Positions 1 through 64,000 of a DNA stretch of 64,000 bases are shown piece after piece. Position numbers and translations under genes: made by a program. The stretch covers positions 1 through 64,000 of the forward strand of contig NZ_KB905899.1 in the NCBI RefSeq assembly GCF_000381085.1, written 5' to 3'. The notes under the pieces were generated by a model. That model made no database searches. It had not been told where the DNA came from and saw only the letters and a program-made list of their open reading frames with translations. Numbering within the stretch: the first letter of the stretch is position 1; the number at the start of each line of letters is the position of its first letter. This DNA is from Thiomicrorhabdus arctica DSM 13458. Lineage in GTDB: Bacteria > Pseudomonadota > Gammaproteobacteria > Thiomicrospirales > Thiomicrospiraceae.

Positions 1-39
1 GTGGGAGTTCCCATGTGAGAGTAGGTCATTGCCAAGCTT
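1..39 (+). rRNA. rrf: 5S ribosomal RNA, 3' end (partial)
   Basis: The first 39 bases match the 3' end of gammaproteobacterial 5S rRNA: the GUGGGAGUUCCCAUG segment, then GAGAGUAGGUCAUUGCCAAGC. A Rho-independent terminator follows directly, as expected at the end of a ribosomal operon. The 5' two-thirds of the gene lie outside the window. The exact 3' end is placed by analogy with E. coli 5S and could be off by one or two bases. Confidence 0.88.
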
Positions 40-46
40 ATATTCT

Positions 47-85
47 AAAAACCCGTGTTGCCTTAGGCTTCGCGGGTTTTTTTTT
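47..85 (+). terminator. Rho-independent terminator of the rRNA operon
   Basis: AAAAACCCG (47-55) pairs with CGGGTTTTT (73-81) and is followed by an unbroken T run to position 85. It lies 8 bases after the 5S rRNA end, so it should close the rrn transcript and insulate the pilus operon downstream. Confidence 0.9.
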
Positions 86-132
86 GGGTGGAATTCATGC
101 GTATTGCCAAGTATTGACTGTATACAAGGGTG

Positions 133-161
133 TTGTTACGTTTAGATTTAGCGTTTATAAA
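133..161 (+). promoter_or_regulatory. candidate sigma-70 promoter of the pilus operon
   Basis: TTGTTA (133-138), a 17-bp spacer and TATAAA (156-161) fit a sigma-70 promoter (4/6 and 5/6 matches). Transcription would begin near 168, which puts the ATG at 161 upstream of the transcript start and favours the ATG at 248 for the first gene. This is a by-eye prediction. Confidence 0.45.
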
Positions 162-247
162 TGAAATTTTGTTTTTACTTAATGCCCACTAATTTAATCT
201 ATTTTAAAATATTTTGTGTAGAATGGATTTTATTTGCTGGAAAAATA

Positions 248-1798
248 ATGTACAGAAAGTATTTTGGTTTAACTAACCTGCCTTTCAAAACCACCCCGGA
301 TATTAGTGTTTTTTACAAACATGGTTCTAGGCAAGAAATTCTCGAAGCTCTGGTCTATACGGTTACGCGAGGAGAGGGTATTGTTAAGGTTACTGGAGAG
401 GTGGGTTGTGGCAAAACGATGCTTTTACGTTTGCTTGCCCACTCCCTACCGGAGTGTTTTTCAATTGTATACATTAATTCTCCCAACTTATCAGCAAAGG
501 ATATGATTCTTTATATCTGCAGTGAACTCGAAATCGACGTTGATAGTTCTATGCTCAAGTTCACAGTACTTACCGCCTTGAAAAATGAACTAGTGAGACT
601 TCACTCCTTGGGCAAACATGTCGTTATGTTGATAGATGAAGCGCAGTCTATGACAATTGATGTTTTGGAAGAAATTAGGCTGTTGAGTAATTTAGAAACA
701 GATGATGATAAGCTGATTCAGATTGTATTGTTTGGTCAGCCAGAATTAGACGTTGCTTTGCGAAATGACCATATTAGACAGTTAAAGAGTAGGATATCGT
801 TTAGTATTTATATACCACCGTTGACACCTAGTGAAGTGCAAACATATCTTAATTATAGGGTTCGTAAATGTTCTTACAAGGGATTGGATTTGTTTGATGG
901 TAAAGTTTCGAAGCAAGTTCACCGACTGTCTTTAGGATTGCCGCGTACCATTAATATAATCGCTGACAAATTGTTAATGTCTGCCTATGGTTGCGGTGAT
1001 TCACAGATTAGCAGGAAACACATTAGGCTTCTGCCTGCTTCTTCAGATAATGCTTCCCAAAAATGGATGAATTCAAAATATGTGGCACTAATGTTTATTT
1101 CTTTACTTTTGCTGTCTATTTTACTGGTGTATTCTTTTTACAATAGTATAAAAATGGAGGATTCTTTAAGCCAGTTTATAAGTGCATATGATACAAATCT
1201 TGATGCTAAAAAAGGTACCCTTTCAGTTGAAAATAGCACCACTTTAAAGGGGGTACACCCCGTGACGCAAAGAATGCTGCAAGATTCTCAAGATTTTGGC
1301 CGTGAGTCCTCTCCGCATTCAGACACAGCAGTCGTTGGTAATGCAGCCGTTATTGATCGTAAGCCATTTATTAAGTATCAGGTAAAAGATGAAAATGCAC
1401 TTGTTAATAACCCAGTACTACTAGAAAAATTGTTATCATTGCACGCTCAATCTCTTCAATGGATTAATCAATTGCCAGAAGCATCCTATGTCGTGCAGCT
1501 CTCTACCTCGAATTTACGAGATTTAAAGGCCGTCACGGCATATTATAAACAGTATGCTATCCCTATTGCCTCTCTCCATCTTCTGATAGACTTCAAGCCA
1601 AACGCAAGTAAATTCAAGTTGAAAGCTTTTTATGTGAGTTCACAGAATTATTCCGAGTTGGTGAAAGTTATACGCGAGTTGCCACCAAAGTTAACACTTT
1701 CTAAACCTTATATTACAACTGTTAAACAGTTGGCACAGAATTTTGAACTAACATCCAATAAACTTAATCAGCATGGAATATACAACGATGGTAAATAA
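248..1798 (+). CDS. mshM: MshM-like AAA ATPase of MSHA/type IV pilus (ExeA family)
   Basis: ATPase of the ExeA/GspA/MshM family, which helps assemble secretin or pilus machinery at the cell wall. From the ATG at 248 the protein has 516 residues. It shows a Walker A GEVGCGKT (about 50-57), a Walker B ending LIDEAQ (about 127-132), one transmembrane helix (about 278-298) and a C-terminal periplasmic region resembling a SPOR peptidoglycan-binding domain (about 425-500). The ATG at 161 would add 29 poorly conserved residues and precede the likely promoter. The start at 248 begins MYRKYFGL, typical of ExeA proteins. First gene of the pilus operon, it overlaps mshL. The family is certain; the Msh name rests on gene order. 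Confidence 0.85.
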   Translation: MYRKYFGLTNLPFKTTPDISVFYKHGSRQEILEALVYTVTRGEGIVKVTGEVGCGKTMLLRLLAHSLPECFSIVYINSPNLSAKDMILYICSELEIDVDSSMLKFTVLTALKNELVRLHSLGKHVVMLIDEAQSMTIDVLEEIRLLSNLETDDDKLIQIVLFGQPELDVALRNDHIRQLKSRISFSIYIPPLTPSEVQTYLNYRVRKCSYKGLDLFDGKVSKQVHRLSLGLPRTINIIADKLLMSAYGCGDSQISRKHIRLLPASSDNASQKWMNSKYVALMFISLLLLSILLVYSFYNSIKMEDSLSQFISAYDTNLDAKKGTLSVENSTTLKGVHPVTQRMLQDSQDFGRESSPHSDTAVVGNAAVIDRKPFIKYQVKDENALVNNPVLLEKLLSLHAQSLQWINQLPEASYVVQLSTSNLRDLKAVTAYYKQYAIPIASLHLLIDFKPNASKFKLKAFYVSSQNYSELVKVIRELPPKLTLSKPYITTVKQLAQNFELTSNKLNQHGIYNDGK

Positions 1799-3476
1799 CC
1801 TTAAAGTTAAACGTAGAATTTCAACTTTGGCTTTTGTTGTTATGCTAAGCAATTTGTCTGGTTGTAATGAATCTGCTGTAAAAAGAGATCCTATCGCACC
1901 ACCTGTATCCGATGCTTTTACCCCTGACGGACATATCCTTGCAAAGAGGAAAGTTGAGGATGTCGTACATGCTGGTGCGGGTATTCCTTCTATTGTAAAT
2001 CGTAGAAAGCCAAGATTACCCCATCTATATGCGAAACCATCATTAAATTATTCTTTAACGGCTGTGAATGTTCCTGTTGCAGAACTACTTTTTCAAATTG
2101 CAAAGGATGCCGGTAAACAAATTGATATTTATCACGGTCTGAAAGGGCGTGCAACGATAAATGCTGTGAATCAACCATTAGAGAGGATTCTTGATAGACT
2201 CTCTGATCAATCTGGTTTTATCTTTGTGATGCAGGGTAATACCATTGTTATTAAACCTGATCGACCTGAGTGGCGAAATTATGATGTTGACTACGTTAAT
2301 ATCAACAAAACCAGTGAAGATGCTATTGAAATGAAAATGAGTGTCTCTGCTGGTGGAGCTAAATCAACAGGCCTGGGAGGAAGTTCGACAAAAGTTTCAG
2401 TCAAATCTGAGCACAATTTCTGGAGTCGACTAGAAAATAATATTACTTTACTTGCACAGCTTGACCCTTATTCACTCGCCTCTACAACATCAGCAACCAC
2501 TACTGCAGGTTTATCACAAAATACGGTAATCAATCCAGAAGCAGGTGTGATCTCCGTTTACACCACCAGTAAAAAGCATAAAGCGATTAAACAATATATT
2601 TCTGAGGTCACAACGCGAGCGCAAAGACAAGTTCTCATCGAGGCAACGGTAGTAGAAGTTAAGCTGAATGACAGATATCAAGCTGGTATTGATTGGACCT
2701 TAATCGGAAATCGCGCTTTTGGGCGAGATGGTGGTTTGCAAATTTCATCACCCTCTCGGTCTAATTTTTCGGCTTCCGGTGATGGCTTTTCCATTTCCAC
2801 TGTTGATAACCTTGGTAGTAAACTCGTGGGAGCAGCAAGCGGAGATTGGAATATCTTATCAAGTTTGAACTTACTTAAACAATTCGGTGATTCTAAAGTT
2901 CTTTCGAGTCCTAAAATTATGGCCATTAACAACCAGACCGCCTTATTAAAGGTGGTCAATAATCTGGTTTACTTTACTGTCGATGTCAATACGACGCTGG
3001 CCACAGCAAACATACCATCGACCTCTACTTATGAGACTAAAATACATACTGTGCCAGTCGGTTTTACAATGAGCGTAACGCCCTTTGTTAGTGAAGCAGG
3101 CGATGTGACCTTAAATGTGAGACCTACGATTTCTAGAAAAATAGGTGAGATTCAGGATCCGAACCCACAGTTGAAGGATATTAAAAGCGTCATTCCAATA
3201 ATACAAGAAAAAGAGATGTCTTCAGTGTTAAAGCTTAAAGATCGCCAAACGGCTATTATTGGTGGTTTGATAGAAGATAATAATTCTAATGGTCGCACGG
3301 GTCTACCCTGGTTGAGTGATATTCCTGTGATAGGTGACCTCTTTTCCCAGCGGGATGATGAAACAAGCAAAAGTGAATTGGTAATTTTTATTCGTCCCGT
3401 CATAATCAAAAACCCTGATATTGATAACGGTGACTTGCAACAAGTTGGACGCTTTCTGAAAACCAGTAATTATTAG
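1788..3476 (+). CDS. mshL: MshL-like outer-membrane secretin
   Basis: Outer-membrane secretin lipoprotein that forms the pore for an MSHA-type pilus. The N-terminus has basic residues, a hydrophobic stretch and a lipobox ending SNLSGC. A secretin N-domain follows, then the C-terminal secretin domain with the signature GLPWLSDIPVIGDLF near residue 515. Length (about 562) fits MshL/PilQ-like secretins. Two starts are possible: ATG at 1773 or ATG at 1788. The second has GGA about 9 bases upstream and leaves a shorter signal peptide, so I use it. The start overlaps the end of mshM, suggesting translational coupling. Confidence 0.9.
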   Translation: MVNNLKVKRRISTLAFVVMLSNLSGCNESAVKRDPIAPPVSDAFTPDGHILAKRKVEDVVHAGAGIPSIVNRRKPRLPHLYAKPSLNYSLTAVNVPVAELLFQIAKDAGKQIDIYHGLKGRATINAVNQPLERILDRLSDQSGFIFVMQGNTIVIKPDRPEWRNYDVDYVNINKTSEDAIEMKMSVSAGGAKSTGLGGSSTKVSVKSEHNFWSRLENNITLLAQLDPYSLASTTSATTTAGLSQNTVINPEAGVISVYTTSKKHKAIKQYISEVTTRAQRQVLIEATVVEVKLNDRYQAGIDWTLIGNRAFGRDGGLQISSPSRSNFSASGDGFSISTVDNLGSKLVGAASGDWNILSSLNLLKQFGDSKVLSSPKIMAINNQTALLKVVNNLVYFTVDVNTTLATANIPSTSTYETKIHTVPVGFTMSVTPFVSEAGDVTLNVRPTISRKIGEIQDPNPQLKDIKSVIPIIQEKEMSSVLKLKDRQTAIIGGLIEDNNSNGRTGLPWLSDIPVIGDLFSQRDDETSKSELVIFIRPVIIKNPDIDNGDLQQVGRFLKTSNY

Positions 3477-3491
3477 AGAAGTGAAATAGTT

Positions 3492-5177
3492 ATGAGTGTT
3501 TTATTAGAAGCCTTAAAGAAAGCTGCTGCTGAAAAAAAGAGAGCAATGGAGGGTACTGTTGATACAAAAATGGTTCACTCGGATTCTCACAAAGTTTCCG
3601 ATAAAATGACTGCTCCACCCCTTAAATTATCGACAGAAAAGGTTGGTTCAGTTGCATCAATTGTTGAATCGTCAAAGAGTGCTGTTGAAGAGGAACTGGA
3701 CGTTGCAACCCCCTTGTCCTTTACCTTGAGTGATATGTCTGCCCCAGAGTTCAATCAAGACGAACTGGACCAAGCTAATACAGAGCCTTCCCTTTCAGTA
3801 GAATCGTCAGCTTTGGTATCCGATAATATTGATCACGTTTCTGAAGAAAGCGACCCATTACTGAACGAAGTTCAGCTCAACACCGCTGACTCTTTTGTTG
3901 ATGAAAATGAATTAAATCAGGATATTTCTCAAGTTACATCTTCTATATTAAATGATTCTGAAAGAGCATCGTCGCCAGATTTGGAATCCAACACTCTGTT
4001 TGAAACGGATAAAGACAGTTTCGAATGGAGCATGAACGCGCTTCCTGGCTACGCGACTGCATTAGTAGATGATTCTACTCCGATTGAAAAAAATTCTATC
4101 TTGCTAACGGGAGCTTTAACATCTGAACCGAAAATAGAGAGAAAAAATAGTTCTAGTTGGCTCTTGGTTCTTATTGTTGTACTCATATTTATCGGAATCA
4201 GTGTTTATGGGTTGAATTACTACCAAAGCAAAAGTGAACAACTTGAAAATAGTATGCGTAAATACAAGTTGGACAAGATTCAGTCTGCATTACCAAAAAA
4301 ACCGCTGCCAGTTGCAGTTGCGGTTGATCGCTCTTTGCAGAACGCAAATCAATCTTCACAAAAATTGGACTTTACCCCTGATGTAACTGTAAAGGATGCT
4401 ATTCATGCTTCAAGCGTGTCAAACACCACTACCTCAAATCTTGTTGTGCTTCCGGTCGCCCAAAAAGAGCTGAACACCTCTGTTGTCAAGGGTTCTAAAA
4501 AGAGTGTTGTTAAACCTAAAAATACGCCCTCATCTATTAAAAAGAGGACGGCATCTCCCATTAAGCAACCCGTTTTGGTTAAATTTGATCAAACTAAAAT
4601 CCCTTTATCGGAGGCATACAGTGCTTATGAACGTGGTCATCTAGAGTTGTCTCAACAAAAGTTTAACGAAGTTTTGACTCTTGATCCTAAAAATATAATG
4701 GCAATGATCGGTTTGGGTGGTATTGCTGCTTCGGCTGGCCATTATTACATTGCTATGGATCATTATCAGCAAGCTCTAAATATTGAGCCCAATAGCCTTT
4801 CTGTGTATGAGGCAATTGCCAATCTTTCGACGAATATCGAACTGAATTCCGACTGGTATGGCTCTCTTAAGAATATGGCTACGATATACCCTAATTCTGC
4901 TCCATTACAGTTTGCGTTGGGTAATTTATATGCATCAAACAATGATTGGTTAGCCGCTCAAGAGTATTATTTTAATGCATATGCTCTTGATATGAATAAT
5001 CCAGATTTTACGGCTAATCTGGCCATTAGTTTAGATCGATTGGGCAAGTATCCACTTGCTGGACAATATTACACTCAGACATTGGCATTAGCCGGAGCCA
5101 CTCAAGTGAGTTTTAATGTTTCAGACATAAAGAATCGTTTGATTTCAATCCGACAATTTATGGATCAGGAAAAATAG
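3492..5177 (+). CDS. mshN: MshN-like TPR pilus-assembly protein
   Basis: Single-pass inner-membrane protein of 561 residues. It begins MSVLLEALKKAA, a common opening in this family, and has an acidic low-complexity cytoplasmic region (about 30-210) and a transmembrane helix (about 221-243). After a Lys/Ser/Pro-rich linker come C-terminal tetratricopeptide repeats (about 370-540, e.g. the block around AYSAYERGHLELSQQKF). It sits between the secretin and the assembly ATPase, the place of mshN in Vibrio MSHA clusters. It stops immediately before the mshE start. The name is by synteny and architecture, since the sequence of this component varies greatly between species. Confidence 0.8.
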   Translation: MSVLLEALKKAAAEKKRAMEGTVDTKMVHSDSHKVSDKMTAPPLKLSTEKVGSVASIVESSKSAVEEELDVATPLSFTLSDMSAPEFNQDELDQANTEPSLSVESSALVSDNIDHVSEESDPLLNEVQLNTADSFVDENELNQDISQVTSSILNDSERASSPDLESNTLFETDKDSFEWSMNALPGYATALVDDSTPIEKNSILLTGALTSEPKIERKNSSSWLLVLIVVLIFIGISVYGLNYYQSKSEQLENSMRKYKLDKIQSALPKKPLPVAVAVDRSLQNANQSSQKLDFTPDVTVKDAIHASSVSNTTTSNLVVLPVAQKELNTSVVKGSKKSVVKPKNTPSSIKKRTASPIKQPVLVKFDQTKIPLSEAYSAYERGHLELSQQKFNEVLTLDPKNIMAMIGLGGIAASAGHYYIAMDHYQQALNIEPNSLSVYEAIANLSTNIELNSDWYGSLKNMATIYPNSAPLQFALGNLYASNNDWLAAQEYYFNAYALDMNNPDFTANLAISLDRLGKYPLAGQYYTQTLALAGATQVSFNVSDIKNRLISIRQFMDQEK

Positions 5178-6863
5178 ATGGAAAATCCGGGTCGCTTAGG
5201 GGAGCGTTTAGTTGAAGATGGTAGCATTTCCGCCGATCAATTAAGTATTGCATTGACTGAACATAAAAGAACAGGCCATAAACTAGGAGAAATTCTAGTC
5301 TCTATGGGATTTGTTTCAGTTGAAATTGTCCGAGAAATTGTGGGCTCCTATGTAGGTTATGCCTCCATGAGTTTAAAGGAGGTTGTACCCGATCCGAAAG
5401 CTATTTCCTTAGTCTCTGAGACATTCGCCCATAATTACTTGATTATGCCGATTAGTTTAAAAGACAATCGGTTGCAAGTTGCAATGTCTAATCCCGGCGA
5501 TATATTGGTTTTAGATAAACTTAAACGCCATCTTCAAAATCCAAACCTACAGGTTGCCCCTGTACTTGTGGTTGAGTCTGAGATACAAACAGCAATCGAT
5601 AATTATTACGGTTATGAATTATCGATTGAAGGCATTTTAAGGGAGCTTGAGACCGGAAAAGCTGATGCCTCTAATATTTCTATTGCCAATGAATATTCAC
5701 AACCCATGGTTCGATTAGTGGATAACTTATTGACGGATGCCGTTAAAAGAAATGCTTCAGATATCCATTTTGAACCTGAAGAAGATTACATTCGCATTCG
5801 TTATAGGATCGATGGTGTTTTACAGCAGATACGTTTGCTTCATAAAATGTATTGGTCTGGTTTAGTGGTACGTTTAAAAGTAATTTCTTCACTGGATTTA
5901 ACCGAACAACGTCTTCCGCAAGATGGTCGTATGTCACTCATTGTTCACGGCAGAAGAATCGATTTCCGAGTGTCTTCTCTTCCCGGAACCCATGGCGAAA
6001 ACTTTGTTTTACGTATATTAGATCGAGAGAAAGGTATTGTACCGCTAGACGAATTGGGTCTTGATACCGATTCTTATTCTGAATTGAAGCTGATGATGAA
6101 CCGTCCTACTGGAATTCTATTGGTAACAGGGCCCACAGGCTCTGGTAAAACAACGACTTTATATTCAATATTGAATGAATTAAATGACGTTGGCGTCAAT
6201 ATCATGACCTTGGAGGATCCTGTTGAATATCCAATGTCGATGATTCGGCAAACCCCAGTTAATGAAGAGATAGGAATGACTTTTGCTGCGGGCATTCGCT
6301 CATTAATGCGCCAAGATCCAGATATTATCTTAATTGGGGAAATTCGTGACTCAGAAACGGCAGAAATGTCTATAAGAGCTGCGATGACAGGGCATCAGGT
6401 TTTTGCGACTCTTCATACGAACTCAGCCATTGGTGCAATTCCTCGATTACTGGATATCGGTGTATCACGTTCTATTATGGCTGGAAATATTATTGGAATT
6501 ATTGCCCAAAGATTAGCTCGAAAATTATGTACTCATTGTAAAAGTCCATATCAACCAGAAGAGTTTGAAAGACAATTACTCTCTATCTCAGAAGAGGATG
6601 ATATTCAATTGTACAACGCAAAAGGGTGTGATAAGTGTAATGGCATCGGTTACAAAGGCCGTTTAGCGGTACTTGAAACATTGCGTTTTACCACAGAGAT
6701 GGATGAGCTTTTACTCGAGGGTGCATCACAACACGCACTCCTTGATAAAGCCATTGAGAATGGATTTTCTACCATGGTTCAGAGTGGTATTCGCTGGGTA
6801 AAACAAGGTGAAACGACACTTGAAGAAATTAGCCGTGTTGTTAACTTAACTGAGTTAGTTTAA
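5178..6863 (+). CDS. mshE: MshE-like pilus extension ATPase (GspE/PilB family)
   Basis: Hexameric ATPase that powers pilus polymerisation at the inner membrane. The N-terminal MshEN domain contains two RLG-type motifs (from R6 and from K35) separated by the 5-residue spacer seen in cyclic-di-GMP-binding MshE. The core has Walker A GPTGSGKTTT (about 317-326), an Asp/Glu box (MTLEDPVEY), Walker B (DPDIILIGEIRD) and a C-terminal CxxC pair (CTHC and CDKC, from about 450) that binds zinc. Length 561 is normal. In the first motif the final Gln is His (H29), and the second begins with Lys, so nucleotide sensing may be altered. Translation starts directly at the mshN stop. Confidence 0.93.
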   Translation: MENPGRLGERLVEDGSISADQLSIALTEHKRTGHKLGEILVSMGFVSVEIVREIVGSYVGYASMSLKEVVPDPKAISLVSETFAHNYLIMPISLKDNRLQVAMSNPGDILVLDKLKRHLQNPNLQVAPVLVVESEIQTAIDNYYGYELSIEGILRELETGKADASNISIANEYSQPMVRLVDNLLTDAVKRNASDIHFEPEEDYIRIRYRIDGVLQQIRLLHKMYWSGLVVRLKVISSLDLTEQRLPQDGRMSLIVHGRRIDFRVSSLPGTHGENFVLRILDREKGIVPLDELGLDTDSYSELKLMMNRPTGILLVTGPTGSGKTTTLYSILNELNDVGVNIMTLEDPVEYPMSMIRQTPVNEEIGMTFAAGIRSLMRQDPDIILIGEIRDSETAEMSIRAAMTGHQVFATLHTNSAIGAIPRLLDIGVSRSIMAGNIIGIIAQRLARKLCTHCKSPYQPEEFERQLLSISEEDDIQLYNAKGCDKCNGIGYKGRLAVLETLRFTTEMDELLLEGASQHALLDKAIENGFSTMVQSGIRWVKQGETTLEEISRVVNLTELV

Positions 6864-6876
6864 AAAGGGAATTTTC

Positions 6877-8079
6877 ATGCAGAACTATCATTACACTGGC
6901 ATCAATAAATTTGGTAAACGTGTAAACGGAGTATTACCTGCCAGTAATGAGCAAGAACTTGAGCAGAAGCTTATTAAATCTCATATCTCTTTACTCACAT
7001 TCAAAAAGCAATCGACTTCTTTTTCATTTTCAACTAAACCCAAAGTAACACGTAAAGATATTATTGGAATGACCTTTCAGCTTGAGCAGTTATTGAAAGC
7101 GGGTGTGCCATTAATGGAAATTCTTGATGATTTAAAAGATTCTTTCGAAAGCGATGCGGTCAAAGAGATGCTTGCTAATATTTATGAGTCAATGGAAGGT
7201 GGAAACACTTTTTCTTCAGCACTCAGAAATTATGAAAAAGAGTTTGGTGAAGTGTATATTTCACTGGTTGCTGTCGGTGAAAAAACAGGTAAATTGGAAG
7301 ATATTTTAATCGATCTTGCGAATATGCTTAAATGGGAGGATGAGTTAATTTCAAAGGCTAAAAAAGTCATGATTTATCCTGCTATTGTTGCGACAGTTGT
7401 CATTGCTGTTGTTATTTTAATGATGGTGTTCGTGGTTCCTGAGTTACTTGGTTTTATCACATCTATGGGTGGAGAGCTCGGTTTTGCGACCGTTTCGTTA
7501 ATTGCCACCTCAGGTTTTGTACAAAATTACATTGTAGAAATTTTTGTGGTGCCAATTATCATCATCTTTATTTATAAATGGTGGCGTAAACAATCACCTG
7601 AATTTAAAATAAAAACGGATGAGATGTCGCTTAATGTGTGGATTATTGGACCAGTATTGTATAAATTGAAATTAGCTCGTATTGCTAACTCTCTGTCCGT
7701 CATGTATGGAGCAGGCGTGAGTTTTCCCGATAGTTTACGCATGGCGAGCATCATTGCAGGCAATAAATATCTAGAAGGCAATATCATTAAGGCTGTACGT
7801 ATGATTGAGGATGGAATGCCGATTCATAAAGCATTTGAGGAAGCGCAGGTATTTCCATCAATGGCTGTTAGAATGGTCAAGGTAGGGGAGATTAGTGGTG
7901 GCATGGACAATGCCCTTAAAAATGTAAGCTACTTTTATGATAGAGAGGCTAAAGAGTTAATTGATAAAATCGAGCCAGCAATTGAACCGATTTTAACGGT
8001 GATTATGGGCTTTGTCGTGGGCTGGGTCATGATTGCAGTGCTCGGGCCTATTTATGACACCATTGCACAGGTTCAGTAA
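6877..8079 (+). CDS. mshG: MshG-like inner-membrane platform protein (GspF/PilC family)
   Basis: Polytopic GspF/PilC-family platform that links the assembly ATPase to the growing pilus. 400 residues with two T2SSF domains (about 65-185 and 265-390), each with the family's MxxxLExGxxL-like helical motifs. Hydrophobic segments lie near 165-190, 215-235 and 370-395. A Shine-Dalgarno-like AAAGGGA precedes the ATG. It sits 13 bases after mshE and 2 bases before the next gene, so it belongs to the same transcript. Confidence 0.92.
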   Translation: MQNYHYTGINKFGKRVNGVLPASNEQELEQKLIKSHISLLTFKKQSTSFSFSTKPKVTRKDIIGMTFQLEQLLKAGVPLMEILDDLKDSFESDAVKEMLANIYESMEGGNTFSSALRNYEKEFGEVYISLVAVGEKTGKLEDILIDLANMLKWEDELISKAKKVMIYPAIVATVVIAVVILMMVFVVPELLGFITSMGGELGFATVSLIATSGFVQNYIVEIFVVPIIIIFIYKWWRKQSPEFKIKTDEMSLNVWIIGPVLYKLKLARIANSLSVMYGAGVSFPDSLRMASIIAGNKYLEGNIIKAVRMIEDGMPIHKAFEEAQVFPSMAVRMVKVGEISGGMDNALKNVSYFYDREAKELIDKIEPAIEPILTVIMGFVVGWVMIAVLGPIYDTIAQVQ

Positions 8080-8081
8080 AG

Positions 8082-9644
8082 ATGGAAATAATTTTTTATG
8101 TCACAGATGATGCTTTAACAAGCTATAACGACGCTAATAATGAGGTGTCAACTTTTTTATGGCAAGATGACGGAGCTATTGATCAATACTTATCTACGGT
8201 ATCTGAAAAGAGTCAAGTCTCTATTGTTTTAGATGTTTTAGATGAAGACATCTCTTTTGAATGGGCTCCGGCCGTTTTCTCCTGGGAAAAGTCATCGATA
8301 TTAGATCGGCGTAAAGAACGTATTTTCGGAGAGGATATTGCTCTTGCCGAGGTGCATTGGACCAATGCCAAGCAACAAAATTCAGATGGGCGAAAAGAAG
8401 AGTTGATGATGTCGGCAACGATCAGTGACTCGTTTCGCTTAAAGAATTTCTTGCAGAGTATTGAAGCAGCTCAACTTACCGTCAGTAGAATTTATTCTAA
8501 GCCGATTCTTTTAGAAGGTTACCTTAAAAGTAAGGTCAAAGCACACTTCAAACTATCCCGCCAAAGTCTTAAAAATCCACTATTATTGGTGACGCGCCAA
8601 TCTCAACATACTTTTAGACAAACATTTTATTATGAAGGTGATTTACGAATAAGTCGTTTGGTTGAAATCGACAAAATTTATCAAACGGCCACTCAAATTC
8701 GTTCAGCACTTATTAATGAAACCAAGCTTGCTGTTACCTATGTCTATAATCAACAAATAGTGCCCTTCAATAGTCCCATTGGATTAATTTTCATTGATGG
8801 TGAGCAAGACGTTTTAGAGGACATTCTGGTACATAGTAAAGAGGAGGCTTTGGTCAGGTCTACCTGGGAAGAGGATCAATATCTCTTTGCAACGGCTGCA
8901 TTCAACTCAATTTCTCCGAATGGTGTACATTGTGGTATTCCTGGTTCTGAATGTTTCTCGCCTCAGGCAATTGTTGACTTTATTTTCAGTGATTCCCCCA
9001 AGGGCTTTTATACAACGCCTTATACCGAAAAGGTCAGAAATTTAGTCCTCACCCGAAAAGTCCTTATTGGTCTCAATATTTTACTATTTTTGGGCGGGAT
9101 GTATTACGTCCTGGTTTCAGGTGTTAATACGTTGATCAGTTGGCAGAAACAAGCATTATTGCAAGAGAGTATTGCACAGCATGAAATTGAGATAAACCGT
9201 CTTGAAGAGATGGTAAAACTTCAGGATGATGCGCAATTTATTAAAGCTTCAGTAGAATTTTCGGAGTCAATTTTACAATTAAAAGTTAACCGGTTAGTGA
9301 ACTTTGATATTGCAAGTTTTAGTCAAGTAATTGCTCGTCATCCCAATATTCAGCTGTCAAGTCTTCAGTGGAAGACCTTGGGTCGTTTAGATAGTACAAG
9401 TAATCAAATTTCATTCTCTGCCTGGGTGTTTCCATTTCATGAAACTTACAAAGCACCCGTGGCTTGGGTGGATGCTTTTGTCGCTGATTTAAGAACTTTG
9501 CCAGGAATACAATCTGTGGTGTTACAGAAAGAGCCTTTAAATAGGGCATTAAGCCAGACACTTTTAATGGATGTTAAAAAGGGCGAAGTGAAAGCCTTGC
9601 CATTTACTATTCAAATGCGAGTTAACGATGTCGAATCTAAGTAA
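8082..9644 (+). CDS. mshI: MshI-like pilus assembly protein (PilM/PilN-like)
   Basis: Large single-pass protein of 520 residues with a soluble N-terminal half and one transmembrane helix at about 326-346. A coiled-coil segment follows (about 355-385), then a periplasmic domain. This is the layout of a PilM-like cytoplasmic domain joined to a PilN-like one, as in MshI. I do not see clear actin-type nucleotide-binding motifs, so the N-terminal half may be a degenerate or divergent PilM/GspL-like domain. It starts 2 bases after mshG and its last 17 bases overlap mshJ. The name relies on position and topology. Confidence 0.7.
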   Translation: MEIIFYVTDDALTSYNDANNEVSTFLWQDDGAIDQYLSTVSEKSQVSIVLDVLDEDISFEWAPAVFSWEKSSILDRRKERIFGEDIALAEVHWTNAKQQNSDGRKEELMMSATISDSFRLKNFLQSIEAAQLTVSRIYSKPILLEGYLKSKVKAHFKLSRQSLKNPLLLVTRQSQHTFRQTFYYEGDLRISRLVEIDKIYQTATQIRSALINETKLAVTYVYNQQIVPFNSPIGLIFIDGEQDVLEDILVHSKEEALVRSTWEEDQYLFATAAFNSISPNGVHCGIPGSECFSPQAIVDFIFSDSPKGFYTTPYTEKVRNLVLTRKVLIGLNILLFLGGMYYVLVSGVNTLISWQKQALLQESIAQHEIEINRLEEMVKLQDDAQFIKASVEFSESILQLKVNRLVNFDIASFSQVIARHPNIQLSSLQWKTLGRLDSTSNQISFSAWVFPFHETYKAPVAWVDAFVADLRTLPGIQSVVLQKEPLNRALSQTLLMDVKKGEVKALPFTIQMRVNDVESK

Positions 9645-10275
9645 TTATTTTTCGGATCCAATCATTCAGCGTTTTTTGAAACGAGTTGTAATTCTGCTTG
9701 TGCTCTTAATGAGTTTGTCAGCACTTACTTGGTACGGTTACGAGGAAGTAACTAAAGAACTCAACGCGCAAGAGAAGCCAAAAATTCTTAAATTGAATTC
9801 ATTGCAAAGTCAGGTTCGATTTTTACAGCAGCAAGTTAAACTGTATGAACAGTATGGCGAGAAGTATGAGGAGTTAATCAAAAAAGGTTTGGTTAAAAAG
9901 CAAGATAGGGTTTTCTGGACAGATTCATTGATTCGCTTGACAGACGAATACTTAATTCCTAATTTAAAGTTTTCCTTTTCCGCTGAAAAGACCTTGGGCA
10001 GTGGGCAGTTTTCACATATTAACATTCCAAATGGTCTTTTCTTCTTTAGTCGAGTTGAGTTGAACATGGATTTACAGCATGAAGAAGATCTCTTGCGAGT
10101 GCTTGAAACAATTAATCAGAAAATTTCCCCCTTGTACTTGGTTGAAAGTTGTAAAACGCAGTTGAAAGATTCAGACCATAAGGTGAACGCAAATTTCGAC
10201 TTACTGCAAGGCAATGTTTCAGCAAGCTGTTCGCTTATTGTTTTCCATACACACCCTAGCCAGAGAAAAAAATAG
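9628..10275 (+). CDS. mshJ: MshJ-like pilus assembly protein (PilO-like)
   Basis: 215 residues with a short cytoplasmic start, a transmembrane helix (about 18-38), a periplasmic coiled coil (about 45-85) and a small alpha/beta domain. This is the layout of PilO/GspM-type alignment-complex proteins, and in MSHA clusters this slot is mshJ. The start overlaps the end of the preceding mshI-like gene by 17 bases, indicating coupled translation. Sequence conservation is low in this family, so the call is structural and positional. Confidence 0.65.
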   Translation: MSNLSNYFSDPIIQRFLKRVVILLVLLMSLSALTWYGYEEVTKELNAQEKPKILKLNSLQSQVRFLQQQVKLYEQYGEKYEELIKKGLVKKQDRVFWTDSLIRLTDEYLIPNLKFSFSAEKTLGSGQFSHINIPNGLFFFSRVELNMDLQHEEDLLRVLETINQKISPLYLVESCKTQLKDSDHKVNANFDLLQGNVSASCSLIVFHTHPSQRKK

Positions 10276-10287
10276 GATGTCGCTCGA

Positions 10288-10896
10288 ATGAAATTACTTT
10301 TTATGAATACAAGATTTTCTAAACTATTGATCAGCATGACTTTGTTGCTCATGTCTAATGTTGCTCTTTCAGGCAGTGTCGAACCTTCTGCGAAACAAGT
10401 AACTAAAGTTAAGAGCCAGGATTCTTTGCAAACGCTTTTTTTATCCCACGCTACACGAGAGAAAATAGACAAGCAACGTGAATCTTATTTACACCCGGTT
10501 GCTGTAAAGAAAGTGACTCGAATCCTTCCCAAAAGAGATGGGGTATCAGGTAAAAGAAAAGTAAAAAGGATTTATATCCCCCCTAGAGTCGAAATTTCTG
10601 CAGTGATTGTAAAACCAGACGGTTCTACTTTGATTCGTGTGAATGATAAATACAACCATTCTCCATCCAAATATATTGATATGGATTATGCTGGCAGTAG
10701 TACTAATGGAGTACCCGTTACTATACAAGGAAAAACCAAGATTGTACCCGTTGGAAGTACACTTTTAACCCGTCAAAATAGACTGGTTAAAACGTATAAA
10801 CTAGAACATTCAGCACGTATGAAATCGGCTCCTAAAACCAAGCAAATCGCTGTTAAAGAAAGATTAGAACAAGTTAAGAGTTTAACGCCACAATGA
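10288..10896 (+). CDS. mshK: MshK-like periplasmic pilus assembly protein
   Basis: 202-residue secreted protein with an N-terminal signal peptide, probably cleaved after ALS or a nearby small residue near 35. It then has a basic linker and a small beta domain (about 95-175, including IQGKTKIVPVG) like the PilP/MshK HR domain that docks on the secretin. It is the last pilus gene, and its stop overlaps the rmuC start as ATGA. There is an alternative in-frame ATG six codons in (10303). Function is inferred from gene order and topology. Confidence 0.6.
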   Translation: MKLLFMNTRFSKLLISMTLLLMSNVALSGSVEPSAKQVTKVKSQDSLQTLFLSHATREKIDKQRESYLHPVAVKKVTRILPKRDGVSGKRKVKRIYIPPRVEISAVIVKPDGSTLIRVNDKYNHSPSKYIDMDYAGSSTNGVPVTIQGKTKIVPVGSTLLTRQNRLVKTYKLEHSARMKSAPKTKQIAVKERLEQVKSLTPQ

Positions 10897-12365
10897 TCCC
10901 TATTGAATTTCACCTCCCTTTAATCATGATGCTGTTTATTTTCAGCATCCTTATTGCCTATTTAGTGGTACATGCCAATCAATTTAAAAGGGCGCTAAAA
11001 GCTTCGCAAGATGCTCTACGACTTAGTCATGAGGCCACCATCCGAGCGGAGTTTTCTGTTAACCAGCTTGCGAAAATTGAACAGGAAAATCTTGAACTTT
11101 CTACTCAACTGCTAGTGCTTCAATCATTAAAAGGTTCTTCTGAACAGTTGCAGCGACAGGTTCAAACCTTACAGGAGCAATTGACAGACAGAGATCAACA
11201 ACTTGAGATAGAGAGAGCTAAGCTTAGTCAGAGCACGGCCAAGTCAGCAGAACTTACGGTCGCTCTCGAGATGGAAAAAAGTGCCTATCATGAAAAAATC
11301 GCACTGTTAGAGTCTGCCAAAACAGAGCTTAGTAATGAATTTAAAGTGCTTGCTAACCAAATATTTGAAAGCAAGCAGGCGCAATTTACGCAACACAGCC
11401 AATCGACTATCGATGCGATGTTAAAGCCTATGCAAGGGACTTTAGAAGCCTTTAAATCTCGTGTTGAATTGGTGCATAAAGAAGACCTTGAAGGCCGTGC
11501 CAGTCTTACCGAACAGTTGAAACAATTGCACTCGCTTAATAATCAAATGAGCGAAGATACGCATAACCTTACGAGAGCCCTAAAAGGAGATAGCAAAACT
11601 CAAGGAAATTGGGGAGAACTCATTTTGGAGCGCTTGTTGGAACGCTCCGGATTGACTGAAGGGGTTGAGTTTGACCGTGAAAAAAGTTTCACTGATAATA
11701 GCGGAAAACGCTTAAGACCAGATGTCATTATCAATCTACCGGACAATAAACACATTGTCATAGATTCCAAGGTCTCTCTACTGCATTATGAATCCACTCT
11801 AAACAGTGAGAATGAACCAAAAAAAACATCGGCTTTAAAATCTCATTTACAGAGTTTAAAAAATCATATCGATGTTCTTGCGAGCAAACGCTATGAGCAT
11901 TTAGAACAACTCAATGCACCAGATTTTGTCTTAATGTTTGTACCAGTAGAAGGGGCGTATTTAATGGCAATAGAGGCAGATCCTTCTATCTTTGAGATGG
12001 CCTTTGAAAAGCGAGTAGCCGTGGTAACACCAACGACGTTATTTACGACCTTGAAAACAATAGAGCAACTCTGGCGGTATGAAAGACAAAGTGAAAATAC
12101 CCTTAAACTCATCAAACGAGCAGCAGAGGTGCATGATAAATTTGTCGGGTTTGTAGAAAGTTTTGAAAAAGTGGGTAAGCAGCTGCAAACGGCGCAAACC
12201 AGTTATGATTCAGCTCGTAAACAGATGATTTCCGGCCAAGGCAATTTAGTACGTCAAGCTGAAATGTTAAAAGATCTAGCGGGAAAAACAAAAAAAGAGA
12301 TTCCAGCGCATTTATTGAGCGAGGCGGAGGGCAGTTCTCTCAGCCAGCTCTCTAATGATTCTTAA
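10893..12365 (+). CDS. rmuC: DNA recombination protein RmuC
   Basis: RmuC family, which limits inversions at short inverted repeats and has a predicted nuclease-like core. The protein has 490 residues: an N-terminal membrane anchor (about 9-27), a long coiled coil (about 35-145) and the conserved RmuC domain (about 165-450) with GNWGELILERLLE and DVIINLPDNKHIVIDSK. The C-terminal region is polar. It is translationally coupled (ATGA) to the pilus operon, which is unusual company, and converges on the acetyltransferase gene 2 bases later. Confidence 0.93.
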   Translation: MIPIEFHLPLIMMLFIFSILIAYLVVHANQFKRALKASQDALRLSHEATIRAEFSVNQLAKIEQENLELSTQLLVLQSLKGSSEQLQRQVQTLQEQLTDRDQQLEIERAKLSQSTAKSAELTVALEMEKSAYHEKIALLESAKTELSNEFKVLANQIFESKQAQFTQHSQSTIDAMLKPMQGTLEAFKSRVELVHKEDLEGRASLTEQLKQLHSLNNQMSEDTHNLTRALKGDSKTQGNWGELILERLLERSGLTEGVEFDREKSFTDNSGKRLRPDVIINLPDNKHIVIDSKVSLLHYESTLNSENEPKKTSALKSHLQSLKNHIDVLASKRYEHLEQLNAPDFVLMFVPVEGAYLMAIEADPSIFEMAFEKRVAVVTPTTLFTTLKTIEQLWRYERQSENTLKLIKRAAEVHDKFVGFVESFEKVGKQLQTAQTSYDSARKQMISGQGNLVRQAEMLKDLAGKTKKEIPAHLLSEAEGSSLSQLSNDS

Positions 12366-12366
12366 T

Positions 12367-12885
12367 TTAGGTTTTTTGGGTAGGATTCATTGAATGAATA
12401 AATCTCATGCAAAGCCAATTTTCCCCCTGTTTCAGTGCATTTCGATAGGTATTTTGTAAGCTGAGAGGTAAGTCACTCAATCGGATGGAGTGAAAACTAT
12501 TCTCTTCATAAAATTGCTTTAAATGAACATAGGGAAATGCGAATATTTCAAATTTATTATGACGGGATTTTAAATCAGAATTCATGAGATCCAATAGATG
12601 AGTAGCCAGACGGCGCTGTCTAAAATCAGTTTCTATAAATAAGCCTCTGAGCCAATACTGTGATTCTATTGTATCTCTCATCTGAACTAATCGTGCCAGC
12701 CCGATTAATCTTGTGTGATAACGCACTATATAAATTAAGTCGCTCCGGTTAGCACGGCTTTCTTTGTGTTGTTTAAGAAAGTGTTTAATTTCAAAGAAAT
12801 CCGCAGTGGTGGCCAGGCTCAATTTAATTAGGTTTCTATCAAACAATTGAATCTCCAAATCTATTTTATAACTTCCGAATTTCAC
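12367..12885 (-). CDS. GNAT-family N-acetyltransferase
   Basis: 172-residue GNAT-fold acyl-CoA transferase. The core strand ending RGLFIETDFRQRRLATHLLD contains the RxxGxA-like acetyl-CoA loop in the form QRRLATHL. A following segment (KFEIFAFPYVHLKQFYEENSF) is the usual GNAT beta5 and helix region. The start codon is GTG at 12883-12885. The substrate cannot be read from sequence. Convergent with rmuC and divergent from the DTW gene. Confidence 0.8.
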   Translation of the reverse strand: MKFGSYKIDLEIQLFDRNLIKLSLATTADFFEIKHFLKQHKESRANRSDLIYIVRYHTRLIGLARLVQMRDTIESQYWLRGLFIETDFRQRRLATHLLDLMNSDLKSRHNKFEIFAFPYVHLKQFYEENSFHSIRLSDLPLSLQNTYRNALKQGENWLCMRFIHSMNPTQKT

Positions 12886-12909
12886 GAATCATCATAAGAT
12901 AACTACTTT

Positions 12910-13518
12910 ATGTCCCGACCTATTTGCCCAACATGTCAGCGCCCAACCAAAGTTTGTCTGTGTGATTTTATAGAACACATAGACAACCGAGTGGAAGTGG
13001 GGATTTTACAGCACCCCAGTGAAGTGGGTTTAGTAAAGGGAACCGCTAAAATAGCGCAATTATCTCTAAGTTACTGTCATACATGGTGTGGAGAGGATTT
13101 ACAAGACTTACCAGACCTGGTGGAATGGTTGGGTGATGATAAACCCGTGTTTTTGCTTTACCCTGTAATAGAGGGTCAGCATGAGCCCGTTAAGTTCTAC
13201 GAGGTAACACAGATTCGCCATTTACACGCGCATGAAGAGATCAAACTTCTTATATTAGATGGCACTTGGCGCAAAACACATAAAATCATGATGTTAAATT
13301 CGGTATTGAGGGGGATGGATAGAATCAGTTTAAAACCGTGCACGCCTTCAGCCTACCGAATCCGTAAGCAGAAGAGCGCTACAAGTCTATCGACTATTGA
13401 AGCGGTCTACGAGGCTTTATCACAGTTAGAAGATGATTATCTTCGCTATCAACCGCTTCTAAAAACATTTGAATCCATGCAACAGCAGCAAGCAGTGTTT
13501 ACCAAAAGACCTAAATAA
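12910..13518 (+). CDS. DTW-domain tRNA-uridine aminocarboxypropyltransferase
   Basis: 202-residue DTW-domain protein of the TapT/YfiP family, which adds a 3-amino-3-carboxypropyl group from S-adenosylmethionine to uridine (acp3U) in tRNA. Visible are an N-terminal zinc-type CPTCQRPTKVCLC cluster (residues 6-18), the family motif in the form LDGTWRKTHKM-like (about 117-127), and SAYRIRKQ with the following AT-rich helix. Length fits the family. It converges on the glycosyltransferase gene one base later. Confidence 0.85.
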   Translation: MSRPICPTCQRPTKVCLCDFIEHIDNRVEVGILQHPSEVGLVKGTAKIAQLSLSYCHTWCGEDLQDLPDLVEWLGDDKPVFLLYPVIEGQHEPVKFYEVTQIRHLHAHEEIKLLILDGTWRKTHKIMMLNSVLRGMDRISLKPCTPSAYRIRKQKSATSLSTIEAVYEALSQLEDDYLRYQPLLKTFESMQQQQAVFTKRPK

Positions 13519-13519
13519 T

Positions 13520-14647
13520 TTATTTAGTTTTAGCGGATGACTGTCGCGTTTCATTTTGCACTTCTTCTCTTAACTTCCTAAAGATGAATAGATTAGAGAT
13601 TGAGAAGTTAAAGCCCATACCCATAATGACGCCGACAACCAAAGCTAAAATCATATGTTCTTCGAAAAAAGGGACAAAGGTCGTTAAAGTGTAATAGGTG
13701 CCATAGTTGACAGCAAACCCAATTAAAGAGCTCGAAACAAAAGCGCCCCATTGGGTGGTTTTTGCCGTTTTTTCGCGATGACTGAACGTGATGACTCGAT
13801 TCAGGGCCCAGTTCCAAGAAACGGCTGGCCAAAACGAGATCGCACGCGCCACGGTATGGGAAATCCCCATCATTTGAAGTAACAGATAAACCGCTAAATC
13901 GACAATAAATCCACTACTACCAACAGCGGCAAATTGAAAGAATTCTGCTTTAGTTTGAAATTTATATTGATACAGGCGTCGCAGATGGCGTAAGTATTTT
14001 AGTTGCTCGGTTAACGTGAGTTTAGATTCACCGTGAATACGATCCACAAAATGAATAGGCACTTCTGAGACCTTATCAAAGTTACCTTTCACCATGACTT
14101 CTAATGCTATTTTATAGCCAATTGGAGACAAGTCACTAGGAGCAGGAAGATCAGCACGTCGCACTGCAAAAAAACCTGACATGGGGTCTTTTACACGTGT
14201 TAGTGGGAGAGCGGGCACCGTTGCGATAACAGAGTTGATATAACGCCATAATGTCCAACTATCATCAATACTGCCCCCTTCAACATAACGAGATCCTAAA
14301 ACAAAATCACTTTCTCCGCTTCTTAATTGTGCAATCATTGTGGGCACCGCGGTCGCAGGGTGTGAAAGGTCGGCATCCATGACCACCACAAAATCACCAT
14401 TGGCCTCTGAGAAACCGTCAATAACAGCGGGTGATAAACCACGGTTTTCAGTACGATTAATGAGACGGATAGGATGGTTTCGGGTAAAAAGTTCCGCGAC
14501 TTTTTCGATAGAGCCATCTTGAGAATTATCATCCATGACCAAGATTTCATAGCTTAGATTCTCTTCTGCTAGTGCAGATCGAATCATTTCGCTTAAAGGG
14601 GCAAGGTTTTCTACTTCTTGATAGGTCGGAACAATAATCGATATCAT
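13520..14647 (-). CDS. polyprenyl-phosphate glycosyltransferase (GT2) fused to GtrA domain
   Basis: Bifunctional-looking membrane protein of 375 residues. The N-terminal GT2 domain (about 1-225) has IIVPTYQEVENL, the metal-binding DADLSHP and the GSRYVEGG motif of dolichol-phosphate-mannose-type synthases. The C-terminal GtrA domain (about 235-365) has four hydrophobic helices. It should make a polyprenyl-phosphate hexose and perhaps help flip it. The ATG at 14645-14647 has a strong AGGGAAGG Shine-Dalgarno; an upstream ATG at 14680 would add 11 residues without support. ManC and a GT39 enzyme lie upstream on the same strand, which suits a GDP-mannose to polyprenyl-phosphate-mannose route. Confidence 0.87.
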   Translation of the reverse strand: MISIIVPTYQEVENLAPLSEMIRSALAEENLSYEILVMDDNSQDGSIEKVAELFTRNHPIRLINRTENRGLSPAVIDGFSEANGDFVVVMDADLSHPATAVPTMIAQLRSGESDFVLGSRYVEGGSIDDSWTLWRYINSVIATVPALPLTRVKDPMSGFFAVRRADLPAPSDLSPIGYKIALEVMVKGNFDKVSEVPIHFVDRIHGESKLTLTEQLKYLRHLRRLYQYKFQTKAEFFQFAAVGSSGFIVDLAVYLLLQMMGISHTVARAISFWPAVSWNWALNRVITFSHREKTAKTTQWGAFVSSSLIGFAVNYGTYYTLTTFVPFFEEHMILALVVGVIMGMGFNFSISNLFIFRKLREEVQNETRQSSAKTK

Positions 14648-14758
14648 GGGAGCCTTCCCTCTGTGTTTGGAATAAATCACTACAGAGTGGTTTATTAGGT
14701 TTGGTTTACTCGGTTTAATTCGTGAGTTGCAAATTTATGGTGGCATTATGCCTGAAAT

Positions 14759-16072
14759 TTAGTGGTTAAACCACCTCGATTCCAGTCGTTTGCCCATCTT
14801 AATAAAGCGTGCTTCTACCCAATAATTCAACCAAAGTGAAAGGTATAAAGTCATGAGAACTGCCATCATAAAGACTAACGGGATAAGAGACAATTGGACG
14901 TGTTCCACTAGTTTGGGATCAATTGTGCCAAGGACAATCGCCCAGGCAATGGCCACAAAAGGAAAATGAAAGAAGTACATCGGGTATGCGACTTCGGAAA
15001 GCAGCCGCCAGCCTTTCCAGCAGGTAAGGTGATTGTTTTTCGAACGTGTATCAAAGTGAAATACCAACACTAAGGCTAATATGGCGGCACTAAACACAAA
15101 ACGATGGAGCGTGATGGCGGCTAAATTTAGGTTTTCACTGAAATCAGTATAGTAAGCCGATGTCGGGTTATAGACCGGAAATTTCATACTGAGATAGATT
15201 ATTCCTAAACCAAATGACCAGATAAATGCCTTTTGCATGAGGGACAGACTCAGTTCAAAATTCGGTTTTTGCCACAGTATAAACCCCCACAATACGCCTA
15301 ACAACAGTGGGCTAATTCGGGTTTGAATCACATAGTACATGTTATTCATATAAATCGCAGGATCAACCTGTTGGGTAAATTGATACCAGTGCGTTTGATA
15401 GATCGCTGGCGTTTGATAAGCCACAGCAAAGCGGACTAACAATGCACCGACAATCATCAAACTTAACCACGTGAGAGGCTGCTTGCATTTGGCTAAAAAG
15501 ACCACTAAAAAAGGCAAAATCAGATAGAACTGTACTTCTATCGACAAGCTCCATTGCACTGGGATAATGCCTTTGCTGTAGATATTTTCAATAAACAATA
15601 AGCTATACCAACCCTCGGTCAGTAGCTTATTGAGATCGCCAAGACTATAGAGCAATAAAGCCACGACAAACAGCGGATAAATACGAAAAAAACGGTGTAA
15701 ATAAAAACGCCCAAAATCAATAGATTGGCGTTTGCTATAGACTTTCAATAGACCGTAAGTCAGTAAGAAACTGCTGAGCATAAAGAAAATATCAACGGCC
15801 TTGTCTGCTGCGAGTACGATATTGAGCCAACCAGGGATGCTTTCCACAAACACTGCTAATTTTTCAGGGTTGTTTTTAAAGAGAAAAAACACCGCAAAAA
15901 ATACATGAAATAAAATCACCATTAATACGCTTATGCCTTTCAAAAAATCGATAACTGGAAAGGCTTTTGTCGGTTGGTGGAGTATGTCGCGAGCAATCGA
16001 AATAGGCTTGGTAATAGGTTTTGTTAGGAACCCGAAGAGAAAGTTTCGCATACTAAAGGTAAAGGCCGACAT
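14759..16072 (-). CDS. acyltransferase family 3 (OafA-like) membrane protein
   Basis: 437-residue polytopic membrane acyltransferase (Acyl_transf_3). The first transmembrane helix carries the conserved His in MVILFHVFF (about 55), followed by DIFFMLSSFLLTYG and HRFFRIYPLF. About ten hydrophobic segments follow. These enzymes O-acetylate or otherwise acylate cell-surface sugars. It is 4 bases from the GT39 gene on the same strand, so it probably decorates the same glycan. Confidence 0.88.
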   Translation of the reverse strand: MSAFTFSMRNFLFGFLTKPITKPISIARDILHQPTKAFPVIDFLKGISVLMVILFHVFFAVFFLFKNNPEKLAVFVESIPGWLNIVLAADKAVDIFFMLSSFLLTYGLLKVYSKRQSIDFGRFYLHRFFRIYPLFVVALLLYSLGDLNKLLTEGWYSLLFIENIYSKGIIPVQWSLSIEVQFYLILPFLVVFLAKCKQPLTWLSLMIVGALLVRFAVAYQTPAIYQTHWYQFTQQVDPAIYMNNMYYVIQTRISPLLLGVLWGFILWQKPNFELSLSLMQKAFIWSFGLGIIYLSMKFPVYNPTSAYYTDFSENLNLAAITLHRFVFSAAILALVLVFHFDTRSKNNHLTCWKGWRLLSEVAYPMYFFHFPFVAIAWAIVLGTIDPKLVEHVQLSLIPLVFMMAVLMTLYLSLWLNYWVEARFIKMGKRLESRWFNH

Positions 16073-16075
16073 ATA

Positions 16076-17644
16076 TTACCGTACGCTCTTTGGTGCAATA
16101 AAGTTTTCACATAGGTAGTAATGGTAAGTCACGATAATCGAACCATTTTCGCTAAGAGATTCCTGTTTAAGCTCTGTGCACCTTTCAAAGTGATGTGGCT
16201 GCTGAGTTATTGGTGGAATTTTTTCATAATGAGGTACCACAAGCAACCCATTCATGCCAGCCTTCGGCAAGCCGTACCAAAACTCAAACTGGGTCAGCTT
16301 TGCACTGGTAATGAAAACAGGTTGGGGTCTGACATACCACGTTAGGTGACTAGCGACACTCCAGTTAGAGACAAACAAAGGCAATGGATGCCCGGTTGTT
16401 GAATAGTGTTTTTGCAATTCCAATACGGTTTTGGCGGCAGTTGGCCAACCATAATCCCCTTGAATAGGGTTCTTATAATCTTCCAGAGCAATCCAAGGTT
16501 TATAGAGTAGGCTGTGCGCCACCAAGACGAGAGAGCCTATCAATATTAAATGCAAGTAGATGACAGGTTTAAACCACGTTTTAGTTTGACGAAGCCACAA
16601 CCAGTGGACGATGATTGGAATCAGTAATAACCAGGCTAGTGACACCCAATGTGGCAAACTCTTTTCATAACCTGAGCCCCAGGCAAATAACAAAGTCACA
16701 GGCAGTGAGAATAGTAATAGTAAACGACTGCCTGGGTTTTGATAGCTGGATGGCTTGAGCATCACCCACCAACCTAATAAAAACAGGAGGGGTGTGTAAG
16801 AGGCAAATTGAATGGCTTGGGTTTGCAGTAATCGTTGAATTGACCAGGTGTCACTTTTCGTGCCATGGTTTATCTGATAAATAAAGGATGCCCAGTCATG
16901 TATCGCATTCCAATACAGGATCGGTGTAATCATCAACATGGCGATAACAATGGCAATCCATAACCCTTTTTGTCCGAGCCAACTCCAGCGTTTTTCAACT
17001 ACCATGACTAAAAACAAAGAAAGCACTAAGGTGACCGCGGTATATTTAGACAAAGCCGCGAGACCCACTAAAAATCCCAATGCGATCCAATATTTTAATT
17101 CGTTGGTTTGCAGGAGTTTAATCACTACCAAAATAAGGGAAAGAACGGCTACCATAAGTGGGTTATCTGGCAACATGGCCATGCCCATTAAAGAGAGAAT
17201 CAAGCTGGTATTGAGAATAACCAAGCTGCCAAAGCCCATCCACTGTGCACCTATAGAGTTTAAAGCACTTTCAGTAGGGATATTTAAAGCGTGCTGAGGA
17301 TTTGACCAGGCCTGGTCAGTTGTACGTCTTACAAAAAGTTGCATCGTGATTTGGTAAAGCAGGAAATTCAATAACGCATAGAGTACGATAGGAACGATTC
17401 GAGCACTCCAGTCGTATGGCGCTAACCACATTGGGATGATTTGCAGCCAACCGACCATGGGCGGATGATCAAAATAGCTCCAATCGGGCATTAAACCATA
17501 GAGTGCGTAGTGAGCCTCATCGCCGCCAAGTTCGGCTTGAAATGCTAGGAAAAGATGGAGCAGGCTCATAAAAGCCACCAGTATAAAACTGGCAATTTTA
17601 GGCGTGATAGTCCGAGTTGAAGACTGTATCAATGGCTTTTTCAT
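16076..17644 (-). CDS. glycosyltransferase family 39 / ArnT-like membrane protein
   Basis: 522-residue polytopic glycosyltransferase using a polyprenyl-phosphate sugar donor. The first periplasmic loop has the hallmark GGDEAHY (about 38-44) followed by YFDHPPMVGW. About eleven hydrophobic segments follow, then a periplasmic C-terminal domain. The order manC, this gene, acyltransferase, GT2-GtrA on one strand suggests one glycan pathway. A copy of the ACCAGGCCTGGT palindrome lies inside it (17304-17317), read as Asp-Gln-Ala-Trp-Ser. The acceptor is unknown: protein, lipid A or another lipid are all possible. Confidence 0.88.
   Translation of the reverse strand: MKKPLIQSSTRTITPKIASFILVAFMSLLHLFLAFQAELGGDEAHYALYGLMPDWSYFDHPPMVGWLQIIPMWLAPYDWSARIVPIVLYALLNFLLYQITMQLFVRRTTDQAWSNPQHALNIPTESALNSIGAQWMGFGSLVILNTSLILSLMGMAMLPDNPLMVAVLSLILVVIKLLQTNELKYWIALGFLVGLAALSKYTAVTLVLSLFLVMVVEKRWSWLGQKGLWIAIVIAMLMITPILYWNAIHDWASFIYQINHGTKSDTWSIQRLLQTQAIQFASYTPLLFLLGWWVMLKPSSYQNPGSRLLLLFSLPVTLLFAWGSGYEKSLPHWVSLAWLLLIPIIVHWLWLRQTKTWFKPVIYLHLILIGSLVLVAHSLLYKPWIALEDYKNPIQGDYGWPTAAKTVLELQKHYSTTGHPLPLFVSNWSVASHLTWYVRPQPVFITSAKLTQFEFWYGLPKAGMNGLLVVPHYEKIPPITQQPHHFERCTELKQESLSENGSIIVTYHYYLCENFIAPKSVR
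17304..17317. repeat. iterated palindrome copy 1 (GACCAGGCCTGGTC)
   Basis: Perfect 14-bp palindrome inside the GT39 gene, exact in its 12-bp core. On the coding strand it reads Asp-Gln-Ala-Trp-Ser. It is the first of 11 exact copies in the window; none occurs in the first 17.3 kb. Confidence 0.9.
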
Positions 17645-17650
17645 AAGGGG

Positions 17651-19036
17651 TTAAACTCTGCCGTAATGGTCTTCAAAGCGAATAATGTCATCTTCACCGG
17701 TATATTCGCCGACTTGCGCTTCAATCAGTACTAAATCTAAACGACCTTCATTTGCCAAACGGTGCTTTTCACCAATGGGGATGTAAGTGGATTCATTCGG
17801 ACGAACTAATGCTATTTTTTCACCCACTGTCACGGTGGCCGTACCAGAGACCACCACCCAATGCTCACTACGATGGAGGTGCTTCTGTAAGCTCAGGGTT
17901 TTGCCAGGTTTAACGACGATACGTTTAATCTTATATTTCTCTGCCGACTCCAACACCGTATAGGTACCCCATGGGCGATGCGCGGTGCGATGGATTTGCG
18001 GTAGGTCGCTGCCTTGTTGTTTTAAGGTTTCGACCACTGTTTTAATCTTTTGCCCTGAGCCTTTTGGTGCGATCAATAACGCATCTTCACTGTCTATGAT
18101 CATCAAGTCTTCAAGATCGATTAAAACGATAGTACGTTGACTGCCGATAATCAGGTTATTTTTGGCGTTTAATAAAACGCCTTTTTCGATCTGCGTATTG
18201 CCATTTTCATCTTTAGGAAGCTCTTGATCTAAAGATTCAAAACTACCCAAATCACTCCAGCCGATATCACTCGGAATCACCTTAACAAGCGCACTTTGCT
18301 CCATGACCGCATAATCAATACTGTCTGCTGGGATGGCTTGCATTGCGGCCAGTGGAATTCGTAAAAATTCGCCTTTTTCGGTTTGTGCGTAAGCGTCGAG
18401 ACAAGTTTGATGAATGTCGGAAGCATGCGCGGCTAACTCGGCCAAAAACAGACCTGCTTTAAAGCAGAACATACCACTGTTCCAGTAAAAGTTGCCTTGC
18501 TGAAGATAGGACTCAGCTAAGGCAAGTTCTGGTTTCTCTTTAAAAGACAAAACATCCAAACCATCGGCTTCAATATACCCAAAACCCGTCTCCGGATAGG
18601 TGGGCTTAATACCAAAGGTGACGAGTTGATTTTGTTTCGCAAGGGCTTGAGCTTTAGATACCGCAGCTTCATAAGCGACTTGGTCTTTTATGAGATGGTC
18701 AGAAGGGGTCACAAAAATAATTTCTTCTGGATCTACCGCCATACAGGCAAGTGCAATCGCCGGCGCCGTATTACGTGCAACGGACTCCAATACAAATTGT
18801 GCGTCAAAAACCTCACTAGGCGACTTTTTCAGTGCTTGCATTTGATCAAGCGCTAAAAAATACTGCTCTTGATTGGAGACAATTAAAAACTGGTCGCAGA
18901 AAGGCTGATTGCGCAATACGGTTTTTTGAAACAACGATTGGCCATCAAATAATGGCACAAACTGCTTAGGAAGTAGGGTTCGGCTAATAGGCCATAAACG
19001 TGTGCCAGAACCACCGCAAAGAATTAAGTTAATCAT
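17651..19036 (-). CDS. manC: mannose-1-phosphate guanylyltransferase / mannose-6-phosphate isomerase
   Basis: Bifunctional enzyme of 461 residues making GDP-mannose. The N-terminal nucleotidyltransferase domain has LCGGSGTRLWPISR (about 6-19) and the FVTPSDH and GWSDLGSF motifs. The C-terminal type II isomerase cupin contains RPWGTYTVLE and the metal-binding KHLHRSEHWVVVSG. Length is normal for full two-domain ManC/CpsB. It sits upstream of the GT39, acyltransferase and GT2-GtrA genes, which can consume GDP-mannose through a polyprenyl-phosphate intermediate. Confidence 0.95.
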   Translation of the reverse strand: MINLILCGGSGTRLWPISRTLLPKQFVPLFDGQSLFQKTVLRNQPFCDQFLIVSNQEQYFLALDQMQALKKSPSEVFDAQFVLESVARNTAPAIALACMAVDPEEIIFVTPSDHLIKDQVAYEAAVSKAQALAKQNQLVTFGIKPTYPETGFGYIEADGLDVLSFKEKPELALAESYLQQGNFYWNSGMFCFKAGLFLAELAAHASDIHQTCLDAYAQTEKGEFLRIPLAAMQAIPADSIDYAVMEQSALVKVIPSDIGWSDLGSFESLDQELPKDENGNTQIEKGVLLNAKNNLIIGSQRTIVLIDLEDLMIIDSEDALLIAPKGSGQKIKTVVETLKQQGSDLPQIHRTAHRPWGTYTVLESAEKYKIKRIVVKPGKTLSLQKHLHRSEHWVVVSGTATVTVGEKIALVRPNESTYIPIGEKHRLANEGRLDLVLIEAQVGEYTGEDDIIRFEDHYGRV

Positions 19037-19219
19037 AAGTTTCTAATTTTTCTGCTGTTATTGAATCGTTTTAAATATGCATTAAGACGGTACAGACAAC
19101 TCTGTCGTCTTTGATGACCGTGAGACATTTTACTGTATTTTAGCGGGCGCTTTGCAGATTCCCCTTTGAGAACCCTTTTTATGTCTAAGCGACGATGTCC
19201 TAAAGTTTAAAATGACTGC

Positions 19220-19960
19220 TTAAAGTTTCAAACGCTTAAAAATAACTTCTGGCACATGACGGATGATAAACATAATACCCGCCCAAAATACCGGTGTATA
19301 AAGTGTGTTTTTACGCTTTTCGATTGCATTGATAATGCTTTTCGCAATCTGCTCAGGTTGCGCCCACAAAGGGCCTTTCTTAAACTCAGCGGTCATCGGA
19401 GTATCTACAAATCCAGGCTTAATGTCTAACACATGTACGTGATATGGCATCAAACGGTTACGTAAGCCTTGCAAGAAAATAGAGACCATGCCTTTTGCAG
19501 CACCATAAACATAGTTAGATTGACGGCCTCTGTCGCCAGCGACACTGCTGATGACTGCAATACAGCCACTTTGCTGAGTTTGTAAACGATTGGCTAATAG
19601 GGTCAGTAAAGAGATCGTACTTAATGCATTGGTGTTGAGTTCCTGCAGGGTGACGGCAACACTTTGTTCGCAAGCGGCCTGGTCAGGTAAGGTCCCGTGT
19701 GCAATTAATATGGTATCCAGGGTGATGAACTTTTCAAACACCTCGTTTAACACGGATTCATGAGTTTCATATTCAGTAACATCCAGTGCCGAAAACACCG
19801 CTTGGTTAGCACCTCTAATCTTGGCATCGGCTGCAATGGTTTCTAACTGCTCTAGGTTACGTCCCAGTAAATAGAGGTTGGCATTTTGTTCAGCATACAA
19901 ACGGATCGTAGCCTGAGCGATGGCAGAGGTTGCCCCAATAATTAAAATATTTTTGTGCAT
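19220..19960 (-). CDS. DprE2-like short-chain dehydrogenase/reductase
   Basis: 246-residue SDR. The NAD(P)-binding loop is IIGATSAIAQ (about 6-15), and the catalytic Ser and YxxxK appear in ISSVAGDRGRQ and YVYGAAKG (Tyr about 150, Lys about 154). The sequence style and the position next to a DprE1-like oxidase match DprE2, which reduces the 2-keto intermediate during epimerisation of decaprenyl-phosphoryl-ribose to -arabinose. It is separated from dprE1 by 88 bases. A general SDR role cannot be excluded, but the pairing is telling. Confidence 0.8.
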   Translation of the reverse strand: MHKNILIIGATSAIAQATIRLYAEQNANLYLLGRNLEQLETIAADAKIRGANQAVFSALDVTEYETHESVLNEVFEKFITLDTILIAHGTLPDQAACEQSVAVTLQELNTNALSTISLLTLLANRLQTQQSGCIAVISSVAGDRGRQSNYVYGAAKGMVSIFLQGLRNRLMPYHVHVLDIKPGFVDTPMTAEFKKGPLWAQPEQIAKSIINAIEKRKNTLYTPVFWAGIMFIIRHVPEVIFKRLKL

Positions 19961-20048
19961 GAATTTGTTGTCCTATTTTTTAACGTGGTGTAACGTTTGT
20001 TAAAGGTTGAATCTTGGGCTTACGAATCAATGGATTTGCCTGAAAATC

Positions 20049-21392
20049 CTACAAACCTAGGCGTTGAGATTGCAAAGAGTTAAACCGTTTTTCAGCGCCG
20101 TATTGAGCGCGTACTTTTTGGAATTGTTCCCATAAAGGATAGCTTTGTTTAAAGGTCGCTTCTGACATACGTGCATCTTTTGTCAAATAGAGACGTCCAC
20201 TATAATCGAGCACGATAGAATCGAGTTCATTTAAAAAGGCGAACAGAGTGGAATCTATTTTAAAGTCGAGTGCTAAGGTATAGCCTTCCACAGGAAAACT
20301 AAGGTAATTATCATTCCCTTTACCAAACGCTTTCAAAACCGCTAAAAAAGAACCCCGCTTGGATTCTGCTATTTTACTAAGAATCTTTGTTAGGCCTTCT
20401 AAACCAGAGGATTTGGGTAAGACGAATTGGTATTGAATAAAGCCATTTTTGCCATACAGACGATTCCAGTTTTGAAGACTGTCTAACGGATAAAAGAAGG
20501 GCGCATAATGCACTTGGCGTTGTGTCTGTTTTTGGCGAATTTTATTGTAATATAAGCTATTAAAGGCTTTAACAGAATGCGAGTTTAGCACAGCATTGGG
20601 CATATCTATGGGAATAGACAATTTGCCCGTCTTAGCGGTCTGTAAACCCTCACCTAAACCCTCTGCTAAGTCCTCTTTTTTGGCATGTTCACCTAACATG
20701 AGTAAAGAGCGTCCAAGCTGTTTTCCGGTAGACAGGCAGTCAATCCAGGCGACCGAATAGGTCGTTTTCTGAAACTCATCAAACAAGACTAAGGTTTCAG
20801 CAAGGTTGTGGGTTTTCCAAGTGGTTTCTTGGATGTATGCGCTTTCAATAGCCAACATTTGGAAGCTGGCCTCTAAGATGATGCCTGTTAAGCCCATGCC
20901 CCCGCAGGTGGCTAAAAACAGTTCGCGGTGTTGGGTTGCAGAGCATTCAAGAATCTCGCCTGAAGCCACCATCAACTTTAAATTGATTAGATGTGCACTA
21001 AAGCTGCCGTCCAAATGATGATTTTTACCATGCACATCACTGGCAATCGCTCCGCCGACGGTGACAAATTGTGTCCCGGGGGTGACGGGTAAAAACCAGC
21101 CTTTCGGAACAAAGACCTTCAGGATTTCGGCGAAGCTCACACCGGAGGCGCAATGTAAAATGCCTGTCTCTTCATCAAACGCTAAGAAATGGTCGAGATA
21201 TTGAGTGGTGATAAGGGTGTTAGCAAGTGCACTGTCACCATAACTGCGGCCAAGCCCTCTAGCGACCAGTCCTGATAGACCAAGACTTGAATTAGCTTGA
21301 GCGGCAATCATTGATTGCACGGCGGGTGTATGCGCAGGTTTTAAGGGCGTAATCTCTATTTGTGGGTAACGACCCCATCCGCTTAGTTTCAC
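20049..21392 (-). CDS. DprE1-like FAD-dependent polyprenyl-phosphoryl-ribose 2-oxidase
   Basis: 447-residue VAO-type flavoprotein. The FAD-binding region includes ARGLGRSYGDSA (about 44-55) and the very characteristic VGGAIASDVHGKNHH (about 114-128). The latter closely resembles mycobacterial DprE1, which oxidises the 2-OH of polyprenyl-phosphoryl-ribose. At the position corresponding to mycobacterial Cys387 (target of benzothiazinones) I read Ala in GYTLALDF. It lies between the gtrA and dprE2-like genes on the same strand. Substrate polyprenol length is unknown. Confidence 0.85.
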   Translation of the reverse strand: MKLSGWGRYPQIEITPLKPAHTPAVQSMIAAQANSSLGLSGLVARGLGRSYGDSALANTLITTQYLDHFLAFDEETGILHCASGVSFAEILKVFVPKGWFLPVTPGTQFVTVGGAIASDVHGKNHHLDGSFSAHLINLKLMVASGEILECSATQHRELFLATCGGMGLTGIILEASFQMLAIESAYIQETTWKTHNLAETLVLFDEFQKTTYSVAWIDCLSTGKQLGRSLLMLGEHAKKEDLAEGLGEGLQTAKTGKLSIPIDMPNAVLNSHSVKAFNSLYYNKIRQKQTQRQVHYAPFFYPLDSLQNWNRLYGKNGFIQYQFVLPKSSGLEGLTKILSKIAESKRGSFLAVLKAFGKGNDNYLSFPVEGYTLALDFKIDSTLFAFLNELDSIVLDYSGRLYLTKDARMSEATFKQSYPLWEQFQKVRAQYGAEKRFNSLQSQRLGL

Positions 21393-21401
21393 AAATCGTC
21401 C

Positions 21402-21791
21402 TTATTTAAAAACATACTTTTTATCGAGTTGATATTTGACGTAATATCCAATTGCTAAACCGATAATACCCCCTATATAACGCATCTCTTTAGTCTGATA
21501 AATTGCATCAAAGGTAAACTCAAATCCCCAGAAAATTACCGTGGTAATCAATCCCATTACTGTATATAGATAAAAGGTCTTAGATCCATGCTGAATACTC
21601 ACCGTTTGATATTGAAAAATATAGCGTTTATCGAGCCAGTATTTCAAGACTAAGCCCACGCCAGTCCCCACGAAAATAGACAATGTAATCGCAAAGGAGC
21701 CCTGGTAAAGCCTGATGGAAAGGTCTTGACCGGCGATGTTGGCCACAGTAGCGAATATCGCGAAAATCGTGTACATTAGTGCAATCTTCAT
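21402..21791 (-). CDS. GtrA-family membrane protein
   Basis: 129-residue protein with four transmembrane helices (about 4-24, 34-54, 72-92, 102-120) and the charged ends typical of GtrA proteins, which are thought to flip polyprenyl-phosphate sugars. It is first in the minus-strand run and 9 bases from the DprE1-like gene. In mycobacteria a GtrA-family protein is encoded beside the arabinan genes, so a role in moving polyprenyl-phosphoryl-arabinose is a reasonable inference. Confidence 0.82.
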   Translation of the reverse strand: MKIALMYTIFAIFATVANIAGQDLSIRLYQGSFAITLSIFVGTGVGLVLKYWLDKRYIFQYQTVSIQHGSKTFYLYTVMGLITTVIFWGFEFTFDAIYQTKEMRYIGGIIGLAIGYYVKYQLDKKYVFK

Positions 21792-21843
21792 TTATCACTC
21801 CATAATCCAAGAATCATCTAAATAATCGACTCGCCAGGATTGT

Positions 21844-21874
21844 TTTAAATGTGTTCCAAGAGAACACATTTAAA
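21844..21874 (+). promoter_or_regulatory. perfect stem-loop in the leader of the UbiA-like gene
   Basis: TTTAAATGTGTTC (21844-21856) and GAACACATTTAAA (21862-21874) form a perfect 13-bp stem with a 5-base loop. It lies in the 132-bp divergent region between the gtrA and UbiA-like genes. A second small hairpin (AGTGC, 21893-21897, with GCACT, 21903-21907) overlaps the area just before the Shine-Dalgarno. No T run follows, so an operator or leader element is likelier than a terminator. Confidence 0.5.
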
Positions 21875-21923
21875 GGCGTTAGATTGCTTAAAAGTGCTGA
21901 AGGCACTGAGGTTAATTAATTTT

Positions 21924-22811
21924 ATGAATTCTAACACTTCTACTGTCGCTAATAAATCGGTATTGCTTGGACTGGTAAAGTTAATGCGTCCACACCAATG
22001 GATTAAAAACGGCTTTGTGTTTGCGCCCTTGCTGTTTACCGGTCTGTTCTTGGATTTGGTTGCGGTCGGTCAGGCTTTGCTGGCTTTTATGTTGTTTAGC
22101 CTAGCGGCTGCGGCGACCTATGTGGTGAATGACCTTAAAGACATCGAGCAAGATAAGCAACATCCAGTCAAATCGCTGAAGCGTCCTTTAGCATCGGGCC
22201 TCGTCAAACCTTTGCAAGCCAAACAACTATTAGTGGGTTTATATGCAATTTTGTTGACTGGTTTTTGGTTTCAGCCCGCCGTTATGGGCGTGATTGTGGG
22301 TTATCTTCTATTAAATGTGGCTTATAGTTACTATTTAAAACACCAACCCGTACTGGATATTTTTACCATTGCTATCGGTTTTGTCTTACGGGTCTATGCG
22401 GGGGCGATGGCGATTGCTGTGCCTGTCTCCTCTTTGATGTTTGTTACGACCTTGTGTTTAGCCCTGTTTTTAGCCTCCATCAAACGCCGGCAGGAGCTGT
22501 TACAAACGAATCAACAAGGTCGAAAAGTATTGGCTTTGTATTCAGTCACTTTGATTGATCGTTATGCTGAAATTTCAGCAACGGGCGCTTTACTTTTTTA
22601 TAGTTTGTTTGTCATGAATGTGCACCCAGAACTGATGGTGACCATTCCATTTGTGTTGTTTGGTCTGTTCCGTTATTGGTACCTCAGTGAAATGCTGGGA
22701 GAAGGCGAGTCGCCCACTGAAGCTTTAATGACTGATCACCAGTTATTGCTGACCGTCGTGGCTTGGGTCGGCGTATGTATCTGGGCACTCTGGCCAGCAG
22801 GCGGTTTGTAA
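21924..22811 (+). CDS. UbiA-family polyprenyl-phosphate phosphoribosyltransferase
   Basis: Membrane prenyltransferase-fold enzyme of 295 residues from the ATG at 21924. The first catalytic motif is NDLKDIEQDKQHPVKSLKRP (NDxxDxxxD), and the start LMRPHQWIKNGFVFAPL is typical of decaprenyl-phosphate phosphoribosyltransferases (mycobacterial Rv3806c/UbiA), which join PRPP to polyprenyl phosphate. About eight transmembrane helices are visible. An upstream ATG at 21849 would add 25 residues reading through the leader hairpin, so I reject it. The stop is followed directly by the PAP2-like gene. Confidence 0.87.
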   Translation: MNSNTSTVANKSVLLGLVKLMRPHQWIKNGFVFAPLLFTGLFLDLVAVGQALLAFMLFSLAAAATYVVNDLKDIEQDKQHPVKSLKRPLASGLVKPLQAKQLLVGLYAILLTGFWFQPAVMGVIVGYLLLNVAYSYYLKHQPVLDIFTIAIGFVLRVYAGAMAIAVPVSSLMFVTTLCLALFLASIKRRQELLQTNQQGRKVLALYSVTLIDRYAEISATGALLFYSLFVMNVHPELMVTIPFVLFGLFRYWYLSEMLGEGESPTEALMTDHQLLLTVVAWVGVCIWALWPAGGL

Positions 22812-23234
22812 ATGGACGTTACTATGGATTTATCTTATATCGTGACCCCGTTTTTTGCTTGGTTGATCGCTGGATCAAGTAAGTTCCTCATCAATAGTTT
22901 TAAAGCCAAACAATTTGCCTTTGGTTTGATCGGTTATGGTGGCATGCCTAGTAACCACAGTGCAATTGTAAGCAGCATGGTGGCTTTAATCGCTTTTAAA
23001 GAAGGGTTTGAACATCCTGCCTTGGGTGTAGCGATTACGTTAGCGTTTATAGTGTTAATCGATGCAAACAGTTTACGTAATCAGGTTGGTCAGCAGGCAA
23101 AGGCGATTAATTTATTGAATCAAGACAAAGAGATACCAGACCTTCGAGAGCGTATGGGACATAGCAAATTAGAGCTTTTGGGTGGCATTGTCGTCGGTAT
23201 CGTTACGGCTTATCTTGTTCATCTTGTTTTTTAA
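22812..23234 (+). CDS. divergent PAP2-family phosphatase (Rv3807c-like)
   Basis: 140-residue small membrane protein of the divergent PAP2 family. It has the conserved GGMPSNHSAIV (about 49-59) and a later Arg-Met-Gly-His in LRERMGHSK (about 116-124), which would supply phosphatase residues. In mycobacteria the neighbouring homologue is proposed to remove the 5-phosphate from decaprenyl-phosphoryl-phosphoribose, fitting the adjacent UbiA-like gene. It starts at the base after the UbiA stop; ATG at 22824 is an alternative start. Confidence 0.82.
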   Translation: MDVTMDLSYIVTPFFAWLIAGSSKFLINSFKAKQFAFGLIGYGGMPSNHSAIVSSMVALIAFKEGFEHPALGVAITLAFIVLIDANSLRNQVGQQAKAINLLNQDKEIPDLRERMGHSKLELLGGIVVGIVTAYLVHLVF

Positions 23235-23291
23235 GTCGAGACATTTTCATTAATATTTCTCTGTATACAGACTGCTAAAAAAGGCGCTCTC

Positions 23292-24815
23292 TTGTCACAT
23301 TCTCAATCATTAAGATCACTCTTCGCCACTCTTACCTTACAGCAACGTTGGTTGTTACTGGCCTTCATGGGTTTAAAAATGGCCTTGTTGTGGTTTGTGC
23401 CTTTGACGGGCGATGAAGCCTATTTTATTGTTTGGGGGCAAGAGTTGTCGTTGGGCTATTATGATCATCCACCAGCAGTGGGCTGGGTGCTTTATCTATT
23501 GAGCGGTATTGCTGACAACTTAGTGGTCTATCGATCGTTTGCTTTTTTTGCTGCCATCATAATTGCCTATCTGATTTACAAAATACTGAGATTACACCCT
23601 AAGATTGAACAAACCACAGCCTTTTATGTGGCGATGGCTTTTTTAGTATCACCCATATCTCTAATGTTTGTGGTTACCGCGAATGATACTGTGTTGGTAT
23701 TCTTTTCTGTTTTAGGCTTTTTCTATTACGCCAAAACTCTTGCGCAGCCTACCGTGGTGAATGCATTATTCGCAGGCTTATTTTTAGGAATGGCATTTTT
23801 ATCAAAATATTTCGCCGTTTTTATGTTGTTAGGGCTGGTTGTCTATAGTCTGATTTACATCAAACAATACGGCTGGAAACTCATCACTTTAATGGTCCTG
23901 ATTGTTCTGGTCTTTGTGGCTGAAAATCTCTATTTTAACGCCACACATTGTTGGAATAATATTCTCTTTAATTTCTTCTCGCGTACGAAACAGAGTGCAT
24001 TTGACGTCGGTAATGTTGTAAGTTATATCACAATAATTGTCGGATTGATCTCGCCGTTGGGCCTCTATTATCTAGTCCAACAAGCCAGATATCCGCAGGG
24101 TCTGACTTTACCTCCTATGATGCATCAAGTGTTATTTGCCAGTGCGCCATTGTTATTGGTTTTACTGTTGGTCAGCTTGACCAATCCGGTAGGTCTACAT
24201 TGGCCTTTATTGGCGGTTACCTTGCTCTATGTGTTGTATGCACTTCTGCCACAGCAAAAACTAGTGACACTTTATCTCTTTAATGGCTACAGTTCGATGG
24301 TCATCGTTTTTGTTCTGCTTATCGCGCTAGGGTTTGTTAATCAGCTGGTTCCCGCCACACAAAAACATCATGTGGCCGTTTATACTCAGCCAGAAAAAAT
24401 CTGTGCTTTACTGCCAAAATCGACTTTTTTTACCTTGGGGTACAGTAGTCAATCAGCTTTGTCTTATCACTGTCAAAATGACAATATTCACGTTTTTATG
24501 AGTGTTTCTAAATTTGGTCGTGAAGACGATAAGAAAACAAATTTTAAAGCGTTGGCAGGGCAGGATCTGAAGGTGTTTGTGACCAATGAGAAAGACATAG
24601 AAAAAATGAGACCTTTCTTTGATCATTTAGCGGTAGAAACGTTGAAAATAAGTGATGAGGTAAATTATTACCTGGTAGAAGGTCAAACATTTCATTATGG
24701 TTTCTATCGTGAACAAATCTTAAAAGTCGTGAATGAAAACTTTTATACCCCTCCCGAATGGTTTCCAGTGTTTTCTACATCGTGTGGCTTTAAAGAAAAA
24801 TACGATTTTAATTGA
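23292..24815 (+). CDS. second GT39/ArnT-like glycosyltransferase
   Basis: 507-residue polytopic glycosyltransferase. TGDEAYF and YYDHPPAVGWVLY in the first periplasmic loop carry the catalytic acidic residues of the PMT/ArnT superfamily. About ten transmembrane segments and a C-terminal periplasmic domain with several Cys follow. I assign a TTG start at 23292, since AAAGGCG lies 7 bases upstream; the first in-frame ATG would cut into the first membrane helix. It follows the UbiA and PAP2-like genes by 57 bases, so it may transfer the arabinose made by that pathway. Confidence 0.85.
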   Translation: MSHSQSLRSLFATLTLQQRWLLLAFMGLKMALLWFVPLTGDEAYFIVWGQELSLGYYDHPPAVGWVLYLLSGIADNLVVYRSFAFFAAIIIAYLIYKILRLHPKIEQTTAFYVAMAFLVSPISLMFVVTANDTVLVFFSVLGFFYYAKTLAQPTVVNALFAGLFLGMAFLSKYFAVFMLLGLVVYSLIYIKQYGWKLITLMVLIVLVFVAENLYFNATHCWNNILFNFFSRTKQSAFDVGNVVSYITIIVGLISPLGLYYLVQQARYPQGLTLPPMMHQVLFASAPLLLVLLLVSLTNPVGLHWPLLAVTLLYVLYALLPQQKLVTLYLFNGYSSMVIVFVLLIALGFVNQLVPATQKHHVAVYTQPEKICALLPKSTFFTLGYSSQSALSYHCQNDNIHVFMSVSKFGREDDKKTNFKALAGQDLKVFVTNEKDIEKMRPFFDHLAVETLKISDEVNYYLVEGQTFHYGFYREQILKVVNENFYTPPEWFPVFSTSCGFKEKYDFN

Positions 24816-24846
24816 TGCATAATTTACATATTAACGATTAGCAGTA

Positions 24847-24868
24847 AAGTGACCAGGCCTGGTCACTT
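24847..24868. repeat. iterated palindrome copy 2, fully extended 22-bp form
   Basis: The core ACCAGGCCTGGT (24852-24863) is extended on each side to a perfect 22-bp palindrome: AAGTG at the left end and CACTT at the right. It lies between the convergent GT39 and epmB genes, but no T run follows, so it is not a classic terminator. This copy probably shows the longest ancestral form. Confidence 0.9.
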
Positions 24869-24902
24869 CTGTTTGGAAAGAAAACTCTAGTCTCTTTGCG
24901 CT

Positions 24903-25877
24903 TTACAAAGGCGTCTTGTAAGGCTGTCCTTCAATCTCTCTAACCAATTTAGGAACAAGGTAACCAGGCAGCTTTTGGCGCATGTTTTCATGCAATTCTA
25001 GTGCTTGTAAATCAGACACTTCAAAATGGCTCGCACCTTGCACTTTATCGAGTTGGTGAAGGTAGTAAGGCAATATCCCTTGATTAAATAAGGCATGACT
25101 TAAGTCGATTAATACGTCACTATTGTCGTTGACCTCTTTTAATAAAACCGTTTGATTGAGTAGCTGAAAGCCAGCTAATCGGTATTGTTGAAAGAGCTGA
25201 GCGGTCTGGCCACTGAGTTCGTTGGCATGATTACAATGCACGACTAATACTTTATTTAAACGACTCCGTTTAGCCCATTCTATGAACAGGGTTTCCGGTG
25301 CCTTACTCGGCGCAACCACCGGGGTTCTCGAGTGAATTCTTAGGGTTTTAATGTGAGGGATCTGTTCTATTTTTTCGATTAACGTGACAAGTGCAGCTTC
25401 CGACAAACTCATCGGATCTCCACCACTCAAAATGACTTCATGAATGCTCTCATCCTGATTGATCAATCCTAAGGCTTTGTGCCAATGGCGCTGATTGATC
25501 TGCTGTTCGTAAGGAAAGTGACGGCGAAAACAGTAGCGACAGTGTATATCGCATTTTGGACTGGCGATCAGCAGAACTCGGCCATGGTATTTGTGAATTA
25601 GACTTGGGGTCGGGTTATTGTTTAAATCGCCCACAGGATCAAGACTGAAACCCGGCACTTGATTGGTTTCAGCGAGCACTGGTAACACTTGCTTTAATAA
25701 CGGATCTAAAGGATTACCAATTTCAATCTGCGCTAAAAAATCAGCCGGAATTTTGAGCGGGAATTCGCTCTGCGTGAGAGCCCCAATATCTAAAGCACTG
25801 ATTTGCAACGTTTGACACAACTCTTTAACGGAAAAATGCTTGATGGATTTGGTCGTAGGCTTATTGGTTTGGGGCAT
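24903..25877 (-). CDS. epmB: EF-P beta-lysylation protein EpmB (lysine 2,3-aminomutase)
   Basis: Radical SAM lysine 2,3-aminomutase of 324 residues that turns (S)-alpha-lysine into (R)-beta-lysine for EF-P modification. The iron-sulfur motif CDIHCRYC (Cys109, Cys113, Cys116) is intact, followed by SGGDPMSL. Length is that of short EpmB proteins rather than clostridial KAM. It is divergent from efp, with epmA just beyond, so all three parts of the system are together. Confidence 0.95.
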   Translation of the reverse strand: MPQTNKPTTKSIKHFSVKELCQTLQISALDIGALTQSEFPLKIPADFLAQIEIGNPLDPLLKQVLPVLAETNQVPGFSLDPVGDLNNNPTPSLIHKYHGRVLLIASPKCDIHCRYCFRRHFPYEQQINQRHWHKALGLINQDESIHEVILSGGDPMSLSEAALVTLIEKIEQIPHIKTLRIHSRTPVVAPSKAPETLFIEWAKRSRLNKVLVVHCNHANELSGQTAQLFQQYRLAGFQLLNQTVLLKEVNDNSDVLIDLSHALFNQGILPYYLHQLDKVQGASHFEVSDLQALELHENMRQKLPGYLVPKLVREIEGQPYKTPL

Positions 25878-25928
25878 AGGGAATATTTGTCATTGCTTGT
25901 AAGTTTTATCGGGATTCAATAGACTCCG

Positions 25929-25972
25929 CTGTAAATGTTTTACAGTTTACGTTAGAATACCCAGATTATAAT
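25929..25972 (+). promoter_or_regulatory. candidate efp promoter with overlapping inverted repeat
   Basis: CTGTAAA (25929-25935) and TTTACAG (25939-25945) form a perfect inverted repeat with a 3-base spacer. TATAAT lies at 25967-25972 with a TTTACG-like -35 at 25946-25951 (short 15-bp spacing). The site is between divergent epmB and efp and could serve as operator and promoter. By-eye prediction. Confidence 0.4.
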
Positions 25973-26005
25973 TTTATATTCTATGACAAGTATTCGGGTA
26001 AAGAT

Positions 26006-26572
26006 ATGGCAACGTACAGCACAACTGAGTTTAAGGGTGGTTTAAAGTTTTTAATGGATGGACAACCATGTTCGATGGTTGACAATACACAGGTTTCACC
26101 AGGTAAAGGTCAGGCCTTTAACCGCGTTAAATATCGTAACCTTGTCACGGGTAAGTTAGTGGAGAAAACCTTTAAATCGAATGAAAAGGTTGATGCTGCG
26201 GATGTAGTTGATACTTCGTTGCAATATTTATATACCGATGGTGATTTTTGGCATTTCATGGATGCTGTGACGTTTGAGCAATTCCAGGCCACTGAATCTG
26301 CCGTTGCGGATGTTAAAAAATGGCTAGTCGAACAAGATGAATGTATGGTGACGTTATTTAACGGTCAGCTCATTGCCGTAACACCGCCAAAACAAATCAC
26401 CTTAGAAGTGACAGATACCGATCCAGGTTTAAAAGGCGATTCGGCGGGGACTGGTGGTAAGCCAGCAACCCTTTCAACGGGGGCGGTCGTTCAGGTGCCT
26501 CTATTTGTTCAGATTGGCGAAATGGTCATTGTGAACACTGAAAAAGGTGAGTACGTCTCCCGTGCGAAGTAA
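26006..26572 (+). CDS. efp: translation elongation factor P
   Basis: 188-residue EF-P, which relieves ribosome stalling at polyproline. Three beta-barrel domains are present. The modified loop reads SPGKGQA with Lys34, the residue lysylated by EpmA and EpmB in E. coli. The C-terminal domain is full length with the usual GEYVSR ending. Followed by epmA after 45 bases, with epmB divergent upstream. Confidence 0.97.
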
Positions 26573-26617
26573 TCGCTTTAGCTTTCTAGCTAGCTTAGAA
26601 TGGGATTGCCCGCATAG

Positions 26618-27601
26618 ATGAATTCAAATTCTAAACGTTCCATGTTAATTAAACGCTCGCAACTGCTTCAACAGTTGCGGGCGTTTTTTTATGCCCGATC
26701 GGTTATTGAGGTCGACACTCCAATGTTGTCTGCCGGGGGTGTTCCGGATGTCCACCTATCGGCCCTGAGTACGCGCGTGCAAGTTCCCGGGGTGCGCGAC
26801 CCTCAACTGTTTTACCTGCCGACGTCACCGGAGTATCCGATGAAGCGATTATTGTGCGAGGGCAGTGGTGATATTTTCTATCTTGGAAAAGTGTTTCGTG
26901 ATGGTGACTTAAGCCCCAGGCATCAAGTCGAATTTACGATGCTCGAATGGTATCGCCTCGGTTTTTCGATGTTTGAATTAATGGATGAAGTCGCCACTTT
27001 AATTAATACATTCCTAAAGCGACCTTTAAATATAGAACGCCTTAGTTATCAGCAAGGCTTTGCAAAATATGCAGGAATTGAGGATATCTTGACGGCTTCG
27101 GCAGAAAGCTGTCAGGCCTGTCTGAAACAGCATGGCGTTGCGGAAATTGTTGGGGTGGCGGCAGAAGATAAAGCTTTGTGGGAGCAGTTGATACTGACTG
27201 AAGTGATTGAGCCACAATTGGGTCTAAAGGAGGGCAAAATTGCGATGACCATCTTGTTTCACTTTCCTGCCAATCAAGCTTCATTGGCACAAATTTCTGT
27301 CGATAACCCTCTGGTTGCTGAGCGTTTTGAACTGTTTGTAAATGGCATGGAGCTGGCAAATGGTTACCATGAATTGATTGAAGCCGACTTATATCAAGAA
27401 CGTTTTAATACCGCTTTAATAGAGCGACAACAATTGGGCTTTAAAAGTATTGCTTTAGATAAGCAGTTATTGACCACGTTAAAAAATCAGCCCTTACCCG
27501 ACTGCAGTGGGGTGGCCTTGGGTGTGGATCGTCTGTTTGCACTACAGCAAGGGTTTGATGATATTGCTTTAGGTATCGCTTTCGGTCTTGAGGACTGTTG
27601 A
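26618..27601 (+). CDS. epmA: EF-P--(R)-beta-lysine ligase EpmA (GenX/PoxA)
   Basis: Class II lysyl-tRNA-synthetase-like enzyme of 327 residues without an anticodon-binding domain. It attaches beta-lysine to Lys34 of EF-P. Motif 2 appears as GKVFRDGDLSPRHQVEFTMLEWYR and motif 3 as GVALGVDRL near the C-terminus. The ATG at 26618 is used; ATG at 26642 is an alternative with eight fewer residues. It lies directly downstream of efp and is likely co-transcribed. Confidence 0.95.
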   Translation: MNSNSKRSMLIKRSQLLQQLRAFFYARSVIEVDTPMLSAGGVPDVHLSALSTRVQVPGVRDPQLFYLPTSPEYPMKRLLCEGSGDIFYLGKVFRDGDLSPRHQVEFTMLEWYRLGFSMFELMDEVATLINTFLKRPLNIERLSYQQGFAKYAGIEDILTASAESCQACLKQHGVAEIVGVAAEDKALWEQLILTEVIEPQLGLKEGKIAMTILFHFPANQASLAQISVDNPLVAERFELFVNGMELANGYHELIEADLYQERFNTALIERQQLGFKSIALDKQLLTTLKNQPLPDCSGVALGVDRLFALQQGFDDIALGIAFGLEDC

Positions 27602-27650
27602 TCAAGGTTTACCTGCTTTTAATAATTGTGTTTTAACCTATTTTTAAAAT

Positions 27651-27664
27651 GACCAGGCCTGTTC
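27651..27664. repeat. iterated palindrome, near copy (one mismatch)
   Basis: GACCAGGCCTGTTC differs from the exact palindrome by one base. It lies 50 bases after epmA, in the 211-bp gap before sspA, and shows the motif decaying or varying between genes. Confidence 0.7.
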
Positions 27665-27812
27665 AAGTGTCCAGAAACCTTTTCAATATTTTAGCTGATA
27701 AGTAAAAGTAGGGGGATTGACGGGGGGTGTATACTACTAACAGTGTTTTGTTTTCTAAAACAATGGGAGTTTCATTTGGAGCTCTCAATTCCCTCATATA
27801 TAGGAGTTGTTC

Positions 27813-28451
27813 ATGTCTGAAATTCCCGTTACCAAGCGTTCGGTCATTGTTTTGTTTTCTGATTCTAAAAGTCCTAGTTCACACCGTGTGCGTCTAGTCG
27901 CTAAAGAGAAAGATATCCCAATAGAAATTATTGAAGTAGATGTCGATAACATGCCAGAAGACTTACTTGAGTTGAATCCTTATGGTACCTTGCCGACTCT
28001 AGTTGACCGTGAGCTGGTTTTATATGATCCACAAGTAATTATCGAATATTTAGATGAACGTTTCCCACACCCTCCACTTATGGCGGTAGATCCAATTTCT
28101 AAAGCGCGTTCACGTCAAATGTTACGTCAAATTGAAACAGAATGGTATCCTCTCGTTGACACGATTGTTAACAGTGATGACCAGGCGGCTGTTAAAGTGG
28201 CTCGCAGAAATTTACAAGAGCGTCTTATTCAACTGATTCCAGCATTTGAACACAAGCCCTACTTTATGAATGAAGAATACTCTTTAGTTGATATCAGCAT
28301 GTCTGTATTACTTTGGCGTTTACCTTCTTTAGGGATTGAATTGCCTAAATCTGCTAAGCCTATCGTTGATTACGCTGAAAAAGTGTTAGGACGTGAAATG
28401 TTCTTAGAAAGCTTATCGGATGATGAAATTGATATGCGAGATGTGATCTAA
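27813..28451 (+). CDS. sspA: stringent starvation protein A
   Basis: 212-residue SspA with a glutathione-transferase fold that lacks GST activity and binds RNA polymerase. The N-terminal thioredoxin-like domain starts VIVLFSDSKSPSSHRVR, and NPYGTLPTLVDRELVLYD is typical of the family. The ATG at 27813 has AGGAG six bases upstream; the TTG at 27807 is inside that ribosome-binding region and is rejected. sspB follows after 29 bases. Confidence 0.95.
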   Translation: MSEIPVTKRSVIVLFSDSKSPSSHRVRLVAKEKDIPIEIIEVDVDNMPEDLLELNPYGTLPTLVDRELVLYDPQVIIEYLDERFPHPPLMAVDPISKARSRQMLRQIETEWYPLVDTIVNSDDQAAVKVARRNLQERLIQLIPAFEHKPYFMNEEYSLVDISMSVLLWRLPSLGIELPKSAKPIVDYAEKVLGREMFLESLSDDEIDMRDVI

Positions 28452-28480
28452 TTGATTTTTGCTATTAATAAGGTGTTGTT

Positions 28481-28936
28481 ATGATTTCTAATCGATCTTA
28501 TATTATTCGTGCGATGTATGACTGGATCGTTGATAATAATTGGACACCGCATGTTCAGGTTGATGCTCATTATCCAGGGGTCGATGTACCACAAGCTCAT
28601 GTTCAGGAGGGGGTCATTGTTCTTAATTTGGCACCATCCGCCGTGGTGGGATTATCGATGAAAAATGACTGGTTTACCTTTAAAGCACGTTTTGGAGGGA
28701 TTGAAACGACTTTAAACTTTCCACCAGAAGCTGTTTTAGCCATTTTTGCACGTGAAAATGGCCAAGGTATGCCGTTTCCGCCAGAGCCTTACCCTGAGGA
28801 GCTTTTGCAGGGTAAGGAAGAGAACTTGGAAACAAGCCCTCGGCTGTCTGCGGTAGAGAAGAAAACGGATTCAGAAAAAAGTGCAGTAAAGTCGTCTTCT
28901 GATAAAAAGAAGCCTAGTCTGTCAATCGTTAAGTAG
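28481..28936 (+). CDS. sspB: ClpXP protease specificity-enhancing factor SspB
   Basis: 151-residue adaptor that tethers ssrA-tagged proteins to ClpXP. The substrate-binding beta domain (about 4-110) includes YPGVDVP and EGVIVLNLAPSAV. A flexible Lys/Ser-rich tail ends in LSIVK, corresponding to the short ClpX-binding module at the end of E. coli SspB. It is in the usual sspA-sspB operon. Confidence 0.95.
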   Translation: MISNRSYIIRAMYDWIVDNNWTPHVQVDAHYPGVDVPQAHVQEGVIVLNLAPSAVVGLSMKNDWFTFKARFGGIETTLNFPPEAVLAIFARENGQGMPFPPEPYPEELLQGKEENLETSPRLSAVEKKTDSEKSAVKSSSDKKKPSLSIVK

Positions 28937-28993
28937 CGGTTGTGAAACGGGGTGATTAAGAAAATTTTATCAAAGATAGTCTTCAACGGCCAT

Positions 28994-29020
28994 GTTAAAC
29001 CGTTGGTTTAACGCTTTGTT
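28994..29020 (+). terminator. probable terminator of sspAB
   Basis: GTTAAACC (28994-29001) and GGTTTAAC (29005-29012) form a perfect 8-bp stem with a 3-base loop, followed by the T-rich GCTTTGTTTTG. The hairpin overlaps the stop codon region of the convergent mvaD gene. The T run is interrupted, so strength is uncertain. Confidence 0.5.
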
Positions 29021-30036
29021 TTGAAGGGTTCGATAATCGACAGTTCTGGAAAAGCCTGCTTTATTGCAGGCTTTTCTGTTTCTGGAAACAGCAATTTAAG
29101 GTTGGGCCCTGCGTCCATCGTAAAGTAGACAGCAATACCTTGTTCTCTTAACTGCCAAACGGTTTGCATTGCGGCGACCGACTCAGGTTGCCAATAGACA
29201 ATTGGCGGCCACGTCGCCATCATGGTGGCATGCATACTTAATGCATTATGCTCAGCAGTCTGGCCGAGCAGATTGAAATCTTGCTGTTGAATTGCTTGCA
29301 AGATTTTCGCCATATCCTTTTCCGCTTGCTTGGGCCAAGCCTGGTATAAATCACAGTTGTTAACGGTGTTTTGCATGCCTAAAGTCGAACTAATCGGTTT
29401 CTGTGCGACATCAACTTTAACAAGACCCACACAGAGCCCGGGCCATGGAGTATCAATGGGCTCTGCAAAACTATCCATGCCGTCTGCCTGTCGGCCCATA
29501 TGCCAAATGGAAAATCCTGAAAACAGTGAACGACTGGCGCTACCACTGCCTAAGCGAGCCAGTAATGAGAGTTGTTGAGATGCGAGTTGCCAAGCAAACA
29601 AGTCATCTAATGCTAAGACCAGTGCGGCATAACCTGAGGCCGAAGAGGCCAGGCCTGCTGCAGTGGGTACCGTATTCGTTGTCACGACATCAAAGAAAAC
29701 AGTGGCGGTTCTGAAAGGATTCAAAAAATGGGATAAGCGTTTAACAAACGGGTTGCTGGGCTCTAATAATTTTCCATTTAACCTAACGGAGTCTTGTCCC
29801 GCTTGAGCAATCTGAATAGTGGTTTCTGTGCCTAAGCCGGGGAGGCTGATAGAGACGCTGCCATTCATAGGTAAGTTCAAGACTTCATCGCGTTTGCCCC
29901 AATACTTACTCAGTGCAATATTGACAGGTGCGATACCTTTACCACTTCGTTTCACCGCGGTGAGTTTAGGATTGCTTTCAGGGTGATGTCCAATGACCTG
30001 GTGCACAAAGTTTTGTTGTTGGCGCTGTTTACTCAT
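29008..30036 (-). CDS. mvaD: diphosphomevalonate decarboxylase
   Basis: GHMP-family enzyme of 342 residues that converts mevalonate diphosphate to isopentenyl diphosphate. Family marks are APVNIALSKYWGKRDEVLNLP near residue 35, where the Tyr/Trp-Gly-Lys-Arg region binds substrate, and the ATP loop AGLASSASGYAAL (about 128-140). The catalytic Asp is expected in the later MDAGPNLKLL segment. It is last in the mevalonate operon and overlaps the preceding kinase gene by 8 bases. Confidence 0.93.
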   Translation of the reverse strand: MSKQRQQQNFVHQVIGHHPESNPKLTAVKRSGKGIAPVNIALSKYWGKRDEVLNLPMNGSVSISLPGLGTETTIQIAQAGQDSVRLNGKLLEPSNPFVKRLSHFLNPFRTATVFFDVVTTNTVPTAAGLASSASGYAALVLALDDLFAWQLASQQLSLLARLGSGSASRSLFSGFSIWHMGRQADGMDSFAEPIDTPWPGLCVGLVKVDVAQKPISSTLGMQNTVNNCDLYQAWPKQAEKDMAKILQAIQQQDFNLLGQTAEHNALSMHATMMATWPPIVYWQPESVAAMQTVWQLREQGIAVYFTMDAGPNLKLLFPETEKPAIKQAFPELSIIEPFKTKR

Positions 30037-31099
30037 GTTGGCTGAGTCCCTTTTTAAGGTCTGTTTTTGTTGTACGTTCGCTAGGAATAGCGCGTGTCAT
30101 TGCACCTTGCACAGTGATATTAACGTGTAGTTGTTTATAGCTTTGTAGAATTGTCTTGCATGAATCTGGACAGTTTTGTAAAGAGCCTAAACCGATGACG
30201 CAATCTCCAAGTCCTGAGCCTGATATTTTAGCCGCGTGAATACTCGGACACGTTGCCAAGGTTTCGATTAAAAGTGATAACGTGGCATCATTTACGCCCA
30301 GTTGCGTCATCAACTCTTGATACGTTTTGAACAGGCTATAAAACCGTGTTAGGTTTTGCTGTTGTAAGGCTTCAAAAGCCGCCAAAGTGGTAAGCCCCAT
30401 CTGTTGATAGAGAGAGGCTAACGCGGTGGGTCGAGTTAACCACTGCTTGGCGACGACTTCTAAGACTTCTGCGGTTGGAGTTTTATAACCGGCATAAATC
30501 AAACTGACTGGAAAGTCCTGATTAAGTTGCATCAGTGATTTAATTTCTAGTGGCTGTTGATCGGAGTGCGGCTGAAAATAAATAACCCCTCCGCTTAAGC
30601 TTGCGGCCAAGTCCGTACCAGAACCCCGTCCTTGAATCTTTAAGATAAGAGAATGACCGATTGCAAACAGTTCAAGGATTGATTTCTGTTGGTGTGTGAT
30701 TTCGTTTAAACCACTGAGCATAGCTGCTAATACGGCTGCAGAGCTACCTAAGCCAATCGTTGAAGAAAAATCACTGCGAATACGAATCGTTAGTCCAAAA
30801 GGTAGGCGGTCCGCAAAGGCTGCAAGTGCATGACAGACAAATTTCAGTTTGGGGTGAATGGCTTCGGTTTGAGTGAGCAAGCTTTGAAGGTTGGTCATGT
30901 GGTTAGCCAGCGCTGAGTGAATATGGATTTCGCTGTCAGGGCGGCTTTGCCAATCAATATGGATGAACTGATCTAGGGCACAGGCGATCGCTGGGTGCCC
31001 GTAAACCACGCTATGCTCTCCTAGCATCATGCTATTGGCAGGTGCGGTACTCTGCCATTTTAAGGGCAGGTGGTATTTTATTGGGTGTGTTAGAGGCAT
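30029..31099 (-). CDS. GHMP kinase: phosphomevalonate or mevalonate kinase
   Basis: 356-residue GHMP kinase. Motif 1 is MLGEHSVVYGHPAIA (mevalonate-kinase-like) and the ATP loop is TIGLGSSAAVLAAM. Two later features look more like phosphomevalonate kinases: GSGTDLAASLSGGVIYF and the C-terminal AKISGSGLGDCVIGLG with its GDC. I therefore lean to phosphomevalonate kinase but cannot settle it. The adjacent GHMP kinase should do the other phosphorylation step. It overlaps mvaD by 8 bases and begins right after the neighbouring kinase stops. Confidence 0.75.
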   Translation of the reverse strand: MPLTHPIKYHLPLKWQSTAPANSMMLGEHSVVYGHPAIACALDQFIHIDWQSRPDSEIHIHSALANHMTNLQSLLTQTEAIHPKLKFVCHALAAFADRLPFGLTIRIRSDFSSTIGLGSSAAVLAAMLSGLNEITHQQKSILELFAIGHSLILKIQGRGSGTDLAASLSGGVIYFQPHSDQQPLEIKSLMQLNQDFPVSLIYAGYKTPTAEVLEVVAKQWLTRPTALASLYQQMGLTTLAAFEALQQQNLTRFYSLFKTYQELMTQLGVNDATLSLLIETLATCPSIHAAKISGSGLGDCVIGLGSLQNCPDSCKTILQSYKQLHVNITVQGAMTRAIPSERTTKTDLKKGLSQHE

Positions 31100-32146
31100 T
31101 TAAGCTCTCTTTTCGCTTTCAATGACATTGCATTCAATGGCTTTGGTATATAAATGTAACGGCAGGCATTCATAATCGTAAGTTTCACACAAAGCATAAG
31201 GCGGGTCTTCAGAGATGCATAGCACTATGCCGGCATTGTCACCTGATATACTGCCAGCCCCACATATTTTGGCGGCGGCATGATGTTGATTTTCAAGTCT
31301 GTCGATAAAGCCTTGAACCTTGGCAGGGACAACTCCTATGTTAAAGAGCAATTTTTGATTTTTTCGAATGGCTCTTTTAACCCCTAACGAATCTTCTTCC
31401 GACCATGCTTCCATCAGCCTCCGTGTCACTTTTTTAAAACTTTTCCAACAGGATTTATTATCTGCCCACTCTTGTTTAACGTGCTCAACACATTGTCCTG
31501 TGGTGCTCAATGGTTTGCCGGTATCAATCAGCCATGCGTTAAAATTTTGTGCATTAACGCGCTGTATGGGTAAATTTGATTGGTACTGCAATAATCCACC
31601 ATAGATGAGGGTGGCTGGATCAATGCCACTGGATTTACCATGCTGCCGACATTCGATACGCTGTGCCAGTGCAAGTAAAGCATCATTTGAAAGGTCAAAA
31701 TTGTGATGTTTTATTAGGGAGGTTAATAAGCTGAGGATGACGGCCGCGGAGCTACCCAAGCCTCTACCTATATAAGCGTCTGAATATATTTTGAACTGCC
31801 AATCACCTGCTTTAAGTGGACAGAGTTCTTCAAAGTGAAAGAGGGTGTTAAGGATAAGGTCTATAGGTTTTGTCAATACGGATTGAATGGCACCTGACTT
31901 GTGTTGGAATAAAAGGTATCGGGACTCTATTTCAATACACATTTTTTGCCATATCTCATAGGGAAAACAGTGCTTTTGTTGAAAATCAACGAGTTCAATG
32001 GTGACTGAAAACAGCGTGCTTGGAGTATATTCACATTCACAGTAAGTTGGCAGGTCTATTGCCATGCTCAAAGCAGGGCATTGGTATAAAACGGCATGCT
32101 CACCAGAGAGTATCAATTTAGCCGGTACAAAGCAGAGCGTTTTCAT
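31100..32146 (-). CDS. GHMP kinase: mevalonate or phosphomevalonate kinase
   Basis: 348-residue GHMP kinase. It has KLILSGEHAVLYQCPALSMA as motif 1 and GRGLGSSAAVILSLL as the ATP loop. KSSGIDPATLIYGG resembles the PSGID(N) substrate motif of mevalonate kinases, and KICGAGSISGDNAGIVL is the C-terminal motif 3. I lean to mevalonate kinase for this one, with the downstream paralogue taking the second step. It lies between the HMG-CoA synthase and the other kinase on one strand with minimal spacing. Confidence 0.72.
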   Translation of the reverse strand: MKTLCFVPAKLILSGEHAVLYQCPALSMAIDLPTYCECEYTPSTLFSVTIELVDFQQKHCFPYEIWQKMCIEIESRYLLFQHKSGAIQSVLTKPIDLILNTLFHFEELCPLKAGDWQFKIYSDAYIGRGLGSSAAVILSLLTSLIKHHNFDLSNDALLALAQRIECRQHGKSSGIDPATLIYGGLLQYQSNLPIQRVNAQNFNAWLIDTGKPLSTTGQCVEHVKQEWADNKSCWKSFKKVTRRLMEAWSEEDSLGVKRAIRKNQKLLFNIGVVPAKVQGFIDRLENQHHAAAKICGAGSISGDNAGIVLCISEDPPYALCETYDYECLPLHLYTKAIECNVIESEKRA

Positions 32147-32164
32147 AGGGGTCTCGCTTAACGA

Positions 32165-33334
32165 TTAATTGTCCATCTTTTCATAGTAGCGTTTGTGGTC
32201 TTTAATGCCAGCCAATCGGTAAGGTCCATAATTATTGATGTTTAAAACAATATTTTCATCTGAAGCCCCCATCTGTTGATGGAACTCTAAATACTGTATA
32301 TAGGTCAGGGGGGTTCGCTTGTCGATTTGTGCTTTATGCTTTTCAGTCATTAAAACGCTTTGATAACCGGGTTGCATTACCCCCGTAAAGAACTCAGCGA
32401 CACAGCCAGAGCCATAGCTAAAGAAACTTACTCGCTTGTTTTCTATGTTGGACGTAAGGTTGTCCAATAATGAGATGAAGCTGATAAAGAGTGAAGCACT
32501 ATAGCTGTTACCAATTATACGGTTATAGAGTTGGCCTGGTAAAGTTTGCGCTTCAAACTGTGCTTGCGTCAATTTCACGCCGGCTTTTCTTACCAAGGTC
32601 TGATGTGCTTTTTCGGCCATTTTGGTGAAAGGGATGTGATAGCAGAAGTAATCAATATCAGTAAAGCTTTTGCCAGTCGATTCAGTAAAATGTTCCCACA
32701 CCTGTTTCAGGCTGTTGAGGTACACTTTGGTTGAATATTTACCATCCACCAGTGCTGTTGTTCTGCTATTAGGACGCCAGAAATCCATAACATCATCCGT
32801 GTAATAGCCTGAACCAGGTTCGATTTCAAGAATGCGTGGAGACTCTGTCACCAACATCGCGACAGCGCCGCAGCCTTGGGTTGCTTCACCCGACGTCTCC
32901 AAGTCGTATTTGGCAACATCCGCTGCAATTACGAGGATTTTCTCTTTTGGATTGGCTTTGACTAGGGCCGTCGCCATCTGTAATGCTGCTGCGCCAGCAT
33001 AGCAAGCCTGCTTAAACTCTACGACGCGACATCGGTTAGACAGATTCAGAAGGCCATGCAGAAAAACACCCGCTGACTTCGATTGGTCAACCCCTGATTC
33101 GGTTGCAAATAGCACGGCAGAAATCTCACTAGAATTAATTTTCTGTAAAATGGGTGCCGCTGCTTTGGCAGCCAAACTGACGATATCTTCATCTGGCGAT
33201 GCAATCGACATTTTTTCTTGGCCAATGCCGACATAGAACTTATCTACATCAATATTTTTTTCGGCTGCAAACGTATCTAATCCTAGATAGTAGTTGGCAG
33301 TCGCAAAATGGAGTAAATCGATACCTACTTTCAT
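32165..33334 (-). CDS. hydroxymethylglutaryl-CoA synthase
   Basis: 389-residue thiolase-fold enzyme that condenses acetyl-CoA with acetoacetyl-CoA. The catalytic triad is fully visible at the same numbers as in Staphylococcus aureus: Glu79 (FATESGVD), Cys111 (KQACYAGA) and His233 (FCYHIPF). Length and the late SYSASLFISF segment fit bacterial HMGS. It is part of the mevalonate operon. No acetoacetyl-CoA thiolase is encoded nearby, so that step must come from elsewhere in the genome. Confidence 0.95.
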   Translation of the reverse strand: MKVGIDLLHFATANYYLGLDTFAAEKNIDVDKFYVGIGQEKMSIASPDEDIVSLAAKAAAPILQKINSSEISAVLFATESGVDQSKSAGVFLHGLLNLSNRCRVVEFKQACYAGAAALQMATALVKANPKEKILVIAADVAKYDLETSGEATQGCGAVAMLVTESPRILEIEPGSGYYTDDVMDFWRPNSRTTALVDGKYSTKVYLNSLKQVWEHFTESTGKSFTDIDYFCYHIPFTKMAEKAHQTLVRKAGVKLTQAQFEAQTLPGQLYNRIIGNSYSASLFISFISLLDNLTSNIENKRVSFFSYGSGCVAEFFTGVMQPGYQSVLMTEKHKAQIDKRTPLTYIQYLEFHQQMGASDENIVLNINNYGPYRLAGIKDHKRYYEKMDN

Positions 33335-33419
33335 AGTGAGAATGGATTCTTTTTCTTAAATGATTTTTATTTCTTTACTGACTTAAAAGGCTTAAATGCC
33401 CAGAAAATTTCTCCGGCGT

Positions 33420-34472
33420 TCAAGGCAGCAGTAAAGCGCTATTCAAATGCAAGTCATCGACACTGTCGATGCCTAACAAGAATTGTGCAGTCACAAACTC
33501 TTGTTTAAATTGTTCGATTGTCTGCACCACCTTTTCGGTGGATTCCAATGCGGGTGTCAATAAAGGCGCGGCGACACCACATAAACGACCGCCCATTATA
33601 ACAGCTTTTACCATGTCTATACCGTTGCGTATGCCGCCACTGGCAATAATTTTTGCTTTCGATTGGAAGGGTTGGCTTAGCTGTAAAGCCTCAACGGTAG
33701 TTAAGCCCCAGTCCTGAAAAGTAAAACCAAGCGGGTTATCCGCTCGGTGCGCTTCAATACGACTCCATGAAGTGCCGCCTCTGCCAGCTACGTCAAAGTA
33801 TGTAATGCCTGCTTGGAGTCCGAGTTCAATATCCTTAGGGGATAATCCTGCACCAACTTCTTTAAGGATGATGGGCACATCCAACTGCTGTGAAAGCTGA
33901 TGGATTTTATCAGCTAACCCGGCAAAATTGGTATCGCCTTCGGGTTGGATAACCTCTTGCAAAGGATTAAGGTGTAAATACAGTGCATCAGCCTGTAACA
34001 CTTCAATTGCCCGTCTGGCTTCATCAACGCCAAAGCCATAGTTTAGTTGAACCGCACCTAAGTTGGCTATAAGGGGAATGCTTGGCGCGTATTGGCGTAA
34101 CATAAAACTTTGCTTGGCAGCATCCTCAAGGATCATCGCGCGTTGCGATCCGACCGCCATCGGTACTTGGCAAATTTCAGCCGCTTCTGCTAGATGACGA
34201 TTAATGCTTCCCAAGTTGGTCGCAGCACCGCCTGTCATGGAGGCAATCAGAAAAGGGAATGAGATGGTTTTACCTAAAAACTGGCTGGTGGTATCGATTT
34301 GCTTAAGGTTGCATTCAGGCAGGCCGCGGTGCGTTAACCTAATCTGATCAAAACCGCCTTGTTGACGTTCTACTAAAGGGTCGTGTAGTACGGCATCGAT
34401 ATGTTCTTGTTTACGTTGTGTCACTTGTTGCGAGACAAAGTCAGCTTTCGTGGGTGTTTTAGAATGTGACAT
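33420..34472 (-). CDS. fni: type 2 isopentenyl-diphosphate delta-isomerase
   Basis: 350-residue FMN-dependent isomerase interconverting IPP and DMAPP. The TIM-barrel motifs are clear: ASMTGGAATNLGSINRHLA, then VGSQRAM, then ILKEVGAGLSPKD, VAGRGGTSW and IASGGIRNGID for phosphate and FMN binding. Type 2 isomerases commonly accompany bacterial mevalonate genes. The start is immediately next to the stop of the HMG-CoA reductase gene, so the two are likely coupled. Confidence 0.95.
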   Translation of the reverse strand: MSHSKTPTKADFVSQQVTQRKQEHIDAVLHDPLVERQQGGFDQIRLTHRGLPECNLKQIDTTSQFLGKTISFPFLIASMTGGAATNLGSINRHLAEAAEICQVPMAVGSQRAMILEDAAKQSFMLRQYAPSIPLIANLGAVQLNYGFGVDEARRAIEVLQADALYLHLNPLQEVIQPEGDTNFAGLADKIHQLSQQLDVPIILKEVGAGLSPKDIELGLQAGITYFDVAGRGGTSWSRIEAHRADNPLGFTFQDWGLTTVEALQLSQPFQSKAKIIASGGIRNGIDMVKAVIMGGRLCGVAAPLLTPALESTEKVVQTIEQFKQEFVTAQFLLGIDSVDDLHLNSALLLP

Positions 34473-35528
34473 CTAACTGCGCTCTAATTTGATGTGCGCT
34501 TCCATCAGTTCACCAGGATTTGTCTGCGCGGCCAGTAAAGAGAGTTCTCCGCAGAAAGCGGTTGCCCCTGCGATACAAGCCAAACGACGAGCATTAACAC
34601 CAGGTTCGACATCCTTGCGAGCGCACCCTAATTGTTCTAGGTTGTCTAAAACAAAATCTAAGCCTTTGCCATTGCCGACGGTGCCGACAATTAAATTTGG
34701 AAGCGTTGTGGAGAAATACAGATCACCATCAGCAGTGACTTCGCAATGGTTAATGGCTTGAGAACCTTCTACGATATTGGCGGCATCTTGACCCGTCGCC
34801 AAATAAAAGCCCAACAACATGTTTGCCACATGGGCATTCGCACTTCTTAGGCCACCAGAGATAATGCTACCGATCAGGTCTTTTTTAATGTGGAGATCAA
34901 CCAAGGCTTCTGGAGTCGTTTTCAGGAACCGTTTGCAGAACTTTCTGGGTATGGTGGTTTCGCAGACTACATATTTACCGCGTCCCAAAATGCCATTGAC
35001 GGCAGAGACTTTTTTGTCAGTGCAGTAGTTAGCTGAAATGGAGACATATTTCAGATCGCTATAAGTCTCTAAAATCCAAGGAATCAATTTATCCGCAGCA
35101 TTGGTCACCATGTTATGGCCTGAAGCATCGCCAGTATCAAATTCCAAACGTAAATAGATGAGATTACCCACTATCTGAAAATGAGTATCCAGTAACTTGG
35201 CAAAACGACTGCTTTGAGAAACCACGGCTTGCAAATCGGCATGGCGACTTTGAATATCTCGTAAACGTAAGGTGGCAATACCCGCATTCGGGGCTTCTAA
35301 TAAAATAGAGCGTGTCATACGTTCATCAACAACCGTGACTCGAATGCCACCAGAGTGCGCTGCAACGCGTGCGCCTCGAGCAACCGACGGCCACAGAGGG
35401 GTTTCATAGGTTGCCATGGGGACCATCATATCGTCTACTTCAACATCCCCGATTAATTTGAAAGGACCAACTGATTGCATTGGGACGGAAGCATAGAGTA
35501 TTTGTGGGTTTCGTTTAATATCAGTCAT
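34473..35528 (-). CDS. hydroxymethylglutaryl-CoA reductase (class I-like)
   Basis: Reductase forming mevalonate, 351 residues from the ATG at 35526-35528. Catalytic residues of class I enzymes can be matched: Glu in ATYETPLWPSV, Lys in NYCTDKKVSAVN, Asp in TGQDAANIVEGSQ, and His in the C-terminal LMEAHIKLERS. The dinucleotide-binding motif usually written DAMGMNM reads DASGHNM here. An open frame continues 64 codons upstream to 35720, but that part is AT-rich and unlike the family, so I reject it. It is first in the mevalonate operon and divergent from the parvulin gene. Confidence 0.92.
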   Translation of the reverse strand: MTDIKRNPQILYASVPMQSVGPFKLIGDVEVDDMMVPMATYETPLWPSVARGARVAAHSGGIRVTVVDERMTRSILLEAPNAGIATLRLRDIQSRHADLQAVVSQSSRFAKLLDTHFQIVGNLIYLRLEFDTGDASGHNMVTNAADKLIPWILETYSDLKYVSISANYCTDKKVSAVNGILGRGKYVVCETTIPRKFCKRFLKTTPEALVDLHIKKDLIGSIISGGLRSANAHVANMLLGFYLATGQDAANIVEGSQAINHCEVTADGDLYFSTTLPNLIVGTVGNGKGLDFVLDNLEQLGCARKDVEPGVNARRLACIAGATAFCGELSLLAAQTNPGELMEAHIKLERS

Positions 35529-35760
35529 AGCACTTATTATAAATGAGCCATTTGCGATAAATACATAAATACCATAAATAAAATAGTAAAAGAGAAAGTT
35601 AACCCTTGAATATGAGAGGAAAGACCTTATATTTAATCGTAAGAAAACGTGTTTGGAATGGTTAACGTCACTAATAGACAAATATCGTTGTCTATTCTGC
35701 CGATAAAGTATTTCAACCACGATTTAAACGTTAATTAAAATATAAATAAAGGAAGGTCTC

Positions 35761-36039
35761 ATGGCTTTAGCGACAGCACGTCATATTTTGGTAGATTCAG
35801 AAGAAAAATGTAACGAACTAAAAGATCAAATTGCCAATGGAGCTGATTTTGCTGATGTTGCAAAAGAGCACTCCAACTGCCCATCAGGGGGCAATGGTGG
35901 AGATTTAGGTCAGTTTGGTCCAGGAATGATGGTTCCAGAATTTGATAAAGTTGTTTTTAGTGCTGACATCGGTTCTGTTGAAGGTCCGGTCAAAACCCAG
36001 TTTGGTTACCACTTATTAGAAGTGACTAGCCGTAGCTAA
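35761..36039 (+). CDS. ppiC: parvulin-type peptidyl-prolyl isomerase (PpiC)
   Basis: Stand-alone 92-residue parvulin domain without signal peptide, hence cytoplasmic, like E. coli PpiC. Visible motifs are ATARHILVDSEEKC, FADVAKEHSNCPSG, GGDLGQFGPGMMVPEFD and TQFGYHLLEV, covering the active-site His, Cys and Phe positions. A strong AAGGAAGG lies a few bases before the ATG. A perfect terminator hairpin follows 41 bases after the stop, so it is a single-gene unit. Confidence 0.93.
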   Translation: MALATARHILVDSEEKCNELKDQIANGADFADVAKEHSNCPSGGNGGDLGQFGPGMMVPEFDKVVFSADIGSVEGPVKTQFGYHLLEVTSRS

Positions 36040-36080
36040 CGGCGATTAATGTCCGTTTAATCAAAACGCTGCATTCAAAG

Positions 36081-36124
36081 AAAAAAGCCGTAAACAACCA
36101 GGCCTGGTTGTTTACGGCTTTTTT
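36081..36124 (+). terminator. 44-bp perfectly palindromic terminator with iterated palindrome at its apex
   Basis: Bases 36081-36102 and 36103-36124 are perfect reverse complements. The outer part is AAAAAAGCCGTAAACA paired with TGTTTACGGCTTTTTT, a typical Rho-independent terminator stem with a T tail. The centre is exactly ACCAGGCCTGGT (36097-36108). The hairpin ends the ppiC transcript, and the A tract allows use from both sides. Confidence 0.9.
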
Positions 36125-36256
36125 TATGCGACATCTAAAGGAATCAGTTTAACGGTTCCTATCATTTTTGGTCTGTTTGGCCACATAGAATTTTGCTTTT
36201 GGTTATTTAGAATGACCTAGGGTATTTTTAGGAATAAAATTTCTAACAGAGCAATG

Positions 36257-37039
36257 CTAGAACCGACTGGTAAATCCGCTAAAAGCTGCAAAATCCTGGG
36301 CTTTACTGGCTAAACCAAACTTTGACCCAATATCCCATTGGAAATTGGCTGAAGTTTGCCAAGTGAACCCTAAACTTGCATAAGGTAAATAATTGTTCTT
36401 TAAATCGACTTCACCGATGTATTCGACATAACCCTCTATCCTTGAGTTAACGTCATATCCCAAGACGGCCGTATGACTCCAAACCCAATCATGTTGATTT
36501 TGAGTTTCGTTATACAGATAATCGCCCTGCAACTGCAGACCCACGCCATAATCAGAGATATTGGTACCGTAGGTCATAATCACTCCGCCTTCAAATTCCT
36601 TATTGCTCAAGCGACCATTGTGCACTTTAAAATAGGGCAGTAATGCCATAGCACTTTCAGAAGAGTCATTTCCCCATAGATTGATTTTGCTCCGAATTTG
36701 AATGTCGCCAGATGATCTAATACTGTTTTCATTGCCATTGGTTTTAGTGACATTATCGATATAAGGCGTGAGCACCACTTGAAGGTCAATGTTATCGGAC
36801 ACACCATATTTAATGTTGGTTTCTAATGCTGACCAACGAATGTTTTTAGTACCATTCGCATCGTTAAAGCGATACGCGAGTAACGAGGACTCTATCTGGA
36901 CATGTCCCTTATCGACCGTTTGTGGGCTTTCGGTCGCATCAGGCCTATCGGCCGCCAGAGGACGGAGCTCAGCAGAGGCTAAATTGGGAATAAAGGGCAG
37001 TAAGCTGGTAGCGGTTAATGTGGCGAGTAGTGTACGCAT
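36257..37039 (-). CDS. outer-membrane beta-barrel protein (MetA-pathway transporter-like)
   Basis: 260-residue exported protein with a signal peptide ending near NLASA (about 23). The mature start has the family signature DRPDATESPQTVDKG, followed by about a dozen amphipathic strands and a C-terminal Phe (FTSRF), typical of outer-membrane barrels. It matches the family annotated as putative MetA-pathway phenol transporters, though most members have no proven substrate. It stands alone on the minus strand with 290 bases of non-coding sequence upstream. Confidence 0.8.
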   Translation of the reverse strand: MRTLLATLTATSLLPFIPNLASAELRPLAADRPDATESPQTVDKGHVQIESSLLAYRFNDANGTKNIRWSALETNIKYGVSDNIDLQVVLTPYIDNVTKTNGNENSIRSSGDIQIRSKINLWGNDSSESAMALLPYFKVHNGRLSNKEFEGGVIMTYGTNISDYGVGLQLQGDYLYNETQNQHDWVWSHTAVLGYDVNSRIEGYVEYIGEVDLKNNYLPYASLGFTWQTSANFQWDIGSKFGLASKAQDFAAFSGFTSRF

Positions 37040-37252
37040 GCTGAGGTTACCTATGGTTATTGTTATGAATAGCTAGGTATTGTAAATTAAAGTTAGTCGT
37101 GATGAAGTAAATAATTAGTCTTGGCTAATCTTTGTGGCGGGAAAGCTCCTCTCTGAATGTGTCGAGCTTGCGCAAAAAAATGATGGTCTTAAAGGTGAGG
37201 TAAAAATATCGGTGGCGGAAGGGTGAATAGGTAAATGTCATCTAACAGGTTC

Positions 37253-37284
37253 AAGCAAACTTATCAGGTCTGATAAGTTTGCTT
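37253..37284. repeat. 32-bp near-perfect palindrome between genes
   Basis: Bases 37253-37267 and 37270-37284 are perfect reverse complements (15-bp stem starting AAGCAAACTTATCAG) with a 2-base centre. It sits downstream of the DUF3392 gene and upstream of the outer-membrane protein gene, both on the minus strand. No T run follows on either strand, so it may be an inefficient terminator, an operator or an mRNA-stabilising hairpin. The rest of the 37040-37330 gap shows nothing else I can name. Confidence 0.6.
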
Positions 37285-37330
37285 CGATGGCTTTGAGGGT
37301 GTTTAAAGAGGCAGGCTAAATTGTTATGAA

Positions 37331-37669
37331 TTAAATCATGCCTTTTTTCTGTGCGGCTAACCCAATCAGATAGTAGCTGATTATGACAATGAATGGCAGC
37401 CAGAGCTTGTCGACTTGGCCAATAGTTTGACTCATCAAAGGCGTAAGGAACGAAGTAAGGAAAGCGAAACCGAAAGCACAAAAAGCCACAAATAAACTGA
37501 TGCGTAAAAAAATCCTTAGGCTACCGATCTGTTTTTTAACAAACGATAAAATATCGTTACCATAGATGACGAGCAAGGTCGCCACCATGGAGAGAACGAT
37601 TTCATTTAAATAAGTTTTCATCAAGCTTGAAAGGCTATTGATGAGGTCAGTGATAAAGTTTAAATCCAC
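37331..37669 (-). CDS. DUF3392 family membrane protein
   Basis: 112-residue small membrane protein with three hydrophobic segments (about 22-40, 54-76 and 87-106). A conserved YGNDILSFVKKQIGSLRIFLRI region lies between the first and second. This matches the DUF3392 family of gammaproteobacteria, whose function is unknown. It stands alone between two hairpins. Confidence 0.8.
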   Translation of the reverse strand: MDLNFITDLINSLSSLMKTYLNEIVLSMVATLLVIYGNDILSFVKKQIGSLRIFLRISLFVAFCAFGFAFLTSFLTPLMSQTIGQVDKLWLPFIVIISYYLIGLAAQKKGMI

Positions 37670-37757
37670 AGAAAACTCCGTTATTCATTTCAGGGTAATT
37701 GAAGTCATATACTATAAAAGGCAAATTCAAATTTGGCAATACACTTTAAATTTTGAA

Positions 37758-37791
37758 ATAAAAAAAGGCACTCGTCTCAACTAACGCCTTT
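37758..37791 (-). terminator. probable terminator of the SYLF gene
   Basis: Read on the minus strand, AAAGGC (from 37791) pairs with GCCTTT (to 37764) across a 16-base loop and is followed by a run of T (the A tract at 37758-37766 on the plus strand). It lies 33 bases beyond the SYLF stop codon. Confidence 0.65.
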
Positions 37792-37823
37792 GAAGCCTTT
37801 CTAACGGTGGACTTTTTTAAAAG

Positions 37824-38441
37824 TTAGTTCGGATGAAAATTGAATTTTTGACCACTCAATACCGCTTCATACATTAAACCGCCCTTGGCAATGTTAAAGA
37901 CCGCCATACCTTTGTAATATTGACCTTCGGCTTTGACATACTGGTTACCGGCATTGGCGGTCGCAGAGGTGCCTTTGGTCGAAGCCTCAGCGGCAACACC
38001 CGCAGTAATGACAACTGCAGAAGCATTTACACCAAATTCAAAATTACCACTGGTAAACTCATCATAAGACCTTTGATCCTGGAAGAAAATGATTTGGCTA
38101 TAGGCTTGTCCACCGAATTGGAAACCAATGGAGGCTTGCGTCATTTCTGTTTGACCGGTGTAACGCCCTTTTTCATAAACTCGGCCTTGACCATAAGCGC
38201 CGCCAATGACAAAACCGACCTTACCAATGGTTGGAAAAACAGCATAACCGTAAGCGTGTTCAAAGAAGTTTCCGGCCTTAGAGTTTTTAAAGGCTGCTAA
38301 GGTAACATCATATTCTGCTTCATTGATATTTTGCGTCATTTGCGCTTCTGATTCAGTAAAGTCATCATCCGCATGAATCGCTGGTGATAAAACGGTAAAA
38401 GCCGTTAGAAATAGTGCCGAAAAGCGAAGGTGTTTAAACAT
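37824..38441 (-). CDS. SYLF-domain lipid-binding protein
   Basis: 205-residue exported protein with a signal peptide cleaved near AIHA-DDDF. The SYLF/Ysc84 domain (about 40-200) includes FFEHAYGYAVFPTIGKVGFVIG and GQYYKGMAVFNIAKGGLMYEA, as in bacterial homologues of lipid-binding YSC84. Two close ATGs exist: 38450 and 38441. AAAAGGA lies immediately before the first but about 8 bases before the second, so I choose 38441. The periplasmic role is unknown. Confidence 0.88.
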   Translation of the reverse strand: MFKHLRFSALFLTAFTVLSPAIHADDDFTESEAQMTQNINEAEYDVTLAAFKNSKAGNFFEHAYGYAVFPTIGKVGFVIGGAYGQGRVYEKGRYTGQTEMTQASIGFQFGGQAYSQIIFFQDQRSYDEFTSGNFEFGVNASAVVITAGVAAEASTKGTSATANAGNQYVKAEGQYYKGMAVFNIAKGGLMYEAVLSGQKFNFHPN

Positions 38442-38928
38442 TGCAATCATCCTTTTAGTAAATGAACTTATTAAGGCTCATTCTAATCTTTATCAGACCA
38501 ATAGGGAAATGACAACCTTAAAAAATAGTGGAAAAAGATTGAAGGTTTTTTGGCATATAAACAAGTTGATAGGGGAGTGAACGTGCTTAACAATTTAGAA
38601 ACTTGAGTTGAATTGTGTAGAATGGAATCAAAAAAAAAAGACGACTCTTATTGGCATCAGTAAAGTCTCTGGTGTCATGCACTCCGTTTATACTATAGTA
38701 GTATACTGCTAAGTATATTGACTTACAGTAGAGCCTTGATAAAATTTCAATCATGTCGTTAAAACCAGATGCCGTGGCAGAATGGACAAGCCGTTTTTGA
38801 AGTTCCTGTGAACGCTGCTTTTAGCTTGGTGAGCATTGAGAAGACTAAATGGAATATAATTTCCCACCGCTTTTTAACGCTTTTGACCGACTAAGGCCTC
38901 ATGAAAAATACATAAAGGATGAACTCTT
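38442..38928. other. 487-bp gap without a recognised gene
   Basis: Between the divergent SYLF and gamma-glutamyltransferase genes. It should contain both promoters. I see short repeats such as CTATAGTAGTATACTG near 38693 and a ten-base A run near 38631, but no convincing ORF, tRNA or structured RNA. Confidence 0.5.
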
Positions 38929-40680
38929 ATGAGTTTGATTAAAACCTCATCGACTTATATTTCTGTCATTAGTGTGTGGTTTTTGCCATGGACAGTGATG
39001 GCACAACCGGCTGCAATCGCAATGCCGGATATATACAGTGCGCAGACCGCAAAGCAGATTTTAATGCAGGGTGGAAACGCCGTGGATGCTGCTGTAGCCT
39101 CAGCATTTGTATTAGCTGTGACTTACCCAGAAGCGGGTAACTTAGGCGGAGGTGGGTTTCTAACATTATTTGAACCTAACAAACAGTCTAATAACGCCAC
39201 TCATGAGCCGAACCAAGGTAAGAGTTACTTTTTAGACTATCGTGAAAAAGCCCCTTTAGCGGCATTTCGTGATCTTTATTTGGATAGCAATAAGGCTGTG
39301 GTTCCATATCGCTCCTTAGTGGGTTATCAAGCGTCGGGGGTTCCGGGAACGGTTCGAGGGATGTGGAAAGTTCACCAACGTTTTGGTCATTTGCCATGGA
39401 AGCGCTTATTGTCATCGGCCATACAATTGGCTAAACAAGGTTTTGTTGTCTCCGAGCCTTTAGCGCAACGAGCGATTTGGTATCAACAGTGGATCATTGA
39501 TAAATCGCCAATTCCGCTCAATTATACAGCGTATTTTGCAGACCTCAAAACCAACAGCATTTTTAAACAGCCAGAACTGGCGAAGACCTTAACGTTAATT
39601 GCGGAACAGGGGGCGGATGCTTTTTATACGGGCAAAATAGCCCAACAAATTGTTAAGCAAATGCAAAAACCAGAATCCATGGCTGATAAGGGGTTGATTA
39701 CATTAGCGGATTTAAAGGGGTATCAAGCCATTTGGCGACAGCCCGTTCAGGGACAATGGCAAGGGCGTACCATTGTGTCTGCACCACCGCCTAGTTCTGG
39801 CGGTATCGCAATTATCCAATTGTTAAAGATGAAGTCCTTATTAGAGGAGAGCCACAAACCGAGTTGGCTTAAAGCAGAGGCCAATCTACCGGAGCAGGCT
39901 TTTAAAGCGCATGTGTATGCGGAGTTGGAAAAACGAGTTTATGCTGACAGAGCCTTTTATTTAGGCGATCCCGATTTTATTGACGTACCTATTAAACAAC
40001 TCATCTCGGAGACTTACCTTACGTCTCGAATTAAAGGTGTGTTGCTGGACAACATATCCGATACTGAAAGCCTTAAACCCGGAAAATTAGAATCGCCAGA
40101 AACCACGCATTTTTCTATTATCGACAGTCAAGGAATGGCGGTTTCGAATACCTACACTTTGAATATGCCTTTTGGCAGTGGAGTGGTAATCGAAGGGGCT
40201 GGCTTTTTGATGAATGATGAAATGGATGATTTTAGCACTAAGCCGGGTGTCGCCAATGTATTTGGTGTCGTCGGAGGCAAGGCAAATGAAATCGCTCCGA
40301 GTAAAAGGATGTTATCGTCTATGTCGCCGACCATTGTTTTAAAAGGTGGGCAGGTTGAAATGGTCGTTGGCACACCCGGTGGCTCAACGATTATCACTTC
40401 GGTTTTTCAGGCAATTGTCAATGTGGTCGAATCGGGCATGAGTGCCCAACAAGCAGTGGATGCTCCACGAGTACATCATCAACTATTACCCGTAAACCAA
40501 ATTGCATATAATCCAGAATTGTCCGATGCAACCAAAGCAGCACTGGAGTTAATGGGTTATCACCTAAAGCACAACAGTTACATGGGCGATGTGCAACTCA
40601 TTGCTAATATTAATGGACACTGGCAAGCGGCGTCTGATAAACGAGGGCAAGGCGTTTCTGAGGTATTTTCACTAGATTAA
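38929..40680 (+). CDS. ggt: gamma-glutamyltransferase
   Basis: 583-residue periplasmic enzyme that hydrolyses or transfers the gamma-glutamyl group of glutathione. An N-terminal signal peptide ends near VMA-QPA (about 25). The autoprocessing site with nucleophile Thr is at PETTHFSII (about 391-393), separating large and small subunits. PSSGGIAIIQLL, NTYTLNMPFGSG, and the small-subunit MSPTIVLKGG and GTPGGSTII substrate loops are all present. Full length. Monocistronic between two gaps. Confidence 0.94.
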   Translation: MSLIKTSSTYISVISVWFLPWTVMAQPAAIAMPDIYSAQTAKQILMQGGNAVDAAVASAFVLAVTYPEAGNLGGGGFLTLFEPNKQSNNATHEPNQGKSYFLDYREKAPLAAFRDLYLDSNKAVVPYRSLVGYQASGVPGTVRGMWKVHQRFGHLPWKRLLSSAIQLAKQGFVVSEPLAQRAIWYQQWIIDKSPIPLNYTAYFADLKTNSIFKQPELAKTLTLIAEQGADAFYTGKIAQQIVKQMQKPESMADKGLITLADLKGYQAIWRQPVQGQWQGRTIVSAPPPSSGGIAIIQLLKMKSLLEESHKPSWLKAEANLPEQAFKAHVYAELEKRVYADRAFYLGDPDFIDVPIKQLISETYLTSRIKGVLLDNISDTESLKPGKLESPETTHFSIIDSQGMAVSNTYTLNMPFGSGVVIEGAGFLMNDEMDDFSTKPGVANVFGVVGGKANEIAPSKRMLSSMSPTIVLKGGQVEMVVGTPGGSTIITSVFQAIVNVVESGMSAQQAVDAPRVHHQLLPVNQIAYNPELSDATKAALELMGYHLKHNSYMGDVQLIANINGHWQAASDKRGQGVSEVFSLD

Positions 40681-40757
40681 TTCACTTTAAATCTAGAAGC
40701 ATTAAATCATCAAAACAGTTTGTGGAAAAAGGGGTGATTCAGTCTCTTAAAAAGTGA

Positions 40758-41615
40758 CTATTTTTCTTGAAGCGCACTTTTTGCGGACGACTTTAAGTCT
40801 TGTGTCATTTTTGCCACCTGTGCTCTGGCTCTGGAAAATTCAAGATTGGTGATTCCTAATTTAGCCATGGAATCCGAACTACTACTTTGTATTTCTTCCG
40901 TTACATAACGTTTATCTTCTGTGTGAGCCACCACTGAGCGTGCAATATTCAGTAAATGAACCAATTCATAAATATTATGCTCCGAATCATCGATCTTTTG
41001 GTGGTCAGTACCTTGTAATAAGATCGCGCCATAGAGTGAGTTTTTGACATGCCATTTTTTTGCAACATACACTCCAATAAATTTCGCACTGGTGCCAAAC
41101 GTTTCCATCTCTCTTTCGGAGGCCGTAGAAGGGCTTAATAAACTCTTTAAGTAATGTGTTTTATAAGTAGAGCTATCGTAACGGCTTAAGACGATATAAC
41201 CGACGTTATGCAATAAACCAAATAAATAACAATCACTTTTAGAAATATTTAATCGACCTGAAAGCTCAGCCAGAGCAATCGCAACTTTAATGGAGTGATT
41301 GATAATATCGGCACTGTCATCCGCAGATTCAAACACATACTCAATGGCATTCGAAAAAAACAGGGTAAATACGCCTTTGACTCCTAATATATCAACCGCT
41401 TGCTTGGCAGTGGTCACCTCTTTTTTAGACACAAAAGAGGAGACCGCGAGAAAGCGAGTGAGTAATTTGGGGTTACGACTAATGCACTGCGCAATGACAA
41501 CTGTATTTGGATTTTTATGCAGTGACTCATCTTGCAGGGCAGCCACTTCATTAGGAATTTTTGGCAGTTTTGCTTTGCTTAAGATGTTCGCGGCGATCGC
41601 TAATCGTTGTTTCAT
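40758..41615 (-). CDS. HDOD domain-containing protein
   Basis: 285-residue protein consisting mainly of an HDOD domain, a catalytically degraded HD-type domain found in bacterial signalling proteins. The segment YLFGLLHNVGYIVLSRYD (about 130-147) corresponds to the HD region with metal ligands replaced. No output domain is attached. It starts with an AGGG Shine-Dalgarno before ATG. The role is unknown. Confidence 0.82.
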   Translation of the reverse strand: MKQRLAIAANILSKAKLPKIPNEVAALQDESLHKNPNTVVIAQCISRNPKLLTRFLAVSSFVSKKEVTTAKQAVDILGVKGVFTLFFSNAIEYVFESADDSADIINHSIKVAIALAELSGRLNISKSDCYLFGLLHNVGYIVLSRYDSSTYKTHYLKSLLSPSTASEREMETFGTSAKFIGVYVAKKWHVKNSLYGAILLQGTDHQKIDDSEHNIYELVHLLNIARSVVAHTEDKRYVTEEIQSSSSDSMAKLGITNLEFSRARAQVAKMTQDLKSSAKSALQEK

Positions 41616-41877
41616 GCAACCCTTTTGGGTATAAAGTCGGCTTATTGTAGGTAATAAGACGTTCTAGATAGGAATTGAACCACCAAGCATGCTATTTGTC
41701 TAGAGAATAAAAACCCTAGAGATTGTGTGATCGTAACGAATTGATATCATTTGTTTGATTAAAGTGGTAGCAATGACCACTGTATATTGCATTTGCCTTA
41801 TTTTTAAAAAGCTTCAGTCTTGGCATGTGAACCCGTATGCAAGGATACCGGTTCAAATGTCATGAATGAATTAAGGG

Positions 41878-42219
41878 TTATGTCGCCACAAAATAGGTGA
41901 CGGCAATAATTGCAATGATGATGAATGTGATAACCCACTTATTCTTTAAAGAAAGCATGCTATTTTTCTGACCTTTTGATTTAAAAACGTCAACGCCTTC
42001 AATGTGTGCATTATAGGCCCGGTTCTTGCCGTCGTCTTGTACTTGAATTTGATAAGTGATGACATCACCAATGGTCGGGCGACGAGTCATTTGCTTTAGT
42101 TCTGAGATGTGAATGAATATGTCGCGGTCTTCATCTTCAGCACCAATAAAACCAAAGCCTTTTGAATCGTTCCATCGCTTTAGTTGACCTTTGTATGTAT
42201 TGTTGTCCGTTGAACTCAT
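41878..42219 (-). CDS. cold-shock domain protein with C-terminal membrane helix
   Basis: 113 residues. An N-terminal cold-shock domain (about 8-70) contains both RNA-binding motifs, KGFGFI and DIFIHI. A polar linker and a hydrophobic helix (about 91-110) at the very C-terminus follow. Related proteins carry a DUF1294 membrane domain after the cold-shock domain; here only one helix remains, so it could be a shortened relative or a distinct membrane-tethered RNA chaperone. GGAGTG lies before the ATG. Confidence 0.85.
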   Translation of the reverse strand: MSSTDNNTYKGQLKRWNDSKGFGFIGAEDEDRDIFIHISELKQMTRRPTIGDVITYQIQVQDDGKNRAYNAHIEGVDVFKSKGQKNSMLSLKNKWVITFIIIAIIAVTYFVAT

Positions 42220-42375
42220 TTATAACACTCCTAACACTTAATCTTGGAAAAATTGAAACTACAACTCTTTTTGTCGATAGTCGACTCGTACAAAAACTCT
42301 ATTAGAGACCATTGCATGAGTCAAATACGAGAGAAAAATTAGATAAAATTTTACTGATTAAGACGGAAAACGTAG

Positions 42376-42405
42376 TTAATAGCTAGCTATTGACAAGTTT
42401 TTCAA
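42376..42405 (-). promoter_or_regulatory. candidate promoter of the cold-shock domain gene
   Basis: On the minus strand TTGAAA (42405-42400), an 18-bp spacer and TATTAA (42381-42376) resemble a sigma-70 promoter. It would give a leader of roughly 150 bases before the gene, as often seen for cold-shock genes. The remainder of the 42220-42576 gap shows nothing else. By-eye prediction. Confidence 0.35.
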
Positions 42406-42576
42406 CGAAAAGCAGTGACATTTTAGCCATTTTTATTCGTTTATGGTCCCGTGCAAAGGTCTCTATTATATTAACCTGATTGGATTCTGTCTCATTTCTT
42501 GTGAGATTTTAAAAAATCAGGACAAACTCTTTAAATCTTTAATTCTGAAGCAACGTGAATAAAGAGGGGCTAAATT

Positions 42577-43470
42577 CTAACGAGCTCTTAATGAAAAGCT
42601 ATCCGTCGCTTTCAGCTTTATAATCGTGGGATTCGGCGTTTTGTGATCGATTAACCAGGCCAATTCATCTTGTAGGTTGGCATCATCAATCACTTGTTGC
42701 CATACGCGTTCATCGGCATTCCAACGATAGCCGCGTGATCGTAGGGCATCTTTAACGGCAAACGGTGCGCCACTGGCTTTAATCAGAGATTTACTTTGGC
42801 GGATTGAGTGCAGTAAATAATAAAAAGCCGGCTGTTTATCTTCTGATATGGGGATGGACAGAAGCTGACAAAGTGCCTGCACATCATCTAAAGCACGGTG
42901 GGCACCGTAAAAAAACTGCCCCACCTTCCAGCATAAAAATTCTTGGCTGCGCGAGCTAACATGGGCTAGATTTTGCCAATCTATTTGAGCGACTGAGCAT
43001 CCCCAGATCTTATTCAAAAATACGTCATGGTAACGTTCAAGTACTGGGCGATCAAAAGCGGCATTATGGGCGACGCAGAGTTGTACTTGGGCAATGTCCT
43101 CCGCCACTTTGTCCCAAGGAATGCTATGACCTTTAACATCGTCTAGGGTGATTCCGGTCACGCGAGTCACTTCTGCACTGATTTCACCTTGCGGCTCATT
43201 CAAGAAGTTTTGTGAACTGAGTACTTGGTAGAAATTTCCGAGTGAATCAAATTCAATAATTTGATAACCGACTTCAATCACTTCACAAACGTCAGTGTCT
43301 AACCCCGTTGTTTCGGTATCAATCACACAGACACGGTGACAATTTTCAGGCGTTGGTGTATTGAATACAGTGGTCGGCTTGACCTTTGTTAATACCTGAA
43401 AATCCTCAGATAAATTCAGTAAATTGGCACACTGTTGTTGATTACTTTGGTCGGTGTTCGTCGGTGTCAT
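42577..43470 (-). CDS. DEDDh-type 3'-5' exonuclease (DnaQ-like)
   Basis: 297-residue protein with a DnaQ-fold exonuclease domain (about 45-215). Exo I is VIDTETTGLD, Exo II sits in CVAHNAAFDRPVLERY, and Exo III is in AHRALDDVQALCQLL with the DEDDh His-Asp pair. A C-terminal extension (about 235-285) with SRGYRWNADERVWQQ is often attached to such exonucleases. The annotated ATG is at 43468-43470; the TTG just before it is less likely. It may act in repair or RNA processing rather than as Pol III epsilon. Confidence 0.88.
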   Translation of the reverse strand: MTPTNTDQSNQQQCANLLNLSEDFQVLTKVKPTTVFNTPTPENCHRVCVIDTETTGLDTDVCEVIEVGYQIIEFDSLGNFYQVLSSQNFLNEPQGEISAEVTRVTGITLDDVKGHSIPWDKVAEDIAQVQLCVAHNAAFDRPVLERYHDVFLNKIWGCSVAQIDWQNLAHVSSRSQEFLCWKVGQFFYGAHRALDDVQALCQLLSIPISEDKQPAFYYLLHSIRQSKSLIKASGAPFAVKDALRSRGYRWNADERVWQQVIDDANLQDELAWLIDHKTPNPTIIKLKATDSFSLRAR

Positions 43471-43625
43471 CAAATTTAATAAGCTCGCGTAATGTATGTT
43501 GTATCGTTTTGATTATATTGGATTGTAGCAATTGTGACGCACTAAAGTAATAAGAAGTGTTCAAAAGACTCTCATTCGTTTGTCTGTGTTAAATAGCGTA
43601 ACACTCTTTTAATCCGTTTTATTTG

Positions 43626-44039
43626 CTAAACCCATAGGATCAAGAGGCGGAACTTCAAGGCGGTAAACCAGGGCAAATGCATTTCAAGGAGACACTCTAT
43701 TTCGATACGTTTGCCTAATTTCGCCCTGTGGATAACCTGTAGACTATATGTACAAGACGATTTTAATTGGTGGCTTAGAATAGACGAAAGTTGCCTTGGG
43801 ACATAGCCCAACAGTAGTCCTGGAGTATGGGGATTTAAAGATTCCATACTAGGCATTTCCTGGTTTGAAGAATCTTGTATTATTGGAAGAACAATTTGTA
43901 AGGCATGATGGTCATACTCATTGTCAGGCTCAGCAATTAAACGCAATACGGTATTGAGGGTCAGCCGGTTTTCATCAAATGCGATCTCGGCCGCATAATA
44001 AAAAGTCCCTTTAATCGGTAGCCGGTAACGTTGTAACAT
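43626..44039 (-). CDS. stand-alone HIRAN-domain protein
   Basis: 137-residue protein built around a HIRAN domain (about 5-115), a fold that in eukaryotes binds single-stranded 3' DNA ends. The segments EPDNEYDHHALQIVL and LLGYVPRQLSSILS are the standard marks. No helicase or nuclease is fused. It lies between a DnaQ-like exonuclease and a pseudouridine synthase on the same strand. Function inferred from the domain only. Confidence 0.8.
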   Translation of the reverse strand: MLQRYRLPIKGTFYYAAEIAFDENRLTLNTVLRLIAEPDNEYDHHALQIVLPIIQDSSNQEMPSMESLNPHTPGLLLGYVPRQLSSILSHQLKSSCTYSLQVIHRAKLGKRIEIECLLEMHLPWFTALKFRLLILWV

Positions 44040-44069
44040 GTCCTCTCCTTCGTTGTAATCCCTTAATAC

Positions 44070-44969
44070 TTATTCAACCGTCATTAAATCCAGTTGTTGT
44101 TCCGTTAAGACATACAGTGTGACTTGTTGAGAGAGAGGGCATACAAAACTCAGTTTATAAGCGGTAAGTTGCAAATCAGGCCGACTTTCACCATTTGCTT
44201 GTAGGGCCAAATCCAATGACTCATCACCGTATAAACGATCACCAATAATAGGAAAACCGGATGCAGACAGATGTCGACGAATTTGATGTTTGCGGCCGGT
44301 TTCAATATCCACCTCAACCCGCGAGATATTTAATTTAGCATTGTAGGTTATTAACCTGACGTGGCTGATCGCAGTTTTATCGTCAATTGCTAAATTTATG
44401 GTTTGGGCTTTTACTGGAAATTCGCCCCATACATTCGCTTGGTAAGATTTGTGAATTTGACGACTTTCAAATGTGTGGCTCAAGGTTTGCGCCATCCTTT
44501 TAGTGTGCGCAAGTAACATCACTCCTTGAGTGGCTCTGTCTAAACGGTGTACTATCCAGGCTTGACGAGTTTCATTGTTGGGTTTGTAGTGCATTTCTAC
44601 CCAACGATACAGCGCCGTATGGTCGCCCCATTTAGAGCCTTGTGACAGCATGCCGCGAGGTTTCAGCCAAACTGAATAGCCCTGTTTATCCTCAATAAGC
44701 TGAGCAGGGGGTTGCTCTGCATTTAACAACTCGGGAAAATAGTAAAAATCTAAAATCATTCCAGGTAACAGTGCTTTTTTCAAACGTCTGAGACGTTCCG
44801 GTTTAGAGGGTTTCGATGGACTAAATTGCGTCAACCAAACCGCGCCTTTAAGAGCATAGGTTTTCAACTGTTGTTTACTTAAACCAGTCTGCTCCGCCAA
44901 GTGTTCAAGGGCATCTCCAGGATGCTCAATCGTAAGATTATAGTGCTGCTGTGTTGGCTTTGTATTCAT
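44070..44969 (-). CDS. RluA-family RNA pseudouridine synthase
   Basis: 299 residues from the ATG at 44967-44969. The catalytic motif is HRLDRATQGVMLLA, in which the Asp attacks the uridine. GRKHQIRRHLSASGFPIIGDRLYG is the second family motif. An N-terminal S4-like region (about 20-70, GDALEHLAEQTGLSK) may bind RNA. Which RNA is modified cannot be read. The longer frame to 45011 begins within an 8-bp tandem repeat and is rejected. Confidence 0.9.
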   Translation of the reverse strand: MNTKPTQQHYNLTIEHPGDALEHLAEQTGLSKQQLKTYALKGAVWLTQFSPSKPSKPERLRRLKKALLPGMILDFYYFPELLNAEQPPAQLIEDKQGYSVWLKPRGMLSQGSKWGDHTALYRWVEMHYKPNNETRQAWIVHRLDRATQGVMLLAHTKRMAQTLSHTFESRQIHKSYQANVWGEFPVKAQTINLAIDDKTAISHVRLITYNAKLNISRVEVDIETGRKHQIRRHLSASGFPIIGDRLYGDESLDLALQANGESRPDLQLTAYKLSFVCPLSQQVTLYVLTEQQLDLMTVE

Positions 44970-44989
44970 AGTGAGTAGTATAGAGTAAA

Positions 44990-45013
44990 ATGCATAAATG
45001 CATAAATGCATAA
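44990..45013. repeat. 8-bp tandem repeat, three copies (ATGCATAA)
   Basis: ATGCATAA is repeated three times without interruption, 21 bases upstream of the pseudouridine synthase start. It could vary in copy number by slippage and so change promoter spacing, but that is untested. Confidence 0.85.
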
Positions 45014-45211
45014 ATCGGTTTGATAAAACAATGACAGAGCATTCTAAAACTGTACTCTAAGCAATTGGACTCAAATGACCTGGTTTTTAAATCATAAAAA
45101 CCCTTTTTTGTTCAAAACAGACCTATAATAAATTGTTGTTAAAAACGATATTTAAACGTCGTTTGCGATTTGAAGCCGACTTCAGTGAAGGTCCCAAATA
45201 AAAGATAAAAT

Positions 45212-46024
45212 ATGTCTTTATTCTCGTCTTTAAAGCTTAAAGCCAAATCTGAAACAAAACCCGACTTGAATCATTTTCAAGTGGGTCATCAACGGCTGCC
45301 TATCGTGCGCACTACACGCAAAAAGTCGATTGCCTTAAAAACGCGTCCTGCAGGTGTCGCTATTTTAGTGCCCAAACACTTTTCCAATAAACGCTTGTTA
45401 GCTTTGTTAACAGGGCATCATGAATGGCTACATAAAACACTTAATACCCTAGAGATGCGCTATGCCTCTTCTCAATCCATGTCACTTTTTAAAGGGAAAA
45501 AGGGCGATATTCTAGAGTTTTTAGGAGCGAAAACGGTTTTTCGTATTCAGCATAACGAAACAGCTCCGTATGAGACCGTTGCAGATGTGTTGATAGAGGA
45601 TGCAACCTGTTCTCTTTATTGGAATGAACAGCATTACGGCCAATTGAGTGCCGATGACTACGCGACCCAGGTCTGTCAAAATATTCAAGCCTTTATGCAC
45701 AAGCAAGCGGTGGAATACCTTGAACCTAAATTAGCTCATTACGCGCAGAAAATCGGTGTAAAGCCGAAAAGTCTCACAGTCAAAGGTTATAAGTCGCGTT
45801 GGGGTAGCTGTTATGCCGATGGTCGAATTCAATTCAATTGGCGTCTAATGCAAGCGCCAAGTTGGGTGATTGATTATGTTGTGGTGCATGAGCTATGTCA
45901 TTTAGTCCATGCCAATCACTCAAAAGACTTTTGGGCATTGGTCAACCAGCACTACCCGCAAACGCCAGAGGCAAAATTGGTCATGAAAACCCATGGGGCA
46001 CGCTGGATTCAATTGTTAGCTTGA
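45212..46024 (+). CDS. YgjP-like zinc metallopeptidase-type protein
   Basis: 270-residue protein of the YgjP/DUF45 family with a metallopeptidase-like domain. The zinc site is VHELCHLVHANHSKDFW (HExxH near 230), preceded by the family motif SRWGSCYADGRIQFNWRLM. Length is slightly above typical owing to the N-terminal beta-rich region. In other bacteria some relatives work with type I restriction systems, but no such genes are seen here. Confidence 0.9.
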   Translation: MSLFSSLKLKAKSETKPDLNHFQVGHQRLPIVRTTRKKSIALKTRPAGVAILVPKHFSNKRLLALLTGHHEWLHKTLNTLEMRYASSQSMSLFKGKKGDILEFLGAKTVFRIQHNETAPYETVADVLIEDATCSLYWNEQHYGQLSADDYATQVCQNIQAFMHKQAVEYLEPKLAHYAQKIGVKPKSLTVKGYKSRWGSCYADGRIQFNWRLMQAPSWVIDYVVVHELCHLVHANHSKDFWALVNQHYPQTPEAKLVMKTHGARWIQLLA

Positions 46025-46182
46025 TTTAGGAGTATCGTACTTATTTGTCTGCGTTAACAAACTTATACCCTGAATATTTGCCATAATAGCCACTTCTTTA
46101 CATGTTCTCAAGCAACGGTTCTACACCGTCTGTAAAATCTCTATAAACCATTTTTGAACCATTTCCGTAAGAAGCGAGTTTG

Positions 46183-49035
46183 ATGAAAACCATCCATATC
46201 ACCGCCAACAGTCGTTTAAGCGCGACGCTTAAACAGCAATCCATACAGCAGCAAAGTCATTCGGTGATTCAAACCCCGGAGATTATGACGTTTGGCCAAT
46301 GGTGGACGCTATGGCAAGAAGGGTGTTTGCTGCGTGGCGAATTGTCGTTTGATGAACTGCCGAGTAAAGTCTTAAGTGGTTTTGAGGCGCAGTGGTTGTG
46401 GGAGCAGGTCTTACAAGAGGAGCTAGAGTCTCGTGAAACAGCTTTGAGTCATTTGGCCAACTCAGGAGAACCGGATCAAGAAACGGAAGGTAACAATGCC
46501 TCCCATAACATTCAAAGCATTGCGTTGCTCAACGTCTCAAGTACGGCCAAACAACTTTACCAGGCCTGGTCACTTGCACAATCCTGGTTTCCAGAAGATT
46601 GGTTAGACACGCCTTTTCAATCAAATGAGACTCAGTTATTCAAAAGCTGTCAGGCTCGTTATCTTAAAAAGTTAAAAGCCAACAATTGGCTGGATGATGT
46701 CTTAGCACAACAACAGCGTTTGGTGTGGTTGAAAATGGGCAAAGGTAAACTGCCAGATTCCTTTTTCTTACATGGTTTTGATGAAATAACTCCTCAAATA
46801 AAACAATGGCAAACGATTGTAGAATCGCTAGAGTGTCAGGTGGCTGAAGCAGACATAACGTCTCATGCCAATCTAACCAATCAATCTCTGCATAGCGCGT
46901 TAGACGCGCAAGATGAAGTACAGCAAGTGGCCTTATGGTGTGTTCAACAATGGCAAGCCCAAGCCCTCGCTTTATCAAAACCCGCCCATGAAATTAAAAT
47001 TGGCGTGGTGTCGCCCAATCTAGCCGATTATAAAGTGGCCTTAAGCCAGTGTTTGGATGAGCAACTGAGCTTGCAAGGGTTGCAAGAACTCAGCAGTAGG
47101 CGGACGACACCGCCGTTTTATAACTTGTCTTTAGGGGAGTCATTACTGACGTTGCCACTGGTACAAAATGCCTGGTTGAGTTTACAACTATTTTTACGCC
47201 CCAAAAAGCCTTGTACCTATGCCGACTGGAGTCAGTGGTTAATCTCGCCTTATAGTCAGGGCAGTTTTGTGCAGCGCCAACAAGCCGATGCCGGTTTTAG
47301 ACGGTTACAGTGGTCTAATTTTGCTTGGCCGAGTCTGTTGGAGACCGAGTCTGCCAAAGCTTTACCCAAAGTCTTATTACAAAGTTTACGCCAACAAGCG
47401 GTACTCGAACTGCCTGCTAAATTGAGCCTAACGGAGTTCATTCAAGCCACCTGGGATGTTTTACAGTTGATAAGCTGGCCTGGTAGCAGAACCTTAAACA
47501 GTGACGAATACCAACAAAAAACGGCGTTTGAAAGCGCTGTCACCCATTTTTCAATGGTCACTGAAATGGTTGGCAAGCAGTCGGTCTCTGCCTGGTTATC
47601 GCTCTTTAGACGTTTTCTGTCAGAGCAACTACACCAATCGCAAAGTAAAGGGCTGCAACCCATTCAGATTATGGGAATGCTCGAAGCCGGTGGTCAACAA
47701 TTTGATGCCTTGTGGGTCATGGGGTTAACCGATGAAGCCTGGCCGAGAATGCCCAATCCCAATCCTTTTTTACCGATGGCCTTACAAAGAGAGCTGCGTT
47801 CGCCGCGTTGCGATGCAAAACGTGAATTAGATTACGCCTTACAAGTGACTGAACGTTTAGCCGAATGTGCTCCGGCGCTGGTTTGGAGTTATGCGCAACA
47901 TCAAGGCGATGCCGAGTTATTAGCCAGTCCGCTCATTCAAATTCGTCGAGATGCATTCCAGGTCATGCAAGAGATAGAGTTACCAGCTTACACTCCGCTC
48001 AATTACCGTTCACTAGCCGAACAGGTCTTTTTATTACGCGATACCGAACAGCCAATTGATTGGGTGCTTGATACCAAAGGTCCACAAGTAGCCGAAGGCT
48101 CAAAAGCCCCTGGCGGTACCGGTATTTTACAGGCGCAAAGTCAGTGTCCATTAATGGCCTTTATGGATTATCGTTTAGGCGGAAAATATGGCTTGCAGAG
48201 CGTCGAAGAAGGCTTGCAAAACACCAATCAGGGCACCTTGGTGCATGCGGTTTTGGAGCATTTTTGGCAAGAGACCAAAACCCAGAATGCGATGTTACTG
48301 TTGAGCGATGATGAATTGGCAGAACGTCTGCAAAATAACATTACGCTCAGTTTTGAAGAGCTTCAAGGCACCATTGAAAACGCCTATTTAGAACTGGAAC
48401 AAGCCCGAATTCTAGAGTTGTGTTTGCAGTGGCTAGAGCTTGAGAAAAGTCGATCAAGTTTTGAAGTGGTCGCCACCGAGGAGAAACATCAAATCACCCT
48501 GGCAGGCATTGAGTTTACCGTGATTATCGATCGAGTCGATCAGGTCGCGGGCGAAAAGGTCATTATTGATTATAAGACCGGTAAAGCCAGTATCAATGAC
48601 CTGTTAAAAACCCCCACCAAAGCGCCACAGTTGGCTGTGTATTTGCATGCCGTAAGTGATGACGTTTCTGGCATTGGTTATGGACTGTTGCATTCGGACG
48701 ATGGCGTCAAAATTAGCGCCATAGCCGCAGAGGATGATGTGTTACTCAAAGCCCGCTCGATTCAGGTGTTTGCCAAGATGGCTGAAAAGGAAAACCATGA
48801 ATATTATGAAACCACCTGGGTGCATTTTTTAGGCCATCTAAGACAACAGGTTTCCGACCTGGCCAGTGATATTCAACTGGGCTGTGCCGAGATGGCCTTT
48901 GATAAAGAGACCGATATTCAATATGCCAATTGTAAGTTGGCATTGCGTTTGCCAGAGATGAAGCAACAGCAACGTTTCACCGATGAAGATGACAATAACC
49001 CTAATAACGACTATGACTTTCAAGGGGGGGCTTAA
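46183..49035 (+). CDS. AddB-like PD-(D/E)XK nuclease, probable DNA repair protein
   Basis: 950-residue protein related to AddB and to the group annotated as probable DNA repair proteins (I recall TIGR03623). The N-terminal two-thirds are a helicase-like fold without an obvious Walker A. The C-terminal PD-(D/E)XK nuclease domain has TLVHAVLEHFW (about 687) and VIIDYKTGKAS (about 796). The four-Cys iron-sulfur cluster of classical AddB is not evident. ATG at 46183 is preferred over the TTG immediately before it. It is followed 2 bases later by the AddA-like helicase. One palindrome copy lies inside, read Tyr-Gln-Ala-Trp-Ser. Confidence 0.85.
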   Translation: MKTIHITANSRLSATLKQQSIQQQSHSVIQTPEIMTFGQWWTLWQEGCLLRGELSFDELPSKVLSGFEAQWLWEQVLQEELESRETALSHLANSGEPDQETEGNNASHNIQSIALLNVSSTAKQLYQAWSLAQSWFPEDWLDTPFQSNETQLFKSCQARYLKKLKANNWLDDVLAQQQRLVWLKMGKGKLPDSFFLHGFDEITPQIKQWQTIVESLECQVAEADITSHANLTNQSLHSALDAQDEVQQVALWCVQQWQAQALALSKPAHEIKIGVVSPNLADYKVALSQCLDEQLSLQGLQELSSRRTTPPFYNLSLGESLLTLPLVQNAWLSLQLFLRPKKPCTYADWSQWLISPYSQGSFVQRQQADAGFRRLQWSNFAWPSLLETESAKALPKVLLQSLRQQAVLELPAKLSLTEFIQATWDVLQLISWPGSRTLNSDEYQQKTAFESAVTHFSMVTEMVGKQSVSAWLSLFRRFLSEQLHQSQSKGLQPIQIMGMLEAGGQQFDALWVMGLTDEAWPRMPNPNPFLPMALQRELRSPRCDAKRELDYALQVTERLAECAPALVWSYAQHQGDAELLASPLIQIRRDAFQVMQEIELPAYTPLNYRSLAEQVFLLRDTEQPIDWVLDTKGPQVAEGSKAPGGTGILQAQSQCPLMAFMDYRLGGKYGLQSVEEGLQNTNQGTLVHAVLEHFWQETKTQNAMLLLSDDELAERLQNNITLSFEELQGTIENAYLELEQARILELCLQWLELEKSRSSFEVVATEEKHQITLAGIEFTVIIDRVDQVAGEKVIIDYKTGKASINDLLKTPTKAPQLAVYLHAVSDDVSGIGYGLLHSDDGVKISAIAAEDDVLLKARSIQVFAKMAEKENHEYYETTWVHFLGHLRQQVSDLASDIQLGCAEMAFDKETDIQYANCKLALRLPEMKQQQRFTDEDDNNPNNDYDFQGGA
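46559..46570. repeat. iterated palindrome inside the AddB-like gene
   Basis: Exact ACCAGGCCTGGT followed by CACTT, so the right flank also matches the extended form at 24847. Read as Tyr-Gln-Ala-Trp-Ser-Leu in the gene. Confidence 0.9.
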
Positions 49036-49037
49036 TC

Positions 49038-52000
49038 ATGTCAAACATCCCGACAGAAACGACCAACCTAGATTTGTTCGCCGAGCAAGAACCATCTAAT
49101 GGCACAAATTACGATTCAGCTTACGATCAAACGACCCCAGTTTTTCAAACTGAAGATCGCCCCGGCGTGGCCGAACTGTTCGGCGTTGAAGAAGACAAAA
49201 AGTTAATTGATGGGCTTGCCCGATTTGAAGCCATTAATCCGTTTAGCTCTTTTATTGTGCAAGCACCGGCTGGCTCGGGTAAAACGGCTCTGTTAACGCA
49301 GCGATTTTTAGCTCTATTGTCGCAAGTCGACCAACCCGAACAGATCGTGGCGATGACCTTTACCAAAAAAGCCGCCGCTGAGATGCGTGACCGTATTATG
49401 GGCGCGTTAAAAATGGGATTGTTGACCGAGCTGCCTGAAAACGCTACCTTAAACGACTTTAATACCTGGCAATTGGCGAAAAGTGCCTTGCAACAAAATA
49501 ACCACCAGGCCTGGTCACTGCTGCAAAACCCCAACCGTCTGCGCATCAAAACCATTGATGGTCTGAACAGCTATCTGGTCGGCCAAATGCCGTTGTTATC
49601 CAAGATGGGGGCGCCGTCGCAGATTTCGCATAAGGTGGATTCATCCTATAAAGAGGCGGTGCACTTAACCTTAAAAACACCTGAGTTAGAAGAAGCCGTG
49701 GCGCGTCTCTTAGGTTTGGTGAACGGTCGCTTTAACCGTGCTGAAAGTCTGTTGATGAATATGCTGAAAAAACGTGACCAATGGATGGGCAATCTATTAC
49801 GCCTCAACGGAGATGATTCCCGAGCGAATCTAGAATCCGCTTTAGAGACGATTGTGTTAGACGAACTTAAGCAACAAGTTGCTATGTTAAGTCATGTTCG
49901 ACCGCTGTTGGAGGAAGCCTGTCAGGTGGCGGAATACGCGGTGCAAAAGGATCAGCCAGAGTTAGATATCTTGTGCGGCGCTTGGCCTTTGAGCGATTCG
50001 CTATCTGACATTCAGGCTTGGCAGCGTTTGGCGGATTGGTTAATCACCAAAGACTCAAAAGGTATTCGCAAGACCGTCACCAAAAACAATGGTTTCCCCG
50101 CAGGCAAAGGCGAAGCCAAAGAGCGTAAAGACCAGTTTCTAAATGTCTTGGCAGGGTTACGAGAAGGCAATCAGTCGAAAGACGTTTTGGATGCATTAGC
50201 GATTTTAAAGGAATTGCCAGAACCGCATTACAGCGATGATCAGTGGTTGGATCTACAGTGGTTAATCCAGTTATTAAGAGTCTCCTCGGCCTATTTGAAA
50301 GTGGTCTTTCAATCCAGCGGACAAGCCGATTTTATCGAGATCGCCCAAGCGGCCAGTCAGGCATTAGGTCATGAATTAGAACCGACCGACTTGGCGCAAC
50401 AGTTAGATTATCAAGTCAAACATTTGCTGGTCGATGAGTTTCAAGATACCAGTAGTGAGCAGTTTTCATTGATACGTAAATTGATTGCAGGTTGGCAGCC
50501 TGGAGATGGTCGAACCTTGTTTATCGTGGGTGATCCAATGCAATCGATTTACCGTTTCCGTGAAGCCGAGGTCGGTAACTTTCTCAAGGTTTGGCAAGGT
50601 AAGGTCGGTTCAGTCAATTTAACGCCATTGAACCTCAAGGTGAATTTCCGTTCTAGCCAAGGTGTGGTCGATTGGGTCAATCAAAACTTTAGCAAAGTCC
50701 TGCCGAAAGCCAATAATATCGAAAAGGGCGCGGTGAGTTACAGTGATTCGGTCGCCTTTTCAACCGATACAATGCCGGCGGTGCACAGCTTTTGGGCGGT
50801 CAATCGTTCGCATGAAGAAGAGGCCGAAGAGATCGTGGCGCTTATTCAACAACGCCTCTCGGAACTGAATGAAGGCGACGGCAAAAGCATCGCTCTGTTA
50901 GGCCGTTCTCGTTCCAGTTTAATGGGCATTGCCCGTCTATTGAAACAAGCCGGCATTGGTTTTAGAGCGGTTGATCTGGAAGCCTTGAACGAACGTCAAG
51001 AAGTTCAGGATAGTTTGGCGTTAAGCCGTGCTTTATTGCATCTGTCTGACCGTGCGGCGTGGATTGCGTTACTGCGTTCGCCTTTGGTTGGGCTATCGTT
51101 GAATGACCTGTTTGCGGTCATGGGCAACTGGCCTTATCAATCTGTCTGGTCTTGTTTAACCTATCCAATCTCAGCCTTAGACAAAGGGTCGCATCCAAAA
51201 TCAGCAAACGACCAGGCCTGGTCACTTCAACAAATCCTGGCCGAAAAACAGCTTTCAGAGGAAGGTTTGCAGCGGTTAGTGCATGTTATTCCCATCTTGC
51301 AGCAGACCTTATCACGTTTAGGCAGTCTGCCTTTCTCAACCTTGGTCAGAGAGTGCTGGATTCAACTGGATGGCCCGCAGACGGTGGAAACACACTTGGC
51401 ATTGGAGAATGTCGAGGTGTTTTGTCATACCTTGGCGGAGTTCGATGGTGAAGTGTTGGACTTTCAGCAACTCGAAACCATGATGGATGCGTTGTTTGCC
51501 CGAGCCGACAGCTCACCAGAGAGTCAGCGTATCGAGTTGATGACCATGCACAAATCCAAAGGGTTGGAGTTTGACAGCGTCATCCTACCTGGTCTGGGTC
51601 GCAAGCCACGGGGCGATGATACCGAACTGGTTTCTTGGTTCCAGTTTATGGCGGATGAGACAGAGTCCGAGATATTAGGCGAGTCTGCTGAAAAATTGGT
51701 GATTGCGCCGATTACCCAAAAAGGCCAAGGCGTTTCAAAATTAAGTCTGTTGCTGAAACGCTTTGAGTTGGAAAAACAGAATTATGAACTTGGTCGTCTA
51801 TTGTATGTCGCCGCCACTCGAGCCAAACAAAAACTCTATCTATTTGGGCAAATCAACGTCAAAGAACCCGAAGACATTGACGTGGTGATTAATCCGGTGA
51901 GAGGCAGTATGCTGGAGGCGTTGTGGCCGTGCGTGAATTTAACCTTTACAAAATTACTGCACGAACATGAGTTTGTGGAGTTAGATCAAAGCCAACAGAA

Positions 52001-52772
52001 ATCTCCTTGGCCGAAAGTCAGTCGCTTACCGCTGTTAAGAGCCGGTTTTAGCACACTGTTTCAGCCAGAGGCTGATCTGGTTAAGAGTGAGGACGAAATC
52101 GCTCGTACGAGCGCCACTGCAAGTATCAGTACCGATATCGATACAGGCACCGCCAAAACAGCCAATGTAACGGAAGCTACAAGCGATAAAACGTCACCAG
52201 AAGTCGACACTCTGTTTGCCAGCCGACAAGCATTGCTTAATACCTCGGTGGGTAATCTCGTGCATGCGGTATTAGAGCAGATGGTCGACGAAGGCATTGA
52301 AGTTTGGGATGCAACACGCCTAACCCAACGTCTGCCTTTCTACAAACAGTGGTTAGGCCAGCAAGGCTTAAAAGAGCGTGAGTTAGACGAAGCTTTACAC
52401 CGTACCGAACACTCTTTGGCCAACGCCATCGGCAATCCGCAGTTGCGTTGGGCGCTCGGCAGTTCATTTGTCGAATCACAAACCGAACAACCGCTGACGG
52501 CTTTGGAAGAGGGTGGGCTCGTCAGCAACCATATTATTGATAGAACGTTTGTCGATGAAACGGGTTTGCGCTGGATTGTCGACTACAAAACCAGTATTCA
52601 TCAAGGTAAGGTCGATGATAAGAAAGGCTTGGAACGGTTTATCCAACAGCAAGTGGAGCATTATCAGCCACAATTAGAACGTTACGGTCGTTTATTTGCA
52701 GAACTGGAAGATCGTCCACAAAAATGGGTGCTCTATTTTAGCTATATCGACCAATGGGTCGAGTTGAATTGA
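49038..52772 (+). CDS. AddA-like UvrD/Rep helicase-nuclease
   Basis: 1244-residue superfamily 1A helicase with a C-terminal nuclease, related to AddA/RecB. Walker A is APAGSGKT (76-83) with TFTKKAAAEMRDRI as motif Ia. Motif II is LLVDEFQDTS (about 462), followed by VGDPMQSIYRFR and the late helicase motif LLYVAATRAKQKLYL. An acidic Thr/Ala-rich linker (about 1020-1055) leads to the nuclease domain with GNLVHAVLEQMV and RWIVDYKTS (about 1177). With the AddB-like partner it should process double-strand DNA ends for recombination. Two palindrome copies lie inside. Confidence 0.9.
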   Translation: MSNIPTETTNLDLFAEQEPSNGTNYDSAYDQTTPVFQTEDRPGVAELFGVEEDKKLIDGLARFEAINPFSSFIVQAPAGSGKTALLTQRFLALLSQVDQPEQIVAMTFTKKAAAEMRDRIMGALKMGLLTELPENATLNDFNTWQLAKSALQQNNHQAWSLLQNPNRLRIKTIDGLNSYLVGQMPLLSKMGAPSQISHKVDSSYKEAVHLTLKTPELEEAVARLLGLVNGRFNRAESLLMNMLKKRDQWMGNLLRLNGDDSRANLESALETIVLDELKQQVAMLSHVRPLLEEACQVAEYAVQKDQPELDILCGAWPLSDSLSDIQAWQRLADWLITKDSKGIRKTVTKNNGFPAGKGEAKERKDQFLNVLAGLREGNQSKDVLDALAILKELPEPHYSDDQWLDLQWLIQLLRVSSAYLKVVFQSSGQADFIEIAQAASQALGHELEPTDLAQQLDYQVKHLLVDEFQDTSSEQFSLIRKLIAGWQPGDGRTLFIVGDPMQSIYRFREAEVGNFLKVWQGKVGSVNLTPLNLKVNFRSSQGVVDWVNQNFSKVLPKANNIEKGAVSYSDSVAFSTDTMPAVHSFWAVNRSHEEEAEEIVALIQQRLSELNEGDGKSIALLGRSRSSLMGIARLLKQAGIGFRAVDLEALNERQEVQDSLALSRALLHLSDRAAWIALLRSPLVGLSLNDLFAVMGNWPYQSVWSCLTYPISALDKGSHPKSANDQAWSLQQILAEKQLSEEGLQRLVHVIPILQQTLSRLGSLPFSTLVRECWIQLDGPQTVETHLALENVEVFCHTLAEFDGEVLDFQQLETMMDALFARADSSPESQRIELMTMHKSKGLEFDSVILPGLGRKPRGDDTELVSWFQFMADETESEILGESAEKLVIAPITQKGQGVSKLSLLLKRFELEKQNYELGRLLYVAATRAKQKLYLFGQINVKEPEDIDVVINPVRGSMLEALWPCVNLTFTKLLHEHEFVELDQSQQKSPWPKVSRLPLLRAGFSTLFQPEADLVKSEDEIARTSATASISTDIDTGTAKTANVTEATSDKTSPEVDTLFASRQALLNTSVGNLVHAVLEQMVDEGIEVWDATRLTQRLPFYKQWLGQQGLKERELDEALHRTEHSLANAIGNPQLRWALGSSFVESQTEQPLTALEEGGLVSNHIIDRTFVDETGLRWIVDYKTSIHQGKVDDKKGLERFIQQQVEHYQPQLERYGRLFAELEDRPQKWVLYFSYIDQWVELN
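49504..49515. repeat. iterated palindrome inside the AddA-like gene (first)
   Basis: Exact ACCAGGCCTGGT followed by CACT; read as His-Gln-Ala-Trp-Ser-Leu. Confidence 0.9.
51210..51223. repeat. iterated palindrome inside the AddA-like gene (second)
   Basis: Exact GACCAGGCCTGGTC followed by ACTT; read as Asp-Gln-Ala-Trp-Ser-Leu, in the same frame as the other three coding copies. Confidence 0.9.
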
Positions 52773-52880
52773 TTTTGGCAACGGTCGTCATGGTTCAAAC
52801 CCATTTTTAGATTAGAATGAACGCCAAATAGACAGATATCAACCAGTGAAGTTTGGCTTTCAGTAGAAGAGGAAATTGCA

Positions 52881-53564
52881 ATGGAAAAGACACAACAACA
52901 GATTTTAAGACACCACGGTGGAGACGGAGAGCATGCCCGTCAAATGATTACCCAAACGTATGAGCGTCGTCACGATACCGACTTTTGGGAGTTCTGGAAC
53001 GAACAGATGGCCCCGGTGATTAGTCATGGTGACTGTCTGCTGGATTTAGGCGCAGGCACCGGACAATTTGTCAGCGATTTAGCGCTGCGTTATCCGCATA
53101 ATTCCGCTTTGGGGATTGATGCCGCAGACTATATGTTAGTCGCACAAGAAGCCCTGCCTGAAAATGGTCGCATGGTCAAAGGCGATTTGAACGAGCCACA
53201 AGTCAATATCGAAGACGGCCGCGTGGGTGTCGCCATGGCGAGTATGCTGGTGCATGAACTACCACAGCCGATTAATCTGTTTAAAGCAGTCTATAAGTGG
53301 CTAAAACCAGGCGGGCGTTTCTGTATCATTGATTTGGTCAGACGACCATTGGCCGAGTATCTAGAACATAAATTCCCTGATGGGCAGTTGTTCAAAACGG
53401 ATGTTGAACGAGATGAGATGGAAGATGTGTTTGAGCATTTTCTAGAACACAATCGCTATCATGCCGATGACATACTCTATATGTTGAAAGGGGTGGGTTT
53501 TACGGTCATTGAGAATACGCCGCAACGTGATGGGCGTTTTGTTCGGATTGTGGTTGAGAAGTAG
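52881..53564 (+). CDS. class I SAM-dependent methyltransferase
   Basis: 227-residue methyltransferase with a Rossmann fold. Motif I is LLDLGAGTGQFV (about 54-65), with the acidic residue at the end of strand 2 in ALGIDAADYM and motif IV-like MASMLVHELPQP. KPGGRFCIIDLVR is the usual post-motif strand. The substrate is unknown. GAGGAAATT lies before the ATG. It follows the AddA-like gene by 108 bases and may or may not share its transcript. Confidence 0.88.
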   Translation: MEKTQQQILRHHGGDGEHARQMITQTYERRHDTDFWEFWNEQMAPVISHGDCLLDLGAGTGQFVSDLALRYPHNSALGIDAADYMLVAQEALPENGRMVKGDLNEPQVNIEDGRVGVAMASMLVHELPQPINLFKAVYKWLKPGGRFCIIDLVRRPLAEYLEHKFPDGQLFKTDVERDEMEDVFEHFLEHNRYHADDILYMLKGVGFTVIENTPQRDGRFVRIVVEK

Positions 53565-53582
53565 GGTTTGGGTTTGGGTTTG

Positions 53583-53594
53583 ACCAGGCCTGGT
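53583..53594. repeat. iterated palindrome after the methyltransferase gene
   Basis: Exact ACCAGGCCTGGT 19 bases after the methyltransferase stop codon, preceded by a GGGTTT short repeat. Right flank is TGTTT. Confidence 0.9.
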
Positions 53595-53773
53595 TGTTTA
53601 TTCTGAAGGTTTTTTAGAAAGACTTATAAAAGATAGGGTTTGCTGACTCCTGAAGTGTAAAAGGTTTAATCTGATTGTTATACGCTACAGTGAAACCTAC
53701 GCATGAACTTGCTTAGCAGATTGCTTGAATGATTAAAGTTATCTAGCTGATTTTGAGGCCTAACTTTTTTGGT

Positions 53774-53989
53774 TTATGGAAAATGTTTGTAACCATTTTC
53801 ATCATAACGGTAATCTCCCGATTGACCTTTTCCTAAGTCAAAATTGGGCGCATCTTCTTCCGTCATGTCTTCTGAAGAATCGTTGTTGCTAGTAGTCATA
53901 GGTTCGTCAAAGAAAAACTTAAACAAAATAACAAACACGCTAAAGAATAAAACGATAGTTGCTTTTCCGTACTTAAATAATGTATTCAT
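53774..53989 (-). CDS. small hypothetical membrane protein
   Basis: 71 residues: a short basic start, a transmembrane helix (about 10-27) and an acidic Ser/Asp/Glu-rich tail ending in GDYRYDENGYKHFP. AAGAG lies about six bases before the ATG, which supports expression. I do not recognise a family. The tail resembles short repeats seen in some envelope-anchored small proteins, but no function can be given. Confidence 0.6.
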   Translation of the reverse strand: MNTLFKYGKATIVLFFSVFVILFKFFFDEPMTTSNNDSSEDMTEEDAPNFDLGKGQSGDYRYDENGYKHFP

Positions 53990-54283
53990 AATGCTCTTCT
54001 AATAAAGAATTCTCTGTTTCGTTAGGTTCTAATTTAACAGTATAAAATACGTTTGCAAGCAATTATTTTAATTTATTTTTATTTTTCAACGGTTTATATT
54101 GTGCAAGTTATTTAATAAGTATTGTACCAATGTAAAGATTGGGAATTTGGTGCAGTTCTTATTAGTAGTTGGATAGAAGTTTATGAGTCAGTCCTATTAA
54201 GATGTAATAATATTTATCTGGAAAAGGGGGACGCTACCCTTTTATTTAAAAATTTTCAGAAAAACCATATTGAGTTCCATTGT

Positions 54284-54934
54284 TTCCAGGCCTTGTAAGT
54301 TTATTAATCTGATTTCTGATTAGGTTGAGAAGCCTTTTTATTTTCGTCGTTCACTAGTCTTTTTCCTATTCGGCTTCCCGTCACTTTATTTGCTTGTCCA
54401 AATAAAATAACCAAACAAAAGACACCCTGCTGACGCCCTCTATTTCACTAAGCTTGTCCGCTGACATTCCCTAAACTCGCTTCGCTCAGACACAGGGAAT
54501 GTTTAAACGCGTCCTTCACTAAGTTCAATGACGATTGCTTACAAAAGGGGAGGTCTCCACGTGAGTTTGTCTATTCTGATTTAGGTCGTTGTAGTGCTTT
54601 TGGATTTGACCAGGCCTGGTCAATTTAAATTTAGAGTTTATCTGAAAACTTAAACTTCACACCGAAGTCCCCCCTTTGAAAGCAATCGTGCGATTCCCTT
54701 AACGAAGTGAACGGTTAAAAATCCCAGGTGTCTGAGCGAAGCGAGTTCTGGGATTTCAGTGAATGAGTTTAAGGAATGCCGATTGATTGAGCGGGGTGCC
54801 CTTTTGTGGTGACTATTTTGGGCACGCAAAATAGTCACGTGAAGCCTTTAAGGCAATAACTTTAGAAAGCAGGTGCTCAGAAAGGCTTCTCAACAGCCAT
54901 TAGAAGCAATTTTGAATAACTTCAAAAGAATCCA
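54284..54934. repeat. repeat unit 1 of the alternating-orientation array
   Basis: About 650 bp. It starts at a degenerate palindrome (TCCAGGCCTTGT, 54285-54296). A first arm contains CGGCTTCCCGTCACTTTATT and ACACAGGGAATGTTTAAACG. The exact palindrome TTGACCAGGCCTGGTCAA (54606-54623) sits in the centre. The second arm is a diverged inverted version of the first: both share CTCGCTTCGCTCAGACAC in opposite orientation. No credible gene lies inside; ORFs within it are repeat-derived. Confidence 0.85.
54609..54620. repeat. iterated palindrome at the centre of repeat unit 1
   Basis: Exact core, extended to an 18-bp perfect palindrome (54606-54623). It lies at the point where the two inverted arms meet. 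Confidence 0.9.
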
Positions 54935-54946
54935 ACCAGGCCTGGT
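54935..54946. repeat. iterated palindrome at the unit 1/unit 2 junction
   Basis: Exact ACCAGGCCTGGT followed by AAGTTTATTAAT, the same following bases as at the start of unit 1. Confidence 0.9.
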
Positions 54947-55608
54947 AAGTTTATTAATTTGATTTATGGTGTTGTTGAGAAGCCTGTTTATCTTCATAGT
55001 TCGTCATTATTTTTCTTATTCGGCTTCCCGTCACTTTATTTGCTTGTCCAAATAAAGTAACCAAACAAAAGACACCCTGCTGACGCCCTCTATTTCACTA
55101 AGCTTGTCCGCTGACATTCCCTAAACTCGCTGTGCTCAAACATAGGGAATGTTTAAACGCGTCCTTCGCTAAGTTCAATGACGATTGCTTACAAAAGGGT
55201 AGGTCTCCACGTGAGTTTGTTTATTGTTGTTTGGGTCTTCTAGTGCTTTTGTATTTGCCCAGGCCTGGTCACTTTTAGTTTTAAGTTTATCTGAATCATC
55301 AAATCCCACGCCAAATTCCCCTTTGAAAGCAATCGAGCAATTCCCTTAACGAAGTGAACGGTTAAAAATCCCAGGTGTCTGAGTACCCCAAGGGCATTTG
55401 CTTCGCGTGCACGAGCGAGTTCTGGGATTTGAGTGAATGAGTTTAGGGAATGCCGATTGATTGAGCGGGGTGCCCTTTTGTGGTTACTATTTTGGGCACG
55501 CAAAATAGTCACGTGAAGCCTTTAAGGGAATAACTTTAGAAAGCAGGTGCTCAGAAAGGCTTCTCAACAGCCATCAGAACCAATTTCGAATAACTTCAAA
55601 AGAATCCA

Positions 55609-55620
55609 ACCAGGCCTGGT
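55609..55620. repeat. iterated palindrome closing the array
   Basis: Exact ACCAGGCCTGGT preceded by AAAAGAATCCA, as at the end of unit 1. It marks the right boundary of the array. Confidence 0.9.
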
Positions 55621-55686
55621 AAGCTTATTTTGAACTAAATCGTTTCGGCCTAGATTCATATAGTTTTTACACTGACTCCGATCTTC

Positions 55687-55727
55687 ATGAGCTAAGGATT
55701 GAGGCAAATTATTCGCTTTTAGCTCAT
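55687..55727. other. stem-loop in the gap before the TetR gene
   Basis: ATGAGCTAA (55687-55695) and TTAGCTCAT (55719-55727) form a 9-bp stem with a 23-base loop. It is the only structure I see in the 280-bp gap 55621-55900 upstream of the regulator; role unknown. Confidence 0.4.
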
Positions 55728-55900
55728 CATGAGGTTTTGAACCTAGTGAACAAAAGCAGAGTTATTACCTTACTTGCAGACCTTAATTTTGCTTTAAATC
55801 ATATTTTAAATCAACTATTGGCGTTAACACTTTAGTATTAAATGTACAGATGTTAGCATAAGGTTATTAACTTTATTGATAGGGATTGTAAAGCCATAAA

Positions 55901-56485
55901 ATGATGCCAAATAATACAAAACAAGAGATTGTTGAACTTTCCCTTAAGTGCTTTTCACAGTTTGGTTTTAGCAAAACCAATATGTCTATAATCAGCGAGT
56001 ATACCGGTTACTCTAGAGTGACTGTGCATAAGTACTTCAAAAATAAAAAAACTTTATTTAGAAGTGTTGTGCAATTGTGTACCAAAAATTCTATTAGTGC
56101 AGCAGAAGATAGAATGCAGAAAATTCAGTTAACTAATCCTTGGGATATGATTGAAGAGTATTTAATGGCCATTGGCAAAAAAGTGTTTGAAAATGTGCAA
56201 GATGATTATATTTTAAAAGATTTACAAAGTGCCGTTCATGACGAGGCAAAAGATATTGTTGATGCTAAACAAGCCATTACCATTAAGTTTATTCAGAATG
56301 AACTTGAACAAGGGATGAAACAAAACTTACTTGATTTGGAATCCATTCATACAACCGCTGAAGAGCTGGCCTATTTAATTGATTATTCTTATTATGGCAT
56401 TATGCGCAATGCAACTGTGCACGATATACCGAATCACGTGCATCGTTTGATTAAGGTTTATAGAAGCGCGACACAGGTGGCATAA
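55901..56485 (+). CDS. TetR-family transcriptional regulator
   Basis: 194-residue one-component regulator. The N-terminal helix-turn-helix (about 8-55) shows SIISEYTGYSRVTVHKYFKNKKTLFRSVV, the typical TetR recognition helix and the Tyr-Phe-Lys-Asn-Lys turn. The rest is a helical ligand-binding domain. Two adjacent ATGs start the frame. It is convergent with the DUF4395 gene; its target is unknown. Low GC and isolation between repeat remnants suggest an accessory location. Confidence 0.85.
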   Translation: MMPNNTKQEIVELSLKCFSQFGFSKTNMSIISEYTGYSRVTVHKYFKNKKTLFRSVVQLCTKNSISAAEDRMQKIQLTNPWDMIEEYLMAIGKKVFENVQDDYILKDLQSAVHDEAKDIVDAKQAITIKFIQNELEQGMKQNLLDLESIHTTAEELAYLIDYSYYGIMRNATVHDIPNHVHRLIKVYRSATQVA

Positions 56486-56553
56486 AGCCTTTACGTTGTG
56501 GGTTGCAAAGACTTGATTGTTATCTTTCTGCGCGAGTAACGTGTACCTGAAGA

Positions 56554-57303
56554 TTAATCTTTACTGTTGAGTTCAGCTTCTATTACTTTGCGTTCATTTA
56601 TCCACTTCTGCTGTTCAAAATCGACATTCATGCAGCTATAACAATGTTCTTTAAAGATTCCTACTTTAGCTAAAAGCCAGTGGATTTTACAACCTAAGCA
56701 AAAACCAAATACCGCTTCTAGCCACATAAAAGCAAAACAAACACCCACGAGTAATGGAATAAAATTAGGCATCCAATTTGTGGTGGTGGGTAATAATTCT
56801 TTAGAAAATAAAGTATTAACAGCTACTGCCACCGTGTCGGGATGAAAAAAAGTTAAGCACGATAGAATTAACGCGGCGCCAATGGCCCAAGCAAAACGTT
56901 TTGGTTTTAGTGGATCCCATCTTGGACGGATATTTCGCGTCAAAAAGGTGGCGATATGAATCGTTGGTGAAAGATACGCCGTTCTAACAAACATACCGAC
57001 AATCATTTCAAATAAGCCATAAAACAATACAAACGTTGGAATCGTGTAATCAAAAGGCGTTTTAAAAGCCTGAACATTAAATATAACTCTAAAACTGTCT
57101 GTCATTTCAAATGTTTCTTCCGAAAACGTATTTGGTGTTACCGTCCAGGTAGGGGCAAGAACGGTGGTGAAGAGTATGATCACCATATAGATGGGGATTA
57201 ACAGCATTAACCCCGCGCGCAATTGAACTGCATATTTATTGATAAATATGATGTCTTCTGTCTTATCTTGAAACCAAAGGTTTTTAAAATGATATTTAAG
57301 CAT
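56554..57303 (-). CDS. DUF4395 family membrane protein
   Basis: 249-residue polytopic membrane protein with about five hydrophobic segments. The central region FYGLFEMIVGMFVRTAYLSP and the CLGCKIHWLLAK near the C-terminus (CxxC) are characteristic of DUF4395, a family often found with sulfur-relay or thiosulfate-handling genes. A second Cys pair (CYSC) follows. It converges on the TetR gene. Function is unknown; a redox or sulfur-linked role is only a guess from the Cys motifs. Confidence 0.75.
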   Translation of the reverse strand: MLKYHFKNLWFQDKTEDIIFINKYAVQLRAGLMLLIPIYMVIILFTTVLAPTWTVTPNTFSEETFEMTDSFRVIFNVQAFKTPFDYTIPTFVLFYGLFEMIVGMFVRTAYLSPTIHIATFLTRNIRPRWDPLKPKRFAWAIGAALILSCLTFFHPDTVAVAVNTLFSKELLPTTTNWMPNFIPLLVGVCFAFMWLEAVFGFCLGCKIHWLLAKVGIFKEHCYSCMNVDFEQQKWINERKVIEAELNSKD

Positions 57304-57477
57304 TTTTCTTTCAATCCATATTGATTCATGTCGTTTGAGTATACAAGGTTAACATTTATTATATATGTGTAAAGTCAAAATGGTGTTAAAGAATGTGGTC
57401 GACTGTGAATGAAGTCTATGAAGAGCGAATTATTCAGTTTGTTTTTAAATAAACACCATGCAGGCAATTTTTAAATT

Positions 57478-57572
57478 TAACCGATGCTGATGCCCTCCAT
57501 TTTCCTCAGTTTGTCTGCTGACCTACTCTAAACTCCCGTATCGATCAGATACAGGGAAGGTTTAAACGCGAA
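57478..57572. repeat. decayed third copy of the repeat arm
   Basis: The stretch from CTGATGCCCTCCATTTTCCT to AGGTTTAAACGCG aligns with the middle of the arm at 54430-54510 with scattered changes, showing an older copy about 2 kb away. It lies in the 440-bp gap 57304-57744, which otherwise shows nothing recognisable. Confidence 0.7.
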
Positions 57573-57744
57573 ATTTTTTTAGGCACTAGGACCGTATTCT
57601 ATTAGGTATTGAATAATGATATTTTTGTCATTACAAAGAATGGGTAACTTCTCTGCAAAGTAAAGTCTGCTGAGTGTAAAATTGATAATAGTGGGTTGGT
57701 TTTAAGTCTCTTGTTGTATCAAAATCATAGGTTGTGTCGTTAAA

Positions 57745-59121
57745 TTGAAAAATATTTTAAGAACAGTTTCTGAACAATTTGGGAGTTTATTAGACTCGGG
57801 TGCCAACAAACTTGATGATTGGTTCATCAAGGATGTCCATAAAATTGCCATCACCGGTTTAAGTCGTAGCGGTAAATCAATGCTGTTCACCAGCTTGATG
57901 ACGACCCTTAAATACCGCTCAGAAGAAAATTATAATTGCCTTCCGCTGCTGAAAAGCCTGCCTATTGAATTCGTTGAAGGGATGAAGCTTGATGCGATTG
58001 AAAGCTATGAGCTTTTCCCGATTAAAGACCACATTCAATCTCTCGAAAATCAACGCTGGCCAAAACCTACTGAACAACTTTATGGTTTCAGGCTCACGAT
58101 CAGGCTGAAAGAGACAGGCTCCATTAAAAAATACCTGTTACCACACAAGGAGATAGTCTTTGAGTTTTTAGATTATCCGGGTGAATGGATTACTGATATG
58201 CCGATGCTGAATAAAACGTTTTCACAATGGTCAGATTCTGCATGGGCTCAACAGATGACTGAACCGCAAAGTTACTATGCACAAGAGTGGCATCACTTTA
58301 CACGAGCGTTTAATTTTGACTTGGTGCCCGATGATGACTCCATTGCATGTGTTGTAAACGAATACCGACACTATTTAAAAAAATCAAAAGCAGGTGGGAT
58401 TTCACTGCTGCAACCAGGGAGTTTTTTAATTTCGGGGTCGGGTTTTGATTGGGAGCATCATGGGTTTGCCCCTTTACCCACCAAGGTCACAAGTGATTTA
58501 TCGAATCCTTGGAATAAAGTGTTTTCAAATAACTATCAACTGTTTTTGAATCAATGGCTAAAGCCCTTAAAAGAAAACAGCTTTAAAGAGTCTGACAAGC
58601 AAATTATTCTGATTGATCTGTTTGAAGGGTTAAACCATAGCAAACTTCATCTTCAGCAACTCAAAGAGACCTTAAGTAATCTCTCTGAAACCTTTGTTTA
58701 CGGTAATCCAAGCTGGTTTAGCAAAACCGTATTACGCAATACGGCCATTGGTAAAGTCGCTTTCGTTGCGACAAAATCAGACCTTATTCCTGAATCTCAA
58801 AAACCTCAACTCTTATCGTTGTTGCAAGACATTACCGAAGGTGCGAGAGCAAAGTTTGAAGAAAAGGATATTGAATTTGATCACTTTCTGGTCTCGGCAA
58901 TTCAGGCCACCGACTCAGGTTTGTCAAAGAACAGCTTAAGATATACCAACTTACAGGATGAATATATTGAGGTGGAGTTTGAAGATATTCCAACAAGTTT
59001 AAAATCAATGAATCGTGATGAAAACTTCCCGGTTCTGCCGGTTAAGGTGCCTAAAGATTTCTTACCAAGAATTCTCAATGGCCGCGGTATGGATCGTTTA
59101 TTTCAGTACCTGTTAGAGTGA
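57745..59121 (+). CDS. ycjX: YcjX-family P-loop GTPase/ATPase
   Basis: 458-residue DUF463/YcjX protein. The P-loop is GLSRSGKS (38-45) and a DYPGEW segment near residue 140 resembles a switch motif, with FVATKSDL as an NKxD-like guanine motif. It begins with TTG; no in-frame ATG precedes it after the last stop. In enterics ycjX and ycjF sit next to phage-shock genes, which are absent here. Followed by ycjF after 20 bases. Confidence 0.92.
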   Translation: MKNILRTVSEQFGSLLDSGANKLDDWFIKDVHKIAITGLSRSGKSMLFTSLMTTLKYRSEENYNCLPLLKSLPIEFVEGMKLDAIESYELFPIKDHIQSLENQRWPKPTEQLYGFRLTIRLKETGSIKKYLLPHKEIVFEFLDYPGEWITDMPMLNKTFSQWSDSAWAQQMTEPQSYYAQEWHHFTRAFNFDLVPDDDSIACVVNEYRHYLKKSKAGGISLLQPGSFLISGSGFDWEHHGFAPLPTKVTSDLSNPWNKVFSNNYQLFLNQWLKPLKENSFKESDKQIILIDLFEGLNHSKLHLQQLKETLSNLSETFVYGNPSWFSKTVLRNTAIGKVAFVATKSDLIPESQKPQLLSLLQDITEGARAKFEEKDIEFDHFLVSAIQATDSGLSKNSLRYTNLQDEYIEVEFEDIPTSLKSMNRDENFPVLPVKVPKDFLPRILNGRGMDRLFQYLLE

Positions 59122-59141
59122 TAAAAGAGTGAGAAGGCATT

Positions 59142-60056
59142 ATGGAATCTAATTTTGAACAACCGACTTACCGGCCAAAAATTAAGCAAACTCCTCTTCA
59201 TGAGGCGCAACCGGTGCAAGCTTTACCAGAGAAATCCATTAGACTTGATTTAGATGATGACAAAAATAGTGGGGTCTCACTCTGGTTATGGGCCTTAGGA
59301 CTGGGGGTGCTAAGCATTTTATCGTTTTCAGTCTTTCATGCCATACAAACGATTGACTCTTATTTTAATACCTACCCAATACTGTCCAGTTTCTTAGGAT
59401 TAGGGTTAGGGGCATTTATCTTGGCAATTGCGTTGTTGATATACAAAGAAGTTAAAGGCTATTTGGATGTCAGTCAATTCGTGGATTCTAAAGTTGACTT
59501 AAAGGCGCTTGAAACCTTAGGTGATCGACACTCCACGCTAAACAAACTTCAAAACCACGCCTCACTCGTATCAAAATCCAGCTACGCTTCTCGTTGTTTT
59601 AGACAGTTCGAATCCGCCATTAATTCAGATTTAAGTAACCATGAAATTATTGGTTTATATCAATCGAAAGTGGCAGAACCTATTTTAAAAAAAGCAGAGG
59701 AGGTGTTAAAGAAAGAGTCTTTTGTGAGCGGAGGCTTGGCTTTTATAAGTCCCAATACCTTAATTCAAACTTTATTGTTTGCTTGGATAAGTGTCAGGAC
59801 ACTTAAACGTATTGCGAGGGTGTTTGGTTTGAGACCAGGGATTACTGGTAACTGGAAGCTTATTAGAGTGGCTGCTGAAAATATGGCCGCGCAAAGCTTT
59901 TTTGATCTAGCCACAGATGAAATAACCAATCAAATTGGCAGTTCTTTAGCGGCTAAATTTATGGAAAACTCTGCAGAAGCCGTTGCCGCTGGGGCACTTA
60001 ATATCCGTCTCGGAAAAGCATTAATTCAGCTGTTAAACGAAGCCAAACATGGGTGA
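59142..60056 (+). CDS. ycjF: YcjF/TIGR01620-family membrane protein (DUF697)
   Basis: 304-residue inner-membrane protein. A polar N-terminus is followed by two transmembrane helices (about 46-66 and 84-106). The C-terminal DUF697-like domain includes FVSGGLAFISPNTLIQ and RIARVFGLRPGITGNWKL. GAGAAGG lies just before the ATG. Paired with ycjX, as in many gammaproteobacteria; thought to take part in envelope stress responses, but the mechanism is unclear. Confidence 0.9.
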   Translation: MESNFEQPTYRPKIKQTPLHEAQPVQALPEKSIRLDLDDDKNSGVSLWLWALGLGVLSILSFSVFHAIQTIDSYFNTYPILSSFLGLGLGAFILAIALLIYKEVKGYLDVSQFVDSKVDLKALETLGDRHSTLNKLQNHASLVSKSSYASRCFRQFESAINSDLSNHEIIGLYQSKVAEPILKKAEEVLKKESFVSGGLAFISPNTLIQTLLFAWISVRTLKRIARVFGLRPGITGNWKLIRVAAENMAAQSFFDLATDEITNQIGSSLAAKFMENSAEAVAAGALNIRLGKALIQLLNEAKHG

Positions 60057-60109
60057 TTTAATGAGAAGTAATCCGGTGTATGCCTTTTAAATACTTCCAC
60101 ATAAAAGCA

Positions 60110-60121
60110 ACCAGGCCTGGT
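60110..60121. repeat. iterated palindrome between ycjF and dps
   Basis: Exact ACCAGGCCTGGT 53 bases after ycjF. A separate hairpin follows at 60195-60217 (TAACGTG with CACGTTA), whose loop contains CCTGGTTGC, a half-site of the palindrome. Confidence 0.9.
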
Positions 60122-60240
60122 CATTGATCATGAATTATTTTTGAAAAGCTTTATCAAAAGGCTTGGCTCTTAAAAACCTGTATTGTCGGAGTGGTAACGT
60201 GCCTGGTTGCCACGTTAATCACGGATGTTATTTGAACTGT

Positions 60241-60711
60241 TTATCTTGTCATTTCTCTCAACATCCAAGACGTTTTTTCATGGATGCGCATACGATCAGA
60301 CACTAACGCTACGGTGGATTCATCGTTCGCTTCTTGTGCTAATTTCAAGACTTGACGCGAAGTTTTTACAACCTGTTCGTGACCTTTAGTCAATAAATCC
60401 ACCATTTTGGAGGCACTAGGAACCCCTTCGACTTCTTTAATGGTACTTAATCTTTCAAATTCCTTAAAGGTTCCTGGTGCCGCGACATCTAGGGTACGAA
60501 TACGCTCGGCAATGTCATCAACCGCTAATGCCAACTCAGTATAATGTTCTTCAAACATTAGGTGTAATACGCGAAATTGTGGTCCAGCCACATTCCAATG
60601 GAAATTATGTGTTTGTAAGTACAGGGTATAAGAATCTGCCAAAAGGTGTTTCAAACCTTCGGCTATTTTTAGTCTGTTTTCTTTGCTAATACCGATATGT
60701 ATGTTACTCAT
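60241..60711 (-). CDS. dps: Dps-family ferritin-like DNA-protection protein
   Basis: 156-residue Dps/ferritin-like protein that stores iron and protects DNA during stress. The inter-subunit ferroxidase residues are in [13 protein letters not shown] (His about 35 and 39) and [12 protein letters not shown]. No long basic N-terminal tail is present, so DNA binding may be weak. Upstream (60735-60760) there is an imperfect AT-rich inverted repeat, ATCATGGTTATGAT, that could bind Fur- or OxyR-like regulators; that is speculative. Confidence 0.93.
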
Positions 60712-60990
60712 TTCATTTACCTCATTTAAGTGGATTCAATTAATCATGGTTATGATTATGGTTTGCAATTTATACGTACTAGGCATTATATAGTAAGTTT
60801 TTTTTGGTTTAAATGTTTTGGGGTTATTTTTAATGGAAAACTTAAAATAAAGTCTGTGCTGTAAACAAGTTTTGTCATTTGTGCCCAGTTTAACTTCTCA
60901 ATATTTTATTAAATAAGGGTCACTTGAATGGTGCGTTAAGCGACAAAGTGTTTTGTTTATCGCTACGGTCTCTTGAATAGAGGGGTTGGG

Positions 60991-61425
60991 TTACTGAAAG
61001 GTCTTGCCTTTGTGTTTAAGCCAGCCATCAATATGATGGTGTCCTGGATCATGGTGTGTCCAGTGTACTATACCTCCTTTTGAATTCCATTCGTACTCCC
61101 CATAAAAATGCACCGTATCACCTTTGCTTAGGCCGTTAATACGTGATGCCAAATCGATGTTATGAACGATGAGCAAGGTGTGACCGGAGGCCATTCTGAG
61201 AATGAATTTTTGATGCCTGCTACCGTGGGTGTCATCGGCTAAATTTTTAACGACTGTACCAGAACCTTGAACCTGAACATTACTTTGCCAGTTTTCAAAG
61301 GCATTGACAAGCGCTCTGTCATGATTGGTATTTTGCCCCGCAGAAGTTTGAGAGAAAGAAGGAAAGATTTCTGCCAAGCCATAAAGCGAAAAGGTGATGA
61401 TCAGGAGGAGGAGTATTTTTTTCAT
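60991..61425 (-). CDS. DUF3465 family exported protein
   Basis: 144-residue protein with an N-terminal signal sequence (about 1-25) followed by an OB-like beta domain. Family marks are VQGSGTVVKNLADDTHGSRHQKFILRM, KGDTVHFYGEYEWNSKGG and the His-rich VHWTHHDPGHHHIDGW close to the C-terminus. This matches DUF3465, whose function is unknown. The His cluster could bind a metal. Next to a DedA-family gene on the same strand. Confidence 0.85.
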   Translation of the reverse strand: MKKILLLLIITFSLYGLAEIFPSFSQTSAGQNTNHDRALVNAFENWQSNVQVQGSGTVVKNLADDTHGSRHQKFILRMASGHTLLIVHNIDLASRINGLSKGDTVHFYGEYEWNSKGGIVHWTHHDPGHHHIDGWLKHKGKTFQ

Positions 61426-61466
61426 ATGATGTCCTAATTTCAGTCAATTGCCTTTATTGTCACGTT

Positions 61467-62072
61467 CTACGGCCCATCGTCATGGGCATCATCTTTGGTT
61501 AAGGCCCGAATGGGTTTCGACCTTGTCCTTTTGTACCATTTTACCAGCCAAATTGAGACGCCTACGCCTGCTAAAATAGCAAAAAGCAATAATTCATATT
61601 TTTTAATATCCCCCATGAGCAGTTCAACGGTGTTGCCAAGCAGGTACCCTAAAGTTCCAACCACACTTGCCCAGACTGCGGCCCCGATAATATTTAAAAT
61701 AAGAAAACGTAATGGTGACACTCGGCTTGCACCAATGATAAACGGGGTGACGGTTCGTAATCCGTAGAGAAATCGAAACCCTAAAATTACCCATACTTGA
61801 TGACGGTCAAGCAATGTAAAGACTTTGTCTGATTTTATTTTCCAGTGAGGTCGTTTTTCCAGGAACTCTTTACCTTTGATACGACCTAGGTAAAAAAAGA
61901 GTTGATCCCCAAATAAGGTGCCTAGAAATGCACAAACAATCACCCACGGAAGCTCTAGATAACCTCTATGTGCCGCCAAACCGCCAAGGATAAGGATCGT
62001 TTCCCCCTCTAAGAAAGTCCCGATGCCTATCGCGGCATAACCATAGGTAGATATCAATTCTGCAAGTGACAT
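61467..62072 (-). CDS. DedA-family membrane protein
   Basis: 201-residue DedA/SNARE-associated-like protein. GTFLEGETILILGG (about 18-31) near the start, FLGTLFGDQLFFYLGRIKG and FRFLYGLRTVTPFIIGASRVSP are the family motifs with the Glu and Arg residues needed for function. About five hydrophobic segments. Members help recycle undecaprenyl phosphate or move phospholipids. It lies 41 bases upstream of the DUF3465 gene and is probably co-transcribed. Confidence 0.92.
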   Translation of the reverse strand: MSLAELISTYGYAAIGIGTFLEGETILILGGLAAHRGYLELPWVIVCAFLGTLFGDQLFFYLGRIKGKEFLEKRPHWKIKSDKVFTLLDRHQVWVILGFRFLYGLRTVTPFIIGASRVSPLRFLILNIIGAAVWASVVGTLGYLLGNTVELLMGDIKKYELLLFAILAGVGVSIWLVKWYKRTRSKPIRALTKDDAHDDGP

Positions 62073-62287
62073 TTTTGTGATCAGCTAATGTGTTAATGAG
62101 GCTTTCTAATATATCTGGATTAAGCGGTGAATTACAGCTTTATTCAAATACGAATGTTTCTAAGGTGGATAAGACATTTTGGGTGAGGTTTTTGCTACAC
62201 TCTCTAGATCATTGAAACGATGGCTTAAGCTGATTTTGCACTAAGCATCGGAAGGAAGTAAGCGAGAGCCGCTTCATTTGAAAGAAC

Positions 62288-64000
62288 TCAATGAACTAGA
62301 AAATTACTCCCCAAAGGGTTGGCTAACAGTTTTTCAAACTCTGCTACAGGAAGAGGTTTGGCAAATAAGTAACCTTGGCCATAATCGCAACCTGCATTGA
62401 TAAGCAGGTCTTGTTGACCTTGCGTTTCAATACCTTCCGCGATGACTTTTAAGCCTAACTTGTGCGCCATGACGATAATGGCCTCACATAACGCTAAGTC
62501 ATTCGAGTTGGCTTGTAAGTTTTGGACAAAAGAACGATCTATTTTTAAAAAATCGATGTCTAATTTATTTAAATAAGAAAGTGACGAATAGCCTGTACCA
62601 AAGTCATCTAATGCCACTTGGATGCCGGCATCACGATACTCCAATAGAGTCTTTTTGACATCTTCATTTGCATTAAGAAGAGTACCCTCGGTGATTTCGA
62701 TGACCACACTTTGATTATCCAGCCCGTTTTGTTTTAACAGCTCAGCCCAGTCACTGGCAATATGAGCGCTGTCGTGAAATTGGTTAGGTGACTTGTTAAT
62801 GCTGATTTTGAGTTCTGGGTCATAGATGGCACGCCAATGCTTGAGTTGCTGCACAGCCGTCTGGAATACCCATTCTCCAATTTCAGTAATTAAGCCAATT
62901 TCTTCCGCGAGCGAAATGAATTGAGAGGGCATAATGATATCGTTGTTACTGTCTGTCCAGCGGATTAAGGCTTCGGCCTTAATGAGTTGCCCAGTGTCGA
63001 GGTTAATGATAGGTTGGTAGTAGAGTTGAAATTGATTATTTTGCAGTGCTAGGCGTAAGCTGTTGGTTAAAACCATGCGCTCTTGAGCCTGTTGACTCAT
63101 GGACGCAGTATAGTAATGATACTGGTTGCGGCCTAGGTTTTTGGCGGCGTACATCGCTTGATCGGCGTTCTTGAGAAGGCTTTCTGCATTGCTGGCATCA
63201 TCAGGGTATATCGTTACACCCATACTGGCTGAAATGAACAGTTTATTGTCGGCATCCAGTATGAATGGCTCTCTCAGTGTACCGAGAATTTCATGTAAAA
63301 TGCGATTTATGATATTGGTTTCGTTGAGTTCGGGCAAAAGCAGAATGAATTCATCTCCTCCTATACGCGAGACGGTATCGGTATCACGAACACAATGGCT
63401 AATACGTTTTGCCGTTTCTATGAGTAGAGTATCACCCATACTATGACCCAATGTGTCGTTGACGTCTTTAAAATTGTCTAAATCCAGGAACACCACTGCA
63501 AACTCACCTCCATGATGTTTAGAATGGAGAATAGCTTGTTCGAGTCGATCGTTAAACATTTTACGATTTGGCAGCTGGGTTAAATCATCGCGGTAAGTTT
63601 GCGATAAAATGAGGGCTTCTGATTTTTTACGTCTGCTGATATTGCGCAGGGTACCGATCAGACGGAGAGGTTTTCCTAACGCATCCCTTTCGATAACTTG
63701 CCCCGACTCGTAAAACCATTCATACCCTTTTTTAGCAGTCTTTTTTCGCAGTTCAGAAGTATAGGCTGGTGATTCCTGCTCTAAGTGTCTTCTTAACTTT
63801 GCATCCGACTTCTTAAAATCATCCGGATGAATACCGTTGCGATATTTGGGAGCTTTAAGCGGAGAATAGCCAAGTAACTCGATATAGGTCTCACTGTAAT
63901 AAAAGACACCCGTTTCAAGATTCCACTCCCATAACCCAGTATTAGTAGACTTAAGCGCCAGTAATAAACGCTCATTTTGTAGGTGTTGTTCATGTAATAG
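62288..64000 (-). CDS. PAS-GGDEF-EAL cyclic-di-GMP signalling protein (5' end outside window)
   Basis: The frame stays open on the minus strand to the window edge, giving at least 571 residues with the N-terminus missing. A PAS domain (WEWNLETGVFYY to RLIGTLRNISRRKKSE) is followed by the linker DDLTQLPNRKMF. Next comes an intact GGDEF domain (SRIGGDEFILLL), then an intact EAL domain (KAEALIRW, DDFGTGYSSLSYL). Both catalytic signatures are present, so either cyclase, phosphodiesterase or dual activity is possible. A shorter start at 63559 would begin inside the PAS-GGDEF linker and is not real. Confidence 0.92.
   Translation of the reverse strand, partial: LLHEQHLQNERLLLALKSTNTGLWEWNLETGVFYYSETYIELLGYSPLKAPKYRNGIHPDDFKKSDAKLRRHLEQESPAYTSELRKKTAKKGYEWFYESGQVIERDALGKPLRLIGTLRNISRRKKSEALILSQTYRDDLTQLPNRKMFNDRLEQAILHSKHHGGEFAVVFLDLDNFKDVNDTLGHSMGDTLLIETAKRISHCVRDTDTVSRIGGDEFILLLPELNETNIINRILHEILGTLREPFILDADNKLFISASMGVTIYPDDASNAESLLKNADQAMYAAKNLGRNQYHYYTASMSQQAQERMVLTNSLRLALQNNQFQLYYQPIINLDTGQLIKAEALIRWTDSNNDIIMPSQFISLAEEIGLITEIGEWVFQTAVQQLKHWRAIYDPELKISINKSPNQFHDSAHIASDWAELLKQNGLDNQSVVIEITEGTLLNANEDVKKTLLEYRDAGIQVALDDFGTGYSSLSYLNKLDIDFLKIDRSFVQNLQANSNDLALCEAIIVMAHKLGLKVIAEGIETQGQQDLLINAGCDYGQGYLFAKPLPVAEFEKLLANPLGSNFLVH

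What the first reader, a model, noticed from the sequence alone, without database searches (positions are those of the whole stretch)
17304..60121. A 12-bp palindrome, ACCAGGCCTGGT, iterated at least 11 times
Exact copies at 17305, 24852, 36097, 46559, 49504, 51211, 53583, 54609, 54935, 55609 and 60110, plus near copies at 27652, 54285 and 55258. A given 12-mer is expected about 0.004 times in 64 kb. Copies are spread over genes, gaps, a terminator and a repeat array, which fits a selected or self-spreading genome-wide mark such as cyanobacterial HIP1, DNA-uptake sequences or a nucleoid-protein site. The core contains two CCWGG methylation-type sites around AGGCCT. None lies in the first 17.3 kb.
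Basis: partly seen in the sequence, partly recalled or inferred. Interest (0 to 1): 0.8.

Follow-up and report, generated by a model that had tools for sequence, protein, structure and literature searches.

The report
Palindromic DNA-uptake-like signal in Thiomicrorhabdus
Hundreds of identical 12-letter DNA signals are scattered through the genomes of a family of sulfur-oxidising bacteria, in species-specific 'dialects', and they look like the self-recognition tags that a few bacteria use to choose which DNA to take up.

Summary
In detail: 11 exact copies of ACCAGGCCTGGT at the stated places and 333 in the 2.55-Mb Thiomicrorhabdus genome (reversed control 0). Copies sit mainly between genes, at gene ends. 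The 12-mer is the core of a longer motif with A/T tracts outside it; in one related genus four A/T tracts per side, phased at about 11 bp, reach some 40 bp outward, inside genes too. Of 58 family genomes, 26 carry this motif at 200 copies or more, and 10 carry other motifs of the same design in its place (for example ACCGGCCGGT, 1025 copies, or CCARCCTGGYAG+ATTTT); two further motifs were seen in sampled DNA. The dialects cluster on an AddA tree. In 20 genomes no motif was recognised.

Best reading: an uptake-signal (DUS/USS-like) system with dialects, the palindrome being two overlapping uptake units back to back. That would be a third bacterial family with such signals; a 2025 paper names only Neisseriaceae and Pasteurellaceae. 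Uptake was not tested, no ComP receptor was found, and ComEC occurs with and without the motif. HIP1-type methylation is disfavoured (no C5 or N4/N6-beta methylase found in the host genome), and so is Chi. A DNA-wrapping or gyrase-type site remains possible.

The parts
17305..17316 (.). exact 12-mer, inside ORF 16076-17644 (-)
24852..24863 (.). exact 12-mer in a convergent gene spacer (ORF ends at 24815 and 24903); flanks extend it to a perfect 22-bp palindrome
27652..27663 (.). one-mismatch copy ACCAGGCCTGTT, about 50 bp after the 3' end of ORF 26618-27601
36097..36108 (.). exact 12-mer at the tip of an inverted repeat extended by 16 pairs and ending in a T-run (terminator-like hairpin, -30.5 kcal/mol, z -8.9)
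46559..46570 (.). exact 12-mer inside the gene 46180-49035 (TIGR03623 'probable DNA repair protein', AddB-like)
49504..49515 (.). exact 12-mer inside the AddA/RecB-like gene 49038-52772, read as HQAW
51211..51222 (.). exact 12-mer inside the AddA/RecB-like gene, read as DQAW; the same alignment column has the motif in G007, G030 and G067
53583..53594 (.). exact 12-mer just after the 3' end of ORF 52881-53564
54285..54296 (.). two-mismatch copy TCCAGGCCTTGT at the edge of the duplicated ~650-bp unit
54609..54620 (.). exact 12-mer within the first copy of the duplicated unit
54935..54946 (.). exact 12-mer at the junction of the two copies of the duplicated unit
55258..55269 (.). one-mismatch copy CCCAGGCCTGGT within the second copy (counterpart of 54609)
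55609..55620 (.). exact 12-mer at the end of the second copy (counterpart of 54935)
60110..60121 (.). exact 12-mer in a convergent spacer (between ORF ends 60056 and 60241)

Best explanation
The 12-mer is the core of an uptake signal, like the DUS of Neisseriaceae and the USS of Pasteurellaceae. During natural transformation a surface DNA receptor, probably a minor pilin, would prefer fragments that carry it. The unit read is one-sided: about (G)GCCTGGTCAnTTT, a GC-rich core followed by an A/T tract about one helical turn from the centre. The palindrome is two such units overlapping back to back, so a fragment can load in either direction. Copies arise by point mutation and are kept because fragments carrying good copies are taken up and recombined more often; they collect where sequence is free, at gene ends and terminators. 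When receptor specificity shifts, the genome-wide signal drifts to a new dialect; when specificity is lost, the signal decays. Shown here: the motif, its flanks, counts, gene positions, dialects and their clustering on a gene tree. Inferred: receptor, uptake, drive.
For: (1) 333 copies, reversed control 0; in 464 kb 62 exact, 29 one-mismatch and 31 two-mismatch copies against 0, 0.7 and 17 in three second-order Markov simulations; G019 34/8, G036 21/3, G024 38/7 exact/one-mismatch. (2) Motifs of the same design replace each other: of 58 family genomes 26 have at least 200 CCAGGCCTGG, 1 has ACCGGCCGGT (1025), 3 have CCARCCTGGYAG (334-383), 6 have AACAGGCCKG (242-687); G082 and G058 have two more in sampled DNA. 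(3) On an AddA tree of 30 of the genomes the 4 labels need 6 changes against a shuffled mean of 14.0, 0 of 200 shuffles as low; dialect-phylogeny congruence is reported for DUS (PMC3630211, passages). (4) A/T tract beside the core in the A, B, C, D, E and F consensus. In G033 tracts are phased at 10.75-11 bp, in coding sites (power 28.9, null maximum 1.4) and intergenic sites (32.4, null maximum 2.06). USS is described as a 9-nt core plus two AT-rich regions at helical spacing (PMC12616744, passage). (5) 44 of 62 sites intergenic against 8.1 expected; convergent 20, divergent 4; 10 of 62 have at least 5 further hairpin pairs against 1.55 with shuffled partners. (6) Overlapping dyad pairs of DUS have a precedent, 1294 in S. 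muelleri (PMC3630211, passage). (7) In sampled asymmetric dialects 38 sites lie with and 34 against the G-rich strand (sum by hand; p 0.72). (8) ComEC in 54 of 58.
Against: No uptake experiment. PF16732 (ComP_DUS) over cut-off in 0 of 58 genomes, though none of the 14 control genomes rang either, so that search had no positive control. ComEC is present with and without the motif and in E. coli among the controls; G004 (410 dialect-D copies, fragmented) showed none. Phasing is not general: weak in the window's own genome (intergenic 2.73 against a null maximum of 1.17, at 12.25 bp; coding 174 of 300 nulls as high), none in G019, and in G021 and G058 strongest at the 12.25-12.5-bp end of the scanned range. 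G035 has fewer exact (6) than one-mismatch (19) copies. Whole-genome forward/reverse counts of the C motif are uneven (G074 187/147, G076 188/154, G078 200/183; pooled p 0.006), unexplained. Depletion in foreign DNA was not tested. Copy numbers are below the 1,465 USS cores and 1,892 DUS cited for H. influenzae and N. meningitidis (PMC7811141, passage). Two-sided tracts reaching about 40 bp exceed the described USS.
Confidence: 0.64

Rival explanations
1. Chromosome-wide docking site of a DNA-wrapping or bending protein (a nucleoid protein, or strong DNA gyrase sites) that acts on positive supercoils at converging gene ends. The palindrome is the centre and the phased tracts are the wrapped arms.
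For: Two-sided ~11-bp phasing in G033 resembles the 130-bp gyrase motif, a 36-bp centre with two 47-bp G/C-periodic arms (PMC12393610, passages). Convergent 20 against divergent 4. Gyrase and topo IV cleavage specificities are reported to differ between species (PMC12324340, abstract).
Against: Gyrase is near-universal (recalled), yet 20 of 58 family genomes show none of the four counted patterns at 200 copies and no other motif recognised (E and F were not counted there). Dialects C, E and F have a tract on one side in the consensus. A strict 12-mer core is unlike a degenerate gyrase motif. Of 4 dialect-A genomes profiled only G033 has clear long arms.
Confidence: 0.21
2. HIP1-like palindrome created or kept by a solitary DNA methyltransferase and methyl-directed repair.
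For: Palindromic, highly iterated, replaced by variant palindromes in relatives, as described for HIP1 (PMC4390886, passages). 15 of the 26 dialect-A genomes have at least one PF00145 or PF01555 match.
Against: No PF00145 and no PF01555 match in G000; both absent in 11 of the 26 dialect-A genomes and in G024, G018, G021, G026, G074 and G058 of other dialects. Several dialects are asymmetric. PF02086 (D12) was not searched.
Confidence: 0.05
3. Intrinsic terminators or another RNA hairpin at gene ends.
For: 10 of 62 sites have at least 5 further pairs; the 36097 site folds as a -30.5 kcal/mol hairpin with a U-tract.
Against: 52 of 62 sites lack the extension; 18 of 62 lie in ORFs, as do 29 of 38 dialect-B sites in G024 and 15 of 21 in G036; the asymmetric dialects lack the dyad (by sequence, not folded). 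Termination looks like a secondary use, as reported for DUS (PMC3630211, passage).
Confidence: 0.04
4. Chi-like recombination hotspot for the AddAB-type enzyme.
For: GC-rich, over-represented, species-variable; an AddAB-type pair is in the window. The C motif is slightly uneven between strands genome-wide.
Against: A palindrome has no polarity; in sampled asymmetric dialects 38 sites lie with and 34 against the G-rich strand; enriched between genes.
Confidence: 0.03
5. Spread by a mobile repeat (MITE/REP-like).
For: Five window copies belong to a duplicated ~650-bp element, partial copies of which occur at three more places in the 464-kb sample.
Against: 60 of 62 sites survive masking of 24-mers present more than twice; addA sites at alignment columns 249, 524 and 976 align without gaps in most readable rows.
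Confidence: 0.03

Closest known systems
Pasteurellaceae uptake signal sequence (USS, e.g. AAGTGCGGT plus A/T tracts)
   Same: core followed by A/T tracts; many copies per genome; variants between lineages
   Different: Core unrelated; main dialect palindromic; in G033 phased tracts on both sides out to about 40 bp; fewer copies; no uptake data
Neisseriaceae DNA uptake sequence (DUS) dialects with the ComP receptor
   Same: 10-12-bp core, dialects that follow phylogeny, association with terminators, overlapping dyad pairs known in Simonsiella
   Different: Different core; no ComP_DUS hit over cut-off in 58 genomes; A/T tracts outside the core
Cyanobacterial HIP1 and variant HIPs
   Same: Highly iterated palindromes with replacement variants
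   Different: No C5 or N4/N6-beta methylase match in this genome; asymmetric sister dialects; A/T flanks; intergenic preference
DNA gyrase sites (130-bp motif, Mu SGS)
   Same: Two-sided helical phasing (G033), gene-end location
   Different: Strict core that differs between relatives; not found in some close relatives; one-sided dialects

Membership tests
DUS/USS uptake signal | short motif in hundreds of copies, exact copies exceeding near copies | tested here: met
   exception G035, 6 exact against 19 one-mismatch
DUS/USS uptake signal | spread over the whole chromosome without ori/ter or strand bias | tested here: inconclusive
   G033: 25 windows of 20 kb, mean 2.36, variance 1.82, no ori/ter trend by eye; G000 spacing CV 0.98; sampled orientation 38 against 34; but pooled forward/reverse counts of the C motif are uneven, p 0.006
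DUS/USS uptake signal | helically phased A/T tracts beside the core (USS) | tested here: inconclusive
   Very strong in G033, first tract in G036, further tracts in G021 and G058 (best period 12.25-12.5 bp); weak in the window's own genome, none in G019
DUS/USS uptake signal | dialects that follow phylogeny | tested here: met
   6 changes against 14.0 shuffled, 30 of 58 genomes, one gene; D is not a single clade and two long branches meet (G078, G067)
DUS/USS uptake signal | competence machinery | tested here: inconclusive
   ComEC (PF03772) in 54 of 58, with and without motif
Neisseriaceae DUS-ComP | ComP receptor | tested here: not met
   PF16732 over cut-off in 0 of 58; no control genome rang
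DUS/USS uptake signal | receptor of the PpdA/ComN or another minor-pilin type | not tested
DUS/USS uptake signal | preferential uptake of motif-bearing DNA | not testable with these tools
   needs an uptake assay
HIP1 | cognate DNA methyltransferase in every HIP genome | tested here: not met
   no PF00145 or PF01555 match in G000 and 10 more of the 26 dialect-A genomes; PF02086 not searched
Chi | polar, orientation-biased site | tested here: not met
   palindrome; 38 against 34 in sampled asymmetric dialects; slight genome-wide strand excess of the C motif unexplained
Gyrase strong sites | central G-segment with two phased arms, present wherever gyrase is | tested here: inconclusive
   arms in G033; patterns A-D below 200 copies in 22 of 58 genomes, 2 of which (G082, G058) have another motif

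The most novel reading that the evidence does not exclude
This family of sulfur oxidisers evolved, independently of Neisseriaceae and Pasteurellaceae, a signal read in part as a bent or wrapped DNA shape up to about 100 bp long: a dyad core plus helically phased A/T arms, strong enough in one genus to be imposed on coding sequence, with at least six dialects. Either a dimeric uptake receptor reads it (self-DNA recognition by shape), or a DNA-wrapping protein whose specificity diversifies between species.
Probability: 0.4. Interest if true: 0.9.

Novelty: new variant of a known kind. Interest (0 to 1): 0.8.

Why it matters
[quoted passage not shown] A third family would show that the trait evolved again, and it would offer a natural series of dialect switches, apparent losses, and palindromic against one-sided motifs within one genus, in which to find the receptor and test why such signals arise: uptake-driven spread or selection for conspecific DNA. 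The G033 form would test the idea that DNA shape is part of the signal. If it is not uptake, the same data point to an unknown chromosome-wide DNA-wrapping system.

Tried and rejected
HIP1/methylation: PF00145 and PF01555 searched; no match in the host genome, though 15 of 26 dialect-A genomes have one or the other. ComP: PF16732 0 of 58 over cut-off; one match below it in G020. A scan of the sampled DNA for prepilin motifs gave no convincing pilin in the own genome; four G033 hits look by eye like a type II secretion pseudopilin cluster, not checked with a family search. Mobile repeat: disfavoured by repeat masking and by codon alignment at addA columns 249, 524 and 976 (G067 has a gap beside column 524); column 927 (window 51211) lies in a stretch of variable length, where insertion cannot be judged. 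Chi: see the rival row. Domain-limited sites such as matS, parS or SlmA sites (recalled) do not fit the spread in G033 (by eye). One genome-contig scan gave the genus name. The 16-mer TGACCAGGCCTGGTCA occurs in 3 viral contigs; not followed. Literature: no paper held has the 12-mer, none has 'uptake sequence' with 'Thiomicrospira', none has 'overrepresented', 'palindrom' and 'Methylotenera' (a wrong first guess at the organism). Searches were seen as listings. In one search the open frame taken for several loci was not AddA; those rows show as gaps and were not used, and redid the extraction by tblastn. One search was a failed script, redone.

Limits: gene calls are simple longest-ORF calls of at least 80 aa. 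'No motif recognised' means fewer than 200 copies of patterns A-D and, in 8 of those 20 genomes, a 20-100 kb sample without a clear motif; G027 has a weak GCCTGTTCGA excess (7 sites with GCCTGTTCG in 80 kb). Dialects E and F were counted only in samples (60 and 100 kb). The tree uses one gene and 30 genomes.


Full report
What was checked. The 12-mer ACCAGGCCTGGT is present at all 11 stated positions; up to two mismatches give 20 matches in the window against 1.35 +/- 1.27 in 100 dinucleotide shuffles, none of which reached 20. The whole genome (6 contigs, 2,552,883 bases) holds 333 copies and none of the reversed control. The AddA/RecB-like protein of the window matches contigs titled Thiomicrorhabdus at 88, 63 and 59%, and contig G018:C11 has the same length as one of these records, so the window is taken to be from Thiomicrorhabdus or a near relative. 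NCBI files that genus under Piscirickettsiaceae; the GTDB family name Thiomicrospiraceae is recalled. None in the first 17.3 kb has P = 0.10 and needs no explanation.

Anatomy. In 464 kb of this genome (window plus 400 kb next to it) there are 62 exact, 29 one-mismatch and 31 two-mismatch copies, where three second-order Markov simulations average 0, 0.7 and 17. The motif is longer than 12 bp: both flanks prefer CA-n-TTT outward (C 0.57, A 0.66, T 0.66, 0.73, 0.55). By simple ORF of 62 lie between genes against 8.1 expected; of 43 classed sites 20 are in convergent, 19 in tandem and 4 in divergent spacers, though convergent and divergent spacers have nearly the same total length. Ten of 62 have at least five further hairpin pairs, 1.55 expected with shuffled partners, and the copy at 36097 is the tip of a terminator-like hairpin. 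In addA the sites are read as HQAW, DQAW or PGLV; at columns 249, 524 and 976 relatives without the site have other residues or codons, mostly without a gap in the rows that could be read, while column 927 lies in a stretch of variable length.

Relatives. In the first set of 58 genomes the 12-mer is patchy within the genus (0 to 718) and abundant in three of the five other genera of the family sampled there; in all 21 genomes of other families of the class it occurs 0 or 1 times (one of these has 3 of the reversed control). Sampling of relatives without it showed different iterated motifs of similar design. Counts over 58 family genomes: CCAGGCCTGG at least 200 copies in 26 (9 of 28 in genus g1, 1 of 1 in g3, 9 of 9 in g5, 7 of 11 in g6; none of 4 in g2, 1 in g4, 4 in g28). 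ACCGGCCGGT 1025 in G024 and at most 15 elsewhere. CCARCCTGGYAG 334, 342 and 383 in G074, G076 and G078, at most 2 elsewhere, reversed control 0-1 in those three. AACAGGCCKG 242-687 in six genomes (palindromic instances count on both strands; eight dialect-A genomes of g1 have 48-102 of this near variant). In samples only: CCACCCCTGGCGATTTT in G082 (60 kb), and AAAAAGTCGGGGACCCCC in G058, 13 copies in 100 kb identical over 18 bp with unlike flanks apart from a second A/T tract. That leaves 20 of 58 genomes with no recognised motif; of these G020, G025 and G003 were sampled over 100 kb, G027 over 80 kb, G031 over 40 kb, and G028, G012 and G066 over 20 kb; E and F were not counted genome-wide in any of them.

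Dialects and phylogeny. On an AddA tree of 30 genomes the four labels A, C, D and none need 6 changes; shuffled labels need 14.0 on average and none of 200 was as low. D is not one clade there (G002 stands apart), and the placing of G078 beside G067 joins two long branches. Dialect A is found in four genera and is probably old in the family; B, C, D and E look like replacements (inference).

Shape. In G033 (25 windows of 20 kb) the A/T content outside the 12-mer oscillates with maxima at about +5, +16, +26 and +37 bp and minima between, period 10.75-11 bp. This holds for 68 half-sites in coding DNA (power 28.9; 300 class-matched random sets reach at most 1.40) and for 50 between genes (32.4; at most 2.06). 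Elsewhere it is less clear: G036 has a strong first tract (coding power 6.05, null maximum 3.10); G058 has a second tract about one turn beyond its A5 and G021 has tracts at +2 to +4 and about +16, both with the best period at 12.25-12.5 bp, the end of the scanned range; G024 is marginal in coding sites (1.89 against 1.78) and negative between genes; G019 is negative; in the window's own genome the first tract is clear but beyond it phasing is weak between genes (2.73 against 1.17, at 12.25 bp) and absent in coding sites. So in at least one genus the DNA itself, not only the 12 letters, is under constraint, at the expense of the encoded protein.

Interpretation. A core with A/T tracts beside it, exact copies in excess (not in G035), hundreds per genome, dialects that cluster on a tree, and gene-end and terminator positions together match DNA uptake signals: the USS of Pasteurellaceae for the tracts and the DUS of Neisseriaceae for the dialects (PMC12616744, PMC7811141, PMC3630211; passages). 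One half of the palindrome, GCCTGGTCAnTTT, resembles the one-sided dialects (CCTGGCAGATTTT, CCTGGCGATTTT, GGCCTGTTGAGTTTTT), so the palindrome is best read as two overlapping units; overlapping dyad pairs of DUS are reported for Simonsiella. Single halves are rare in this genome: of 75 CCTGGTCA in the 464 kb, 62 are preceded by AGG. ComEC is present in 54 of 58 genomes but does not separate bearers from non-bearers, and the ComP_DUS family was not found, so a different receptor is needed. That step, and uptake itself, are inferred.

Rivals. The host genome has no PF00145 or PF01555 match, nor have 10 other dialect-A genomes; 15 of the 26 have at least one. This fails the feature that Elhai reports for every HIP genome (PMC4390886, passage); PF02086 was not searched. 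Chi is disfavoured by palindromy and by 38 against 34 orientation in samples, although genome-wide the C motif is uneven between strands (187/147, 188/154, 200/183; pooled p 0.006), which I cannot explain. A gyrase-like wrapping site is the strongest rival because of the two-sided phasing in G033 and the convergent-gene preference; against it stand the one-sided dialects, the strict core and its lack in close relatives.

Novelty. No paper in the library holds the 12-mer or couples 'uptake sequence' with 'Thiomicrospira', with broader terms, listed 15 of 189 papers, none about this family by title. Subscription papers are not covered.

Noticed in passing
window 54286-55629: A ~650-bp intergenic element in direct duplication (blocks 79-97% identical) with motif copies at its ends and middle; partial copies at about 57.5, 214 and 378 kb of the same contig and on several contigs of G007.
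   Followed up: partly
G058 (genus g28), loci L153, L154, L165-L167: An 18-bp motif AAAAAGTCGGGGACCCCC, 13 identical copies in 100 kb, with another A/T tract about one turn upstream: a candidate uptake signal unlike the others in core; not counted genome-wide.
   Followed up: partly
G074, G076 and G078, whole genomes: The C-dialect motif is more frequent on the forward strand of the assemblies (187/147, 188/154, 200/183; pooled p 0.006); cause unknown.
   Followed up: no
G020 L091-L095, G033 L121-L125, G019 L111-L115: Sets of 12-mers repeated 37-98 times within 100 kb, probably long tandem arrays; masked only.
   Followed up: no
window 161-1798 and the following ORFs to 12365: Gene run whose first product resembles the XrtA/PEP-CTERM system ATPase (E 1.6e-60, 204.8 bits, below the curated cut-off of 324.5); no exact motif copy in it.
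   Followed up: no
G070: Nine PF00145 matches (some of them fragments) and five PF01555 matches in one small genome of genus g2, more than any other of the 58.
   Followed up: no
addA of G067, alignment columns 927, 950 and 976: Three motif copies within about 125 bp of one gene, each read as HQAW.
   Followed up: no
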